A stretch of DNA of 64,000 nucleotides from Halichondria panicea (Eukaryota; Porifera; Demospongiae; Suberitida; Halichondriidae), in the NCBI RefSeq assembly GCF_963675165.1, contig NC_087386.1, forward strand, positions 5,090,169-5,154,168, read 5' to 3'. This document shows, in pieces, positions 1-64,000 of this stretch (position 1 is the stretch's first letter; every line of letters starts with the position of its first letter). The position numbers and the translations under genes are program-made. Under the pieces are notes generated by a model, which had not been told where the DNA came from, did not search any database, and worked only from the letters and a program-made list of their open reading frames with translations.

Positions 1-70
1 GCCAGAGTGCAGACGTACGTTGCTTTATACTTAGCCATTATGAATGAATCCAATATTATAATTTATGCAG

Positions 71-3000
71 TTCTACTTTGCGACCCTAACGAATTAAGTA
101 TCACAGATGGGTTTATAAGATTCACTGCTGAACTACAGCCTCCTGAAGCCAACTATCTCAATGGTGGGTATCTTGTTGGTACCCAAGCTTCGTATTCCTG
201 TAACGAAGGCTTTGTCTTAAGTATTGGCAATGCAAATGAATTTTGTCGTAGAATCTTTACTTCAAATGTTTTAACGGGTGCTGAATGGAGTGTTGGAAGT
301 CGATCATGTATAAGTAAGTGAGTGATTGTTCATTGTTGCTTCTCTAATAATTATGGACTGTGTTATGTTATAATTTATCAGACAGCAAAAAAAATATCAA
401 TATAGCGCACGTGAGATGTCTGGATCAGGAATCCATGCATGCATGTCTAGGTTTAATAGTATATCGTGTGCCGCTGAACTTCAACAGTTGCACTATACAG
501 TATATTTAATCCACGAGCTATCTAACTGCAGAACTTTTGCTAGCTAGCTATAAAGCTATATGTAAGTTGCTTGGAATGTCAAGGATATTCTCCAGATATT
601 TAGTAAATTAAAGCACCAGAGTGTCCGGTGTATTGAAAAGTGTTTGATAAATAAATACGGTACAAGTTATAAATACAGATATACCACATCACAGTACTTT
701 TGACTACTTAGTTTTATATGTAACTTCTAGCAGCTTATAGTGTTTTTATTCTATACAGCTCCTAGCTGCTATGTGCCCCTTGTTAGAGTTACGTTTCCCA
801 GAATTCAGTGTGACTATTACCTACTCCATGGGCATTAATATGCGATTTGATTTCTGCTTATATGTAACTTTTTCTCTAGAACAATGTCCAGATTTCAACA
901 AAAACGGTGTGAATAATATTGCTTAACTGGACAGGGGGCTGAAAAGAGATATACTGGCGTAAGAATTTTGGGGTCGGTTGCAACATAATTTTTATAATTG
1001 CAGAGAAAATTTGGTTCCAGATGGTGGTGTTTTGACTAGGATATGCATTGAAAGTATGACATGAAATGACCGTCTAATTTGGAGTGATCCAGAACCACGT
1101 TGCGTGGGTGATGAGTAGGTACATTGCATGCTTTTCTTCTCTTATAATTAATGCTGCATTTATATACTGTGTAGAGCTATAGTCAGTGCCTGTACCTCTT
1201 GGCTTCATTACAGTACCTTTCATAGTGCTCGTAAGTTGTCAAATTAAGCTTAAAATCTATGGTGGTTTGGAAAAGCTATAGATCAAAGGATTTGTTGATG
1301 TAGATAACACCATACACCACTACACTACCGTACCCTCGCAAAAATACGCCCATCCCCTCTTTTGCCTTGTTTACTGTTGTTATTACACACATGTTTCGAG
1401 ATGGAGAGCTTTACCAGATAAAAAGCTCTTCGTATCTTGAAAATACGTCCACCTAAGACTTTTCGCTACAATATCACATGTTCATAATCTAGTGAGAAAG
1501 CAGTTTAGTGAGTAGCTAGTTTAGACTCTACTGGCTCCTTAATGCTGGACCCAAGATCAGACATAAAAGTTTCTCTATGCTGATCTGTTTACCCTCGAAT
1601 ATGTTCATGCATGCAGGATATAGTCCTAGAGCACAGCCTGAAATGTATAGCTGTTCCCCTAGCTACTGTATAATTATATGCAGTATGTAGGTCTAATATT
1701 GTTCCCCATGCAAACAGTTGTTGATTGTGGCTCATTGAGTGATCCTACTAATGGAGGAGTCATGACAACAGGGACCATCTTCCAAAGCACTGCTACCTAC
1801 AGCTGTGACACTGGCTACACACTGCTTGGAGGTCATACCAGAACTTGTCAGGCTAATGAACAGTGGAGTGGATCAGAACCTGCTTGTAATCGTGAATAAG
1901 ATTTAATACTAAGTATTGCGCTTGGCTTATGATATCCTTAATGTTGTTATGGTCCCACATACTGCCATGTCTGTTTACTCATGCATGCAGATGTGTACTG
2001 AAATGCATTGTATATTTTTGTTGATGCTATGCTGTTTACAGAATTAGTGGTAGCGATCAGCCCCAGCGGTCGTCCAATGGCTGGTCAGAGTTTCTCCCTC
2101 ACTTGTTCCCTGAGTGGAGGGGCCTCTCTACAACCCACCCTCTCCTACCAGTGGACGAGGGAGGGAGGGTCACTCATGACCAGCACAGCAACCCTCAACT
2201 TTAACATTCTATACTTGTCAGACGTTGGTCAGTACAGCTGTCAGGTCATCCTCCCCTCCAGCAAGTTTGAAGGGGAACACACTGTAGCTGCTCAGTACAC
2301 CATTGATTTCATGAGTAAGTGTCATTATAATTATATGTGTTCTATTGATTCAATTTCACATGGTCAGAGAATGTAAACAGGCTACTGTACACCATGTTGT
2401 TTTAATCCTTGTACATGTAATCTCCCAATTATAGTTAGCTATTGCATATGTCAATCACTCCACATTCCTACAGGCCTACACATTCAACTTCGTCTGGAGG
2501 GAATAACAAACTGCAGAGTGTATACACTGAAGAAGATGCTGATATGAAAACAGATGACATCACCAGCCATATAACGCAAAGCATTGAAAGCCTGTGTGCC
2601 TGTGGATTTAGCTCTTCCCTTATTTCGAATTCATTCATTGTTTGTTTCGATGACTCCCCTAGTCATGTGACCTACCGAGCTTTGCTCACTGGATCAGAGA
2701 GTGTATCTGCTATAAGACTGGCTAGGATAATAGAACAGTGGATTGAGAATGATCCAATCGTTGTGGTGCAGAGTGCAGGCCTCAGTGTGACTAACAGCTG
2801 TCCGGTTGTCATTGCTAACCACAATAGTCCGGAGTGCCCTGAGAACATCACTAATCGCATAGAGATGGCTAATCCAACTTCAACCACCTCACCCACCTCG
2901 AGTGCAGCTGTGGCTGGTGGAGTGGTTGCTGGAGTGTTAGCCATTGCTATGTTAGGAATAGTGGTGCTGTTGTTACTGAGGCACCTGAGGTATGGATCCA

Positions 3001-3315
3001 AGGACATGAGTGATGAGAAGGCAGGCAGCCAACCAGCAGAGTGAGTGTTAGCGTTGTCTGTGTTATAATTATTGTATGGCTGAAGAAGAAGTCATCTTGT
3101 ACGTCTTTAATTCCTGTAGGTCACCCCCAGTGGTGATGAGTCAGCTCCCCTCCGAGTCCCATGATTACGAGGAGCTGAGCAAACTACAGGAGGAGGCTGC
3201 TTATGAGGTGGTGGACCAGCCCCGCCCCCCTCCTCCTGCAGGAAGAAACTACCAGCTCTCAGCCTGTGCAGCTTATGCACCCACTGACTTCAATACAGAG
3301 TCAGAGAATAAGTAG
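71..3315 (+). CDS. Sushi (CCP) / Ig-like transmembrane receptor, 3' part of gene
   Basis: Seen: exons at 71-313 and 1718-1891 each encode one sushi domain (paired cysteines, Trp before the last Cys) and are symmetric phase 1-1 exons. Exon 2042-2314, also phase 1-1, encodes an Ig-like domain (SFSLTC, YQW, DVGQYSC). An exon of about 2474-3040 encodes a cysteine-containing extracellular region resembling SEA-like stalks, a Thr/Ser-rich linker, a membrane helix (GVVAGVLAIAMLGIVVLLLL) and a basic stop-transfer. The last exon, 3120-3315, joins in phase 2 and ends at TAG. Its tail has tyrosine motifs HDYEEL and AAYEVV, plus a run of prolines. The gene begins left of the window. The acceptor of the stalk exon is uncertain because 2474 gives phase 2 where phase 1 is expected; 2500 would fit but has a weak tract. 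Inferred: a cell-surface adhesion or recognition receptor on the plasma membrane. Ligand unknown. Confidence 0.75.
881..1108 (+). pseudogene. Decayed sushi-domain exon
   Basis: After a pyrimidine-rich tract ending in AG, the sequence starts like a sushi domain (QCPDFNKNGVNN) and finishes like one (WSDPEPRCVG). It contains several in-frame stops in between. It lies between two intact sushi exons of the same gene. The likely explanation is a lost exon of this receptor; an unusual retained intron is less likely. Confidence 0.55.
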
Positions 3316-4345
3316 AGACTATAATTTAACAACACAGACTGTGATACAAATTATTGCAAATTGTTTACTCATACATGTATATAGTTTGTATAATAATTAT
3401 TATGAAGGCAAATTAAAAATCATTCAACCATGCACTCTTAAAAACTAATTTTTTTACACCACCTGTCGATTCCACTCTGTCACTATTGTAGATCCTAGCT
3501 AACTAGACCAGCTGCTGGAGAATAGTTGCCTCGATGTATTTCTCTGGTGTATGCTGGAAAGTGTTTCTGTTGACATGAGCAGACTTGAGTAAGCCGCTTC
3601 ATCTGCAGCCACAGATACTACTGTTAATAGGTACATAACTAAGTTATAGCTCTAAGTCCTTAATGGCGAGAGCTTAAGTGAGGCCTTTCAGATAGCATGT
3701 TTTAATCAAACGTTATTTTGATGTCAATGTTTCCATGCAGCACTGCTGTCTGCTGCAACCCATTGCTTGTACATGTGACTGCCCCCTCAATGACAAGACA
3801 GGGTGTCTATATAGTGCATGCTCACATCTGAATGAAAATCAAACGAGTGAGAGTGTTATGGAACTACAAGGGACGCGTACGAAAGAGCTCAGAGTATGTC
3901 TCCAAAGGGGGTAACATGTACAAAGGGATCTATACAAGGTGCTCAATTACTATAGCCAGAGAAAAACAAACAAGAACGGATTTATTGTTTGAGAGTACCT
4001 GTTCAAGAGATTATGAGGTGAGAGGGTGTAGCCTTGTATGACAATAATTATAGGTTTGAGGTGTATGGAACGCCCTTATTAGTTAATGTACAAGTGTTGG
4101 GAGTCATATAATAATTATTACAGTCATGCATGGTATAATATGTAGTGCAATATAAAGTTCCTCTAGTACACCACACACTCACTACCGTATCTCGATCCTA
4201 CAGTAATGATATACACTGCAATGAAGATCCTCTATTGTATTGTGAAGGTAACAGAAACTCACTGTTTTTGGGACAAACAGATTAACAGAAAAAACGAAAA
4301 CTGATGCATGCATTAATTAATAGAAGTCTATATGCATACACGCAA
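3316..4345. other. Intergenic spacer
   Basis: AT-rich spacer between the plus-strand sushi/Ig receptor and the first minus-strand Ig-family relic. A possible polyadenylation signal (ATTAAA variant) lies near 3412. A 69-codon frame at 3832-4041 has no recognisable domain or splice context and was not accepted as a gene. Confidence 0.5.
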
Positions 4346-4554
4346 TCAAGTTTTGTTTTTAAGTTTATTCGGTACACTATACACACTAATGTAGTCCACT
4401 CTTGTTATGTCAATTGCCTTGTACAATTGTGATTCATTCTTGGCTGGAGTTGTCCGATTTGCTCCTTGAGATGAAGATGGCAGAGAGTAGTAAGGATCCT
4501 CTACTGGTCCACCATCACTTGGATGTTCTGCTAATATTGTAGCAGCTGCTTTAC
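4346..4554 (-). pseudogene. Orphan type A cytoplasmic-tail exon of Ig receptor family
   Basis: Seen: acceptor CAG at 4555-4557 (minus strand), then a frame homologous to the short tails at 38.0, 40.9 and 57.9 kb. It has the shared motifs EDPYYSLP and VDYISVYSVPN and then reads a few codons further than the siblings. The tyrosine motifs are intact. The matching Ig exon is not adjacent: the next Ig-family exon upstream belongs to another relic that has its own tail fragment at about 5939. A possible membrane exon lies just upstream (4598-4735). This exon may be the last exon of a diverged gene, but I could not find an Ig exon for it, so it is called a relic. Confidence 0.6.
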
Positions 4555-4597
4555 CTGCATGTAATAAGCATTTGTAGAAAGGAAACGGAAAACTCAC

Positions 4598-4735
4598 ATT
4601 TCTTTTTATTTCTTCTTTCCATATAATTATATGCATCCAAAGCAGCAATATGCAACCATGCAAATGAACAAAAGAGCAGTTCCCAGTAAAGGAGATCCAA
4701 TGCACACAAGATAGTCAACTGTTTCTTCATCCATG
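4598..4735 (-). other. Possible diverged transmembrane exon
   Basis: On the minus strand one frame reads VDYLVCIGSPLLGTALLFIC followed by MVAYCCFGC, a good membrane helix, before a stop. A good donor (GTGAGT) follows lysine-rich codons in the adjacent frame, so a one-base shift separates helix and donor. The position, just upstream of a type A tail exon, fits a membrane exon different from either known type in the array. Weak evidence. Confidence 0.3.
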
Positions 4736-5938
4736 ATACAATTTGTAAGGGGGATGATACAGGTGCAGTTAAACATGATAACTCCGGGAGACTAGCAAGT
4801 AAATGAATGACTAACTAACTAGGTTGGCTAGAGCACTATAGACCTAGAATTGATTTTGTGGTTTTGGTGCATGCATGCATGTTCTCTTGGGAGAAAATAG
4901 ATTATGACAACAGACACATTATGGACAGAAGTCTATGCATATACATGAACGCACTAGAATCTAGTCTAGTACAAGCAGCATGAATACATGATTATGATCA
5001 CACACAATCAGGTTTAAATAAACAGCTTATGGAATAAGTCACATGCATAACTTATCAACATACAAGGCATGATTTACGTGTGTACATAGTACGGCTATAC
5101 ACTGCTAGAAACTGTTATTGCAATCTTAGGAGTTTGCATGATCGTGTAAAACACAATTAGCTGAGAACGTAATGTTTGCAACTGTTTGCTGGGTATATGC
5201 ATTAATAGCACTGTTTCAGTTTCAATATGCACAGGCATAACCAATCACTGCCACTTGAACATTTGGAGCTGCATGTGCGCACAGAGACTGCAGGAGGAGA
5301 CCTCCACCGACTATTCCAGTGTGTAAGTTACTATGTGTAAGTGTGAATAAATTTTTGCGAATATATCTTGAGGTATACGTACAGTAGAGAGGTCAGGTTG
5401 TTAACACTGTGCAAACTACTGTATACACAATATGTAATGGCAATTAAAACAGGTGATTAAGTACTCATTTCCATCACAGCGTCGTGATCCTTACAATAAT
5501 TATGAGTCTGCTAACACATCCAACTTTGTGACGAGCTGATTGATCGACTACACAGTAAGTGGTTTACTTGGACAGGGACATACGCGTAGCTTGCCTAACA
5601 CCCCACATAGGCACCCCTCCCTCTTTACTATAGATCACGTATAAAGACACATTATAAGCATTTTTGTCACTATTATACTGTCAGCAACTTCTCACTTAGA
5701 TAATAATTATCACCGGCACAGTTTTGTACACTGTATTTCCTCTATAAAAGAGTACATAATTAAAGTCGTGGTTTGATGAATGTTATAGGGACAAAACAGA
5801 TTATGATACAGATACAGATTATTGATACATACACAAATATCTACATAAAAGCACTAGAATCTAGTCTATAGTATAATGCTAGAGCCTAACGCTAACCCAA
5901 CCCCACACGAATACATGATTATATTACACGCAATCAAA
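4736..5938. other. Intergenic DNA with Ig-array flank homology
   Basis: No credible gene. The stretch at about 5160-5245 matches the conserved sequence found upstream of Ig-array genes (for example 37070-37135), and about 5690-5760 matches the conserved downstream flank (for example 37570-37640). An old array unit therefore once occupied this place. Confidence 0.5.
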
Positions 5939-6747
5939 GTCACTTGGATGGTCGTCTAATGCTGCTTTACTTGCATGTGGATAGGTAAGCATGACGTTGT
6001 ATAGATTAAAACATGAGTAAACATGTATATGTTAACGTCTTATCCCACGTGGGCTTACTTCTGCAAGTTTCACACTGGTTCTTCTTATCTCGTCTCATCC
6101 AGGCCAATGCAAAGATGACAATAGTGATGAGTAGTGTCACAGTTAGCAGAGCAATGATGAATGATAGTGAACCAACCAACACTGAAGAGTTGGGCGGTGA
6201 TGTGGGATTTGAGGAGACATTGATATCGGTGAACTAGTTAACAAAATGTTGGCCATAACTGTAGGAGTGGAATTGTTCACAAAAGGAGGAGTTGATGTTA
6301 CTTGACAAAATGAAGAATTGTCTACTGCGCAAACTAGACTCCGTTGATAACTAAAGCTTGAACAACCATTTCCATTCAAATTTGTATTGACAGTAATATT
6401 CATATACGCTGATGGGATGAAGCAAAACTCGTCAGCTGAGATTCGACACCAGTTAAATACCACTTTCTGAGGAATTGATGCATGAATGATAATTGTTTTG
6501 AAAGAATTTGACTGTTAAGAGAATTTAATGAAATTTTGACGGGCATTACAAAATTTTCATACCTATCAGAAATATCCTTGACCACAGATTCAATGTTTCT
6601 GTACCAATTCACTGTTGCTGTTGGATTGTAGGTACTATCACGTGGAGCATAATTCTACTATACATGTTAAAGCAGCAGTTCTACCTTCGGACACATAACA
6701 GTCACTGTTATTACCGGGTACTGTCTGATACCAGTAACAGCATTGCT
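5939..6747 (-). pseudogene. Type A Ig receptor pseudogene
   Basis: Homologous to the intact gene at 40949-42120. The Ig/stalk/membrane exon runs from an acceptor at 6748-6750 down to a donor at about 6058. It is broken in several places. The start of the Ig domain (about 6600-6740) is out of frame. The segment before the second Ig cysteine has short deletions. A frameshift near 6200 puts the membrane helix out of frame with the stalk; in the other frame the helix and the MRRDKKNQCETC end are still visible. The tail exon is reduced to about 5939-5985. No signal-peptide exon is found upstream, where an inserted hAT-like element begins about 115 bases away. Confidence 0.75.
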
Positions 6748-6862
6748 CTGAACGAATATTATAATTATAGTTAGAGCTATAATTATAATAAAGTTTACAT
6801 GCTGCGCAAAATTCATGCCAAAGTGCAATTTAGGAGCTCATATACAATAAATATAGTAGAGT

Positions 6863-7536
6863 ACAGGGCCGTAAGAAGATTTTTTAGGTGGGGGGCAGAA
6901 AAAAGGACTAGACTCTCTCCTTGCGACGCATGGGGTGGGTCCGGGAGGGGGAAATTTCCCCTCCCGCCCCGCTGGAGGCGAACTTTTTACATTTTGTATG
7001 TTCTCAGAGATATAAACAGGAGAAAAATACATAAATGAAATAATCTGCATGTGAGAGCTATAGCAAAATAGTTTATTCGACGTGGAAGCAAAGTCACGAG
7101 CAACTGCTTCAAAAGTCAGTTAGCAAAACTTGTGTATATAAAGTATAGAATAGACGCTGGGGATTCATCGAGCTTCATAAGAAGAAGGTCCTATACTTTC
7201 TTCAACATGGGCAGGCTGAGGTACTGAAGAGAAAAAAGAATGAATATTGTGCCATATAGCGAACTCTATAGCTATACATATAAATTTCAGCTGCATGTGG
7301 ATTAACTTACTTTAGTTACTGTACAGTGTTGTTGCAACAAACCATGCACATGCATTTAACCAATGTGGTTAGATTAAAAGGCACTAAATATAATATTAGG
7401 ACTGTGATCTGCTGGACTCTGCAGAGGAGTGCCCCACCCCATTTTACTGTCTGAAAACTAGGGGGGCTCTGCCCCCCAGGTTTTCAGAGTGGGGGGGCAG
7501 TTTCCCCCCCAGCCCCCCTGGTTCTTACGGCCCTGG
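6863..7536. mobile_element. hAT-like non-autonomous element with 8-bp target duplication
   Basis: Inverted ends CAGGGCCGTAAGAA (6864-6877) and its complement (7522-7535). Direct repeat AGTAGAGT at 6855-6862 and 7537-7544 fits the 8-bp duplication of hAT elements, as does the CAGGG terminus. The inside is rich in G or C runs near both ends and has no transposase frame. It sits between relics of the Ig family. Confidence 0.8.
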
Positions 7537-7639
7537 AGTAGAGTCTATAAGTATTTCCCCAAACACTTCAATTGCATACAAGTACATGTACGAACTGAGT
7601 CTCTGTTAACTTCATTGTGTATCAATCTACAAAGGTAAA

Positions 7640-7828
7640 TTAGTCAGTGTGTATCCACACTTCATGTACGTCTGTCAGCTCATCAAAAGGGAATGCCTGA
7701 ATCTGAGCAGCTTCTTTTCTGTGCTCCGGTTTGTCCTCTAACACTTTCGGTGCAGTAGGGAAGATATCCTATTGTGGGTCATCGAATACTCTCTCTTTGC
7801 TTTCCTTAATTCTTGATGATTGTTGAAG
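7640..7828 (-). pseudogene. Type B tail fragment of Ig receptor family
   Basis: Homologous to the last part of the long tails at 43967 and 60812 (KERVFDDPQ, LTDVHEVWIHTD). The codon for the final conserved tyrosine is a stop (TAG at 7769-7771). Only the end of the exon remains, with neither Ig nor membrane coding sequence nearby in frame. It marks the right edge of the left-hand Ig cluster. Confidence 0.75.
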
Positions 7829-8088
7829 TAATAGAATGAGAGTCACCACTAATAAATCCCGGCCAACATTTATTTTTTGTAGGTGTTCATAATTGTGCCA
7901 GAGGCCAGAAAGATGTACTGCATGGGTGTAGAGTATAGGTTCACTGTGTGTGAGGGGAGACATAACTGGCTGTACAATACAGAGGGATGGGGGAGGAGAC
8001 AATACACACTAATCGATACACAAGGATGTGGTGGGGAACTCATATTTAAAAGAACCTCTTTTGTTAATTTTATCCCTGGCCACTACAG

Positions 8089-8810
8089 ATAGTTGAATCA
8101 GAGCTACCTGGACAGTCTGGGCATCAAGTACCTATATACCTGGCTGGAAGCTAGGCCCCTTGGGGAGAACGACCTATGACCTTTGGAGAGGTGGGCTGTT
8201 TCCTTAGTCACCACACGATATGGCAGCAGGTGAGAGGGCATTAGTGGACACTTGTTGATGTGTACAGAAAATATTGCTACCTGTTGCATTGTGGGCACTT
8301 GCAACTGTGTGAAACCTGTCTAATGCGGTCACCCTCTATAATAGTACAGCCAGGTTAATGTGCTCCAAAGTCTCCTGTGTGCGGACACAAACATTAGCTG
8401 TTTGAGCGAACTAGACACTTTCATGAACTGCTTTAACTGATAATGAGACAGTGATTGAAAAATAATAAATTAACTACTTGTCTTCAAAGGCGACAAAAAA
8501 CACTGTTTTCTACTCGATCCAATTGTTGCTTTGTAGAATCCTCTTAATGTTAAAGTCACGACAAAAAGTTAATCGTGTGTTTGTTATGTTAACGCACGAG
8601 ATGAATGCTATAATAGCCACTGTTGGTCTGTCCAAGGGTGACCAGTATAGACAAGTCTTACTGTACCTCTCTTGCCCCCCAGATGATGACGGAGGGTCTG
8701 GATCAAATCCTGATTCTGGAGGATGATGTCGTGTTTGATCCCTACTTCCGACATGACATCACTAGAGTGCTGGAAGAGGCCAATCGGATCACACCAAACT
8801 GGGACCTCAT
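8089..8810 (+). pseudogene. GT25 (collagen-type galactosyltransferase) fragment, two exons
   Basis: Seen: exon 8089-8229 ends with GEVGCFLSHHTIWQQ and a GTGAGA donor. Exon 8683-8810 follows in matching phase 0 with LDQILILEDDVVFDPYFRHD and ends NWDLM. Known: GEIGCFLSH...IW followed by EDDxxF is the signature of glycosyltransferase family 25, the Golgi/ER enzymes that add galactose to hydroxylysine of collagen; EDD supplies the metal-binding acidic residues. The first exon has a one-base shift near 8165: its start, DSLGIKYL, is in another frame. A diverged earlier exon may lie at about 7883-8036. The C-terminal half (YxGRK onward) is absent. This is a truncated copy; sponges use such enzymes on collagens. 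Confidence 0.7.
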
Positions 8811-9076
8811 GTGAGATCTCTGGAGATATACAGTACTAGTCTATTATTATACGCAATGTTTGTATCTTGTTAGACAATATTCCAATCTTTGCTTACAAGT
8901 AGTTCAGTGCAACACCATGAATAAGGCACACCTTATAATCAGTTAACAGTAGTCTAGAAGTAAGAAAATTGCTGTCTAATTTCCTTGAACTATAACCATG
9001 CATAGTTGGATTGTCCAACTTACAAACAAATTAACGCTAGATTGTTGTATATATAGAGATGCATTTCATGATACAG

Positions 9077-9650
9077 GGGATGGGTCTTCAGTCTTCACTG
9101 GGCCCTGTGACCGTGGCAACCTGAACATGGTGAAACTACTTGTAAAGAGGGGAGCAGATGTTAATATTGAGGACACAGACAATCAGACACCTCTTCATTA
9201 TGGTGAGAGATGGAGTATTCCTTTACAGAGGGTGCTTGTGTGTTAATACATGTTGAAGCTAGCTGTCTGTTTGTAGATCTTTGTTTGAGTCCAATGCTCC
9301 CTCTACTGAATAGTGAGGGAAGTCAGTTTGGCTGTGTATCTATGGTAACCAGTGAGATCTTTTAAATTTGTATTTGCATTAATGATGGTGATCGAGGAAA
9401 CATACCCTATATAATTATTATAGCTATATAGAAGTTGAGCTGGTGATGAATTAGATTTTTTCGTGGTATTATTGTCTCTTTTTGATTTTCGCGATTGATT
9501 GATGGTTGGTTGATTGATTGTATTTCCTCTACAGCTGTGTCAAAATCATGTGATCATTATGCTGTCATCTCTTATCTATACTGCACTGAAGTGGAAACAT
9601 TGCAGATTGCTCAATACTGTGTGATTCCTACGTACCTCAAGATGTGATTG
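9077..9650 (+). pseudogene. ACBD6-like ankyrin tail, broken copy 1
   Basis: Exon 9077-9202 matches the ankyrin repeat exon at 18542 (LLVKRGADVNIEDTDNQTPL), and a second exon begins at 9535. Relative to copy 2 it carries 4-base and 1-base insertions near 9088-9106, which put LHWACD out of frame. The last exon has lost sequence and its stop. The surrounding introns also match copy 2 from about 8960, so the segment is an old duplicate of 18.4-19.3 kb. Confidence 0.7.
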
Positions 9651-9878
9651 AGAATCAAGCACCTATACAAACTTTTTAATCGAACAATCTACTTAATTTT
9701 GCACAATTTTCCATTATAATTATTATTGACCAAATTTCTTACATAAAAAAAATGTCAACTGTATGGTGAAATACACGAGAAACTGTAGATAAAAAAATAC
9801 AAAATGATGTAGTGTATAAATTAAAAGCAATCTATCAGAGGCTAGCTGCCATGGTAACAGTACAGTTAAGGTACAAAG

Positions 9879-12800
9879 TCAGTGGAGTAGTTTACACACT
9901 TGTCTATGAGTGTACATGTGTCCATTCCTACTAGCCAGATCATAGGCAGTCCATCCGTCCTGTATATATAATATAGTGGGTATATATTATGTGAGCATGC
10001 AGTTAGTGATGAAGGGAAATAAGGATTTTTAACGGTGAAGACAAACACAATTACAGTGAACACACTGTTTCCATGGTGATTAACACATGCTATAGAGATG
10101 ATTACAATCATGCACTGTGACTCACATTAGTCTTGACGTGGGCATTAGCTTTAGCCTCCAACAACATTCTAACAACTCCACAGTGACCATTCTGACTGGC
10201 AACGTGCAATGCCGTCCCACCAACCTGTACAATAACCAAATAATATAAAACAGACAAGCAGTAAATCTCACCTTTTGTTGAATGTCAACTTTAGCTTTTG
10301 CAGCAATCAACATTTCCACTGCCCTCACATGACCATTCTGAGCAGCTACATACAACGCAGTGGTTCCATCCTGTACAGAGTCAAGATGGTGTGAGCATGA
10401 AGGCTAGGTGAACCATCACTCATCATGATTATTCTTTTTAAGGGCAGATGTTTGTAAGTAGAAAAATCATACATTTTGTTATGACATCATTAATTTTGCA
10501 AATTTCTAGGGGGGGCCCCCTCTCTAGCTCTATGAACACCTGCAGGGGACACCAGTGCTCTCTACACAAACATGACTAGCTCTGGTGTCTAATAATGGAA
10601 GAGATCAACAGAACATGGGAAGGCTCTGTGGCTAGTGACCTCTGAGATGTGTGTACAGCTACTTACACCATAGATAAATTTGTAGAGAGAGGGATAGGCA
10701 ACGGAAGCGACCTCGAGTTTCTATACGTGTTTCCCCGCGGTTTTGATCGAGGCTTACTTCTAACGTGGAAATTTAAATGAATAATTCATGAAAATCGTTT
10801 TTTCTGTCTGTAAAAGTCTGCACGAACAGTTTTGCTGCTATAATCATCAACTTAACCTCATGCTTATGGCCATTTGGGACACAGTACACTACTTACTTAC
10901 ACAGCCTTAGCTATATCATGGTACTATAGGTACACAAGCATTCTGTGTACTTCTAGCTACTTCATGACAATCAAGATTATATTTTCTTCTCTTCCAAATG
11001 ATACTCGCCATCAGGGGGTAAGTGCTGGAGGGGTCTTTGAGAAGCATGCATTGGATACAATAAGTAAGTTTCCCGGGTTTTCGCGGGAGTTTCAGAGCGA
11101 AACACGGATAGAATGCTTGGTCAGACCACGTATATAGACTTCATTGTAGAAGCATGACGTGTACCACTTCCGTTGCCAATCCCTCTCTCTACTTTATCTA
11201 TGCTTACACTCACCTCTTGAGGTACATCAACATTGGCCCCAGCATCGATTAGGAGCTCCATACATTTCTGGTGACCATTGAAACTGGCTACCCAAAGAGG
11301 GGTCATTCCCGACTGTACATAGGAGGAAAACAATGTAAACAGCATGTTGTGGGAAATTGTTTGTACAACAAAACCAACCTTGGTCTGAGTGTTGACTGTA
11401 GCCTTGGCTGCTAAAAGGACCCTCACTATCTCATCATGTCCATGATTACTGGCTGCATGCAGAGCTGTCTGGTTGTCCTGTTATAGACCATAAACCATAT
11501 AATTATCAAACTAAAAAAACATTTGCAATGTGAACGTTGCTAGGATTGCCAGGAAAAGAAAAGCGCGAAAAAGCGAAGAAACAAGAAATTCGGCGAGTGC
11601 ATAACTCCAATCCGTTACAACTTCATTCACATGTACTGTTTCAATTTTTTTTTCGTTTTGTGCTTTTCCTGGCCAATCCTTCAGTAATTTCTACTCAGTC
11701 CACTCATATACAGAGGTAGCCTCGTTCCCAGGCCAATTTTTTGTATGGAATGGAAGGGAGGGAAATGCGGCCTGGTGTCTACTGATAGTGCGCATGCGCT
11801 TATGCTGTAAAATATGGAGAATCCCCTTCTTTTTCCCCCTATCTACCATGCTGTGCTTCTATTGAGTTGATCAAGAAGGCTTTCACACTAGTTTGAAGCC
11901 AGAAGAGGCTCTCGTCTACTTCACGACGGTCGTATAGTCGGGATGTCTGAGCTTGGAAGGACAGGCTATAGAGCAAGTCTTTCTGCTTCTAACTGCTGCT
12001 TGAGAAGACAACCCAACCATACAACCATCGTAGAACTAGAGGTAGATGAGAGCCTACTGGCATCAAACTTCAGACTAAGTGTACCAGCTTTCTTGGCCAA
12101 CGCAAAAGAGGGCATAAGCCATAGCTTCAGTATGGAAGTAGGTATTACGGTTATTCCGAGTAAACGAACTAGTGCACGATCCCAAGCAATGGACACCAGG
12201 CCTTTTTCCCCTTCGAAAAAATCGGCCTGGGAACGAGGTTAACACAGAGGTGACGGTACACACACTCAACTATGGAATCAGCAGAGTACACAAACACCAC
12301 TATGCAGCGTGACTCACATTAGTCTTGTTGTGAACGTCAGCCTTGGCCTCCAACAACATTCTAACAACTCCACAGTGACCTTCCTTACTGGCCATGTACA
12401 ATGCAGTGGTTCCATCCTGTACAGAGTCAAGATAGTACAGATCCACTCATTACACAATATCACTCATACAATATCACATGACTATCTATACTAATGTCAG
12501 GGCAGAGGAGGTACGACACTTATTTAATTGAATATTCATTTGTGATGACGTTTGCTTAGCTGGCAGTTTACCGCGACCTTGCCACAACAAACTCTAGGCT
12601 TGTAGAACGCTTGTAACTGACTGTTTAGCTAGCTCTGTACGTTGCTGAAGGTCTCTATGGCTAGCTATAGTGTTTCTCCAGCTGAGGTCCTGGTTAGAAC
12701 TCGTCCAGATGTATATGAAAGGTGCAGTGCTCTCAACATTTGTAGCAAGCATATCTCTTAACTGAATAGGGTTCTCCGGGGTTCAGCGACGGAAACAGTT

Positions 12801-15800
12801 AGATCTAGGTCTAAACTATACTACCCTTGAGCCTTAGTCACAGAGTTATTGTGGGGAACACACCACATTGAAAACCATTGTAAAAAAGATTGGAATGCAA
12901 TTAAAAGAGAGATCACGATGCTGTTGTTACTGGCTACATGCATACAGAGCTGTCTGGTTGTCCTGTGTATATAGACCATAAACCATAATTATATGATGTA
13001 TAACAGCAACTGGAGGGTTAGTGTAAAAGCTGGAATGCAGAATGAAATGGAATATGGAACAGAACATGGAATGACAAAATTAGTAATAAAAAGAGAGCTG
13101 CTGATGGTGCTCTGTATATTTATACCTCGGTGCGCATGCGCAAGCGAGGTATACGGTAGTGTAATTGCATGTGTGTGTGTGTGTGTGTGTGTGTGTAGTC
13201 AGGCTACTACAGCTGCTCAAGGATGAATCAAGTGCAAGTAAGAGTTTCTATAGGCTTCTAGTCATGTTCTCTTGGATTTTAATTCGTGGATTTGCAAAAT
13301 TATAGCTTCGTTCCCGAGTTATGCCTAGTTTTGCTTACTTGAAATGCCATTGCAGCCTTTTCAGAAGAGCACGTAGCCAAACTTGTTTACCGAGTGTTGC
13401 TACTCTACTTAGTAGTTAGCTCTGCACTAGAACGCTAGCTATTGGTAGCTGCAAGGGTGAGAAGAGAGCTGCAAGGCTCTGCTGATGGCGGCCATTATTT
13501 TATATTTGAACTTTTGGCATCGCTCGTTTTTAACAACAATCATGGTCGATCAATACCAATGCAAAAAATATTCATTATGTGTATAGTAAGTAGCTTTATG
13601 TTATGTAGATTTGGCATCTCCACCGAGGCATCAGCACCTGCGGTGCTTTCATATTTAGTGTAGTATGACTTCTGTGCCCAAAACAAGGTGGAGTGTGAAG
13701 TGTATAGCTATAAGACACTCCAAAGCTATGCCTGCAAAGTTTTGGCCCTTAAATACAATATGGAGAAATTATTCTCAAATCGCTAGACCATTTTGAAGCT
13801 TAAACTCTGCTCTATTTGATTAAGCTATAAAGATACTTCACACTTGAAATGTTGACTTGAATATCCATTGCAAATCACATGCTCAGAAGATAGCATGTAG
13901 CTGGCTGTAATCATCACATGACACCTGTTATTGGAAAGAGGATCAAAAACTTACACACACTGTTGCACAGTGGTAGATATTGAGAAACAGTTTCATTGTT
14001 GAGAGTATAAATGTGGAATTTGCTGACTCCACAAGCCAATGTGTGTGGAAATCAATGACAAAAGGCTTGGTCAGTGTGTCTCTTCAACACGCACAAATCG
14101 TTTAATATTTCACCAAGGGCCAAAACTTTGCAGGCATGCAGATTGAAGAAAGGTATAGCTTTGGAGTGTCCTGTATAGCTATAGACTTCACACTCCACCT
14201 TACTTTGGGCATAGCATAATTACTTCGCTAAGGCTATAGACACGTATAATTATGTGTATTTGTAATGTTCAATGTTGCTCCTATAATTATACTCAGTCTC
14301 ACTTTTTTTTTACTCCTATAGTAGTTTTCTAAAATTAGCTTTGTGTCTATAAAAGGCTTCTGTAGCACTTTTACAAGTATTTAAGTCATACTACACTAAA
14401 AAAATACAGAGCACCATCAGCAGCTCTCTTTTTATTAATAATTTTGTCATTCCATCTCCGTTCCATATTCCGCATTCCAGCTTTTACACTAACCCGCAAC
14501 TGGACCAGCTAATACACTACTCAATCCACTCTAGTAAATCTCACCTTATTTTGAACGTCAACTCTAGCCTTTGCAGCAATCAACACTTCCACTGCCCTCA
14601 CATGACCATTCTGAGCAGCTACCCACAATGCAGTGGTTCCATCCTGTACAGAGAGTCAAGATAGTACAGATCCACTCATTACACAATATCACTCTTACAA
14701 TATCACATGACTATCTACACTAATGTCAGGGCAGAGGAGGTACGACACACGTGCCTCTGCAATAACGTTGAGCATGGGCGGATAATAGAGGTGTGGTTAC
14801 GCCCACGCTCAGTGGTATTGCAGAGGCAATTAGCCTAATCAAGACACGTGTGTCGTACCTCCTCTGATGTCAGGGCAGAGGAGGTACAACACTTTTGAGA
14901 TGACGCTGGCACTTTATACTGCAACCTTGCCACGACAAACTCTAGGTTTGTAGAACACTTGTAACTCTAGCTCTGTACGTTGCTCAAGGTCTCTATGGCT
15001 AGCTATAGTGTTTCTCCAGCTGAGGTCCTGGTTAGAACTCGTCCAGATGTATATGAAAGGTGCAGTGCTCTCAACATTTGTAGCAAGCATATCTCCTAAC
15101 TGAATAGGGTTCACTGGGGTTCAGCGACCGAAATAGTTAGATCTATAGGTCTAAACTATACTACCCTTGAGCCTTAGCCACAGAATAACAGAGCTATTGT
15201 GGGGAACACACTACATTGAAAATAAAAGACAGATCACGAGATGTGTGTTGTACCTCGGTACACCAACTACCAGTGCTCTCTACACAAACATGACTAGCTC
15301 TGGTGTCTAATTAATGGACCAGACATGGGGAGGCTCTGTAGCTATATGGCCTCTGAGATGTGTGAACAGCTACTTACACTCACCTCTCTGGGTACATCAA
15401 CATTGGCCCCAGCATCGATTAGGAGCTCCATACATTTCTGGTGACCATCGAAACTGGCTACCCAAAGAGGGGTCTGTCCCGACTGTACATATATATAGGA
15501 TGAAAATAATGTAAACAGCATGTTGTGGGAAATGGTTTGTACAACAAAACCAACCTTATTCTGAATGTTGACTGTAGCCTTGGCTGCTAAGAGGACCCTC
15601 ACTATCTCATCATGTCCATTGTCACTAGCCCAGTAAAGAGCACTATCCTGTAGAGACAATATCATCAACCAACGGACATATTGGCACACTAGACAGTATT
15701 CCCCTCACCTTGTCTGCCTGGTTGGGATCAGCCCCACACTCCAGTAGCTCTAGAACCACACCCACATTACCCGTCTTACAAGCATTCAGAAATGCCTGGG

Positions 15801-16874
15801 AGAAAATACACTCTCAATAAACACACCCAAAGGACGGAATGACAAAAATAGTATGTACATGTTATATACTGTTCAAGATTCTATAGCCACCCACATAGAA
15901 GTACCAGCATACAGTCGACACTAACACTATATAAGCTGACGATGCACATTTGATACCTCCACCCACTCACTCACGTACCATCCTGGGGTACTGTAGAAAC
16001 AACTTTCTGAGTGAGACAGTCATTTCGTCAACTGATGGTCTCTGTTGAGGTCGGTCATGGAGGCAGCTAACAACAAGAGGATAAAGAGCGTGTTTCTCTC
16101 CCATTTTGTCCCCATGGACAGCAGTGCTTCGACGCATGAGCTCCATCTTCCCATCATCCACGTGCTTGACAACCTCAGGAGTAAAGTAGGAGACTTCAGG
16201 GAAATCACCGATATAACAGTGTGAATGATGAGATGACCGAATAAGAAGATGTCCAGCTTGGTAGTGTAGATGGGAGGTTTTTCATGACACTCGGGAGGCA
16301 TGTAGGTTGGATTTTCTGGGATATTTGTCAGAACATGAGTCAATTTCTCCAGATCAACGTATCTGGAGACACCCAGGTCTCCGATCTTGGCAGTGAGGTC
16401 CTCAGTGAGCAGGATGTTGGGAGCAGTGAGGTCACGATGGATGAGAGGAGGGGTCAGAGAGTGGAGATAGTGAAGGCCCTTGGATGCATCATACAGGATA
16501 CGGATTCTAGTGGTGATATTCGTGTCTCGATGGGTTTTAACGAAATCAGCCAAGTCAGAATGAAGCCTCTCCATTATTAGACTGATGTCGTTCTTACCGC
16601 GGCCGTAATGGACACCAAAAAAACTAACTATGTTGGGGTGATGTAAAACACTCAGAATATGACATTCATTTCTGAACTTTGTCACAATGCTCTCCCTCTG
16701 TCCAAGGGATTGCTCTTGGAGCAATATGGGGTGTAGCTTCTTAGCAATGCAGTCTCTTCCATTTACGGTCACTCTAAAGACACAGCCATAAGCCCCTGAG
16801 CCAGCTTTGTTCTCCTCTAGATCCAATCCTTCCACCTGGACCACCAGAGCATCAAGGTCACTTCTTGTAGCCAT
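9879..16874 (-). CDS. TKL-like kinase with C-terminal ankyrin repeats, copy 1 (frameshifted in kinase)
   Basis: Seen: the kinase exon 15979-16874 starts MATRSDLD. It has a glycine loop GSGAYGCVF, a lysine in CIAKKL, catalytic loop HRDLTAPN and DLG in place of DFG. Ten downstream exons encode ankyrin repeats: 15709-15795, 15555-15647, 15384-15482, 14545-14643, 12318-12416, 11379-11477, 11214-11312, 10272-10370, 10126-10224 and 9879-9959 (stop TGA). Most are exactly 99 bp, one repeat per exon. The order is a four-exon unit present twice in tandem. Compared with copy 2, the kinase has two extra bases near 16212, which shift the C-lobe; the correct frame resumes in sequence but not in register. 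Either the gene is dead or the bases are an assembly error; all ankyrin exons remain open. Known: kinases with HRDLxxxN and TKL-like spacing signal through cytosolic scaffolds. Substrate unknown. Confidence 0.75.
10669..11202. mobile_element. Inverted-repeat element inserted next to a splice donor
   Basis: Ends CATAGATAAATTTGTAGAGA at 10669 and its diverged complement ending at 11202. Direct repeat CTTACAC at 10662-10668 and 11203-11209. The paralogous introns near 15370 and 20460 lack the element, giving an empty site. It lies a few bases past the donor of ankyrin exon 11214-11312, and the donor is still GTGAGTGTAAG. No transposase frame. Confidence 0.75.
11717..12241. mobile_element. TAGCCTCG-family element with 9-bp target duplication
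   Basis: Ends TAGCCTCGTTCCCAGGCC and a near-perfect complement (GGCCTGGGAACGAGGTTA). Flanks ATACAGAGG (11708-11716) and ACACAGAGG (12242-12250) match in 8 of 9 positions. The internal part is similar to the element at 25835-26430. It lies in an intron of kinase-ankyrin copy 1. The reading frames inside are not recognisable proteins. Confidence 0.75.
12499..12905. repeat. AGAGGAGGTACGACAC-ended repeat, copy 1
   Basis: Begins CAGAGGAGGTACGACAC and shares about 300 bases with 14876-15258, including the stretch GTTTCTCCAGCTGAGGTCC. The right end is degraded. Found in a kinase-ankyrin intron. The same terminal motif defines the small elements at 14732 and 39557. Confidence 0.5.
12910..12966 (-). 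pseudogene. Remnant of an ankyrin-repeat exon
   Basis: Matches the start of ankyrin exon 11379-11477 (the DNQTALHAAS part, including the acceptor region ATAGACC), but is interrupted and out of frame. It suggests a further exon was lost from the array. Confidence 0.45.
13006..14510. repeat. Foldback element containing a nested repeat and a (TG)n tract
   Basis: Arms at about 13015-13125 and 14400-14505 are inverted copies (AGAGAGCTGCTGATGGTGCT and complement). A second, inner inverted pair sits at about 13670-13755 and 14110-14215 (AAAGTTTTGGCCCTT and complement). A (TG)n tract lies at 13170-13197. Sequence from about 13240 resembles 54140-54330 (CTATAGGCTTCTAG, GTTCTCTTGGATTTT). No coding sequence supported. 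Confidence 0.6.
14732..14866. mobile_element. 135-bp MITE with 9-bp target duplication
   Basis: Perfect terminal inverted repeat CAGAGGAGGTACGACACACG. Direct repeat ATGTCAGGG at 14723-14731 and 14867-14875. It was inserted at the edge of an older repeat with the same terminal motif (14876). Confidence 0.85.
14876..15258. repeat. AGAGGAGGTACAACAC-ended repeat, copy 2
   Basis: Second copy of the repeat at 12499-12905. Its right end still resembles an inverted terminus (TGTTGTACCTC near 15247-15257). In an intron of kinase-ankyrin copy 1. Confidence 0.5.
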
Positions 16875-17108
16875 TTTGAAGTTTTGCAGAAAAAGGGGAG
16901 TATCTCGCTTTTGTTCTTGGTCATATGACACATTTCCTACTGCGCATGCCCAGTATTTACCGCAAAACAAGGAAAAGATCGTCAATGAAATAAACTCAAT
17001 AACAGTTAACACAAAGCTCTTGTCAAGATAAAGGAAACAGTTCTCCATTAAAGAAGCGAGGCTGTCACACAGAGTAAGGCTCGAGAAGAAGTGAAATAAT
17101 CACCAGTC

Positions 17109-18222
17109 AGATGTTCAGAAATACCAGATAAACTCCATCAAATTCCCAGCTCTACGGATCATCTTGGGATTGCCGGAGGAGTGACTGACAGTGACTGTGT
17201 GTACTCTGTCCTGCCCCTCTACCATTCCCACGGCCTCGCACACGGTGGAGGGCCTATGATCTACACAGGAGCCACTCTCGTCATTAGGAAAAAGTTCTCT
17301 GCCAAACACTTTTGGACCGATAGTGCAAAGTACAACTGCACTGTGAGTTGGCTAATTGACTGGGGCTGACCCACTTACATTAATGTCTTAGATAGACAGT
17401 ACGTGTTGTTATACTTTCAGCTATTCTTGCCTTTGCTTTCACTACACAACTTGAGCTATGTATCACTGTGTACGGGTGACATCACTTCATTTATATCCAC
17501 TTACTCCCCAACTGTGCAGATGGTGTGCACGATTGGGGAGTTGAATCGCTACGTGTTGGCCCAACCCTCTCAACCCACTGACACACAACACAAAGTACGT
17601 CTAATCATAACTGCAGGGATCAGAAAAGAGCTGTGGCTGGAGTTCCAGAAACGATTTGAAGTGGATCACATTATCGAGTTTTATGGCTCTACTGAGAGCA
17701 ACTTTGGTATCATCAACATTGACAACAAGCCAGGATCTATTGGAGCTCTCTCACTGTTTGTACCGTCCCTTCAAAACGTCACTATCCTGAAGCTTCATCC
17801 TGAGACTGGCGATTACCTAAGAGATGAGAATGGTTTCTGTGTCGAGTGTGGTGTGAGCGAACCTGGTGAAACTGTTTGTGAGATTACTAAAGTCTCTCCC
17901 TTCTACGGATATCGAAACAAAGAGTACTCGGCAAAAAATTCTTAGGAATTGTTTTATAGCAGGAGATGCTTTTTTCAGAACTGGAGACATTATGCGCATT
18001 GACGAGGAAGGTTGGGTGTATTTCTGTGATGGATCTGGGGACACGTTTCGTTGGAAGGGGGAGAACGTATCCACGGCAGAGGTTGAGACTCGTATTGCTA
18101 CTGTGTTGAAGTTGACGGATGTGATGGTGTACGGTGTTGAGGTGCCTGGTAACGAAGGGTGTGCTGGAATGGCTGCCATTGTGGGGACTCTGGTCATGCA
18201 GGGGAGCACTCTGGCTGGATGA
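17109..18222 (+). pseudogene. FATP/SLC27-type acyl-CoA synthetase fragment
   Basis: Seen: exon about 17109-17342 (VYSVLPLYHSHG, ATLVIRKKFSAKHFW; donor GTGAGT) and exon 17520 onward, joining in phase 0. The second contains IGELNRYVLAQP, the adenylating motif EFYGSTESNFG, then FRTGDIMRIDEEGWVYFCDG and DTFRWKGENVST. Known: these are the AMP-forming core motifs of very-long-chain acyl-CoA synthetases, membrane enzymes that activate fatty acids during uptake. Broken: the N-terminal half with the first AMP-binding loop is missing; one base is lost in an A-run near 17933, so the TGD part is in a different frame; the C-terminus stops early at 18220. The left edge abuts the kinase copy 1 upstream region, pointing to a rearrangement. 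Confidence 0.8.
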
Positions 18223-18243
18223 GACACAGAGGAGGCACTAACT

Positions 18244-19269
18244 GACGACAAGAAGACAATGTTTGACTTGTGTAAGGAGGGGAATGAAAAGAAATTACTA
18301 TCTCTACTCTCTGACACCAATGTCAATCAAACTGACCAAGAGGTGAATAGACAGGTTAATAAGCAAAAATAATGGTGATACTTCATTTAAAACTCACGAA
18401 ATAATGTTGAAAATAATGTCGAACATTGCTGTCTAATCTCCTTGTAACCACGCCATGTTTGGAATGTCCAACTCAGAAATTAATGCTAATTATAGAATGT
18501 GTATTGATCTAGAGATGTTGTTAAGACACTTTATGATACAGGGGATGGGTCTTCTTCACTGGGCCTGTGACTGTGGCAACCTGAACATGGTGAAACTACC
18601 GTATAGCGGGTAATTTTCGGGGGATAAAATATTCGTGGTTCAGCAATATTGAGACATTTCGTGGGTATTTATTTTCGTGGTTGGAGCTTGCACTGCAGGT
18701 AAAGGTAGGCAAGGTTGCTTCATTCGTGGGTAAAATATTCTGGTCAGACCTCCAACCACGAAAACCACGAATATTTTGCCCCACGAAAATTACACGCTAT
18801 ACGGTACTTGTGAAGAGGGGAGCAGATGTTAATATTGAGGACACAAACAATCAGACACCTCTTCATTATGGTGAAAGATGGAGTATTCCTTTACAGAGGG
18901 TGCTTGTGTGTTAATACATGTTGAAGCTAGCTGTCTGTTTGTAGATCTTTGTTTGAGTCCAATGCTGAATAGTGAGGGAAGTCAGTTTGGCTGTGTATCT
19001 ATGGTAACCTGTGAGATCGTTTTGTATTAATGATGGTGATCGAATAAAATCACTATTCTTGTGTAATAGTCCTTAGTCCTTTGTTTGAATAGTGTAATTT
19101 TGATTTTCGTGATTGATTGATTTTTGATCGTACTTCCTCTACAGCTGTGTCATGTGATCATCATGCTGTCATCTCTTATCTACTGCAAGTGTTCAAAGCA
19201 AGAACAGACATTGCAGATTGTGATGGCAACCTACCTCAAGATGTGACTGAGAATCAAGCAACTATATAG
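18244..19269 (+). pseudogene. ACBD6-like ankyrin tail, copy 2 (MITE in exon)
   Basis: Seen: about 18244-18342 reads DKKTMFDLCKEGNEKKLLSL and ends at a GTGAAT donor. Exon 18542-18870 reads GMGLLHWACDCGNLNMVK, is split by a 206-bp transposon, then continues VKRGADVNIEDTNNQTPLHY. Exon 19145-19269 ends AVSCDHHAVISYLLQVFKAR...DVTENQATI and stop. Phases 0 and 1 match across junctions. Known: this LHWACDRG / LHYA pattern is typical of the ankyrin part of acyl-CoA-binding protein ACBD6. The acyl-CoA-binding domain itself is not here; a broken acyl-CoA synthetase precedes it. The insertion breaks the exon, so the copy is probably dead unless the element is spliced out. Confidence 0.65.
18599..18804. 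mobile_element. TA-flanked MITE inside an ankyrin exon
   Basis: Ends CCGTATAGCGGGTAATTTTC and complement GAAAATTACACGCTATACGG. TA at both borders (18597-18598, 18805-18806). Copy 1 at 9136 has the uninterrupted sequence CTACTTGTAAAG, an empty site. TA duplication suggests a Tc1/mariner-type mobiliser. A relative is at 33207-33364. Confidence 0.85.
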
Positions 19270-19511
19270 ACAACTTTTTAATTGGTTTTTGCATAAATTT
19301 TGCATATTATTTTCCCTTGCACTTATATATAATTATATGACCACATTTTGTACTTGATCAAAGAGAATGTAACTGTATGGTGAAATGCATGGCAATAGTT
19401 GAGAAACAGTAGACACAAAAATTATAAGACAAAATGATGTAGTGTAAACCAATCTACGTATCTATCAGAGGCTAGCTGCCATGGTAACAGTACAGTTAAT
19501 AAGGTACAGAG

Positions 19512-22500
19512 TCAGTGTAGTAGTTCACACACTTGAGTGTGTCCATTCCTACTAGCCAGATCATAGGCAGTACTCCCAGCCTGTATAGTGGGTATGTGAG
19601 CAGTTAGTGATGAAGGGAAATAAGGAATTTTAACAGTTAAGCACAACCACTGGATTAAATGCTGCCATAGTTATGAACTATAGTATCATATATACAAGCA
19701 TGACTCACATTAGTTTTGATTTTGACGTCAGCCTTGGCCTCCAACAACATTCTAACAACTCCACAGTGACCATTCTTACTGGCCATGTGCAATGCCGTCC
19801 AACCATTCTGTACAGATCCAAATAATTTTAAGCAGACAAGCAGTAAATCTCACCTTCTTTTGAATGTCAACTTGAGCCTTTGCATCCATCCTGTACACAT
19901 CCAACTAATTACTAACAGACAATAAGTAAATCTCACCTTTGCTTGAATGTTAACTTTAGCCTTTGCAGCTATCAACAATTCCACTGCCCTCACATGACCA
20001 TTCTGAGCAGCTACAATCAACGCAGTGGATCCATCCTGTACAGAGTCAAGATAGTGTGAGCAGGTGAACCATCACTCATCACAGACCCACTCATTATACA
20101 ATATCACATGACTATCTACACTAATGTCAGAGCAGGTTTCACACAGGATTTTTAGCTGGGAGGGGGAAACATTTAATTCAAGGGTCAGGGGTCGTTCCCC
20201 AAAGTTTTTTTAACAAAATGGTTATCAGAGGTACAATTTGGATTTTTGTCTGTTTCAAACCATGACATTTTACTAGCTAGTATACTCTTTTAGATGTTTT
20301 TAAGTAGAAAAATCATACATTGTTATGACATCATTCATTTTACAAATTTAAACCTGCAGGGGACACCAACTACCAGTGCTCTCTACACAAACACGGACAA
20401 GGTCAACAGAACATGGGGAGGCTCTGTGGCTAATGGCCTCTGAGATGTGTGTACAGCTACTTACACTTACCTCATTGGGTACATCAACATTGGCCCCAGC
20501 ATCGATTAGAAGCTCCATACTTTTCTGGTGACCTTCGAAACTGGCTGCCCAAAGAGGGGTTGCTCCCGACTGTACATAGGAGGAAAACAATGTAAACAGC
20601 ATGTTGTGGGAAATGTGTTTGTACAACAAAACCAACCTTGATCTGAGTGTTGACAGTAGCCTTGGCTGCTAAGAGGACCCTCACTATCTCATCATGTCCA
20701 TTGTCACTGGCCCAGCAAAGAGCACAATCCTGTAGAGACAATATCATCAACCAACGGACATATTGGCACTGTAGAGAGTATATTCCCCTCACCTTGTCTG
20801 CCTGGTTGGGATCAGCCCCACACTCCAGTAGCTCCAGAACCACACCCACATTACCCGTCTTACAAGCATCCAGAAATGCCTGGGAGAAAATACACTATCA
20901 GTAAACACACCCAAAGGATGGAATGACAAAAATTGTACGTACATGTATCAGGGGCGATCCTAGGATTTAGTGAATGGGGGTGCTCATTGCGCGCCGCAAA
21001 ATTTAAGCCACGCCCACTGTTTTCTAGATGGTGCACAGTACTGACAGTACAGTACAGTACAGTTAGCTACAGTGCAGTGCAAGTGCCATTAGCAAATCAA
21101 GAATAATTATAACCAGAAGCTTAATTCGCCTGGGATGGCAAACTCTAGCCAACTGTTCTTAAGGTATGTCAACAATGTCAATGCAATCATGTCTAATCTC
21201 TGTGTAAATGTAGAAGTGCAAGTGATGATAAACGTTTGTTCCTTTCTTGATCTGACGACAGTCTTCCTTTTCAGGCCACTAAAAGATTGATCAGCTTACC
21301 AGGAGGTGACAGGCAGCGGGCAAAGTATGACCACCAGTTCCTTGATGTTGAGGAAAAGAGACTTTTGTAGTTTACATTGCAAACATTGATATTATTAATT
21401 TATTGTACATACATGTAGGCTTAATTATATAATTATACTATACATTCATGTACCTCATGTACCTGGATCCAAAGACCTTGTTGTGCTGCATGTTGTGGGG
21501 CAAGCTCAAGTGTTCGATACAGCAAACCACTTCCTGATGCCTAGTCTAATTTATTATTGAGCCTCTCCTCACTCTTTACTAGTTCCCATGGATATCCCAG
21601 TAACGATCGAAGAAAAGTAAGTTTTTTAGGCCAGCTAGCTAGCTAGCTGGTATAAAGTTATTGTAACTATCACTATTAAGCTGTAGATAGCTGCAGTTAA
21701 GTGTAGCTTCCTTCTAGCTAGCCAGTGATGGTTGAACTATCTACTTGAGCTTCTCTGAGTCTGGATAGGGTGCTGGAGCACCAGAGTCTGGATAGGGGTG
21801 CTGGAGCACCCTAAGCACCACCCTGTGTACGCCCCTGTGTATAATTGTCATGATTCTATAGCCACCCACACAGCATACAGTCGACATTTACACTATATAA
21901 GCTGACAATGCACATTTGATACACCCACCCACTCACTCACGTACCATCCTGGGGTGCTGTAGACACAGCTTTCTGAGTGAGACAATCACTTCGTCAACTG
22001 ATGGTCTCTGTTGAGGTCGGTCGTGGAGGCAGCTAACAACAAGAGGATAAAGAGCGTGTTTATCCCCCATTTTGTCACCATGGACAGCAGTGCTTCGACG
22101 CATGAGCTCCTCCTTTCCTCCGATAGACTTGAAATAGTTGCGAATACTATGAGGTACAATCTTGACTTTAGGGAAATCACCGATAACTGTGTGAATGATC
22201 AGATGACCGAATGAGAAGATGTCCAGCTTGGTAGTGTAGGTGGGCGGCTCCACATGACACTCGGGAGGCATGTAGCTTGGATTTCCCGGGATATTTGTCA
22301 GAACATGAGTCAATCTCTCCAGATCAACATACCTGCAAACGAACATTAGGTTTTACATTTCTGCCTTTGTTTTCCCACATTAAGTATAAGTCTCATTTTT
22401 GTCTCTAACTCATTTTCAAAAAAACCCTTTGTTGCAAAAAAACGTACCTGGAGACACCTAGGTCTCTGATCTTGGCAGTGAGGTCCTCAGTGAGCAGGAT

Positions 22501-22941
22501 GTTGGGGGCAGTGAGGTCACGGTGGATGAGGGGAAGGGTCAGAGAGTGGAGATAGTGAAGGCCCTTGAATACATCATACAGGATATGGATTCTAGTGGCG
22601 ATATTCGTGTCTCGATGGGTTTCAACGAATTTGGCCAAGTCAGAATGAAGCCTCTCCATTACTAGACTGATGTCGTTCTTATCGCGGCCGTAATGGACTC
22701 CAACAAAACCGACTATGTTGGGGTGATGCAAAACACTCAGAATATGACATTCGTTTCTAAACTTTGTACAATCCCTCTGTCCAAGGGATCGCTCTTGGAG
22801 CAATATGTTGTGGAGCTTCTTAGCAATGCAGTCTTTTCCATTCACCGTCACTCTAAAGACACAGCCATAAGCCCCTGAGCCAGCTTTGTTCTCCTCTAGA
22901 TCCAATCCTTCCACCTGGACCACCAGAGCATGCCAGAGCAT
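19512..22941 (-). CDS. TKL-like kinase with C-terminal ankyrin repeats, copy 2
   Basis: Seen: kinase exons 22448-22941 and 21945-22332, joined across a 115-bp intron that copy 1 lacks. They carry GSGAYGCVF, CIAKKL, HRDLTAPN and a DLG-type loop, DIFSFG, and an intact C-lobe ending RPSVDEVIVSLRKL. Ankyrin exons: 20793-20879, 20637-20729, 20471-20569, 19937-20035, 19709-19807 and 19512-19580 (stop). A 37-bp fragment at 19854-19890 is a shrunken repeat exon that would break the frame if used. The start is uncertain: the ATG matching copy 1 (22964-22966) meets a stop after five codons because of small insertions, so the next in-frame ATG at 22941 is chosen. It has one four-repeat unit where copy 1 has two. 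Inferred role: cytosolic signalling kinase with a protein-binding tail. Confidence 0.75.
20949..21837. mobile_element. hAT-like insertion with paralogous empty site
   Basis: Ends CAGGGGCG (20949) and CGCCCCTG (to 21837). TGTAT repeats at 20944-20948 and 21838-21842. The equivalent intron of copy 1 (about 15855-15880) runs straight through without it. About 889 bp, no transposase frame. The duplication found is shorter than the usual 8 bp, so the class is tentative. Confidence 0.7.
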
Positions 22942-23130
22942 CAAGGTCACGTACTTCTTGTAGCCATTTTGAGGTTTTTAATACGAAAAAGAGGAGTACC
23001 TCGAGGTATCTCGTTGGTCATATGACACAGTTTCCTATACACGTGTTAGTTGGGCGGAGTCCAACCAACGCTTTGCTCATGGTTGGGTATAGTCTCGAGG
23101 CCAGACTCCTCCCGGGGGAGAGAGTCTGGC

Positions 23131-23777
23131 CAGAGGAGGGAGGACACGATTAACCTTAGCTCTAATTAGCTAATTATCACGACCTTTTAATTACATTCTT
23201 TGAACGATTCATCTTTTTTTTCTTTATAACCTCTACATATTGGACACAAGAGCTAGAGCCTTTTCTCCTACTGGAGGTACCCCTATGGCCAAGTTGTCAG
23301 GACCTGAAGGTAATAGGACCTATAAGAAGCACCTCAAGTACTCTTATCTCTAAGATCCCTGTGAGAAGCATCCCAGGCACTCTGATCTTGTCTCTGTGAG
23401 AAGCACTCTTGATCCTGGAGACAGGATCCCTATGAGGAACACCCCAGGCACTCCTGTCTCCAAGATCCCTGTGAGAAGCACCCCAGGCACTCCTGTCTCT
23501 GTGATAAAGCTGCAACATGGAATTGTTTAGTTCAGAGTGTCTCCAACATGAAGAACATCAATGACACTAACAGTCTCAGCTTCTAGCACCCCTTTATTTG
23601 TATGGTTTGCTCTGTGCCTGCAAGAATTGCCTGTCACTCATACTACAGTACTGTTCTGTGTGTCCCAATATGTAGAGGTTATAAAGAAAGAAAAGATGAA
23701 TCGTTCAAAGAATGTAATTAAAAGGTCGCGATAATTAGCTAATTAGAGCTAAGGTTAATCGTGTCCTCCCTCCTCTG
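23131..23777. mobile_element. Long-TIR element with 9-bp target duplication, copy 1
   Basis: Arms of about 110 bp (CAGAGGAGGGAGGACACG...) in inverted orientation. Direct repeat GAGTCTGGC at 23122-23130 and 23778-23786. Between the arms lies a tandem repeat with a unit of about 36 bp (AGATCCCTGTGAGAAGCA). Long inverted ends plus 9-bp duplication resemble Mutator-like elements; no transposase. Confidence 0.8.
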
Positions 23778-24187
23778 GAGTCTGGCAAACAGAGTCACTT
23801 TTCTTGGTTTTCAGACAGTCAAAAGTGGGCGTGGTGACGATACTAAAACTGGCTGGCTATTATCTCTACTCCTATACAGATTTAGTGAGATTTGAAAGAT
23901 TCTCTGTACTTGAAATAACATTTTTAGTTGATGTATACAGGAATTTAAGTTAGCCATTGCCTACTGGCATAGGTTTAAAAATGACAAAGGTCAAGTACTA
24001 TCAACCTCCTCTGTGAAGTGGAATCATGTGACAGTTTAATTGCATTCTTGCAAATCTGATTGGAGATGTCAAATTTTGACATCTGAACCAAGAAAAGTGA
24101 CTCTAAATGCCAGACCCTCTCTGGCACATGTCAGATCACGTGCAAGGGAGTGGTCTGGGGCCAGACTAGGTTGGGTATCAGTGGGAC

Positions 24188-24838
24188 CAGAGGAGGGGAG
24201 GACACGATTAACCTTAGCTCTAATTAGCTAATTATCGCGACCTTTTAATTACATTCTTTGAACGATTCATCTTTTCTTTCTTTATAACCTCTACATATTA
24301 GAACAGTACTGTAGTATGAGTGACAGGCAATTCTTGCAGGCACAGAGCAAACCATACAAATAAAGGGGTGCTAGAAGCTGAGACTGTTAGTGTCATTGAT
24401 GTTCTTCATGTTGGAGACACTCTGAACCATGTTGCTTTATCCATTCATTCCATGCAGCTTTATCACAGAGACAGGAGTGCCTGGAGTGCTTCTCACAGGG
24501 ATCTTGGAAACAGGAGTGCCTGGGGTACTCCTCATAGGGATCCTGTCTCCAGGATCAAGAGTGCTTCTCACAGAGACAAGATCAGAGTGCCTGGGATGCT
24601 TCTCACAGGGATCTTAGAGATAGGAGTACTTGAGGTGCTTCTTATAGGGGTCCTATTACCTTCAGGTCCTGACAACTTGGCCATAGGGGTACCTCCAGTA
24701 GGAGAAAAGGCTCTAGCTCTTGCGTCCAATATGTAGAGGTTATAAAGAAAGAAAAGATGAATCGTTCAAAGAATGTCATTAAAAGGTCGCGATAATTAGC
24801 TAATTAGAGCTAAGGTTAATCGTGTCCTCCCTCCTCTG
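24188..24838. mobile_element. Long-TIR element with 9-bp target duplication, copy 2
   Basis: Same family as 23131-23777 with the interior in the opposite orientation. Direct repeat CAGTGGGAC at 24179-24187 and 24839-24847. The minisatellite inside keeps an open frame with repeated RDRSAW / SHRDL motifs (24320-24736), which looks like a by-product of the repeat. Confidence 0.8.
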
Positions 24839-24867
24839 CAGTGGGACATGTAGCAGTTTTGTTCCCA

Positions 24868-25781
24868 CTGCAATATGGAACGCCGTTTGCGACAAAATTC
24901 AGGCAGAATCTGATAGGCGTGTGCATCCAATATAAAATCGATTTTTGAAGATCGATTTTTAATAATCGATTTTTTACAGTTGATTTTCGATTTACACGTG
25001 AACGATCTTTGACAATCGATCTGATAATCGATTTTTGAAATTCGATTTTTGATAATCGATTTTTGATAATCGATTATTGAAATTCGATTTTGAAAATCTA
25101 TGATTGATACTAGCCTCGAATCCAGGCCGATTAAAATGGATTCAAGGCTACAGTTAGGCCGCCCTTGAAACTCAGAACATGAACAATTAGTACAAACTCC
25201 TTCGCCATGGCCTGGAATCAAAGCTTGGCTTGGTTAGCTATCTCACATGATAGACTATAACGCAAAAGCGAAACATTATTGTTTTTTTGGAACCATTAAA
25301 AAGGAGGGCCATAAGTCACAATAAAAATCATTAATTTTAGAACTGTTCTGTTGGTGCTAATCTTATTTAGTTCCTTCGTGCACCCATTTTTGTATGTTTT
25401 CTCGCCAGCACTGTTTTATTTGGCCATCTTGTGTGTGCTTAGAGAAAGAGCTGAGAAAGAGTTTGGTGATTCCAGATAGAATAGAATAGTGGGTTCTTCA
25501 ATGCAAAATTTCTCTAAAGATAGTCTCACGTGATACAGCTTTAGACAGGGACCCCCCCAGCCCCCTTCAGAGCAGTTCAAAAATCGATTTTCAAAAATCG
25601 ATTTTCAAAAATCGATTATCAGATCGATTGTCAAAGATCGTTCACGTGTAAATCGAAAATCAACTGTAAAAAATCGATTATTAAAAATCGATCTTCAAAA
25701 ATCGATTTTATATTGGATGCACACACCTACATGTGTATCAGATTCTGCCTGAATTTTGTCGCAAACGGCGTTCCATACTGC
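24868..25781. repeat. Foldback with AATCGATTTTT arrays
   Basis: Arms about 24868-25082 and 25572-25781 are near-perfect inverted copies (GGAACGCCGTTTGCGAC, then several ATCGATTTTT units). The loop of about 490 bp holds a 40-bp TAGCCTCG-family mini-copy at 25111-25150. No gene. Confidence 0.75.
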
Positions 25782-25834
25782 AAGAAATTTGCAGCCCAAT
25801 CAGATTGCTGCGTTCAAGTGGGAAACCTTACAGC

Positions 25835-26430
25835 TAGCCTCGATTCAAGGCCGATTAAAATACGGCCTGGTACCTATTGCAGGGGTGATAGTGCGCATGC
25901 GCTTCAAATTACCCAGAATATGGGTAATCGTACTACGAACGTAAACCTTAGTAAATTACACAGGAAATTAGTCCGTTTACTAAAAATATGTTCCGTAATA
26001 CTTTATCTCTATGACTGAGTTCTGTAAAGCTGTGGCTTATGCCGTCTATTGCGTTGGTCTAGAAGGCTTGAACACTAGTTTTAAGACAGAAGAGGTTCTC
26101 ATCTACGTCTAGGATGGTCCTATAGCCGGGTTGTCTTCGCAAGTAGCAGTTTGAGGCACCATACACTTCCCATAGTCTGTACAGATCCAAGGTAAGACAT
26201 CCTGACCATACAACCGTCATAGAGGTAGATGAGAGCCTCTTCTGGCTTCAGACTAGTGTGAAAGCCTTCTGGAACAACGCAATAGAGAGCTAAGCTGATG
26301 TACAAAGATAAAAAATAGATGAGAGAAAGAAAAAGGGGATTCCCCAGATTCTGGAGAATAAACTAACGCATGCGCACTATCACCCCTGCAATAGGTACCA
26401 CGTATTTTAATCTGCCTGGAATCGAGGCTA
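25835..26430. mobile_element. TAGCCTCG-family element with exact 9-bp duplication
   Basis: Ends TAGCCTCGATTCAAGG and ATCGAGGCTA in inverted orientation. Direct repeat CCTTACAGC at 25826-25834 and 26431-26439. The interior resembles 11717-12241. Subterminal GCGCATGCGC sites occur at both ends. Confidence 0.85.
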
Positions 26431-26809
26431 CCTTACAGCTCAATTTAGCTGACAAGGCAAGCTGGGACACTGTATTTTAGCTGTATTTCTCTGGAGAATG
26501 CAGAAACAGCTCCTGCTGGATATCTAGGCTACTAGAAAAGAAGCATCTATGAATGAAGCTTGAACAGTAGTATCTTTGTATTGATTAATTAAAAGGACTT
26601 GTCTTTGTTTTAAGTTTTGTTGTGCTACCAATCTAAGATTTAGATCATTAGTTTGGACAAAACCTGTGATATGTATGCCTTCTTTGGTCTTCGAAAAGCT
26701 TCTCCAGAAGCCTTGGGGTAGTCTTATAGCTGGCTGTACCTCTTTGTGCTAGATGTCTATAAACTATTATGAAAAATTTTATTTCTGCCTGTACTAAATC
26801 TAGGTTAGG

Positions 26810-27092
26810 CCACTCCAAGTGATACTCTGGTTTCTGGTCCACCGCCCGCATCAGATTTTATTCTTGGATTTCTATATATCTCATTATTGGATTTCTATCT
26901 CATTATTTCTACTGCGCATGCGCAGAATGGTCCATGCGGTACAAAATAGTGTGATAATGATATTCATTTGCAAAATAATGAGTTCATAAGGTGAAATTGA
27001 TAATGACATAATGAGAAAAGCCGCCCGCCCGCTTGCAATTAGAAAAACTTCAGGACCAGAAACCAGAGTATCACTTGGAGTGGCCTTACAGT
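26810..27092. repeat. Small inverted-repeat element
   Basis: Arms TAGGCCACTCCAAGTGATAC (about 26813) and its complement (ending about 27092), about 35 bp each. No coding sequence and no clear target duplication. Confidence 0.6.
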
Positions 27093-27301
27093 ATTCTTCT
27101 ACTTTCTCTAAGAGTCTGAGGTCTTTCTTGAATTCCAAAACAACTATAGCTAGATTCAGGCTAGGCAGCTAGAATAGCCATCCATTGATTTCTTTATATC
27201 GCACCCCTGAGCCATGCGGTTGTCAGCCACAATAATTAACATTAAACAATATTCATACTCTGTCTCAAGTACCGGTGGAACAAAACTGCTACATGTAGTG
27301 A

Positions 27302-27884
27302 TACTGCGGTTTTCAGAGTTCTTGCATCTCCAATGTCTAGAGCGGAAGTCACTGGTCACGTGATATTCCCAAACATTAAGGTTGGACAACATCACGGGAG
27401 CACAAATATTGCTGAGTCAGGCAAGTTTTTTTACATGAGTTTTCATTTACAGACAAAATTATTCGTTACTAGTTATCCAGAGAAGTCTGAAATAAGAGTG
27501 TAGCTTCTCAGTATTATATAAGGAGAACTGGTTGAAGTGACTACCCCGGTCTGCCTACTCATTTTGTGTTGCTGCAAGCTGATGTCAGTGATGAGTCATA
27601 TAGACAGTAGAATCTCTCTCTCTTAGCTCCAGACATCCAGTCCTGTGTTACTAATAGTAGCTCACAAAACTATTAGAAGTGCTTACAATCTCAAGGATAG
27701 CTTCAGTGGTGATGCAAAAGGCTTGCAAAGGCTATTTCCAAGGTTGATTTTCTCCCAAATCATGTATTGGGAAAAAATCGGTTTAGAATGAAGCTAGACT
27801 TCAATCTTGTTACGTAACGGTTCACGTGACAGGTACTTCCGCTCTAGACATTGGAGATGCAAGAACTCTGAAAACCGCAGTACC
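27302..27884. repeat. Inverted-repeat element
   Basis: Arms of about 55-60 bp, TACTGCGGTTTTCAGAGTTC (27303) and complement ending about 27884, with a spacer of about 465 bp. No gene inside. Confidence 0.65.
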
Positions 27885-27932
27885 CAACCCAGAGTGCAGC
27901 GTTGGTTGGACTCCGCCCAACTATACACGTGG

Positions 27933-28033
27933 TAGGCCCTCGATCCCATGCCGAGTTTTCGCTTTTATAACGATTAGGCTAGTTGTTTGCCTAACCGTTA
28001 TAAAAGCGAAAACTCGGCCTGGGATCAAGGCTA
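27933..28033. mobile_element. 101-bp TAG-family MITE (near-perfect hairpin)
   Basis: TCGATCCCATGCCGAGTTTT and AAAACTCGGCCTGGGATCAA form an almost complete hairpin, extended by CGCTTTTATAACG arms. It belongs to the TAGCCTCG family by its ends. No duplication directly flanks it, so it may have joined the larger block's edge. Confidence 0.7.
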
Positions 28034-28849
28034 GTTTCCTACTGCATATCGCATGCATTTGCTGTATCATTAATTTGCAGACAAAAAAAATCACCATATC
28101 ACATTCTGACCAAGTCTCAACTTCTGACAATGTTGCTATCGGATACGCTACTTTTTTTAGCTATTATCGATATATCAGACTAACTCTTTCATTTGTATTT
28201 TATAACAATTCAGCATTACAGCATAGGATATACACAATTAGCTAGTAGCTAGATGTAAAGTGCATCCTAAAGAATGTGTACAGAAATATTAACACACTGA
28301 CAGTATAACAATATTTCTATATTGTGTATACTAACAAGTTTGTTCCGTAAAGTTACAGCGTGTGGGATGACTATTGGTACATTGATGTTCGAACCTAATT
28401 GGTACAGGGAGACCATTAACTGAACGGCTATTGTAAACAATCTCTCTTCTTTCAACCGGTGCATGGGTTGGGAAAGTCTATTATGTCATGTAAAATTGTG
28501 ACAAGTGACACATTCTTGCAACTAATCTTCTCGTCTCTAGACTTGTAAGGCCAGATGCTGACAGTAGTTCTTCCTACTTTAGATCCCACTGTCCCAGACA
28601 CACTCTCATGGTAAATCTCTGTATAGAATATAGAATGTTTACGTGAAGTTGTGGTCAGTGAAACCGTAGGTGAAACCACACGAAATGTTAAATGTTATGC
28701 AATAGAGTGCATGAGGGTGGATGATAAACTTATTTCCTGGAACTACTGTTAATTAAGACTAGTGTATTCATAGATCTTGTGTGTATGAACCGAGGTACAG
28801 AAGTTTCTTTAGCTAGTCTGTAAGAAGTTGTCATCCCAAACAAAAATTA
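28034..28849. other. Upstream region of receptor tyrosine kinase
   Basis: No credible gene in either strand. The first 20 bases continue the site interrupted at 23035. Probably contains the promoter of the kinase gene starting at 28850; no clear TATA element was identified. Confidence 0.4.
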
Positions 28850-30524
28850 ATGTCCACCGTTACAGTCTATCTTTTGCTCTCACTGTCTGTGCTGTGCACT
28901 ATCAAACAAGGTATGCACTTCCATGCAGTTGTGACAAAATGCATTGGTCAATAAGTGCATCATAGTTTATATCTCCTTGTGGTCTGCAGGTCAGAGCTGT
29001 CTTGATGGGTTTCCTTCAGTTACCAACAACACCTGTACATCATCATCATCATGCCCTTTCCAGGGGTCAATTAACTCCAGGCAACTACGACTCTTCCCTT
29101 CCATGAGGATTACTTGTAATGGAATGCTAGTGGGATTGTCTGTAGCAGGAGAGACTCGAAAGAAAGGAAATAGAAATTACCCTATTCTACAGATTTGGAG
29201 ACCCACTAGCTCCACGTCCAATGACTATATCAGTGAATACCCATTCCCAATTGGATGCACTCAACTAGATCTACCTAACAATGTCTGGCAGTGTACCATC
29301 AGTCCATCCATCAACGTTGAGATGGGAGATATCATTGGGATCAATCTCCCTCGAAATCGTGATAGGAACTCAGCATTCGGAATTTACTTCACGTCCCAAA
29401 CATCTTTTACCAGCTACATACTATGCAGTACATCAGCCACAACATTCTCAGTACTACCTGGATCTACTAGTGCCAGTGCTCAACCTGTGCTTACTCTGGA
29501 CATTCGTGAACAAAGTATTATAGATTTGACGGTGTTCCATACAGTCACTGAGACTACTACTACTACTACTGAGCCGACAAGAGAGATTGCTGGACTGTTA
29601 GTTGGTGGTGTGGTTGGTGTGCTACTGTTGGTGCTAATTGTTGTAATTGTTGTCATATTTTTATTGTGGAACCGAAAGAGAAGTAGATATAACATGAACA
29701 AGGCAAGTTGTCGTGGTACCCATATTGAGAACATGGCATATGATGATGTCTGCATAAACACTGAGTCTGGTTCTGTTGTTCCACCAATGGATGATATCAA
29801 CTACCGTAAGATCAAATTCAGTTGTGCATAGCTTTGCTTTGCTTTGTGTATTGCTGGTATTTATCAAAAAAATGCACTAACAGATATTGTCACTAACAGA
29901 TATTGGCGTGGAGAGTTGTGGTGACTATGACGAGATAAATGATAATCAACCCATGGGGGATTATGAAACAACAATTAATCCAAATGATTATTGCTCCACT
30001 CCTCCTGTACCACCCCTCTTTGAACATGACATCCCCATCGCAACTATGGAATACAAAATCCCAGTGTCTACTCTGGGAAAGGTGTGTTGTGTACGGTATG
30101 ACTATTATTATCGTATAGCAGGTTATTTTCGTGTGGTTGTATTCTTCGTATTTAGTCCAAACTGTTAATGAGCAAAATAGATCCTATTCTGAGCTGTACG
30201 AATTTTAGAATGTGATACTTAAAGTGTTGGAGTAGAATTGTTGTTTATTTTGCTTTGTCAGTTTATGATGAAAGCTGTGAAATGAAAGTGTGTTAAGCAA
30301 GTGTTGTTTGCCGCAATGTAGGGGGTCAGCCCTCACCCACTGCAGGGGATCCTCCCCCCTGGAGAGTGGGGGTTGGTGGTCCCATCACAAGAGCAGAGGA
30401 GCAAGGCCTCGACTCAGAATGGTGTCTCTGGGAAAGAGCTCTATGCTGCCATCAAAACTGTGAGCTCATAATATTATTCATAGTGTGTGTGTGTGTGTGT
30501 GTGTTGTTTGCCTAGTGTGTAGTA

Positions 30525-30595
<71 letters not shown>

Positions 30596-32615
30596 CTAGT
30601 CTGTAGTACGTGTGTGTGTGGGTTAGTTTCTCCACCATTGACACTATAATGCATGAGTATAGGTGAAAGTATGAAGAAAGTAATGTGGTAAGTTCAGTTC
30701 ATTACAGATATATATCCGGTACACGTGAAATTTATACTAAGGTGTCAATCGAGGACTTCATATCTGGACATTCAATATTGACGTTGTCATCTCACCTTTA
30801 TTGACTTGCATTGCTCTCCTTTATGTGCAAGTGCAGTGCTTTCACTATATCCATTGGAGTTGAAAGTACACACAATATCATCTCAAAGCCTTACACAGAA
30901 CATGTTTTCATTACAATGGACACTGATTGTACATCTAATTCTTCCCAAATCACATATGCATGCACTTGCTTCATGCTGATTCTGCATATACTACCCGTGA
31001 TACAATTGCTTGCTTTCTGTACACCCACGCCCACATACCCACATTACCTTCACACACAGTCCCAGTACAGCTATGCGGGACCAGCTCCCAAGTTCTTTGA
31101 GGAGTGTGAGACGTACTGGGCACCGTCCTCAATGGCTAACGAACTCTACGAGCAGCTGGCAGCAAGGAAGTATCGGGAGATACTCAGAGAACAAATACAG
31201 TAATACTTTTTGTATTCAAATTAAGCTTCTTCCAGTAACAAGGCTGCTAAAGCAAGAGGCTGAAGAGGCTATAGAATTATAGGCCTGTACAGAGTGGTGC
31301 TAGCTATGGAAATGTGTGAAATCTTATTGTTTTTACAGGATAACCGAGTTTCTAGGAAGTGGAGCGTTTGGTACAGTCAACAAGGGTGTGTGGCAGAGCC
31401 CGGGGGGAGCTATAGAGGTGGCCATCAAGATCAACCAGAGCAAAGATGAGGAAGACAAAGTCAAGTTCCTCCAGGAGGCGGCCATCATGGGTCAGTTCAG
31501 ACATCCCAACGTGGTCAAGCTGTACGGAGTGGTTACTGTGGGGGAACCAGTGAGTTAGCACTATTAAAATTAGCACATTCGAATCAATTGCTGTTTGAAA
31601 GACTATCATTGATAGGTGATGATTGTTTTGGATTTGCTGTCAAATGGAGACTTGCGAAACTTTCTCATAAAGATGCAACCAGAGTAAGTGCTATCCTATA
31701 ATTGCATACAGCTGTCAATGTCTTGTACCTATGTGATAGCAGATCAGGAGAGATGGTTCCTTCAAACACTCCTAAACTATTGTTGAAGTTCTGCCAGCAA
31801 ATCTCGAGTGGAATGGACTATCTAGCCAGGAAAGCGTTTGTGCACAGAGATCTCGCAGCCAGGAACATACTGGTGTCAGAGGACAAAGTGTGCAAGGTGT
31901 GGAACTATATACATAGTGTTGAAATTAACTAACGAATTCACAGATAAGTGATTTTGGTATGTCACGTGATCTGATGGACGAGAGTTACTATGTGTCCCAA
32001 GGAGGTAAGATACCTGTCAAGTGGACAGCCCCAGAGGTGAGTGTATACCGTTGCTCAAGTTAGGGTGGGTCATGTTCTGCTTTACTGTATAGGCTCTCAA
32101 TTTCAAAAAGTATTCAGTGGCCAGTGATGTGTGGAGCTTTGGTTGTGTCATGTACGAGATATGGAGTCTGGGGCACAAACCATTTGAAGATTCTTCAAAC
32201 GTGGAGGTATATTTTACATTCAGTACAGCTTGATAATTGTTGTAAATAACGTATTATATACAGACGATCAAGATGGTAGACAAAGGAGTTCGATTGCCAC
32301 CTCCACCTGGGTGCCCTCGAGAGCTGTACAAGCTCATGATTGAGTGCTGGTGAGTGCTTCTTTGTACTTCTACTATCAGTCAAAATTAATAATACTCCAT
32401 GTTCTGCACACTGCAGGCATTCTGAGACGTCAAGACGTCCCTCGTTCCACCAGCTGGTGGAGATGCTCTCACAGGCGGACTTTGAACTGCTACTCTGGAA
32501 TAAGACTGACAGTGGAGTGGGGCCGCAGGTGACGGTGGTGGGGGCGTCATTGGAGGCAGCAAAGAACTTGTACACTGACTTGCAGAATGCATATATGAAG
32601 CAACCAAACAATTGA
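28850..32615 (+). CDS. Receptor tyrosine kinase with unrecognised ectodomain
   Basis: Seen: exons 28850-28910, 28990-29805, 29900-30081, 30322-30459, 31060-31199, 31339-31549, 31616-31683, 31743-31896, 31944-32036, 32093-32206, 32264-32349 and 32417-32615, with all junction phases consistent. The first exon is a signal peptide ([20 protein letters not shown]). The ectodomain of about 190 residues has several cysteines and no domain I recognise. The membrane helix is [19 protein letters not shown]. The kinase has [12 protein letters not shown]-type lysine, [18 protein letters not shown] and DVWSFG. The juxtamembrane region has YDDV, YDEI and other tyrosines. Known: HRDLAARN with KWTAPE marks protein tyrosine kinases. 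Inferred: a membrane receptor for an unknown ligand. The stop at 32613 and the initiator are both well placed, so the gene looks complete and functional. Confidence 0.9.
30483..30618. repeat. (TG)n / (TGCG)n microsatellite in kinase intron
   Basis: Long TG tract passing into a TGCG tetranucleotide run, interrupted by CCTAGTGTGTAGTACACG and a second related break. Located in the intron between exons 30322-30459 and 31060-31199. Confidence 0.9.
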
Positions 32616-32714
32616 ATACAATTATTTCTGCTCATCATGCGTGTACAATACCCTCTACACTTAATTTTTTGATCAAATTATGTGGGCTAAAATGTTACGC
32701 ACACTATAGCCACT

Positions 32715-32968
32715 GCCCCCACGTCCAATGAAGTTACTACCCATTCCCAATCGGATGCACACAGTTAGATCTACCTATTAATGTCTGGAAGTGTACCATC
32801 AGTCCATCCATTGACATTGAGGTAGGAGATATCATTGGGATCAATCTCCCTCGGAATCGTGATAAGAACTGGTTTCCAGTATAGTCCCTAACATCTTTTA
32901 CCAGCTACATACTAGGCAGTACATCAGCCTCAACATTCTCAGTATACCTGGATCTACTATATACTAGC
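32715..32968 (+). pseudogene. Remnant of a duplicated kinase ectodomain
   Basis: Closely matches 29208-29480 of the receptor kinase just upstream ([18 protein letters not shown] region). It carries a nonsense codon and small deletions, and the signal, membrane and kinase parts are missing. A sign that this receptor gene was once tandemly duplicated. Confidence 0.8.
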
Positions 32969-33106
32969 GGCTGACAAAGAAAATCTGATCAGACAATCAG
33001 TTGACAAAGAAAATCATAAAATTCCAAGAACTGTGAATCACTTCTATAGGATTTTTCTGCTATGAAGGGCATCTATGCTCTATAGAATAGATGGGTAGTG
33101 GGTTCG

Positions 33107-33502
33107 TGTAAAGTGTATCTAGAAAGTGAAAGTACCAAGAGAATGCAGTGATGTCAAAGTCATTGTAATGAGGTCATGAATCAATGTAATGGGTGTAATG
33201 GGAGTACCGTATAGCTGGTAATTTTCGTGAGTAAAAATTTCATTTAGTCTCGTTGCCTGTGCATTTATACGTTCCAGTAAAGCCACGCCTATGTTAAAAT
33301 TTCGTGGAGGTCAGCTTGCCCACGAAAATAACTTTTTACCCCACAAAAATTACCCTCTATACGGCAATCACTGTAAGTAGCGTAATGTATGTAATCACCG
33401 TAACGAGTGGTGATTACATACATTTACGCTAATTACATGCAGTGATTACTCCCATATCACTACCTTCTCTTAGTACTTTCACTTTCTAGATACACTTTAC
33501 AC
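33107..33502. repeat. Inverted-repeat element with nested MITE and hairpin
   Basis: Outer arms GTAAAGTGTATCTAGAAAGT (33108) and complement (ending about 33500). Between them lie a TA-type MITE at 33207-33364 and a hairpin at about 33368-33447 (GTATGTAATCACC and complement). Three layers of insertion or palindrome growth. Confidence 0.65.
33207..33364. mobile_element. CCGTATAGC-family MITE
   Basis: Ends CCGTATAGCTGGTAATTTTC and complement of the same family as 18599-18804. Left border TA; right border CA, probably a mutated TA. Confidence 0.7.
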
Positions 33503-34084
33503 ACACACACACTAAATACACATGAGCACACTACCTAGATAAGATCTACTCTCTCTTTTTATACGCCCTTGGCCTTGGGAGATCTACTAGATCTAGTGAT
33601 GATGTAATAGCCTGCAAACCACATTTAATCTTAGTGACACAGTAGCATTGTAATGTGTGTGTTGAAATGTTCTCACTGAAAGTTTTATACTGGTGCATGC
33701 AGTGTACGTTCAAAACAAGTACGTAGAGTCTACTTGTTTTAAACACTGCATGCATGTAAAATTGTTGTATCTTGGTCAAACCAGCTGGGTCATCATACAG
33801 TGTTCTCGTTTGTATAGTTACCAGTATTGTCTGTCCAGCATATGGTACTGATTCCCAGAAATCGAAGTCACAGAAAAATTAATATCACAAGTTTTCTTTC
33901 CTTTTTACCACTTTATTTTGATATCATTCAGTAGCTTATTTATTCAGCATTATTTCTATATCCTAATAGTGTTATAGGCACGAAAAGTTATCCTTGACAA
34001 AAGGAGTGTTACTATTTCTGTTACTACCGCAAACTATGAATATCCATAAAGATTGAGATAATACACACTTCTGGGAATCTTAGT

Positions 34085-34480
34085 GTAGACTGTAATATTT
34101 ACATACGCTGAAGGAATGAAGCAAAACTCGTCAGCTGAAAGTTGACACCAGTAAATTACCGCTTACGAATGATCAAAGAGTCCATTGATTGTTAAAAGTT
34201 GTTGAGTGTTAAAAGTGCACAATTTTCATACCTTCAGAGATATCCTGAACCACATATTCTGTACCACTTTATACTGTTTCTGTAAAATGTTTGTTACTAT
34301 CAAGTGGAGCAACACAACTTAGGACACCAGTTCCATCTAAATTGTGACACATGACAGTCACTGTTGTTGCCGGGTACTACGCGATATATACCAGTAACAG
34401 CATTGCTCTGAAGGAATGAGATCCAATAGCAAAGTGGGAACTATCCTGCTTTGTGCAGCTGCCATACTTATTTTTCCCTT
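34085..34480 (-). pseudogene. Ig receptor pseudogene fragment
   Basis: Homologous to the Ig exon of the array (FCFIPSAY-type segment at about 34105; DCHVS / CCYWY segment at about 34350-34410) with many frameshifts. A signal-exon remnant (MAAAQSRIV) sits at about 34436-34475. Membrane and tail parts are absent. Left boundary member of the main array. Confidence 0.7.
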
Positions 34481-34748
34481 TTACAGCAATCGTTTATTTT
34501 GGCATACCGCTTTGAACTATAAGTCAACATTACAATTATGTACACACAAAACTCTAATTACCAGTGGGATCTTTTTTGTACTTGAAAGTTACAATATATC
34601 ACATGCAGTGAATTTTGGAGCACATACACAATAATTATATGCAGTTCAAAATTAACATTGCATGCATGTACCCAAATTAATGATGAATTCAAGTCTCTAT
34701 AATTTGCCCTCTACAAGGTTGATCAATTAGTCAGTGTATATCCACACT

Positions 34749-36745
34749 TCATGTACGAGCAGCTTCTTTTCTGTGCTCCAGTTTATCCTCTAACACTTTC
34801 GGTGCAGTAGGGAAGATATCGTATTGTGGGTCATCGAATACTCTCTCTTTCCCTTCCTCACTTCTCGATTGATCTAAGAGCTGTTCTTGGATTTTGATGT
34901 TTTGCTGACTGGGATCATTATAATTGAGTATACCATAAGCCGGAACAGTTGTGCTTGATTTGCGTTTAGGGATAGGTGGAGTCTGTTTCGGCTCGTTTGA
35001 AGTGATGGCGATGGTGGTACCGTTTGAAACAGCTTCCTCAAGAATATGATACTCACAGCTACCAGATGATTCATTTGCAAGTGTATTCTGTTGCTGAGAT
35101 GTCTTCACTACGCTGCCAAGATTTTCATATTGGTTGTCTTGAGATGTTTCTTCAACTGAGTTTCCCATCAATGTCAACTTGTGTGCATGTGTTCTGCTGT
35201 AGCGATGATCTTCCATGGAGTCCTCAGCTTTAATGGTGGCCTTTTGGCCTGGATTACTAACAAGGGAATGATCAAGAACATTGTATTGATTCTGAGATAA
35301 ACGGCTAGTGGAAAAGCTATCGAAAGAACATTGTGGTTGTTTTGACAGTTTATTATCACAAACATCTTCATAATATTGTGAGCTTTCAATTTGCAGTTGC
35401 TGTTTCGTATTGACAGCAGTTTTGTCTTTGTCTTGACCCACAGCCAAAATAATTTCATACGTGTGTGGTTCACCCTGATCTTCTTCTAGGTCAGTTGTTT
35501 GGAGGACATTGGTTTCTGCTTGATGCTCCAGCTCATTGTACTCATGCTCTACCATTTTATCACAGTCTGTAAGTGCTCTTTTACGATCACTGGCTGGCTC
35601 TTCAGTGGGTCGTGGGTTTTCCACATCTTCGTACTGGTGGACTTTCCTTCTTTTGAGACGCACAACTTGAGCATTATATCTATCTGAGGTATGATCCATT
35701 TCAGTTTGAGCAACACTTTGTACAACTGCAATGTATAAGAGAGATAATAATTATAATTATGCAAGATACTAAAGTTCCTAGTGACAAGGATTTTGGTCAA
35801 GATGGCCTAAGTAAATTAACAAGTTGTGGGTTCCCGCTACAAAAGGTCGTCTTACAACCACCTAGGACCACAACAATTACAACAAACAATGCTTCAATGA
35901 AGAAGCGTTACATGCATTCATCAGTGCTTCTCCTATTTCCATTCCAACCTTTTCTTCTAGTTTTCTTTCTCCAGCATATACAGATTCCAGCACAGCAGAT
36001 CAGAATGACCATCAGTATGAGTGTGAATCCCGCAGCTGGTACTGTCACTCCAAGACAGGCTACAAATCCTAAGTTTGTTAATTCTAGCTTACCACGACAT
36101 AGTTCTGGTTGAGTGGGTGTTGCTGGCGGAGTAGACACTGGTAGTGTGGTTGATGACACGGTATTTATTGAAGAGGTTGGTATTACTTGACAAGATGAAG
36201 AATTGTCTACTGCGCAAACTGGACTTTGCTGATAATTATATTCTGAATAACCAGAGCTTGTATTGACGGTAATATTCACATACGCTGATGGGATGAAGCA
36301 AAACCCGTCAGCTGAAAGTTGACACCAGTAAACACCACTGTCTGAGGAATTTATGTTATTAATAATTAGTTGATATCTGTCTTCAAAGAGTCCATTCATT
36401 GAAGTGTTAGACGAATTAAATTCATTTTTAGTTGACGTTTTAGAATTTTCATATCTATCAGTGACATTCTCGATCACAGATCCGTTGTTTCTGTACCATT
36501 TTACTGTTGCCAATGAATTGTTGCTACTATCGCGTGGAGCATATACTTCACATGTTAAGACAGCAGTTCCATTGTATGACACATGGCAGTCACTATAGTT
36601 GCGGGATACTTGCTTATACCAGTAACAGCATCGCTCTAGAATCAATTCAATGAATCAAATTTTGAACTACAATAATAATTATGTTACCTGAACAGTTCTG
36701 TCCCATTGAGGAGGGTACCAGTAGCACTAGCAGGAACAACAACAT
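34749..36745 (-). CDS. Type B Ig receptor, member 1 (long ITIM-like tail)
   Basis: Seen: exon 36688-36745 signal peptide (MLLFLLVLLVPSSMG). Exon 35949-36635 holds one V-type Ig domain (AVLTC, VKWYR, DSGVYWC), a cysteine-containing segment (FCFIPSAY; PVCAV), a Thr/Ser/Pro stalk and a helix (GFTLILMVILICCAGICICW) followed by RKK. Exon 34749-35725 is a long tail. All junctions are phase 1. The tail has YEDV, YNEL, YEII, YEDV, YNVL, YENL, YHIL, YGIL and YDIF motifs and PPIPKRK, a class II SH3 ligand. Many NxS/T sites suggest heavy glycosylation. Relative to siblings, the C-terminal end after EAA is shortened by a small deletion. Nearly identical to member 6 at 49 kb. Inferred: plasma-membrane recognition receptor signalling through SH2 proteins. 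Confidence 0.8.
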
Positions 36746-37540
36746 TATATTACTCGCAGCTATAATAGTATCGGTCGATCACTATGGCTCGACTTTAAGC
36801 AGTGAAGCAGTCTGTTAGTTTATTGTAAAGTCCATATAGCTAATGCAGTATACTGAAAGAAGCATTCCATATCCTGTTATATATATAACAGCATAGCTTA
36901 GTCAGAATAAACAGATTTTATTTCCTGTATAACATTAGGAAAACTTGCATCATATTGACATGCATACTCAAGGAAACTTGTGTGGTACATAGATCTACAT
37001 AGTGTGGTAGTAGAGACTGTTATTGAGTTTGCATGATTGTGCAAAACACAATTAGCTTACAAAGTACAGAATGTTTGCAAAACTGTTTGATGGGTATATG
37101 CAATTAATGGTACTGTTCAGTTTCAACATGCACAGGCATAAGCACTGTTACAGTAAACAAGTGGTGAGAACTATCCATTTCTGGTACACATACTTTAGGT
37201 GCAACAGCCACATAGTAATCTTTAACAGTCTGGCTTTTAAACTTCACTTGGTGACAGACTACACACATGCAGGGGGTGCTCTCACCACAGGGGAGCGTGT
37301 GTATTAATTGGACAGGGACAGGGACATAGCTTGCTCCCCCACACTCACGGGCACCCTCCCTCTAGATCACAAACGTATGTACAAAACAAGAGCAGCTTGG
37401 CACATTACGGTAAGCAACAAAGTCTCTACTGTTAAAATATCCATTTCTACCACAACGTTGTGATCCTTATAATAATCAGTATGCCAACTTTGTGACGTAG
37501 CTGATAACCAACTACAGATCATGTATAAAGACAGAGTTCA
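36746..37540. repeat. Conserved upstream flank of Ig array unit
   Basis: Sequence upstream of the signal exon, repeated beside other members at about 39160-40330, 46060-46740, 51001-51640, 53152-53820 and 62841-63500. Shared stretches include GTATCGGTCGATCACTATGG and GCACTGTTACAGTAAAC. Likely holds the promoter, but no core element is obvious. Confidence 0.55.
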
Positions 37541-37821
37541 GAATAGTATGATAAGCAAAAGTGTTGCTGACAGCAACTTTTACTTAGTTTGCTTATTGTT
37601 TCATATTAATTATCACTGGTACAGTTTTGTACACTGTACTTCCTTATAAGGTCGCTTTGATTCATGTTCTTGCATGGATTAGACAACGGATACATTATTG
37701 ACAGAACATCGTACCCAGATTTGACACAGGGGGGTTCCATATCAGACTCACCAGGATCACTTACATGTATGATCGGTGCGATTATCATTTAGACTAGAAT
37801 GTACACTAGGACTGAAGTACT

Positions 37822-38010
37822 TCATTCAGGGGCTATTGATATTTCTTTTCTAGAAGCCATGACATTGTCAGATATCTCTACGTATGTACCTCGTGGTAAA
37901 CACACACAATAAGGCCTTCGGTACAAAATGATTGCTAAAGAGTATGGGAGTGTTGTAAATCTATAACTAAGTAGGAGTTCAATCGAACCACGGAACATGT
38001 ACACCTCCAA
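37822..38010 (-). other. Conserved open frame 3' of type A genes
   Basis: A frame of 62 codons reading LPYSLAIILYRRPYCVCLPR then GTYVEISDNVMASRKEIS before a stop. The same frame stays open in copies at 47273-47491 and 57772-57960, and the sequence recurs near 40778, 49040 and 52078. It begins right after the type A stop codon. It may be 3' UTR that happens to be open, or an alternative last exon. Confidence 0.3.
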
Positions 38011-38021
38011 AAGTGTTTTTT

Positions 38022-39150
38022 TTAAAGTTCATTCGGTACACTATACACACTAATATAGTCCACTTTCGTTATGTCAATTGCCTCGTACGACTGTGTTTTG
38101 TTTTTGGCTGGGGTAGTAGCCAGGTTTGTTATTTGAGATGAATTTGGCAGAGAGTGGTAAGGATCCTCAACTGGTCCACCATCATTTGGATGTTCCGTCA
38201 ATATTGTAGCAGCTCCTTTATCTGCATGTGTAGACAGTGTGACATTGTATATATAGATAAGCATTGTATTAAAGCATGCAATGCAACATGTTATGTACAT
38301 TAATATTCAGGTATGTTAACATCTTATCCCGCGAGCTTACTTCTGCAAGTTTCACACTGGTTCTTCTTATCTCGTCTCGTCCAGGCCAATGCAAATATTG
38401 AAATAGTGACGAGTAGCATCACATGCAGCTAGCAGAACAATGATGAATGATAATGAACCAACCAACTCTTCAGTTGGTTGGTGATGTGGGATTTGAGGAG
38501 ACATTGATATCAGTGAACTAGTTAACAAAATGTTGGCCATAACTGTAGGAGTGGAATTGTTCACAAAAGGAGGAGTTGGTGTTACTTGACAGTATGGAGA
38601 ATTGTCTACTGCGCAAACTGGACTTTGCTGATAATTATATTCTAAACAACCAGAGCTTGTATTGAAAGTAATATTCACATACACTGATGGGATGAAGCAA
38701 AATCCGTCAGCTGAAAGTTGACACCAGTAAACACCACTGTCTGAAAAATTGACATTACGAATGATTAGTTGATATCTGTCTTCAAAGAGTCCATTCATTG
38801 AAGTGTTAGACGAATTAAATTCATTTTTAGTTGACGTTTTGGAATTTTCATTTCTATCAGTGACATTCTCGATCACAGATTCGTTGTTTCTGTACCATTT
38901 TACTGTTGCCAATGAATTGTTGCTACTATCACGTGGAGCATATACTTCACATGTTAAGACAGCAGTTCCATTGTATGACACATGGCAGTCACTATAGTTG
39001 CGCGATACTTGCTTATACCAGTAACAGCATTGCTCTAGAACCAATTCAATGAATTAAATTTTGAACTACAATAATAATTATGTTACCTGAACAGTTCTGT
39101 CCCATTGAGGAGGGTATACCAGTAGCACTAGCAAGAACAATAAAATTATT
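38022..39150 (-). pseudogene. Type A Ig receptor, member 2 (broken)
   Basis: Tail exon 38022-38221 is open (EDPYHSLP, VDYISVYSVPNEL). The Ig exon (to about 39035) is open through the Ig domain and stalk, but a 4-base insertion near 38425 shifts the membrane helix. The signal exon (about 39087-39150) has lost its ATG and has two extra bases. Three independent faults make this a pseudogene, though it is young. Closest relative: member 7 at 52-53 kb. Confidence 0.8.
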
Positions 39151-39397
39151 TTACTCACAGCTATAATAGTATCGGTCGATCACTATGGCTCGACTTAAGC
39201 AGTGAAGCAGTCTGTTAGCTTTATCGTAAAGTCCATAATTATAGCTAATGTAGAACATACTGAAAGAACGCATTCCCTATATCCTGTTATATATTAAACA
39301 GGGTTATATAATAATTATAACGGCATAGCTTAGTCAGAATAAACAGCTTTTACTCCCTGTATAACATTAGAAAAACATGCATCACATTGACATGCAT

Positions 39398-39915
39398 ACC
39401 GTATTTACTTGATTAAACGCCCTCCTTGAATAAACGCCCATCTCGTTTAAATGCCCAGGGTAAAAGCTCTGTCTTTGTCAATAAACGCCCATCTTAAATA
39501 ATCGCCCATATATGGGGTGTGGCACTGTGGGTGGAGCTGAAATAGCACATGGAACCCAGAGGAGGTACGACATCCGCGTGTCAAAGGAAACGTTTTTAGA
39601 CACACATTCCTTAGGTCAAAGTTCGGAATGTATGTGTTAAAGACATGCAGATGACGACACGCAGATGTCGTACCTCCTCTGCATGGAACCCAGTTGCAAG
39701 CATGGCAGAAGAATAATAATACTTTTTATGATGCATCGATGGCAGAGAGAGAGATACCGACACAGAGGGCACTCCTGTGACTTAAATTTAAGCTGAGAAA
39801 TAGATTTAAGCTGAGACAGCAGCCCAAGAAGAGCACAATAACTGCTGCTGTGCAAGAGTTTTGGAGTAGACATAACAATAAACGCCCTCCTGAATTAAAC
39901 GCCCCCTCTAAAGAC
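39398..39915. mobile_element. CGTATTTACTTGATTAAACG-ended element
   Basis: Begins ACCGTATTTACTTGATTAAA and ends with AATAAACGCCCTCC...TTAAACGCCCCCTC. The inverted pair is loose, with repeated AAACGCCC units at both ends. The sibling upstream flank at 36961-37030 lacks it. It contains the 125-bp MITE at 39557. Confidence 0.6.
39557..39681. mobile_element. 125-bp MITE with 9-bp target duplication, nested
   Basis: Terminal inverted repeat CAGAGGAGGTACGACA. Direct repeat CATGGAACC at 39548-39556 and 39682-39690. Same family as 14732-14866. Confidence 0.85.
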
Positions 39916-40948
39916 TTCGATTGAGTTTGCATGATTGTGCAAAACACAATTAGCTTACAAAGTACAGAATGCATGTTTGCAAAACTGTTTGATGGGTATA
40001 TGCAATTAATGGTACTGTTTCAGTTTCAACATGCACAGGCATAAGCACTGTTACAGTAAACAAGTGGTGAGAACTATCCATTTCTGGTACACATACTTTA
40101 GGCGCAACGTACAGCCACATAGTAATCTTTAACAGTCTGGCTTTTAAACTTCACTTTGTGGATCCAGCTGATGACAGACTATATATACATGCAGGGGGTG
40201 CTCTCATCACAGGGGGGTATGAGGATTAATTGTACAGGGACAGGAACATAGCTTGCTCCCCCACACACTCACACGGGCACCCTCCCTCTAGCCTCTAGAT
40301 CACAGATATAAAACTAGAGCTTGGCACATTACGGTAAGCAACAAAGTCTCTACTGTTAAAATATCATTTATACCACAACGTTGTGATCCTTATAATAATC
40401 AGTATGCCAACTTTGTGACGTAGCTGATGACCGACTACAGATCATGTATAAAGACAGAGTTCCGAAAGCAAAGAATAGTACGATAAGCAAAAAGTGTCGC
40501 TATTACACTGACAGCAACTTTTACTTAGTTTTCTTATTGTTTCGTAATAATTATCACTGGTACAGTTTTGTACACTGTACATTTTCTATAAGTATAATTA
40601 AGGTTGTGTTCTTGCATGGATTATGACAACAGATACATTATTGACAAAACATCGTTCCCAAGTTTTGACACAAGGGGGTTCCATATCGGACTCACCATGA
40701 TCACTTACATGCATGATCAGTGCGATCATCATTTAGACTAGAATGTACACTAGGACTAAAGTACTTCATTCAGGTGCTATTGATATTTCTTTTCTAGAAG
40801 CCATGACATTGTCAGATATCTCTACGTATGTACCTCGTGGTAAACACACACAATAAGGCCTTCGGTACAAAATGATTGCTAAAGAGTATGGGAGTGTTGT
40901 AAATCTAACTAAGTAGGAGAGTTCCCCGAATCCCTCCAAATGTGTTTT

Positions 40949-42120
40949 TTAAAGTTCATTCGGTACACTATACACACTAATATAGTCCACTTTCGCTATG
41001 TCAATTGCCTCGTACGACTGTGTTTTGTTTTTGGCTGAGGTAGTAGTCAGGTTTGTTACTTGAGATGAATTTGGCAGAGAGTAGTAAGGATCTTCTACTG
41101 GTCCACCATCATTTGGATGTTCCGTCAATATTGTAGCAGCTCCTTTACCTGTATGTGTAGACAAGCATGACATTGTATAGAAAAGCATTGTATTAAAACA
41201 TGCAATGCAACGTGTTATACTTCAGGTATGTCCCACGAGCTTACTTCTGCAAGTTTCACACTGGTTCTTCTTATCTCGTCTCATCCAGGCCAATGCAAAT
41301 ATTGAAATAGTGATAAGTAGCGTCACAGCTAGCAGAGCAATAATAAATGATAGGGAACCAACCAACACTGAAGAGTTGGTTGGTGATGTCGGGATTCGAG
41401 GAATGGCTACAGGAGACATTGATATCAGTGAACTAGTTAACGAAATGTTGGTCATAACTGTAGGAGTGAAATCGTGGACTAAAAAAGAAGTTGGTGTTAC
41501 TTGATGACAAGATGAAGAATTGTTTACTGCGCAAACTGGACTCCATTGATAACTAAAGCTTGAACAACCATTTTTATTCAAGCTTGAATTGACAGTGATA
41601 TTCACATATGCTGATGGGATGAAGCAAAACCCGCCAGCTGAGATTTGACACCTGTAAATACCACTGTCTGAAGAATTGATGTTACCAATGGTTAGTTTAT
41701 AATTGTTTTGAAAAAGTCCATCAATTGGAGTGTTAGGAGAATTAAATGCAATTTCGGTGAACATCACAGAATTTTCATATCTATCAGAGATATCCTCGAC
41801 CACAGATTGAATGATTCTGTACCACTTCACTGTTGCGTTGTTACTATCACGTGGAGCATATACTCCACATGTTAAAGCAGCTGTTCCACCTTCTGACACA
41901 TGACAGTCACTGTTGTTGCCGGGTACTCTCTGATACCAGTAACAACATCGCTCTGAATGAATAATCCAATGGCAAAATGAAATGAGTAGCTCTATATCTA
42001 GCTTATGATAAAATAATAGCAAAACTCACCTGAGCAGTTTTGAGCAAGAGTGCATTGAAACAGAGCTAGTCCTATAAAAACTAGCAGCTGCCAAACTATC
42101 CTGCTTCGTCCAGCTGCCAT
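40949..42120 (-). CDS. Type A Ig receptor, member 3 (short ITAM-like tail), intact
   Basis: Seen: exon 42030-42120 signal peptide (MAAGRSRIVWQLLVFIGLAL). Exon 41245-41952 has an Ig V-type domain (ALTCGVYAP, VKWYR, DSGIYRC), then FCFIPSAYVNITV, GCSS/PVCAV cysteines, stalk, and helix LVGSLSFIIALLAVTLLITI with MRRDKKNQCETC. Exon 40949-41148 is a 66-residue tail. Phase 1 at both junctions, no internal stop. The tail has EDPYYSL, SYEAI and VDYISV; YEAI and YISV are six residues apart, close to an ITAM, and VDYISV fits the ITIM consensus. No charged residue in the helix. Inferred: surface receptor able to recruit SH2 proteins. Counterpart in the second block: member 8, which is dead. Confidence 0.85.
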
Positions 42121-42507
42121 ACTCTTTTAGTAGATTTACATATACTACACGTACCTTTTACGGCAATTGCTTATCAAAATGTTGACTTATTCAATGTGGT
42201 ATGCAAAACTGAACTGTATAGAAGCCTTATACAGTCCCATTTTGAATAAGTCAACATTGGAGTGTTGATATGACACAAACAAATCACTTAAATTACATCG
42301 ATAGGGTGGTCTACCACTGACTAAAGTGCATATAGGGGCTCATACACACAATGATTTGCATTTAGCTACAAAAATAGTTATGAGAGAGGTGGGTGGTTAC
42401 AGAACATGTGTGTATTCAGAATAATGTTGTGTATTTCGAAAAAAAGTACGAGTTAAAAATTGCATGTAACAAACAGTGTAATTTCATGTTACAGACAATA
42501 CAATATG

Positions 42508-43674
42508 TCAGTGTGTATCCACACTTCATGTACGTCTGTCAGCTCATCAAAAGGGAATGTCTCAATCGGAGAAACTTCTCTTCTGTGCTTCGGTTCATCC
42601 TCTAAAACTAACAGTGCAGTAGGGAGAATATCATAATTATTGTGGGTCATCTCTTTCCCTTCCAATTCTCGATTGATATAACCAGGAGCCCATAAAGAGA
42701 AGGAGCGGCTAACTACGGGGATCACATCTCGTAATTGGTTATGACCGCATTTCCATATATGCAGGGTCACTAAGTGGTTGAATCCCTACACGTGTTTTAC
42801 GCAATGCAGGGATGCGGTTTGTAAGCACTTAGTCACTTCCATACAAGGAAGTGCGGTTTCACCGGCAATTACGAGATGTGATCCCCGAGTGTACGTTGAA
42901 GTTAGCCGCTCCTTCTCTTTATGGGCTCCTGATATAACTGAGAGCTGTTCTTAGATTTAGATTTCTTGCTGGCTGGAATTGTTATAAGAGTACACCATAA
43001 GCCCAACAGTTGTGTTTGGCTTGCGTCTAAGGATAGGTAGAGTCTGTTCTGGCTGGTTTGAAGTGGTGGGGATGGTGGTACCGTTTGAAACAGCTTCCTC
43101 AAGAACATGTGCTAACCTGTGATAACAACAAGACGGAATGGTTACTGCGCAAACTGGACTCCGCTGATAGAACATTCATCTACATGTACATTCATGCTTG
43201 TATAAGTAATATTCACATACGCCGATGGGATGAAGCAAAACCCGTCAGCTGAAAGTTGACACCAGTAATTAAATTACCACTGTCTGAAGAATTGATGATA
43301 CGAATGGTTAGTTTACAAAGAGTTCATTGATTGTAGTGCTAAAAAAATGCAATTTGGGCGAACGTATAGAATTTTCATACCTTCAGAGATATTCTCGACC
43401 ACAGATTCGATGATTCTGTACCACTTTACTGTTGCTTTTTTGAATTGTTGTGACTATCACGTGGAGCAAATACTCCACATGTTAAAACAGCAGTACCACC
43501 TTCTGACACATGACAGTCACTGTTGTTGCCAGGTACTCTCTGATACCAGTAACAGCATCGCTCTGAATGAATGATTAGCTTTAGCTTATTACATATTTCA
43601 CCTGGCAGTTCTGAGCAGAGATAATTATTATAAAGACTGCATGCCAAACTCATCCTGCTCCGTGCAGCTGCCAT
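42508..43674 (-). pseudogene. Fused type B pseudogene (tail joined to Ig, no membrane part)
   Basis: Left part matches type B tail (LTDVHEVWIHTD end; VLEEAVSNGTT). At about 43110 it passes directly into the Ig-exon segment SPVCAV and on to RCCYWYQRVPG and a signal-like MAAARSRMSLACS. The stalk, helix and first half of the tail are deleted, with frameshifts elsewhere. A MITE (42683-42931) splits the tail. A sister copy without the MITE is at 59615-60531, so the deletion predates block duplication. Confidence 0.8.
42683..42931. mobile_element. 249-bp hAT-like MITE with empty site in sister copy
   Basis: Inverted ends CAGGAGCCCATAAAGAGAAG and complement. Flanking ATATAAC repeats (7-8 bp duplication). 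The sister pseudogene at about 59785 reads GATTGATATAACTGAGAGC without interruption. Confidence 0.85.
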
Positions 43675-43966
43675 AGTTCTTATTTTTCAGTGCAAATGAT
43701 AAGTATAATCCCTTTTACACATTGTTTATTTTTGAATACCGCTTTGAAGTGTGTAAGTCAACATTGTATGATGTGGCTATGTACACACAAAAACTCTGCA
43801 GGGATCTTTTTTGCACTCGAAAGTTACAATCACATGCATGCAGTGACAGAGAAAGCTGTCTTAATCCACTATTCATGCTACACAATACATTATACACACA
43901 ATTAATGTTGCATGTAACAAACGGTGTCTCTATTTGCAACATTGTATACAAGGGTTGCATGATCAA

Positions 43967-46057
43967 TTAGTCATTGTGTATCCACACTTCATGTACGTCT
44001 GTCAGCTCATCAAAAGGAAATGTCTGAATCTGAGTAGCTTCTCTTCTGTGCTCCGCTTCATCTTCTAACACTTTCGGTGCAGTAGGGAGAATATTGTATT
44101 GTGGATCATCGAATACCCTCTCTTTGCTTTCCTCAATTATTGATTGATGTAAGGGCTGATCTTGGATTTTGATGTTTTGCTGGCTGGAATCATTGTAATT
44201 GAGTACACCATAAGCTGGAACAGTTGTGTTTGATTTGTGTTTAGGGATAGGTGGAGTCTGTTCTGGCTGGTTTGAAGTGGTGGGGATGGTGGTACCGTTT
44301 GAAACAGCTTCCTCCAGAACATGATACTCACATGTACAGCTACCAGATGATTCATTTGCAAGTGTATTCTGTCGCTGAGCTGACTTTACTACTCTGCTGC
44401 CAAGATTTTCATATTGGTTGTCTTGAGATGTTTCTTCGACAGAGTTTCCCATCAATGTCAACGTGTGTGCATGTGTTCTGCTGTAGCGATGATCTTCCAT
44501 GGAGTCCTCGCTAGTAATAGCTTTAATGGTGGCCTTTTGTCCTGGATTAGTGACAAGAGAGTGATCAAGAACGTTGTATTGATTCTGGGATGAACAGCTA
44601 GTGGAAAAGCTATCGAAAGAACTTTGTGGTTGTTTTGGCAGTTTATTATCACAAACATCTTCATAATATTGTAGGCTTTCAATTTGCAGTTGCTGTTTCG
44701 TATTGACAGCAGTTTTGTCTTTGTCTTGACTCACAGCCAAAACCATTTCATACATGTGTGGTTCACCCTGATCTCCTTCTAGGTTTATTTTTTGGAGGGC
44801 ATTGGTTTCTGCTTGATGCTCCAGCTCACTGTACTCATCATCTACCATTTTATCACCATCTGTATGTGTTCTTTCACGATCACTAACTGGCTCTTCAGTG
44901 TGTTCATCAGGTCGTGGGTTTTCCACGTCTTCGTACTGGTGGACTTTTCTTCTTTTGAGACGCACAACTTGAGCATTAGATCTATCTGAGGTATGATCCA
45001 TTTCAGTCTGAGCCACACTCTGTGCAACTGCAAATATAAAAGTGAAATACTTAAAAACAAAATGTGTATTATGCTACAGTTCCTAGTGACAGGGATTGTA
45101 GGGCTACGTTAATTTAACAAGTTGTGGGTTCCCGCTACAAAACGTCGTCTAATACAAGCACTTAAGACCACAAAAATGAGATCAACAATGTGCTTTTATA
45201 AAGGTGCTTCTCCAAATCCATTCACCTTTTCTTTTAGTTTTCTTTCTCCAGCATATACAGATTCCAGCACAGCAGATCAGAATGACCATCAGTATGAGTG
45301 TGAATCCTGCAGCTGGTACCATCACTCCAAGACAGGCTACAAATCCTAAGTTTGCTACATTTAGAGCACCACGACATAGTTCTAGTTGAGTGGTTGTTGT
45401 TGACGAAGTAAGACTAGTCATAACAGGAAATATTGACGTTACAGTTGATGATATGGTCTGTAGTGAAAGGGTTGGTGTAACTTGACAAGATGACGGATTG
45501 TTTAGTGCGCAAACTGGACTCTGCTGATATTTAACACTTGAACAACCATTTCCATTCAAGCTTGTATTGACAGTAATATTCACATACGCTGATGGGATGA
45601 AGCAATTCCCGTTAGCTGAGAGATGACACCAGTAAACACCACTGTCTGATAAATTAATGCTATGAATGATTAGTTGATATCTGTCTTGAAAGAGTCCATT
45701 GATTGGAGAGTTAGAAGAATCAAATGCAAGTCGGGCGGATATAATAGAATAAATCAATTTTCATACCTATCAGAGATATCCTCGACCACAGATTCACTTC
45801 TGTACCATTTTACTGTTGCCAGTAAAGTGTTATTACTATCATGTGGAGCGTATACTCCACATGTTAAGACAGCTGTACCATCTTCTGACACATGACAGTC
45901 ACTGTTGTTGCCAGGTACTGTCTGATACCAGTAACAGCATTGTTCTGTAACCAAAATTCAATGATTTACTTTTGTAGTCAAACCATAAAATAATGTTACC
46001 TGAACAGTTCTGTCCCATTGATGAGGGTACCAGTAGCACTAGCAGGAACAACAACAT
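43967..46057 (-). CDS. Type B Ig receptor, member 4 (8-base insertion in Ig exon)
   Basis: Exons: signal 46000-46057 (MLLFLLVLLVPSSMG), Ig/stalk/helix 45226-45944, tail 43967-45027, with phase 1 joins. The tail is full length, about 350 residues, with nine tyrosine motifs (YEDV, YSEL, YEMV, YEDV, YNVL, YENL, YHVL, YGVL, YNIL), TPPIPKHK and the end LTDVHEVWIHND. Beside its relative at 62 kb, the Ig exon has eight extra bases just after DRYEN (about 45755-45762), giving an immediate stop; the rest of the domain is open in another frame. Either a recent null allele or an assembly error, since everything else is intact. Confidence 0.7.
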
Positions 46058-47490
46058 TTTTTTACTTACAGCTATACTAATATTATCGGCTTGGCAGTGA
46101 GGTATATAGTTATCTTTAAATGTGAGTATCTATTGGTTCCTATGGTAAAGTCTGGTTCCATAGCTAATATAGAACATACCGAAAGACATCATTCCTATCC
46201 TTTCATATAATCATAACAGCATATCTTAGTCAAAACAAACAGCTTATACTCGCTGTAACTTATTAAGAAAACATGCATCACATTGATATGCTCAACACAC
46301 TTACGTGGTACATACATAGTGAGGCTACTGCAATCTTTTATAGTAATAGAGACTGTACGTTATTCAGTTTGCATGATTGTGCAGTTTGCATGATTGTGCA
46401 AAACACAAATAGCTTCACAACGTATAAAATCTTTGCAGTACTGTTTCAGTTTCAATATGCACAGGCATAAGCACTGTTACAGTAAACTGTAATAATATCA
46501 TAGCAAACACAAGTGGTGAGAATCATCCTTACGCGCATAATTATAGGCACGTGCCACCGCCACATAGTCGTCTTTAACAGTCTGATTTTACAACTTCACT
46601 TTGTGATTCAGCTGGTGACAGACTACACATACAGGGAGTACTCTCACCACAGGGGAGTGTGTGTATTAATTGGACAGGGACAGGGACATAGCTTGCTCCC
46701 CCACACTCACGGGCACCCTCCCTTTAGATCACAAATGTATGTATAAAACTAGCCTCGATCCCAGGCCGATTTTTCTTTAATAGAACGAAGTTGAAAAATA
46801 GGTAGGCGACCTAGCGTTCAATTGGAGACGGATCGGCCTGGGGTCGAGGCTAGTATAAAACTAGAGCTTGGCACATTACGGTAAGCAACAAAGTCTTTAC
46901 TGTTAAATATCCATTTCTACCACAACGTTGTGATCCTTATAATAATCAAGTTTGTGACGTAGCTGATGACCGACTACAGATCACGTATAAAGACAGAGTT
47001 CAGAAAGCAAAAAAACAAAAAGTGTTGCTATTATACCGACAGCAACTTTTATTAATTACTTTGCTTAATTATCACCGGCACAGTTAAGTACACTGTACTT
47101 TTTCTATAAGGTTGTGTTCTTGCATGGATTATAACAATAGATATATACATTATTGACAGAACATCGTACCTAGCTTTTGACACAAGGGGGTTCTGGACTC
47201 ACCAAGATCACTTACATGTGTGATCGGTGCGATTATCATTTAGACTAGAATGTACACTAGGACTGAAGTACTTCATTTAGGTGCTATTGATATTTCTTTT
47301 CTAGAAGCCATGACAATGTCAGATATCTCTACGTATGTACCTTGTGGTAAACACACACAATAAGGCCTTCGGTACAAAATGATTGCTAAAGAGTACGGGA
47401 GTGTTGTAAATCTAACTAAGTAGGAGTTCCTTCGAACCCCAGAACCCCTCCAAATATGTTTTTTAAAGTTCATTTGGTACACTATACACA
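46058..47490. repeat. Array spacer with conserved flanks
   Basis: Upstream flank of member 4 followed by the downstream flank of the type A relic at 47.5 kb. Similar to 36746-38021. Contains a local duplication of TTTGCATGATTGTGCA near 46370-46400 and the MITE at 46750. No gene. Confidence 0.5.
46750..46852. mobile_element. 103-bp TAGCCTCG MITE with 9-bp duplication
   Basis: Inverted ends TAGCCTCGATCCCAGGCCGA. Direct repeat GTATAAAAC at 46741-46749 and 46853-46861. The empty site GTATAAAACTAGAGC is present in sibling spacers near 51625. Confidence 0.9.
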
Positions 47491-47830
47491 CTAATAATAG
47501 TCCACTTTCGTTATGTCAATTGCCTCGTACGACTGTGTTTTGTTCTTGGCTGGGGTAGTAGTAGTCAGGTTTGTTACTTGAGATGAATTTGGCAGAGAGT
47601 AGTAAGGATCCTCAACTGGTCCACCATCATTTGAACGTTCCGTCAATATTGTAGCAGCTCCTTTATCTGCATGTGTAGATAAGCATGACATTGTATATAG
47701 AAAAGCATTGTAACATGTATGATAATGTCTTATCCCACGAGGGCTTACTTTTGCAAGTGTCACACTGGTTCTTCTTATCTCGTCTCATCCAGGCCAATGC
47801 AAAGATGGCAATTATAGTGATGAGTAGTGC
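47491..47830 (-). pseudogene. Type A Ig receptor, member 5 (3' fragment)
   Basis: Tail exon (47491 to about 47667) has one extra base so that it stops at VDYY and loses the last motif. The membrane exon survives only from LLITI to the donor (IFALAWMRRDKKNQCDTC). No Ig or signal exon: upstream flank sequence follows directly. It separates the two duplicated blocks. Confidence 0.8.
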
Positions 47831-47958
47831 ATCATAATTATTGACATGCATACTCAAAACATTCAAGGAAACTTGCGTGGTTGGTACATAGATCTACATA
47901 GTGCAGTAATAAAGACTGTTATTGAGTTTGCATGATATATTGTGCAAAACACATTTAA

Positions 47959-48843
47959 CCCTTTCCCCGTTGAAGCCGTCATATGACGGCCACTCTAGTG
48001 GTCATTTTCAAAAATTCGTTGTGCCCACTGTGTTGGAGCTATGCACACGCTGTAGGTACCAGCACATGCGCATTGAGCTGCTCTTTCACATGGTATCTTT
48101 AATATGCTGCCTCGAGGTACGCTTTGTACAGTAATGTCGAAAGAAAAGTGACCGTTTGATAATGTTTCAAGATCTTTGTAGTACAATCTCAGTGAGGTTC
48201 TAAAGTAGCTAGACAGTGAGAATATCGATGCTTATGGCCTTGTTGAGTGAGAGGACTGTGACTGGGATAGTAGCTAGATAAAAAGCTACCTCAAGCTAGA
48301 AAATATAGAGCCTGGAAGGCCTGAGGAAGAAGCTCTTGCGATGGAACAACTTCTTGGATCTGGTAAGTCTAGAGTAGCGTCTGTAGTCTTGATAGCTTCA
48401 ATATAACTGTATTTAGGCTAGTTAGTACAGCAGTGGACATCATGAGCCACCATTGAACTTGTAAACCTGTGTGTAGGTGAAGAAAACATTTCCCGGGAAA
48501 AGGGCGTCTGCTGATACGACCTCGCAGAAAACTTTCTGCAGATCCTGATTGAACCATGTCACCGTGAGAACATTGAGAACACTTATTTAGTGTCTTTAGC
48601 CACTCTGTGCCTTCATACAATATTATTTGTGTACATAGTTGTGAATGTTTGTAAACAATTGCTAATTAGTGGGGGTGGTCAGTTGCTAGGTAACGAAGAT
48701 GTTGTCAAGATATCTCTGAGGTCTGCGCTACCTGTAGGAAATAGTTACAAGTCATTTCAATGTATGGTTCATGACATACAAATTTTTAAAGAAAATTGTT
48801 ATTTATTCTGTATTTTCTTGTTTTAATTAAAACGGGGAAAGGG
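47959..48843. mobile_element. piggyBac-like non-autonomous element (TTAA)
   Basis: Ends CCCTTTCCCCGTT and AACGGGGAAAGGG, each bordered by TTAA (47955-47958, 48844-48847). These are hallmarks of piggyBac elements. A subterminal palindrome GCCGTCATATGACGGC follows the left end. 885 bp, no intact transposase. It interrupts the conserved upstream flank of an array unit. Confidence 0.85.
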
Positions 48844-49136
48844 TTAACTTACAATTCAAAGTATAGCAAAACTGTTTAATGTGTATATGCAATTAATGGT
48901 ACTGTTTCAGTTTCAATATGCACAGGCATAAGCACTGTTACAGTAAACTGTACACAAAATGTTAGCAATAACAGGTGGTGAGAACAATCCATTTCTGGTA
49001 CGCGCATTAATTACACTACACTAGGACTAAAGTACTTCATTCAGGTGCTATTGATCTTTCTTTTCTAGAAGCCATGACATTGTCAGATATCTCTACGTAT
49101 GTACCTCGTGGTAAACACACTCACTTCTCGATTGAT

Positions 49137-51000
49137 CTAAGAGCTGTTCTTGGATTTTGATGTTTTGCTGACTGGGATCATTATATAATTGAGTACACCA
49201 TAAGCCGGAACAGTTGTGCTTGATTTGCGTTTAGGGATAGGTGGAGTCTGTTCCGGCTCGTTTGAAGTGATGGCGATGGTGGTACCGTTTGAAACAGCTT
49301 CCTCAAGAATATGATACTCACAGCTACCAGATGATTCATTTGCAAGTGTATTCTGTTGCTGAGCTGTCTTCACTACGCTGCCAAGATTTTCATATTGGTT
49401 GTCTTGAGATGTTTCTTCAACTGAGTTTCCCATCAATGTCAACTTGTGTGCATGTGTTCTGCTGTAGCGATGATCTTCCATGGAGTCCTCAGCTTTAATG
49501 GTGGCCTTTTGGCCTGGATTACTAACAAGGGAATGATCAAGAACATTGTATTGATTCTGAGATGAACGGCTAGTGGAAAAGCTATCGAAAGAACATTGTG
49601 GTTGTTTTGACAGTTTATTATCACAAACATCTTCATAATATTGTGAGCTTTCAATTTGCAGTTGCTGTTTCGTACTGACAGCAGTTTTGTCTTTGTCTTG
49701 ACCCACAGCCAAAATAATTTCATACGTGTGTGGTTCACCCTGATCTTCTTCTAGGTCAGTTGTTTGGAGGACATTGGTTTCTGCTTGATGCTCCAGCTCA
49801 TTGTACTCATGCTCTACCATTTTGTCACAGTCTGTAAGTGCTCTTTTACGATCACTGGCTGGCTCTTCAGTGGGTCGTGGGTTTTCCACATCTTCGTACT
49901 GGTGGACTTTCCTTCTTTTGAGACGCACAACTTGAGCATTATATCTATCTGAGGTATGATCCATTTCAGTTTGAGCAACACTTTGTACAACTGCAATGTA
50001 TAAGAGAGATAATAATTATAATTATGCAAGATACTAAAGTTCCTAGTGACAAGGATTTTGGTCAAGATGGCCTAAGTAAATTAACAAGTTGTGGGTTCCC
50101 GCTACAAAAGGTCGTCTTACAACCACCTAGGACCACAACAATTACAACAAACAATGCTTCAATGAAGAAGCGTTACATGCATTCATCAGTGCTTCTCCTA
50201 TTTCCATTCCAACCTTTTCTTCTAGTTTTCTTTCTCCAGCATATACAGATTCCAGCACAGCAGATCAGAATGACCATCAGTATGAGTGTGAAACCTGCAG
50301 CTGGTACCGTCACTCCAAGACAGGCTACAAATCCTAAGTTTGTTAATTCTAGCTTACCACGACATAGTTCTGGTTGAGTGGGTGTTGCTGGCGGAGTAGA
50401 CACTGATAGTGTGGTTGATGACATGGTATTTATTGAAGAGGTTGGTATTACTTGACAAGATGAAGAATTGTCTACTGCGCAAACTGGACTTTGCTGATAA
50501 TTATATTTGAAATAACCAGAGCTTGTATTGAAAGTAATATTCACATACACTGATGGGATGAAGCAAAACCCGTCAGCTGAAAGTTGACACCAGTAAATAC
50601 CACTGTCTGAAAAATTGACATTACGAATGATTAGTTGATATCTGTCTTCAAAGAGTCCATTCATTGAAGTGTTAGACGAATTAAATTCATTTTTAGTTGA
50701 CGTTTTGGAATTTTCATATCTATCAGTGACATTCTCGATTACAGATTCGTTGTTTCTGTACCATTTTACTGTTGCCAATGAATTGTTGCTACTATCACGT
50801 GGAGCATATACTTCACATGTTAAGACAGCAGTTCCATTGTGTGACACATGGCAGTCACTATAGTTGCCGGATACTTGCTTATACCGGTAACAGCATTGGT
50901 CTAGAATCAATTCAATGAATCAAATTTTGAAATGCAATATTAATTATGTTACCTGAACAGTTTTGTCCCATTGAGGAGGGTACCAGCAGGAACAACACAT
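49137..51000 (-). CDS. Type B Ig receptor, member 6 (signal exon and tail end damaged)
   Basis: Ig exon 50214-50900 and tail 49137-49990 are open and nearly identical to member 1. In the Ig start the conserved CCYWYKQ reads CCYRYKQ. The signal exon 50953-51000 is 48 bp where siblings have 58, so its ATG is out of phase with the next exon. The tail has two extra bases near 49182 and stops after PAYGVLNY; beyond that the sequence joins type A downstream flank DNA at about 49120, so the last tyrosine motif is gone. Expression as a surface protein would need another start. Probably a young pseudogene. Confidence 0.65.
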
Positions 51001-52277
51001 TATATTATTCGCAGCTATAATAGTATCGGTCGATCACTATGGCTCGACTTTAAGCAGTGAAGCAGTCTGTTAGTTTATTGTAAAGTCCATATTATAGCTA
51101 ATGCGGTATACTGAAAGAAGCATTCCATATCCTGTTATATAACAGCATAGCTTAGTCAGAATAAACAGATTTTATTCCCTGTATAAACATGCATCATATT
51201 GACATGCATACTCAAGGAAACTTGCGTGGTACATAGATCTACATAGTGTAGTAGTAGAGACTGTTATTGAGTTTGCATGATTGTGCAAAACACAATTAGC
51301 TTACAAAGTACAGAATGTTTGCAAAACTGTTTGATGGGTATATGCAATGGTACTGTTTCAGTTTCAACATGCACAGGCATAAGCACTGTTACAGTAAACA
51401 AGTGGTGAGAACTATCCATTTCTGGCACACATACTTTAGGTGCAACAGCCACATAGTAATCTTTAACAGTCTGGCTTTTAAACTTCACTTTGTGGATCCA
51501 GCTGGTGAAAGACTATATACATGTAGGGGGTGCTCTCATCACAGGGGAGTGTGTGTATTAATTGGACTAGGACATAGCTTGCTCCCCACACTCACGGGCA
51601 TCCTCCCTCTAGATCACTAACGTATGTATAAAACTAGAGCAGCTTGGCACATTACGGTAAGCAACAAAGTCTCTACTGTTAAAATATCCATTTCTACCAC
51701 AACGTTGTGATCCTTATAATAATCAGTATGCCAACTTTGTGACGTAGCTGATGACCGACTACAGATCACGTATAAAGACAGAGTTCAGAATAGTATGATA
51801 AGCAAAAAGTGTTGCTATTACACTGACAGCAACTTTTACTTAGTTTGCTTATTGTTTCATATTAATTATCACTGGTACAGTTTTGTATACTGTACTTCCT
51901 TATAAGGTCGTTTTGATTCATGTTCTTGCATGGATTAGACAACGGATACATTATTGACAGAACATCGTACCCAGATATTTGACACAGGGGGGTTCCATAT
52001 CAGACTCACCAGGATCACTTACATGTATGATCGGTGCGATTATCATTTAGACTAGAATGTACACTAGGACTGAAGTACTTCATTCAGGGGCTATTGATAT
52101 TTCTTTTCTAGAAGCCATGACATTGTCAGATATCTCTACGTATGTACCTCGTGGTAAACACACACAATAAGGCCTTCGGTACAAAATGATTGCTAAAGAG
52201 TATGGGAGTGTTGTAAATCTATAACTAAGTAGGGGTTAAATCGAACCACGGAACATGTACACCTCCAAAAGTGTTTT

Positions 52278-53151
52278 TTTAAGTTTATTCGGTACACTAT
52301 ACACACTAATATAGTCCACTTTCGCTATGTCAATTGCCTCGTACGACTGTGTTTTGTTTTTGGCTGAAGTAAGTAGCCAGGTTTGTTATTTGAGATGAAT
52401 TTGGCAGAGAGTAGTAAGGATCCTCTACTGGTCCATCTCGTCTTGTCCTGGCCAATGCAAATATTGAAATAGAAATGATAGTGAACCAACCAACTCTTTA
52501 GTTGGTTGGTGATGTGGGATTTGAGGAGACATTGATATCAGTAAAATGTTGGCCATAACTGTAGGAGTGGATATTCACAAAAGGAGGAGTTGGTGTTACT
52601 TGACAAAATGAAGAATTGTCTACTGCGCAAACTGGACTTTGCTGATAATTAAATTCTAAATAACCAGAGCTTGTATTGAAAGTAATATTCACATACGCTG
52701 ATGGGATGAAGCAAAACCTGTCAGCTGAAAGTTGACACCAGTAAACACCACTGTCTGAAGAATTGACATTACGAATGATTAGTTGATATCTGTCTTCAAA
52801 GAGTCCATTCATTGAAGTGTTAGACGAATTTAATTCATTTTTAGTTGACGTTTTAGAATTTTCATATCGACATTCTTGAGCACAGATTTGTTGTTTCTGT
52901 ACCATTTTACTGTTGCCAATGAATTGTTGCTACTATCACGTGGAGCATATACTTCACATGTTAAGACAGCAGTTCCATTGTGTGACACATGGCAGTCACT
53001 ATAGTTGCCGGGTACTTGCTTATACCAGTAACAGCATCGCTCTAGAATCAATTCAATGAATCAAATTTTGAACTACAACAATAATTATGTTACCTGAACA
53101 GTTCTGTCCCATTGAGGAGGGTACCAGTAGCACTAGCAAGAACAACAACAT
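52278..53151 (-). pseudogene. Type A Ig receptor, member 7 (deleted)
   Basis: Signal exon 53094-53151 is intact (MLLFLLVLLVPSSMG). The Ig exon starts well (RCCYWYKQVPGNYSDC) but has a frameshift near 52875 and loses most of the membrane helix. At about 52435 the tail exon is joined directly to RRDE-region sequence, so the intron and start of the tail are deleted. Relative of member 2. Confidence 0.8.
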
Positions 53152-54387
53152 TATATTACTCGCAGCTATAATATATAGTATCGGTCGATCACTATGGCTC
53201 GACTTTAAGCAGTTTCAGCAGTCTGTTAGTTTATTGTAAAGTCCATAAAAATTATAGCTAATGCAGTATACTGAAAGAAGCATTCCATATCCTGTTATAT
53301 AACAGCATAGCTTAGTCAGAATAAACAGGTTTTATTCCCTGTATAACATTAGGAAAACATGCATCATATTGACCATGCATACTCAAGGAAACTTGCATGG
53401 TACATATAGATCTACATAGTGTAGTAGTAGAGACTGTTATTGAGTTTGCATGATTGTGCAAAACACAATTAGCTTACAAAGTACAGAATGTTTGCAAAAC
53501 TGTTTGATGGGTATATGCAATTAATGGTACTGTTTCAGTTTCAACATGCACAGGCATAAGCACTGTTACAGTAAACAAGTGGTGAGAACTATCCATTTCT
53601 GGCACACATACTTTAGGTACAACAGCCACATAGTAATCTTTAACAGTCTGGCTTTTAAACTTTCACTTTGTGGATCCAGCTGGTGACAGACTATATACAT
53701 GCAGGGGGTGCTCTCATCACAGGGGAGTGTGTGTATTAATTGGACTAGGACATAGCTTGCTCCTCCACACTCACGGGCACCCTCCCTCTAGATCACAAAC
53801 GTATATATGTATAAAACTAGAGCAGCTTGGCACATTACGGTAAGCAACAAAGTCTCTACTGTTAAAATATCTATTTCTACCACAACGTTGTGATCCTTAT
53901 AATAATCAGTATGCCAACTTTGTGACGTATAGCTGATGACCGACTACAGATCACGTATAAAGACATAGTTCAGAATAGTATGATAAGCAAAAAGTGTTGC
54001 TATTACACTGACAGCAACTTTTACTTAGTTATGCCTCGAGGCGTAGCCGCAGGAGGGATACGTAAAGCTGACTGTGTGTGTCTGTCTGTGTGTGTGTGTG
54101 TATTCCAGCAGTAACTGCTCAACGGTTGCAATGCGACGAAAACTAACAGCTTCTATAGGCTTCTAGCCACGTTCTCTTGGATTTTGATTCGTGGATTAGC
54201 AAACTAAAGCTTCTTTCTCGAGTTATGGCTAGTTTGACTCACATTGAAGGCTGTTGCAGTCTCTTCAGAATCTTTCATAGCATCATCTGTCCTCACAAAC
54301 TTTCTATTCAACATATGAGTTAGCCTTGCACTAAAGCGCTAGCTTTTTGTTAGCTACAATATTCAGAAAATATCTGTTAAAACAGCT

Positions 54388-55633
54388 ACAGTGCAACAAC
54401 CAAAGAGAGTAGATTTTTTTTTATATTATTTTTTTTCACATTTTGTGGCATATCTTCTGAAGTAAAAGTGATATGATCTATTTGAGTGCAGGTACTGAAA
54501 GTTCAATTATTGGCGCTTCCATTGGACCACCACCTGTTACATCATATGACATCATCACTATGAAATGGCTGTCTGAAGATGTGTACCTCCGAAAATATGT
54601 TAGGAATAGAAGTAGCTTATTTGTTTGAGTTAAGATCTGAAATTTATTGTGTATGTACCTGACTATATTGCTCATCTTTTGAGCTTCAACAGAAGTCTGG
54701 GCTGCTAGTAAGTTCTGAGAAATACTGAATTTTGTTGTTTTTTGGTGGCAAATATGTTAGGAATACAACTTTCGATTTTATGCTAGTTAAGGTCTGATTT
54801 TTGAGGAGCATGTACTACAATAGCATAGAATTCATCTGTACTAACTTACAGGAGCTAGACAAGTCTCATCTTTGCTAGAGCGGCCCTTCTTGTCAAAAAT
54901 GGTGATTTTGCTCCGTTTTGCTACTTTTGCTGACGTATGCAATGATATTCATTGATTTGTGACATCACAAATCATCCTGTTGTTATTTGCTACATCCAAA
55001 GGTCATGCGATGTCTACCTGCAAATACACAGTTGGTGTTGGTCATTCTGTGTCACAGGGGCGTGGTAATTGAGCTTACTACGTAGCCAAATCGCCCCAAA
55101 AGTCATAAAAAGTACTGTTTTTGACAAGATGGGCCGCTCTAGCAAAGAAGAGGCTAGCCTAACTCCTGTAAGTTAGTACAGATGAAAAGTACACTATTGT
55201 AGTACATGCTGCTCAAAAATCAGACCTTAACTAATATAAAATCGAAAGTTGTATTCCTAACATATTTGCCACCAAAAAACAACAAAATGCAGTATTTCTC
55301 AGAACTTACTAGTAGCCCAGACTTCCCTTGAAGCTCAAAAGATGAGCAATATACTCAGGTACATACACAACAAATTTCAGATCTTAACTCAAACAAATAA
55401 GCTACTTCTATTCCTAACATATTTTCAGAAGTACACATCTTCAGACAGCCATTTTATACTGATGATGTCATGTGATGTAACAGGTGGTGGTCCAATGGAA
55501 GCGCCAATAGTTGAACTTTCAGTACCTGCACTCAAATAGATCATATCACTTTTACTTTAGAAGATATGCCACAAAATGTAAAAAATGTGTACCAAAAAAA
55601 AAAATCTACTCTCTTTGGTTGTTGCACTATAGC
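54388..55633. repeat. Giant inverted repeat, arms about 515 bp
   Basis: Arms about 54388-54905 and 55118-55633 with a spacer of about 210 bp. Matching 65-codon frames appear on opposite strands at 54478-54675 and 55342-55539 merely because the arms are inverted copies. No known protein motif. Confidence 0.8.
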
Positions 55634-55854
55634 TAGCAGTAGCCATTGATCTCTTTGGACACACCCTTTAATCATTCCTATGGATGTAATGCGCATGCGC
55701 GCTCAATCCCCACGTGTGAGAAATAATATCCAAGATCCAGATCCAGATCCTCCTGGCAGAATCATCTTTGTCTTGAAGGCCTGGTAAGCCACAAAACACT
55801 ACCATATAACAATATACTAATCAGATAACAATAATTATGCATGTACACAGGTAG

Positions 55855-57270
55855 GGTTTCCACATGAAAATTAAAAGTCAACAAATGAGGCTCAAATTTT
55901 TGTTGCACACTACACTACATGAAAGTATAATGGTTGCACCTTCAAATCCAAAATTTCGCTACTCTTATTCTAGCAATGGTGCTCTTTATTTCACAACATT
56001 TCTCTCAAAGGTCAAAGCCAAAGGTCATTGTGATCTCTAATAAAATGTGATTTTCAAACTGTGGATGAAAGCTATGACTCTCCTTTTGCTTTGCATCCAT
56101 TCCTATACTAACTAGTAGTGTGTGGATCACCCCAAACTGGAGAAAGGATTCTCACAGGTGAGTATTTTTATGGTTAGCAGCACATAGTACCACTAGTAAG
56201 TCAAACATTGTGACGATTTACCGAATGCCGTTGAAATTGCTAGTTCCTCATGTGATTGTCAGAAAGTACCAAGCCTAAATAGTCCATGTATCAAATAACA
56301 GACAAAATGCTAATTTTTTACCAACTGGCTGGAGTGCTTTTTATTTTTATTAGTGTTTGCATCCCATAAATGTACCCCCATTGTCTCATTGAGCATGGTA
56401 GACGCTTCATATAGATGCCGCATTGTAGTAGAATGATCACAAGTGATGGTGAAGAAATACAATGATTATACACCACTATCTACATTCAGGTGCGAAGCAG
56501 AAGGTTTCGAGGTATCATCCTACAGTGTCAAGATCAATCTACCTGCTCAACAATACAACACAGTAATACAGCATAAAGTGTGTCTATTCTTCCGAAAACA
56601 AAGTCAGAACTGGATCACCTAGCTATTAAAATACTGTTGGAGCAGGAATTTAGGATTAAATTATTTCACGTTTGTGTTCCGATTTCATGGTATTTCAATT
56701 AAAAATACAAGAATGAATACTGGTACTAACTACTTTACATACAAAAAGAAGTAAAATCTTATTTTGATATTGTTTAAAGAGTGTTGTATCATTGAGCAGG
56801 TAGATCGATCTTGACACTGTATGATGATACCTCGAGACCTTCTGCTTTGCACCTGAATGTAGACAGTGGTATATGATCATTGTATTTCTTCACCATCACT
56901 TGTTATCATTCTACTACAATGTGGCATCTATATGAAGCGTCTACCATACTCAATGAGACAATGGGGGTACATTTATGGGATGCAAACATTAATAAAAATA
57001 AAAAGCACTCCAGCCTGTTGGTAAAAAATTAGCATTTTGTCTGTTAATTGATACATGGACTACTTAGGCTTAGTACTTTCTGAAAATCACATGAGGAACT
57101 AACAATTTCAACGGCATTATCGGTAAATCGTCACAATGTTTGACCTACTAGTGGTACTATGTGCTGCTACCTATAAAAATACTCACCTGTGAGAATCTTT
57201 TCTCCAGTTTGGGGTGATCCACACTCAGGCTCATTCGTTGACTTTCATTTTTCATTGTGGAAACCCTAAC
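55855..57270. repeat. Second giant inverted repeat
   Basis: The arms pair GGGTTTCCACATGAAAATT (about 55857) with its complement near 57265, and 56145-56572 with 56775-57215. The left arm carries about 250 bases with no partner. Loop about 56573-56774. Confidence 0.75.
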
Positions 57271-57969
57271 ACAGGTCTTTTCTTCTTAGATATTATATAC
57301 ACTGAACTACAGATCCTGGAAGAATCAATTTTCTTCTTTCTTGAGATCCTAGTAAGCCACATAATACAACAATAGATGCATATAAATAAGTCTTTTCTTC
57401 TCAGTGACTTTATATAGATAAGCTAACTTTAATATAAAATTCATTATAGAAACTAATATAACACTCTAATACTTTTCAGCGAAAGCAAAACCATGGCGAG
57501 AGGCATTAGCACAGCGCCAGCTTGAACACTAGTTTGCTTATTGTTTCATATTAATTATCACTGGTACAGTTTTGTACACTGTACTTCCTTATATAAGGTC
57601 GTTTTGATTCATGTTCTTGCTGCATGGATTAGACAACGGATACATTATTGACAGAACATCGTACCCAGATTTGACACAGGGGGGTTCCATATCGGACTCA
57701 CCAGGATCACTTACATGTATGATCGGTGCGATTATCATTTAGACTAGAATGTACACTAGGACTGAAGTACTTCATTCAGGTGCTATTGATATTTCTTTTC
57801 TAGAAGCCATGACATTGTCAGATATCTCTACGTATGTACCTCGTGGTAAACACACACAATAAGGCCTTCGGTACAAAATGATTGCTAAAGAGCATGGGAG
57901 TGTTGTAAATCTATAACTAAGTAGGAGTTCAATCGAACCACGGAACATGTACACCTCCAAAAGTGTTTT

Positions 57970-59164
57970 TTAAAGTTCATTCGGTACACTATACACACTA
58001 ATGTAGTCCACTTTCGTTATGTCAATTGCCTCGTACGACTGTGTTTTGTTTTTGGTTGGGGTAGTAGTAGTCAGGTTTGCTCCTTGAGATGAAGATGGCA
58101 GAGAGTAGTAAGGATCCTCTACTGGTCCACCATCATTTAGATGTTCCGCTAATATTGTAGCAGCTCCTTTATCTGCATGTGTAGATAAGCATGACATTGT
58201 ATAGATAAGCTAAAACATGCAATGCAACATGTTATGTACATTAATATTCAGGTATGTTAATGTCTTATCCCGCGAGCTTATACTTCTGTAAGTTTCACAC
58301 TGGTTCTTCTTATCTCGTCTCATCCAGGCCAATGCAAAGATGACAATAGTGATGAGTAGTGTCACAGCTAGCAGAGCAATGATAAATGATAGTGAACCAA
58401 CCAACACTGAAGAGTTGGTTGGTGATGATGTCGGGATTCGAGGAATGGCTACTGGAGATATTAAACTAGTTAACGCAATGTTGGCCATAACTGTAGGAGT
58501 GGAATTGTTCACCAAAAAGGGAGGAGTTGGTGTAACTTGACAAGATGACGGGTTGTTTAGTGCGCAAACTGGACTCCGCATATAATTAACACTTGAACAA
58601 CCATTTCCATTCAAGCTTGTATTGACAGTAATATTCACATATGCTGATGGCATTAAGCAAAACCTGTCAGCTGAGAGATGACACCAGTAAACACCACTGT
58701 CTGAGGAATTGATGCTGCGAATAATTAGTTTATAATTATCTCAAAAGAGTCCATTGATTGGAGAATTAACTGCAATTGTGGCGAGCGTCATAGAATTTTC
58801 ATACTTATCAGAGATATCCTCGACCACAGATTCACTTCTGTACCATATTACTGTTGCCAGTAAAGTGTTATTACTATCACATGGAGCGTATACTACACAT
58901 GTTAAGACAGCTGTACCACCTTCTGACACATAACAGTCACTGTTGTTGCCAGGTACTCTCTGATATCAGTAACAGCATTGCTCTGCATGAATGATCCAAT
59001 GGCAAAAGTGAAATGATTAGCTCTAGCTTATTTGATTATATAGCATAATTTATCATGATAGCAAACTCACCTGAGCAGTTCTGAGCTAGATTGTATTGAA
59101 ACAGAGCTAATCCTATAAAGACTAGCAGCTGTTGCCAAACTATCCTGCTTCGTGCAGCTGTCAT
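57970..59164 (-). pseudogene. Type A Ig receptor, member 8 (nonsense mutations)
   Basis: Signal exon (to 59164, MTAARSRIVWQQLLVFIGLA) and tail exon 57970 to about 58172 (EDPYYSLP, VDYISVYSVPNEL) are intact. The Ig exon, donor at about 58283, has two nonsense codons. The Trp of CCYWY is TGA (about 58965), and the Arg of the NGLFRDNY segment, CGA in member 9, is TGA (about 58741). FCFIPSAY has become FCLMPSAY. The stalk and helix are open. Counterpart of intact member 3. Confidence 0.8.
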
Positions 59165-59614
59165 ACTCTTTTATTCTGTGAAGTGATAAGTAGATTTACA
59201 TATACTACACGTACCTTTTACGGCAATTGCTTATCAAAATGTTGACTTATTCAATGTGGTATGCAAAACGGAACTGTATATAAGCCTTATACAGTCCCGT
59301 TTTAAGTCAACATTGGAGTGTTGATACAACACAAACAAATCACTTAAATTAAGTAGTTTATACATGGACAGGGTGGTCCACCACAGACTAAAGTGCATAT
59401 AGGGGCTCATACACAATGATTTGCAATGTTTTTTTAACTACAAAAATAGTTATGAGAGAGGTAGGTGGTTACAGAACATGTATGTATTCAGAATAATGTC
59501 GTGTATTAAATAAGTCGTGTATTTGCTACGAGTTAAAACAATTGCATATAACAAACAGCGTAATTTCAAATCTCTCTATTACAGACAATACAATGTGTCT
59601 GTAAAGATTGATAA

Positions 59615-60531
59615 ATTAGTCAGTGTGTATCCACACTTCATGTACGTCTGTCAGCTCATCAAAAGGGAATGTCTCAATCGGAGAAACTTTCCTTCTGTGC
59701 TCCGGTTCATCCTCTAAAACTTTCAGTGCAGTAGGGAGAATATCATATTGTGGGTCATCTTTTTCCCTTCCTCAATTCTCGATTGATATAACTGAGAGCT
59801 GTTCTTAGATTTAGATTTCTTGCTGGCTGGAATTGTTATAAGAGTACACCATAAGCCCGAACAGTTGTGTTTGGCTTGCGTTTAGGGATATCATAGGTGG
59901 AGTCTGTTCTGGCTGGTTTGAAGTGGTGGGGATGGTGGTACCGTTTGAAACAGCTTCCTCAAGAACATGTGCTAACCTGTGATAAGAACAAGACGGAATG
60001 ATTACTGCGCAAACTGGACTCCGCTGATAGAATATATTCATGTACATGTACATTCATGCTTGTATCAAGTAATATTCACATACGCTGATGGGATGAAGCA
60101 AAACCCGTCAGCTGAAAGTTGACACCAGTAAATTACCACTGTCTGAAGAATTGATGATACTAGTTTACAAAGAGTTCATTGATTGTAGTGCTAAAAAAGT
60201 GCAATTTGGGCGAACGTATAGAATTTTCATACCTTCAGAGATATTCTCGACCACAGATTCGATGATTCTGTATCACTTTACTGTTGCTTTTTTGAATTGT
60301 TGTGACTATCACGTGGAGCAACTACTCCACATGTTAAAACAGCAGTACCACCTTCTGACACACGACAGTCACTGTTGTTGCCAGGTACTCTCTGATACCA
60401 GTAACAGCATCACTCTGAATGAATGATTAGCTTTAGCTTATTACATATTTCACCTGGCAGTTCTGAGCAGAGATAATTATTATAAAGACTGCATGCCAAA
60501 CTCATCCTGCTCCGTGCAGCTGCCATAGTTC
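59615..60531 (-). pseudogene. Fused type B pseudogene, second copy
   Basis: Same tail-to-Ig fusion as 42508-43674: type B tail end, VLEEAVSNGTT, then SPVCAV, FCFIPSAY-like and RVPGNNSDC segments, and a signal-like start (about 60447-60527). It lacks the MITE found in its sister. Frameshifts throughout. Confidence 0.8.
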
Positions 60532-60811
60532 TCAGTGCAAATGATAAGTATAATCCCTCTTACACATTGTTTATTTTTGAATACCGCTTTGAAGTGTGTA
60601 AGTCAACATTGTATAATGTGGCTATGTACACACAAAAACTCTGCACGGATCTTTTTTGCACTCGAAAGTTACAATTACATGCATGCAGTGACAGAGAAAG
60701 CTGTCTTAATCCACTATTCATGCTACACAATACATTATACACACAATTATTGTTGCATGTAACAAACGGTGTCTCTATTTGCAACATTGTATACAAGGGT
60801 TGCATGATCAA

Positions 60812-62840
60812 TTAGTCAGTGTGTATCCACACTTCATGTACGTCTGTCAGCTCATAAAAAGGAAATGTCTGAATCTGAGTAGCTTCTCTTCTGTGCTCCG
60901 CTTCATCTTCTAACACTTTCGGTGCAGTAGGGAGAATATTGTATTGTGGGTCATCGAATACCCTCTCTTTGCTTTCCTCAATTATTGATTGATGTAAGGG
61001 CTGATCTTGGATTTTGATGTTTTGCTGGCTGGAATCATTGTAATTGAGTACACCATAAGCTGGAACAGATTTGTGTTTAGGGATAGGTGGAGTCTGTTCT
61101 GTCTGGTTTGAAGTGGTGGGGAAGGTGGTACCGCTTGAAACAGCTTCCTCCAGAACATGATACTCACAGCTATCAGATGATTCATTTGCCAGTGTATTCT
61201 GTCGCTGAGCTGACTTTACTACTCTGCTGCCAAGATTTTCATATTGGTTGCCTTGAGATGTTTCTTCGACAGAGTTTCTCATCAATGTCAACGTGTGTGC
61301 ATGTGTTCTGCTGTAGCAATGATCCTCTGTGGAGCCCTCGCTGGTAACAGCTTTAATGGTGTCAGCATTGCTAACAAGAGAGTGATCAAGAACATTGTAT
61401 TGATTCTGGGATGAACGGCTAGTGGAAAAGCTATTGAGTGGTTGTTTTGACAGTTTATTATCACAAACATCTTCATAGTATTGTGAGCTTTCAATTTGCA
61501 GCTGCTGTTTCGTATTGACAGCGGTTTTGTCTTTGTCTTGACTCACAGCCAAAACCGTTTCATACGTGTGTGGTTCGCCCTGATCTCCTTCTAGGTCAGT
61601 TGTTTGGAGGGCATTGGTTTTTTCTTGATGCTCCAGCTCATTGTACTCATGATCTAGTGTTCTTTCACGATTACTGACTGGCTCTTCAGCAGTATGTTCA
61701 TCAGGTCGTGGGTTTTCCACGTCTTCGTACTGGTGGGCTTTCCTTCTTTTGAGACCCACAACTTGAGCATTAGATCTATCTGAGGTATGATCCATTTCAG
61801 TTTGAGCCACATACTGCACAGCTGCAATGTAAGAGTGAATTATAAAAAAAGTGTATAATTATTATGCTACAGTTCCTAGTGACAGGGATTGTGTGGTGCT
61901 AAGTTAATTAATTTTAACAAGTTGTGGGTTCCCGCTACAAAAGGTAGTTTTACAAGCACCTAAGACCACAACAATGAGATCAACAATGTGCTTTTATAAA
62001 GGTGCTTCTCCAAATCCATTCACCTTTTTTTTTAGTTTTCTTTCTCCAGCATATACAGATTCCAGCACAGCAGATCAGAATGATCATCAGTATGAGTGTG
62101 AACCCTCCAGCTGGCACCGTCACTCCAAGACAGGCTGCAAATCCTAAGTTTGTTACATTTAACTCACCACGACATAGTTCTAGTTGAGTGGGTGTTGCTG
62201 ACGGAGTCATAACAGGAGATATTGGCGTTACGATTGATGACATGGTCTGTAGTGAAGGAGTTGGTGTAACTTGACAAGACGAAGAATTGTCTACTACTGC
62301 GCAAACTGGACTCCGTTGATAATTAACACTTGAACAACCATTTCCATTCAAGCTTGTATTGACAGTAATATTCACATATGCTGATGGGATGAAGCAAAAC
62401 CCGTCAGCTGAGATTTGACAAAAGTAAATACCACTGTTTGAAGAATTGATGCCATGAATAGTTAGTACATAATTGTCTCGAAAGAGTCCATTGATTGGAG
62501 AGTTAGAAGAACTAAGTGCAATTTGGGCGTACATCATAGAACTTTCATACCTATCAGAGATATCCTCGACTATAGATTCAATAATTCTGTACCACTTTAA
62601 TGTCGCCATTGAATTGTTGTTACTATCACGTGGAGCATATACTTCACATTTTAAGACAGCAGTACCACCTTCTGACACATAACAGTCACTGTTGTTGCCG
62701 GGTACTGTCTGATACCAGTAACAGCATCGCTCTGTAACCAAAACTCAATGCATTACTTTTGTAGTCTAACAATAAATGTTACCTGAACAGTTCTGTCCCA
62801 TTGATGAGGGTACAAGTAGCACTAGCAGGAACAACAACAT
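60812..62840 (-). CDS. Type B Ig receptor, member 9 (long ITIM-like tail), intact
   Basis: Seen: exons 62783-62840 (signal, MLLFLLVLLVPSSMG), 62024-62731 (Ig V-type: AVLKCEVYAP, LKWYR, NSGIYFC; then FCFIPSAY, GCSS, PVCAV; stalk; helix GFTLILMIILICCAGICICW and RKKTKKK) and 60812-61821 (tail). All joins are phase 1 and the frame is open to the stop at 60812. The tail has YEDV, YNEL, YETV, YEDV, YNVL, YENL, YHVL, YGVL and YNIL plus TPPIPKHK. YENL also fits the Grb2-type pYxN pattern. Cysteines at the inner face of the helix could be acylated. The best complete example of the long-tail type; likely expressed at the cell surface. Confidence 0.85.
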
Positions 62841-64000
62841 TATTTTACTCACAGCTATGCTAATATTATCGGCTTGGCAGTGAGCCTCGGTAGTATCTTT
62901 AAATGTGAGTATCTATTGGTTCCTTTGGTAAAGTCCAGGTCCATAGCTAATATAGAACATACCGAAAGACATCATTCCTATAATCATAACAGCATATCTT
63001 AGTCAAAACAAACAGCTTATACTCACTGTAACTTATTAAGAAAACATGCATCACATTGACATACTCAACACACTTACCTGGTACATACATAGTGAGGCTA
63101 CTGCAATCTTTTATAGTAATGGAGACTGTGTTATTTAGTTTGCATGATTGTGCAAAACACAAATAGCTTCACAACGTATAAAATGTTTGCAGTACTGTTT
63201 CAGTTTCACTATGCACAGGCATGCATAAGCACTGTTACAGTAAACTGTACACAAAATGTTAGTAATAACAGGTGGTGAGAACTATCTATTTCTGCAAGGT
63301 ACACACATAATTTAGAACTGGCAACATGGTCATCTTTAATAGTTTGGTTAAAACTCCAGTCTTTGTGATCCAGCTGATGACAGACTACACAGGGGGTGCT
63401 CTCATTACAGGGGAGCATGTGAATTAATTGGTAAGACAGGGATATAGCTTGCTCCCCTCCCCCCCACACACACAGGCACCCTCCCTCTGGATTACAAACG
63501 TATTGGAGCTTGGCATAATTGTTACGGTAAGCAACGAAGTCTCTACTGTTAAAATGCATTTCTACCACAGCGTCGTGATCCTTACAATCAGTATGCTAGC
63601 ACCTTCACTTTGTGAGACGTAGCTGATCCTACTACATGCAAAGTAAGGGAGGTTTCTACTTGGCCATGCATGCAGGGACATACGCGTAGTTTGCCCAGTG
63701 CCTTGCTTCCACACTGACACCCTCCCTCTACTAGATCATGTATAAAGACAGAATTTAACAAGCATGAGCAAGCAGAGAACATCGTAATAAGCTGTCACTA
63801 TTATGCTGTCAAATTTTTTACTTAGTTTTTGCATTTGTTGCGGAATATCATCACCATAGTTTTGTACACTGTAATTCCTCTATATAGGAGTATAATTACT
63901 TCACACTTTACAGAACACATGCATTCAATGTATATCCCAGAACATCAGCTAATTCAGTGAACAATACGTTATGTGAAAGGAGAGAGTTTTCTGAAATGTA
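62841..64000. repeat. Upstream flank of member 9 and right window end
   Basis: Conserved array flank (GCACTGTTACAGTAAACTG near 63228; the ACATAGCTTGCTCCCC-type stretch near 63440), followed from about 63770 by the downstream-flank type (ACTTAGTTTTTGCATTTG, TTTTGTACACTGTAATTCCT). Another array unit therefore probably lies just right of the window. No gene inside. Confidence 0.55.

Follow-up and report, generated by a model that had tools for sequence, protein, structure and literature searches.

A tandem cluster of candidate paired-type immunoglobulin receptors with two tyrosine-motif tail classes in the sponge Halichondria panicea

The locus described here is probably a fast-turnover cluster of germline innate recognition receptors of the paired type, in which V domains have been exchanged between two signalling classes of old origin, as they have in vertebrate paired receptors. 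The window, which is the whole 64,000-nucleotide stretch that was analysed, lies on contig C10 of Halichondria panicea at 5.09-5.15 Mb, and the preliminary description was thus correct in assigning it to a sponge. For an intact gene the predicted product is a type I membrane protein in which a single V-set domain is followed by a Ser/Thr-rich stalk, one helix and either of two tails.

Extent and gene structure of the cluster

When the window was mapped with tblastn and HMM, 11 Ig-bearing units were found between 34.06 and 62.84 kb, all of them on the minus strand, and a remnant at 47.5-47.9 kb with a helix and a tail was found in addition to these. This agrees with the eleven related minus-strand units reported earlier, and the start of unit 62.7 at 62840 matches the end of the span given at that time. 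The whole cluster, however, extends past that span, from about -50 kb to +72 kb in window coordinates (~120 kb), and contains 18 Ig units, 5 of which are intact. Between 34.06 and 62.84 kb only 36.6, 41.9 and 62.7 are intact (3 of 11) and the others are pseudogenes or fragments: units 39.0, 45.9, 50.9, 53.0 and 59.0 carry frameshifts or stops or lack the ATG, whereas units 34.4, 43.6 and 60.4 are degenerate (Table 1). The array itself largely stands as it was first described but its number of working genes had been overstated. Most gene copies end as pseudogenes. The two helix/tail types had also been said to alternate, which does not hold strictly; what recurs instead is a module of A, degenerate and B units that has been repeated through duplication. 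The tandem duplicates are 75-97% identical, some blocks being 94-96% and many pairs just 75-90% alike. Six-frame searches of the H. panicea genome gave no matches outside the cluster. One public contig has exons in common with the reference plus members that are absent from it, and the public contigs suggest that gene content varies between haplotypes.

Complete units consist of a signal exon, an exon for the V-set domain, stalk and helix, and a tail exon. The phase-1 joins of this three-exon plan, which had been proposed before, were read at both introns in 36.6, 41.9 and 62.7, and the RefSeq protein P0002 (LOC135342654 isoform X3), which begins in the stalk of unit 45.9 and spans the helix and tail, has an exon-2/exon-3 join identical to that of the cluster units. 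The signal exons are of two types, which corrects the earlier picture of a single type. The V-type Ig domain was confirmed by Pfam V-set (PF07686), which matched four of the five Ig-exon ORFs above its curated cut-off of 26 bits (best E 4.6e-9), the fifth, a partial ORF from a pseudogene, falling under it. The predicted fold is a V-type beta-sandwich, and sequence-profile matches in PDB were to general Ig proteins. Neither helix A nor helix B has a charged residue suggestive of adaptor pairing. Plus-strand ITAM-tail pieces were considered as adaptor genes and rejected, both copies having a lesion.

Table 1. Units, exons and remnants of the receptor cluster, in window coordinates
Feature	Position	Strand	Remarks
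Unit 62.7 (type A, intact) exon 1, signal peptide MLLFLLVLLVPSSMGQNCS	62783..62840	-	ATG, phase-1 donor GTAACA
Unit 62.7 exon 2, V-set domain, Ser/Thr stalk, helix A	62024..62731	-	Pfam V-set E 2.8e-6; AF2 model; phase-1 joins
Unit 62.7 exon 3, tail A	60812..61821	-	9 YxxLIV motifs
Unit 41.9 (type B, intact) exon 1, signal peptide MAAGRSRIVWQLLVFIGLALFQCTLAQNCS	42030..42120	-	
Unit 41.9 exon 2, V-set domain, stalk, helix B	41245..41952	-	Pfam V-set E 4.6e-9
Unit 41.9 exon 3, tail B with YEAIDIAKVDYISV	40949..41148	-	ITAM spacing
Unit 36.6 (type A, intact save shortened tail end) exon 1	36688..36745	-	
Unit 36.6 exon 2, V-set domain, stalk, helix A	35949..36635	-	Pfam V-set E 1.1e-8
Unit 36.6 exon 3, tail A	34749..35725	-	8 YxxLIV; without final ~20 residues of other tails
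Unit 39.0, pseudogene mosaic	38025..39146	-	A-type front (signal, V), B-type helix/tail; start ATG lost, helix frameshift; breakpoint near 38570
Unit 53.0, pseudogene mosaic like 39.0	52281..53151	-	A-type front, B-type helix/tail; frameshifts; breakpoint near 52585
Unit 45.9 (type A)	43967..46057	-	Open signal exon and tail; Ig exon frameshift near 45757
Unit 50.9 (type A)	49129..51000	-	Open Ig exon; broken signal exon frame, frameshifted tail
Unit 59.0 (type B)	57973..59164	-	Open signal exon and tail B; 2 stops in Ig exon
Unit 43.6, degenerate	42507..43674	-	B-like signal start, broken Ig, tail-A fragments
Unit 60.4, degenerate	59619..60526	-	Resembles 43.6
Helix B and tail B remnant	47494..47887	-	No Ig exon
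Ig fragment (unit 34.4), degenerate	34061..34404	-	
Outlying degenerate B-type unit (Ig, helix B, tail B)	4361..7816	-	Adjoins tail-A remnant; outside the span first described

Signalling tails and candidate effectors

Tail A is long and has 7-9 YxxΦ motifs, where shuffles give about 2, and tail B is short; of the 13 proteins identified with tail B, 12 have a pair with ITAM spacing, YxxΦ-x6-YxxΦ. The ITAM consensus is YxxL/I-x6-8-YxxL/I, and when tail-B proteins were scanned for it 12 of 12 matched if V or M was also permitted, with L/I at both places in one (P0061). The ITIM consensus is [ILVS]xYxx[ILV]. It is also fitted by VDYISV, which occurs in 10 of the 12 tail-B proteins, and in tail A it was matched in one of six proteins (P0007) and in none of the five Halichondria tails. 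Since in most tail Bs the second tyrosine agrees with the ITIM consensus as well, calling either tail the positive one is guesswork. The H. panicea genome has genes for SHP-2-like, SHARK-like and PLCγ-like proteins; the SH2 group at C9:1.00 Mb, considered as Syk or SHP, reads as PLCγ. A probable sequence of events would be that binding of a ligand to the V domain brings about phosphorylation through a Src-family kinase, that the YxxΦ-x6-YxxΦ pair of tail B recruits the tandem-SH2 kinase SHARK and gives an activating output, that the 7-9 sites of tail A recruit SH2 proteins, for example SHP-2 and PLCγ, and give a damping or alternative output, and that the cell reads the balance of the two. The ligand may be microbial, or it may be a self/allo-marker.

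Relatives and reassortment of V domains

A profile search of 5.8 billion proteins, with short-word sensitivity, gave 43 matches at E <= 0.001, and among these was a second lineage in which both helix types are also present. The two large contigs of the second lineage yielded no tail B, and P0061, which has tail B, derives from another source. Orthology to one conserved receptor was rejected, as there was no conserved single-copy relative among the 43 matches of this word-based search, whose reach is limited. Helices group by type across the lineages and the two helix classes are separate in both, whereas V domains group by lineage regardless of helix type (9 changes vs 7.9 in shuffles). A single helix-B clade was rejected for V domains with an AU p of 1e-8, the AU tests having been run after the trees were seen. 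The V tree is weakly resolved, such that on the 24 Halichondria rows starred branches alone force 2 helix changes and bootstraps give 8-9. Lineage and helix labels were assigned by hand from sequence. The 45-row alignment excludes P0002, P0007 and P0048, and the V tree has 42 rows, P0019, P0020 and P0022 being excluded for a short V part. The 24 rows in which helix changes were counted exclude P0024, whose ORF has no helix, and the 21 rows of the Halichondria AU test also exclude P0017, P0026 and P0029, which are B by stalk only. In the two-lineage AU test 31 of the 42 rows were used (excluded were P0017, P0021, P0024, P0025, P0026, P0029, P0036, P0040, P0043, P0044 and P0046), and P0031 was excluded too from the two-lineage helix tree.

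Helices follow type across lineages and V domains follow lineage, and so V domains have moved between the classes. Judged from these groupings, the two helix types predate the split of the two sponge-like lineages and V domains were exchanged between helix types through recombination or gene conversion, and therefore similar binding domains are found on receptors of both signalling classes. Closely related ectodomains are indeed present on two signalling classes in one cluster, and the AU tests and breakpoints point to conversion or recombination between classes as what keeps them similar. The parallel to paired receptors that had been drawn at the outset thus gains support from the reassortment of V domains and tails.

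The most variable V sites are chiefly around residues 28-30, 50, 66-71 and 85-94, and a hypervariable CDR3-like loop was rejected, the loop being comparatively conserved. Pooled pN/pS was below 1 in every segment: 0.68 in N+V, 0.86 in residues 50-94, 0.77 in the stalk, 0.54 in tail A and 0.55 in tail B. Single pairs exceeded 1 in 1 of 21 for N+V and in 7 of 21 for residues 50-94, a segment chosen after its variability was seen, and these values rest on few changes, so that positive (diversifying) selection is not shown by the pairwise counts.

Possible functions and known systems

Among vertebrate paired receptors, those whose ectodomains undergo gene conversion (CEACAM1-like; Siglec-11/16) likewise comprise related genes with a common V or N domain and two tail classes, and show recombination of the binding-domain exon and birth and death of copies (PMC2832619, PMC5701461). 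Unlike these, the sponge cluster has a single V-set on a Ser/Thr stalk, its tail A has 7-9 YxxΦ sites and lacks an ITIM in the five Halichondria tails that were scanned (P0007 has one), and the sponge receptor itself bears the ITAM-like motif. Salmonid NILT genes likewise form a cluster of V-type Ig receptors, with tyrosine-motif tails and 2 pseudogenes in a BAC of > 200 kb, and five of the six contain a single Ig domain (PMC3022915), but they are vertebrate, their tails differ, and their ITIM-bearing exons are phase 0 as opposed to phase 1 in the sponge tail exons. Hydractinia Alr and Botryllus FcoR are also multigene clusters of the IgSF, and their motifs are ITIM, hemITAM or core YxxI/L/V (PMC12065747). 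FcoR, however, combines a V-type Ig with sushi and two C2 domains (PMC12065747) and Alr ectodomains include both V-set and I-set types (PMC11999971), whereas each sponge unit has one Ig domain. Both are tied to allorecognition and the sponge cluster is not; the cnidarian parallel drawn earlier holds for organisation only. In Drosophila an ITAM tail of Draper is read by SHARK and an ITIM tail recruits the phosphatase Corkscrew, but these tails are described as splice variants from a single gene and not as an Ig receptor cluster (PMC4503800).

What these receptors recognise admits several readings. We tentatively entertain that they are microbial-pattern or phagocytosis receptors whose V domains track bacteria taken up in filter feeding, pathogen mimicry keeping the classes paired as proposed for CEACAMs, in which the N domain was converted between ITIM and ITAM members (PMC2832619). 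Expression of pattern-recognition receptors is individual-specific in H. panicea (PMC8242945), but the available text of that source does not name the family of this cluster. An allorecognition (histocompatibility) role, in which polymorphic V domains would bind allelic self/non-self partners on sponge contact and the A/B tails would set fusion or rejection, is possible but rather doubtful. It agrees with a multigene cluster in one interval with two tail classes, with differences in gene content between the reference and a contig that has identical tail exons, and with a 2025 review in which multigene haplotypes are common to invertebrate allorecognition systems and cnidarian and ascidian gene content varies, with putative activating and inhibitory members (PMC12065747). 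However, the haplotype has 5 intact genes only, pooled pN/pS is below 1, and microbe receptors can show the same pattern.

That the units are ordinary adhesion or developmental Ig receptors in tandem, with reassortment as a neutral by-product of unequal crossing-over, would be in keeping with that same pN/pS, with the general Ig proteins matched in PDB, and with duplicates whose 75-97% identity favours ectopic recombination. We consider this unlikely, given that the two helix classes remain separate in both lineages, tail motifs are far more numerous than in shuffles, the pseudogene load is heavy, and the word-based search, within its limited reach, found no conserved single-copy relative. An assembly artefact, either haplotypes falsely duplicated in tandem or indel errors that mimic pseudogenes, is highly improbable: the 94-96% blocks could be read in this way, but lesions differ among copies, many pairs are far less alike, and a 147,124-bp contig encodes exons matching six units (39.0, 45.9, 47.8, 62.7, 66.6 and 70.3), though this contig may derive from the same reads and is therefore not fully independent support.

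Aggregation factors are the usual candidates for self/non-self discrimination in sponges, and we know of no established mechanism by which sponges make this distinction. They are also named in a sponge grafting transcriptome study (PMC5450542), whose main text contains neither "immunoglobulin" nor "receptor". A review describes signalling of the ITIM/ITAM type as a feature that allorecognition shares from cnidarians through to mammals (PMC12065747). Among the matches listed from open-licence literature, with paywalled work outside its scope, no title or beginning of an abstract was on such sponge receptors. The arrangement of two tail classes with V-domain exchange is best known from vertebrate immune receptors. 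It is conceivable, if hardly likely, that this is a sponge histocompatibility receptor complex in which a recombining pool of V domains serves two tail classes of ancient origin, one ITAM-like and one poly-YxxΦ, NK-like paired signal balancing then being older than the split of sponges from other animals. On that reading cross-unit splicing could even add further combinations, since all joins read are phase 1. For the preferred reading as paired innate receptors, the combination in a sponge of two tail classes bearing tyrosine motifs, exchange of V domains, and SHARK-like and SHP-2-like effectors would extend the paired-receptor design into Porifera, and the cluster supplies concrete genes for tests of self/non-self recognition in sponges.

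Extent of the cluster and anatomy of its units

When the genome assembly (G000; 131 Mb, 39 contigs, the window being C10:5090169-5154168) was searched in six frames with an Ig exon, with the long tail A and with the short tail B, there were at least 25, 13 and 18 matches, respectively, and all of them were in C10 5.040-5.161 Mb. In the 294 kb examined around the window the family begins near -50.3 kb and ends near +72.3 kb (window coordinates). A 6.6-kb block is present twice (57.8-64.3 and 65.3-71.8 kb, 94% identity) and further blocks in the cluster are duplicated at 75-97% identity, and thus duplication has occurred repeatedly. A RefSeq protein of Halichondria panicea, 'uncharacterized protein LOC135342654 isoform X3', matches unit 45.9 in helix and tail; its first residue falls within the stalk of this unit.

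As read from the sequence, exon 1 of a unit encodes the signal peptide, exon 2 the V-set domain, a Ser/Thr-rich stalk and the helix, and exon 3 the tail. Exon-by-exon reading covered 12 of the 18 Ig-bearing units; the remaining six match only in part or are interrupted by stops. Both introns were phase 1 in every unit read for them, and the helix and the tail each come in two types, as proposed in the preliminary description; the signal exon, which it had taken as common to the units, is indeed present but is of two types. It placed at least eleven units in 34085..62840, and eleven Ig-bearing units were found there, but in only three of these are the frames open and the splice sites usable, compared to five among all 18. 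The inverted repeats between units are possibly mobile elements. PTP exons gave 176 matches genome-wide, and among the matches listed most were on C4.

Open units and other features in and around the cluster and elsewhere in the genome
Feature	Position	Type or strand	Observation
Unit 36.6	within window	A	open, tail end shortened
Unit 41.9	within window	B	open
Unit 62.7	within window	A	open
Unit 66.6	just past window	B	open
Unit 70.3	just past window	A	open
Separate Ig-domain ORF	window 2005-3044	+	Ig_2 E 1e-6; then ORF with helix (by eye)
Ankyrin-repeat and protein-kinase ORFs	window 11121-22977	-	repeated copies, 93% over 300 bases
Two long inverted repeats	window 54432-55585 and 56224-57118		arms 489 and 338 nt, 92-94%
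ORF at right edge of cluster	window coordinates 74150-73365 (flanks L016/L017)	-	helix (by eye); weak Ig match, PF00047 E 0.003, under cut-off
Divergent tail-A paralogue	window -48627 to -49499 (flank L011)		block duplicated 39 kb away, 96%
Plus-strand pieces	window 63554-64000 and L016:1-569	+	signal-like stretch open, very short one-Cys ectodomain
Second plus-strand copy	L016 about 7140-8306	+	signal-like stretch not open
Other V-set exon groups	C10:1.636-1.729 Mb; C4:5.660-5.720 Mb; C9:2.4646-2.4752 Mb		8, 5 and 4 matches
PTP exons	C4 about 0.04-2.6 Mb		very many; looks like expanded PTP array
L035	C3:8.4026-8.4067 Mb		SH2, SH2, PTP exons
L036	C9:5.2540-5.2594 Mb		SH2, ankyrin repeats, SH2, tyrosine kinase in order (by eye)

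V domains, helix types and gene content

At the level of sequence, V domains have been reassorted between the tail types. The profile search returned 43 proteins (E <= 0.001), and the V tree has 42 rows, 25 Halichondria-like, 16 from a second lineage and P0040, which stands apart. The second lineage, chiefly on the 391,469- and 680,520-bp contigs, carries a third helix type besides A and B. The three groups cost 2 changes on the V tree and helix type cost 13, and on the helix tree, which has few columns, helix type cost 2 changes and the branch holding all helix-B rows of both lineages had a support of 100/99. On the Halichondria-only V tree helix type cost 9 changes compared to a shuffled mean of 7.9 (bootstraps 8-9), with the starred branches alone forcing just 2, and in the strict Halichondria rows it cost 6 compared to 6.0. 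In AU tests, which were post hoc as the trees had already been seen and the groups were set by helix or lineage, the V data rejected a single helix-B clade in Halichondria (p 6e-67) and across the two lineages taken together (p 1.2e-8), and the helix data rejected a lineage clade (p 1.6e-4).

Units 39.0 and 53.0, both pseudogenes, switch from A-like to B-like nucleotides near 38570 and 52585, respectively, each inside one 75-base step. On the first side they are 73-100% like A units and 53-87% like B, and beyond the switch 80-97% like B and 32-47% like A; the two switches are probably one common event. P0014 is a mosaic whose Ig-exon frame is open, and P0009 and P0010 have stalk and helix in common and differ in V.

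A 147,124-bp contig carries exons that match units 39.0, 45.9, 47.8, 62.7, 66.6 and 70.3 with at most 1 residue of difference, at the called start. A 1,155,512-bp contig carries the tails at -15.3 and 4.4 kb without any difference, in P0004 and P0055, and also encodes P0005, P0013, P0015, P0018, P0026 and P0057, for which the reference region offers matches of 71-88% at best. The simplest reading is that this contig would be another haplotype with different gene content; many relatives on small contigs are likewise missing from the reference region. Pooled pN/pS, from seven Ig exons of which two are of pseudogene origin, was 0.68 for N+V (1 of 21 pairs above 1), 0.86 for residues 50-94 (7 of 21), 0.77 for the stalk and 0.57 for the helix, and for tails A and B it was 0.54 and 0.55. 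The family evolves fast, and positive selection is not demonstrable from pN/pS.

Tails and candidate signalling effectors

Six A tails have 7-9 YxxLIV motifs compared to about 2 in shuffles (p <=0.0005), tail A of P0007 from the second lineage has 8 compared to 1.65, and the divergent paralogue at -48.6 kb has 6 compared to 1.5. The ITAM-spaced pair was absent from all six tail-A proteins scanned. The tail-B motif is YEAIDxxKxDYISV or a near variant, and YxxΦ-x6-YxxΦ is present in 12 of the 12 proteins scanned; P0059, among the 13 found altogether, stops short of the second motif. The pair is retained in the divergent plus-strand copies, where its second half is YVQM or YMQM, and is doubled in P0061. 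Since 2.9% of shuffled B tails also yield the pair, its spacing by itself is modest evidence and the weight lies on conservation. The second tyrosine also fits the ITIM consensus in 10 of 12 proteins, so the signal may be of either sign. In the plus-strand pieces, which have no Ig exon, the very short ectodomain with its one Cys goes with a segment resembling helix B and an ITAM-like tail, a layout that is adaptor-like, with a lesion in each of the two copies; P0060 is related to their tail.

One SH2 ORF of L035 matches SHP-2 (E 4e-58), the type to which Corkscrew belongs. We take the domain order of L036 to be the SHARK layout, and by eye L034 reads as a putative PLCγ. In flies, as described in PMC4503800, the Draper-I ITAM is acted on by SHARK, and Corkscrew is recruited by the Draper-II ITIM and Shark is then dephosphorylated by Corkscrew. 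This provides an invertebrate precedent for an ITAM/ITIM switch with such proteins. We claim no membership in a named vertebrate or cnidarian family, and we infer the signalling, ligand and role of the cluster; it would work like a paired-receptor cluster.
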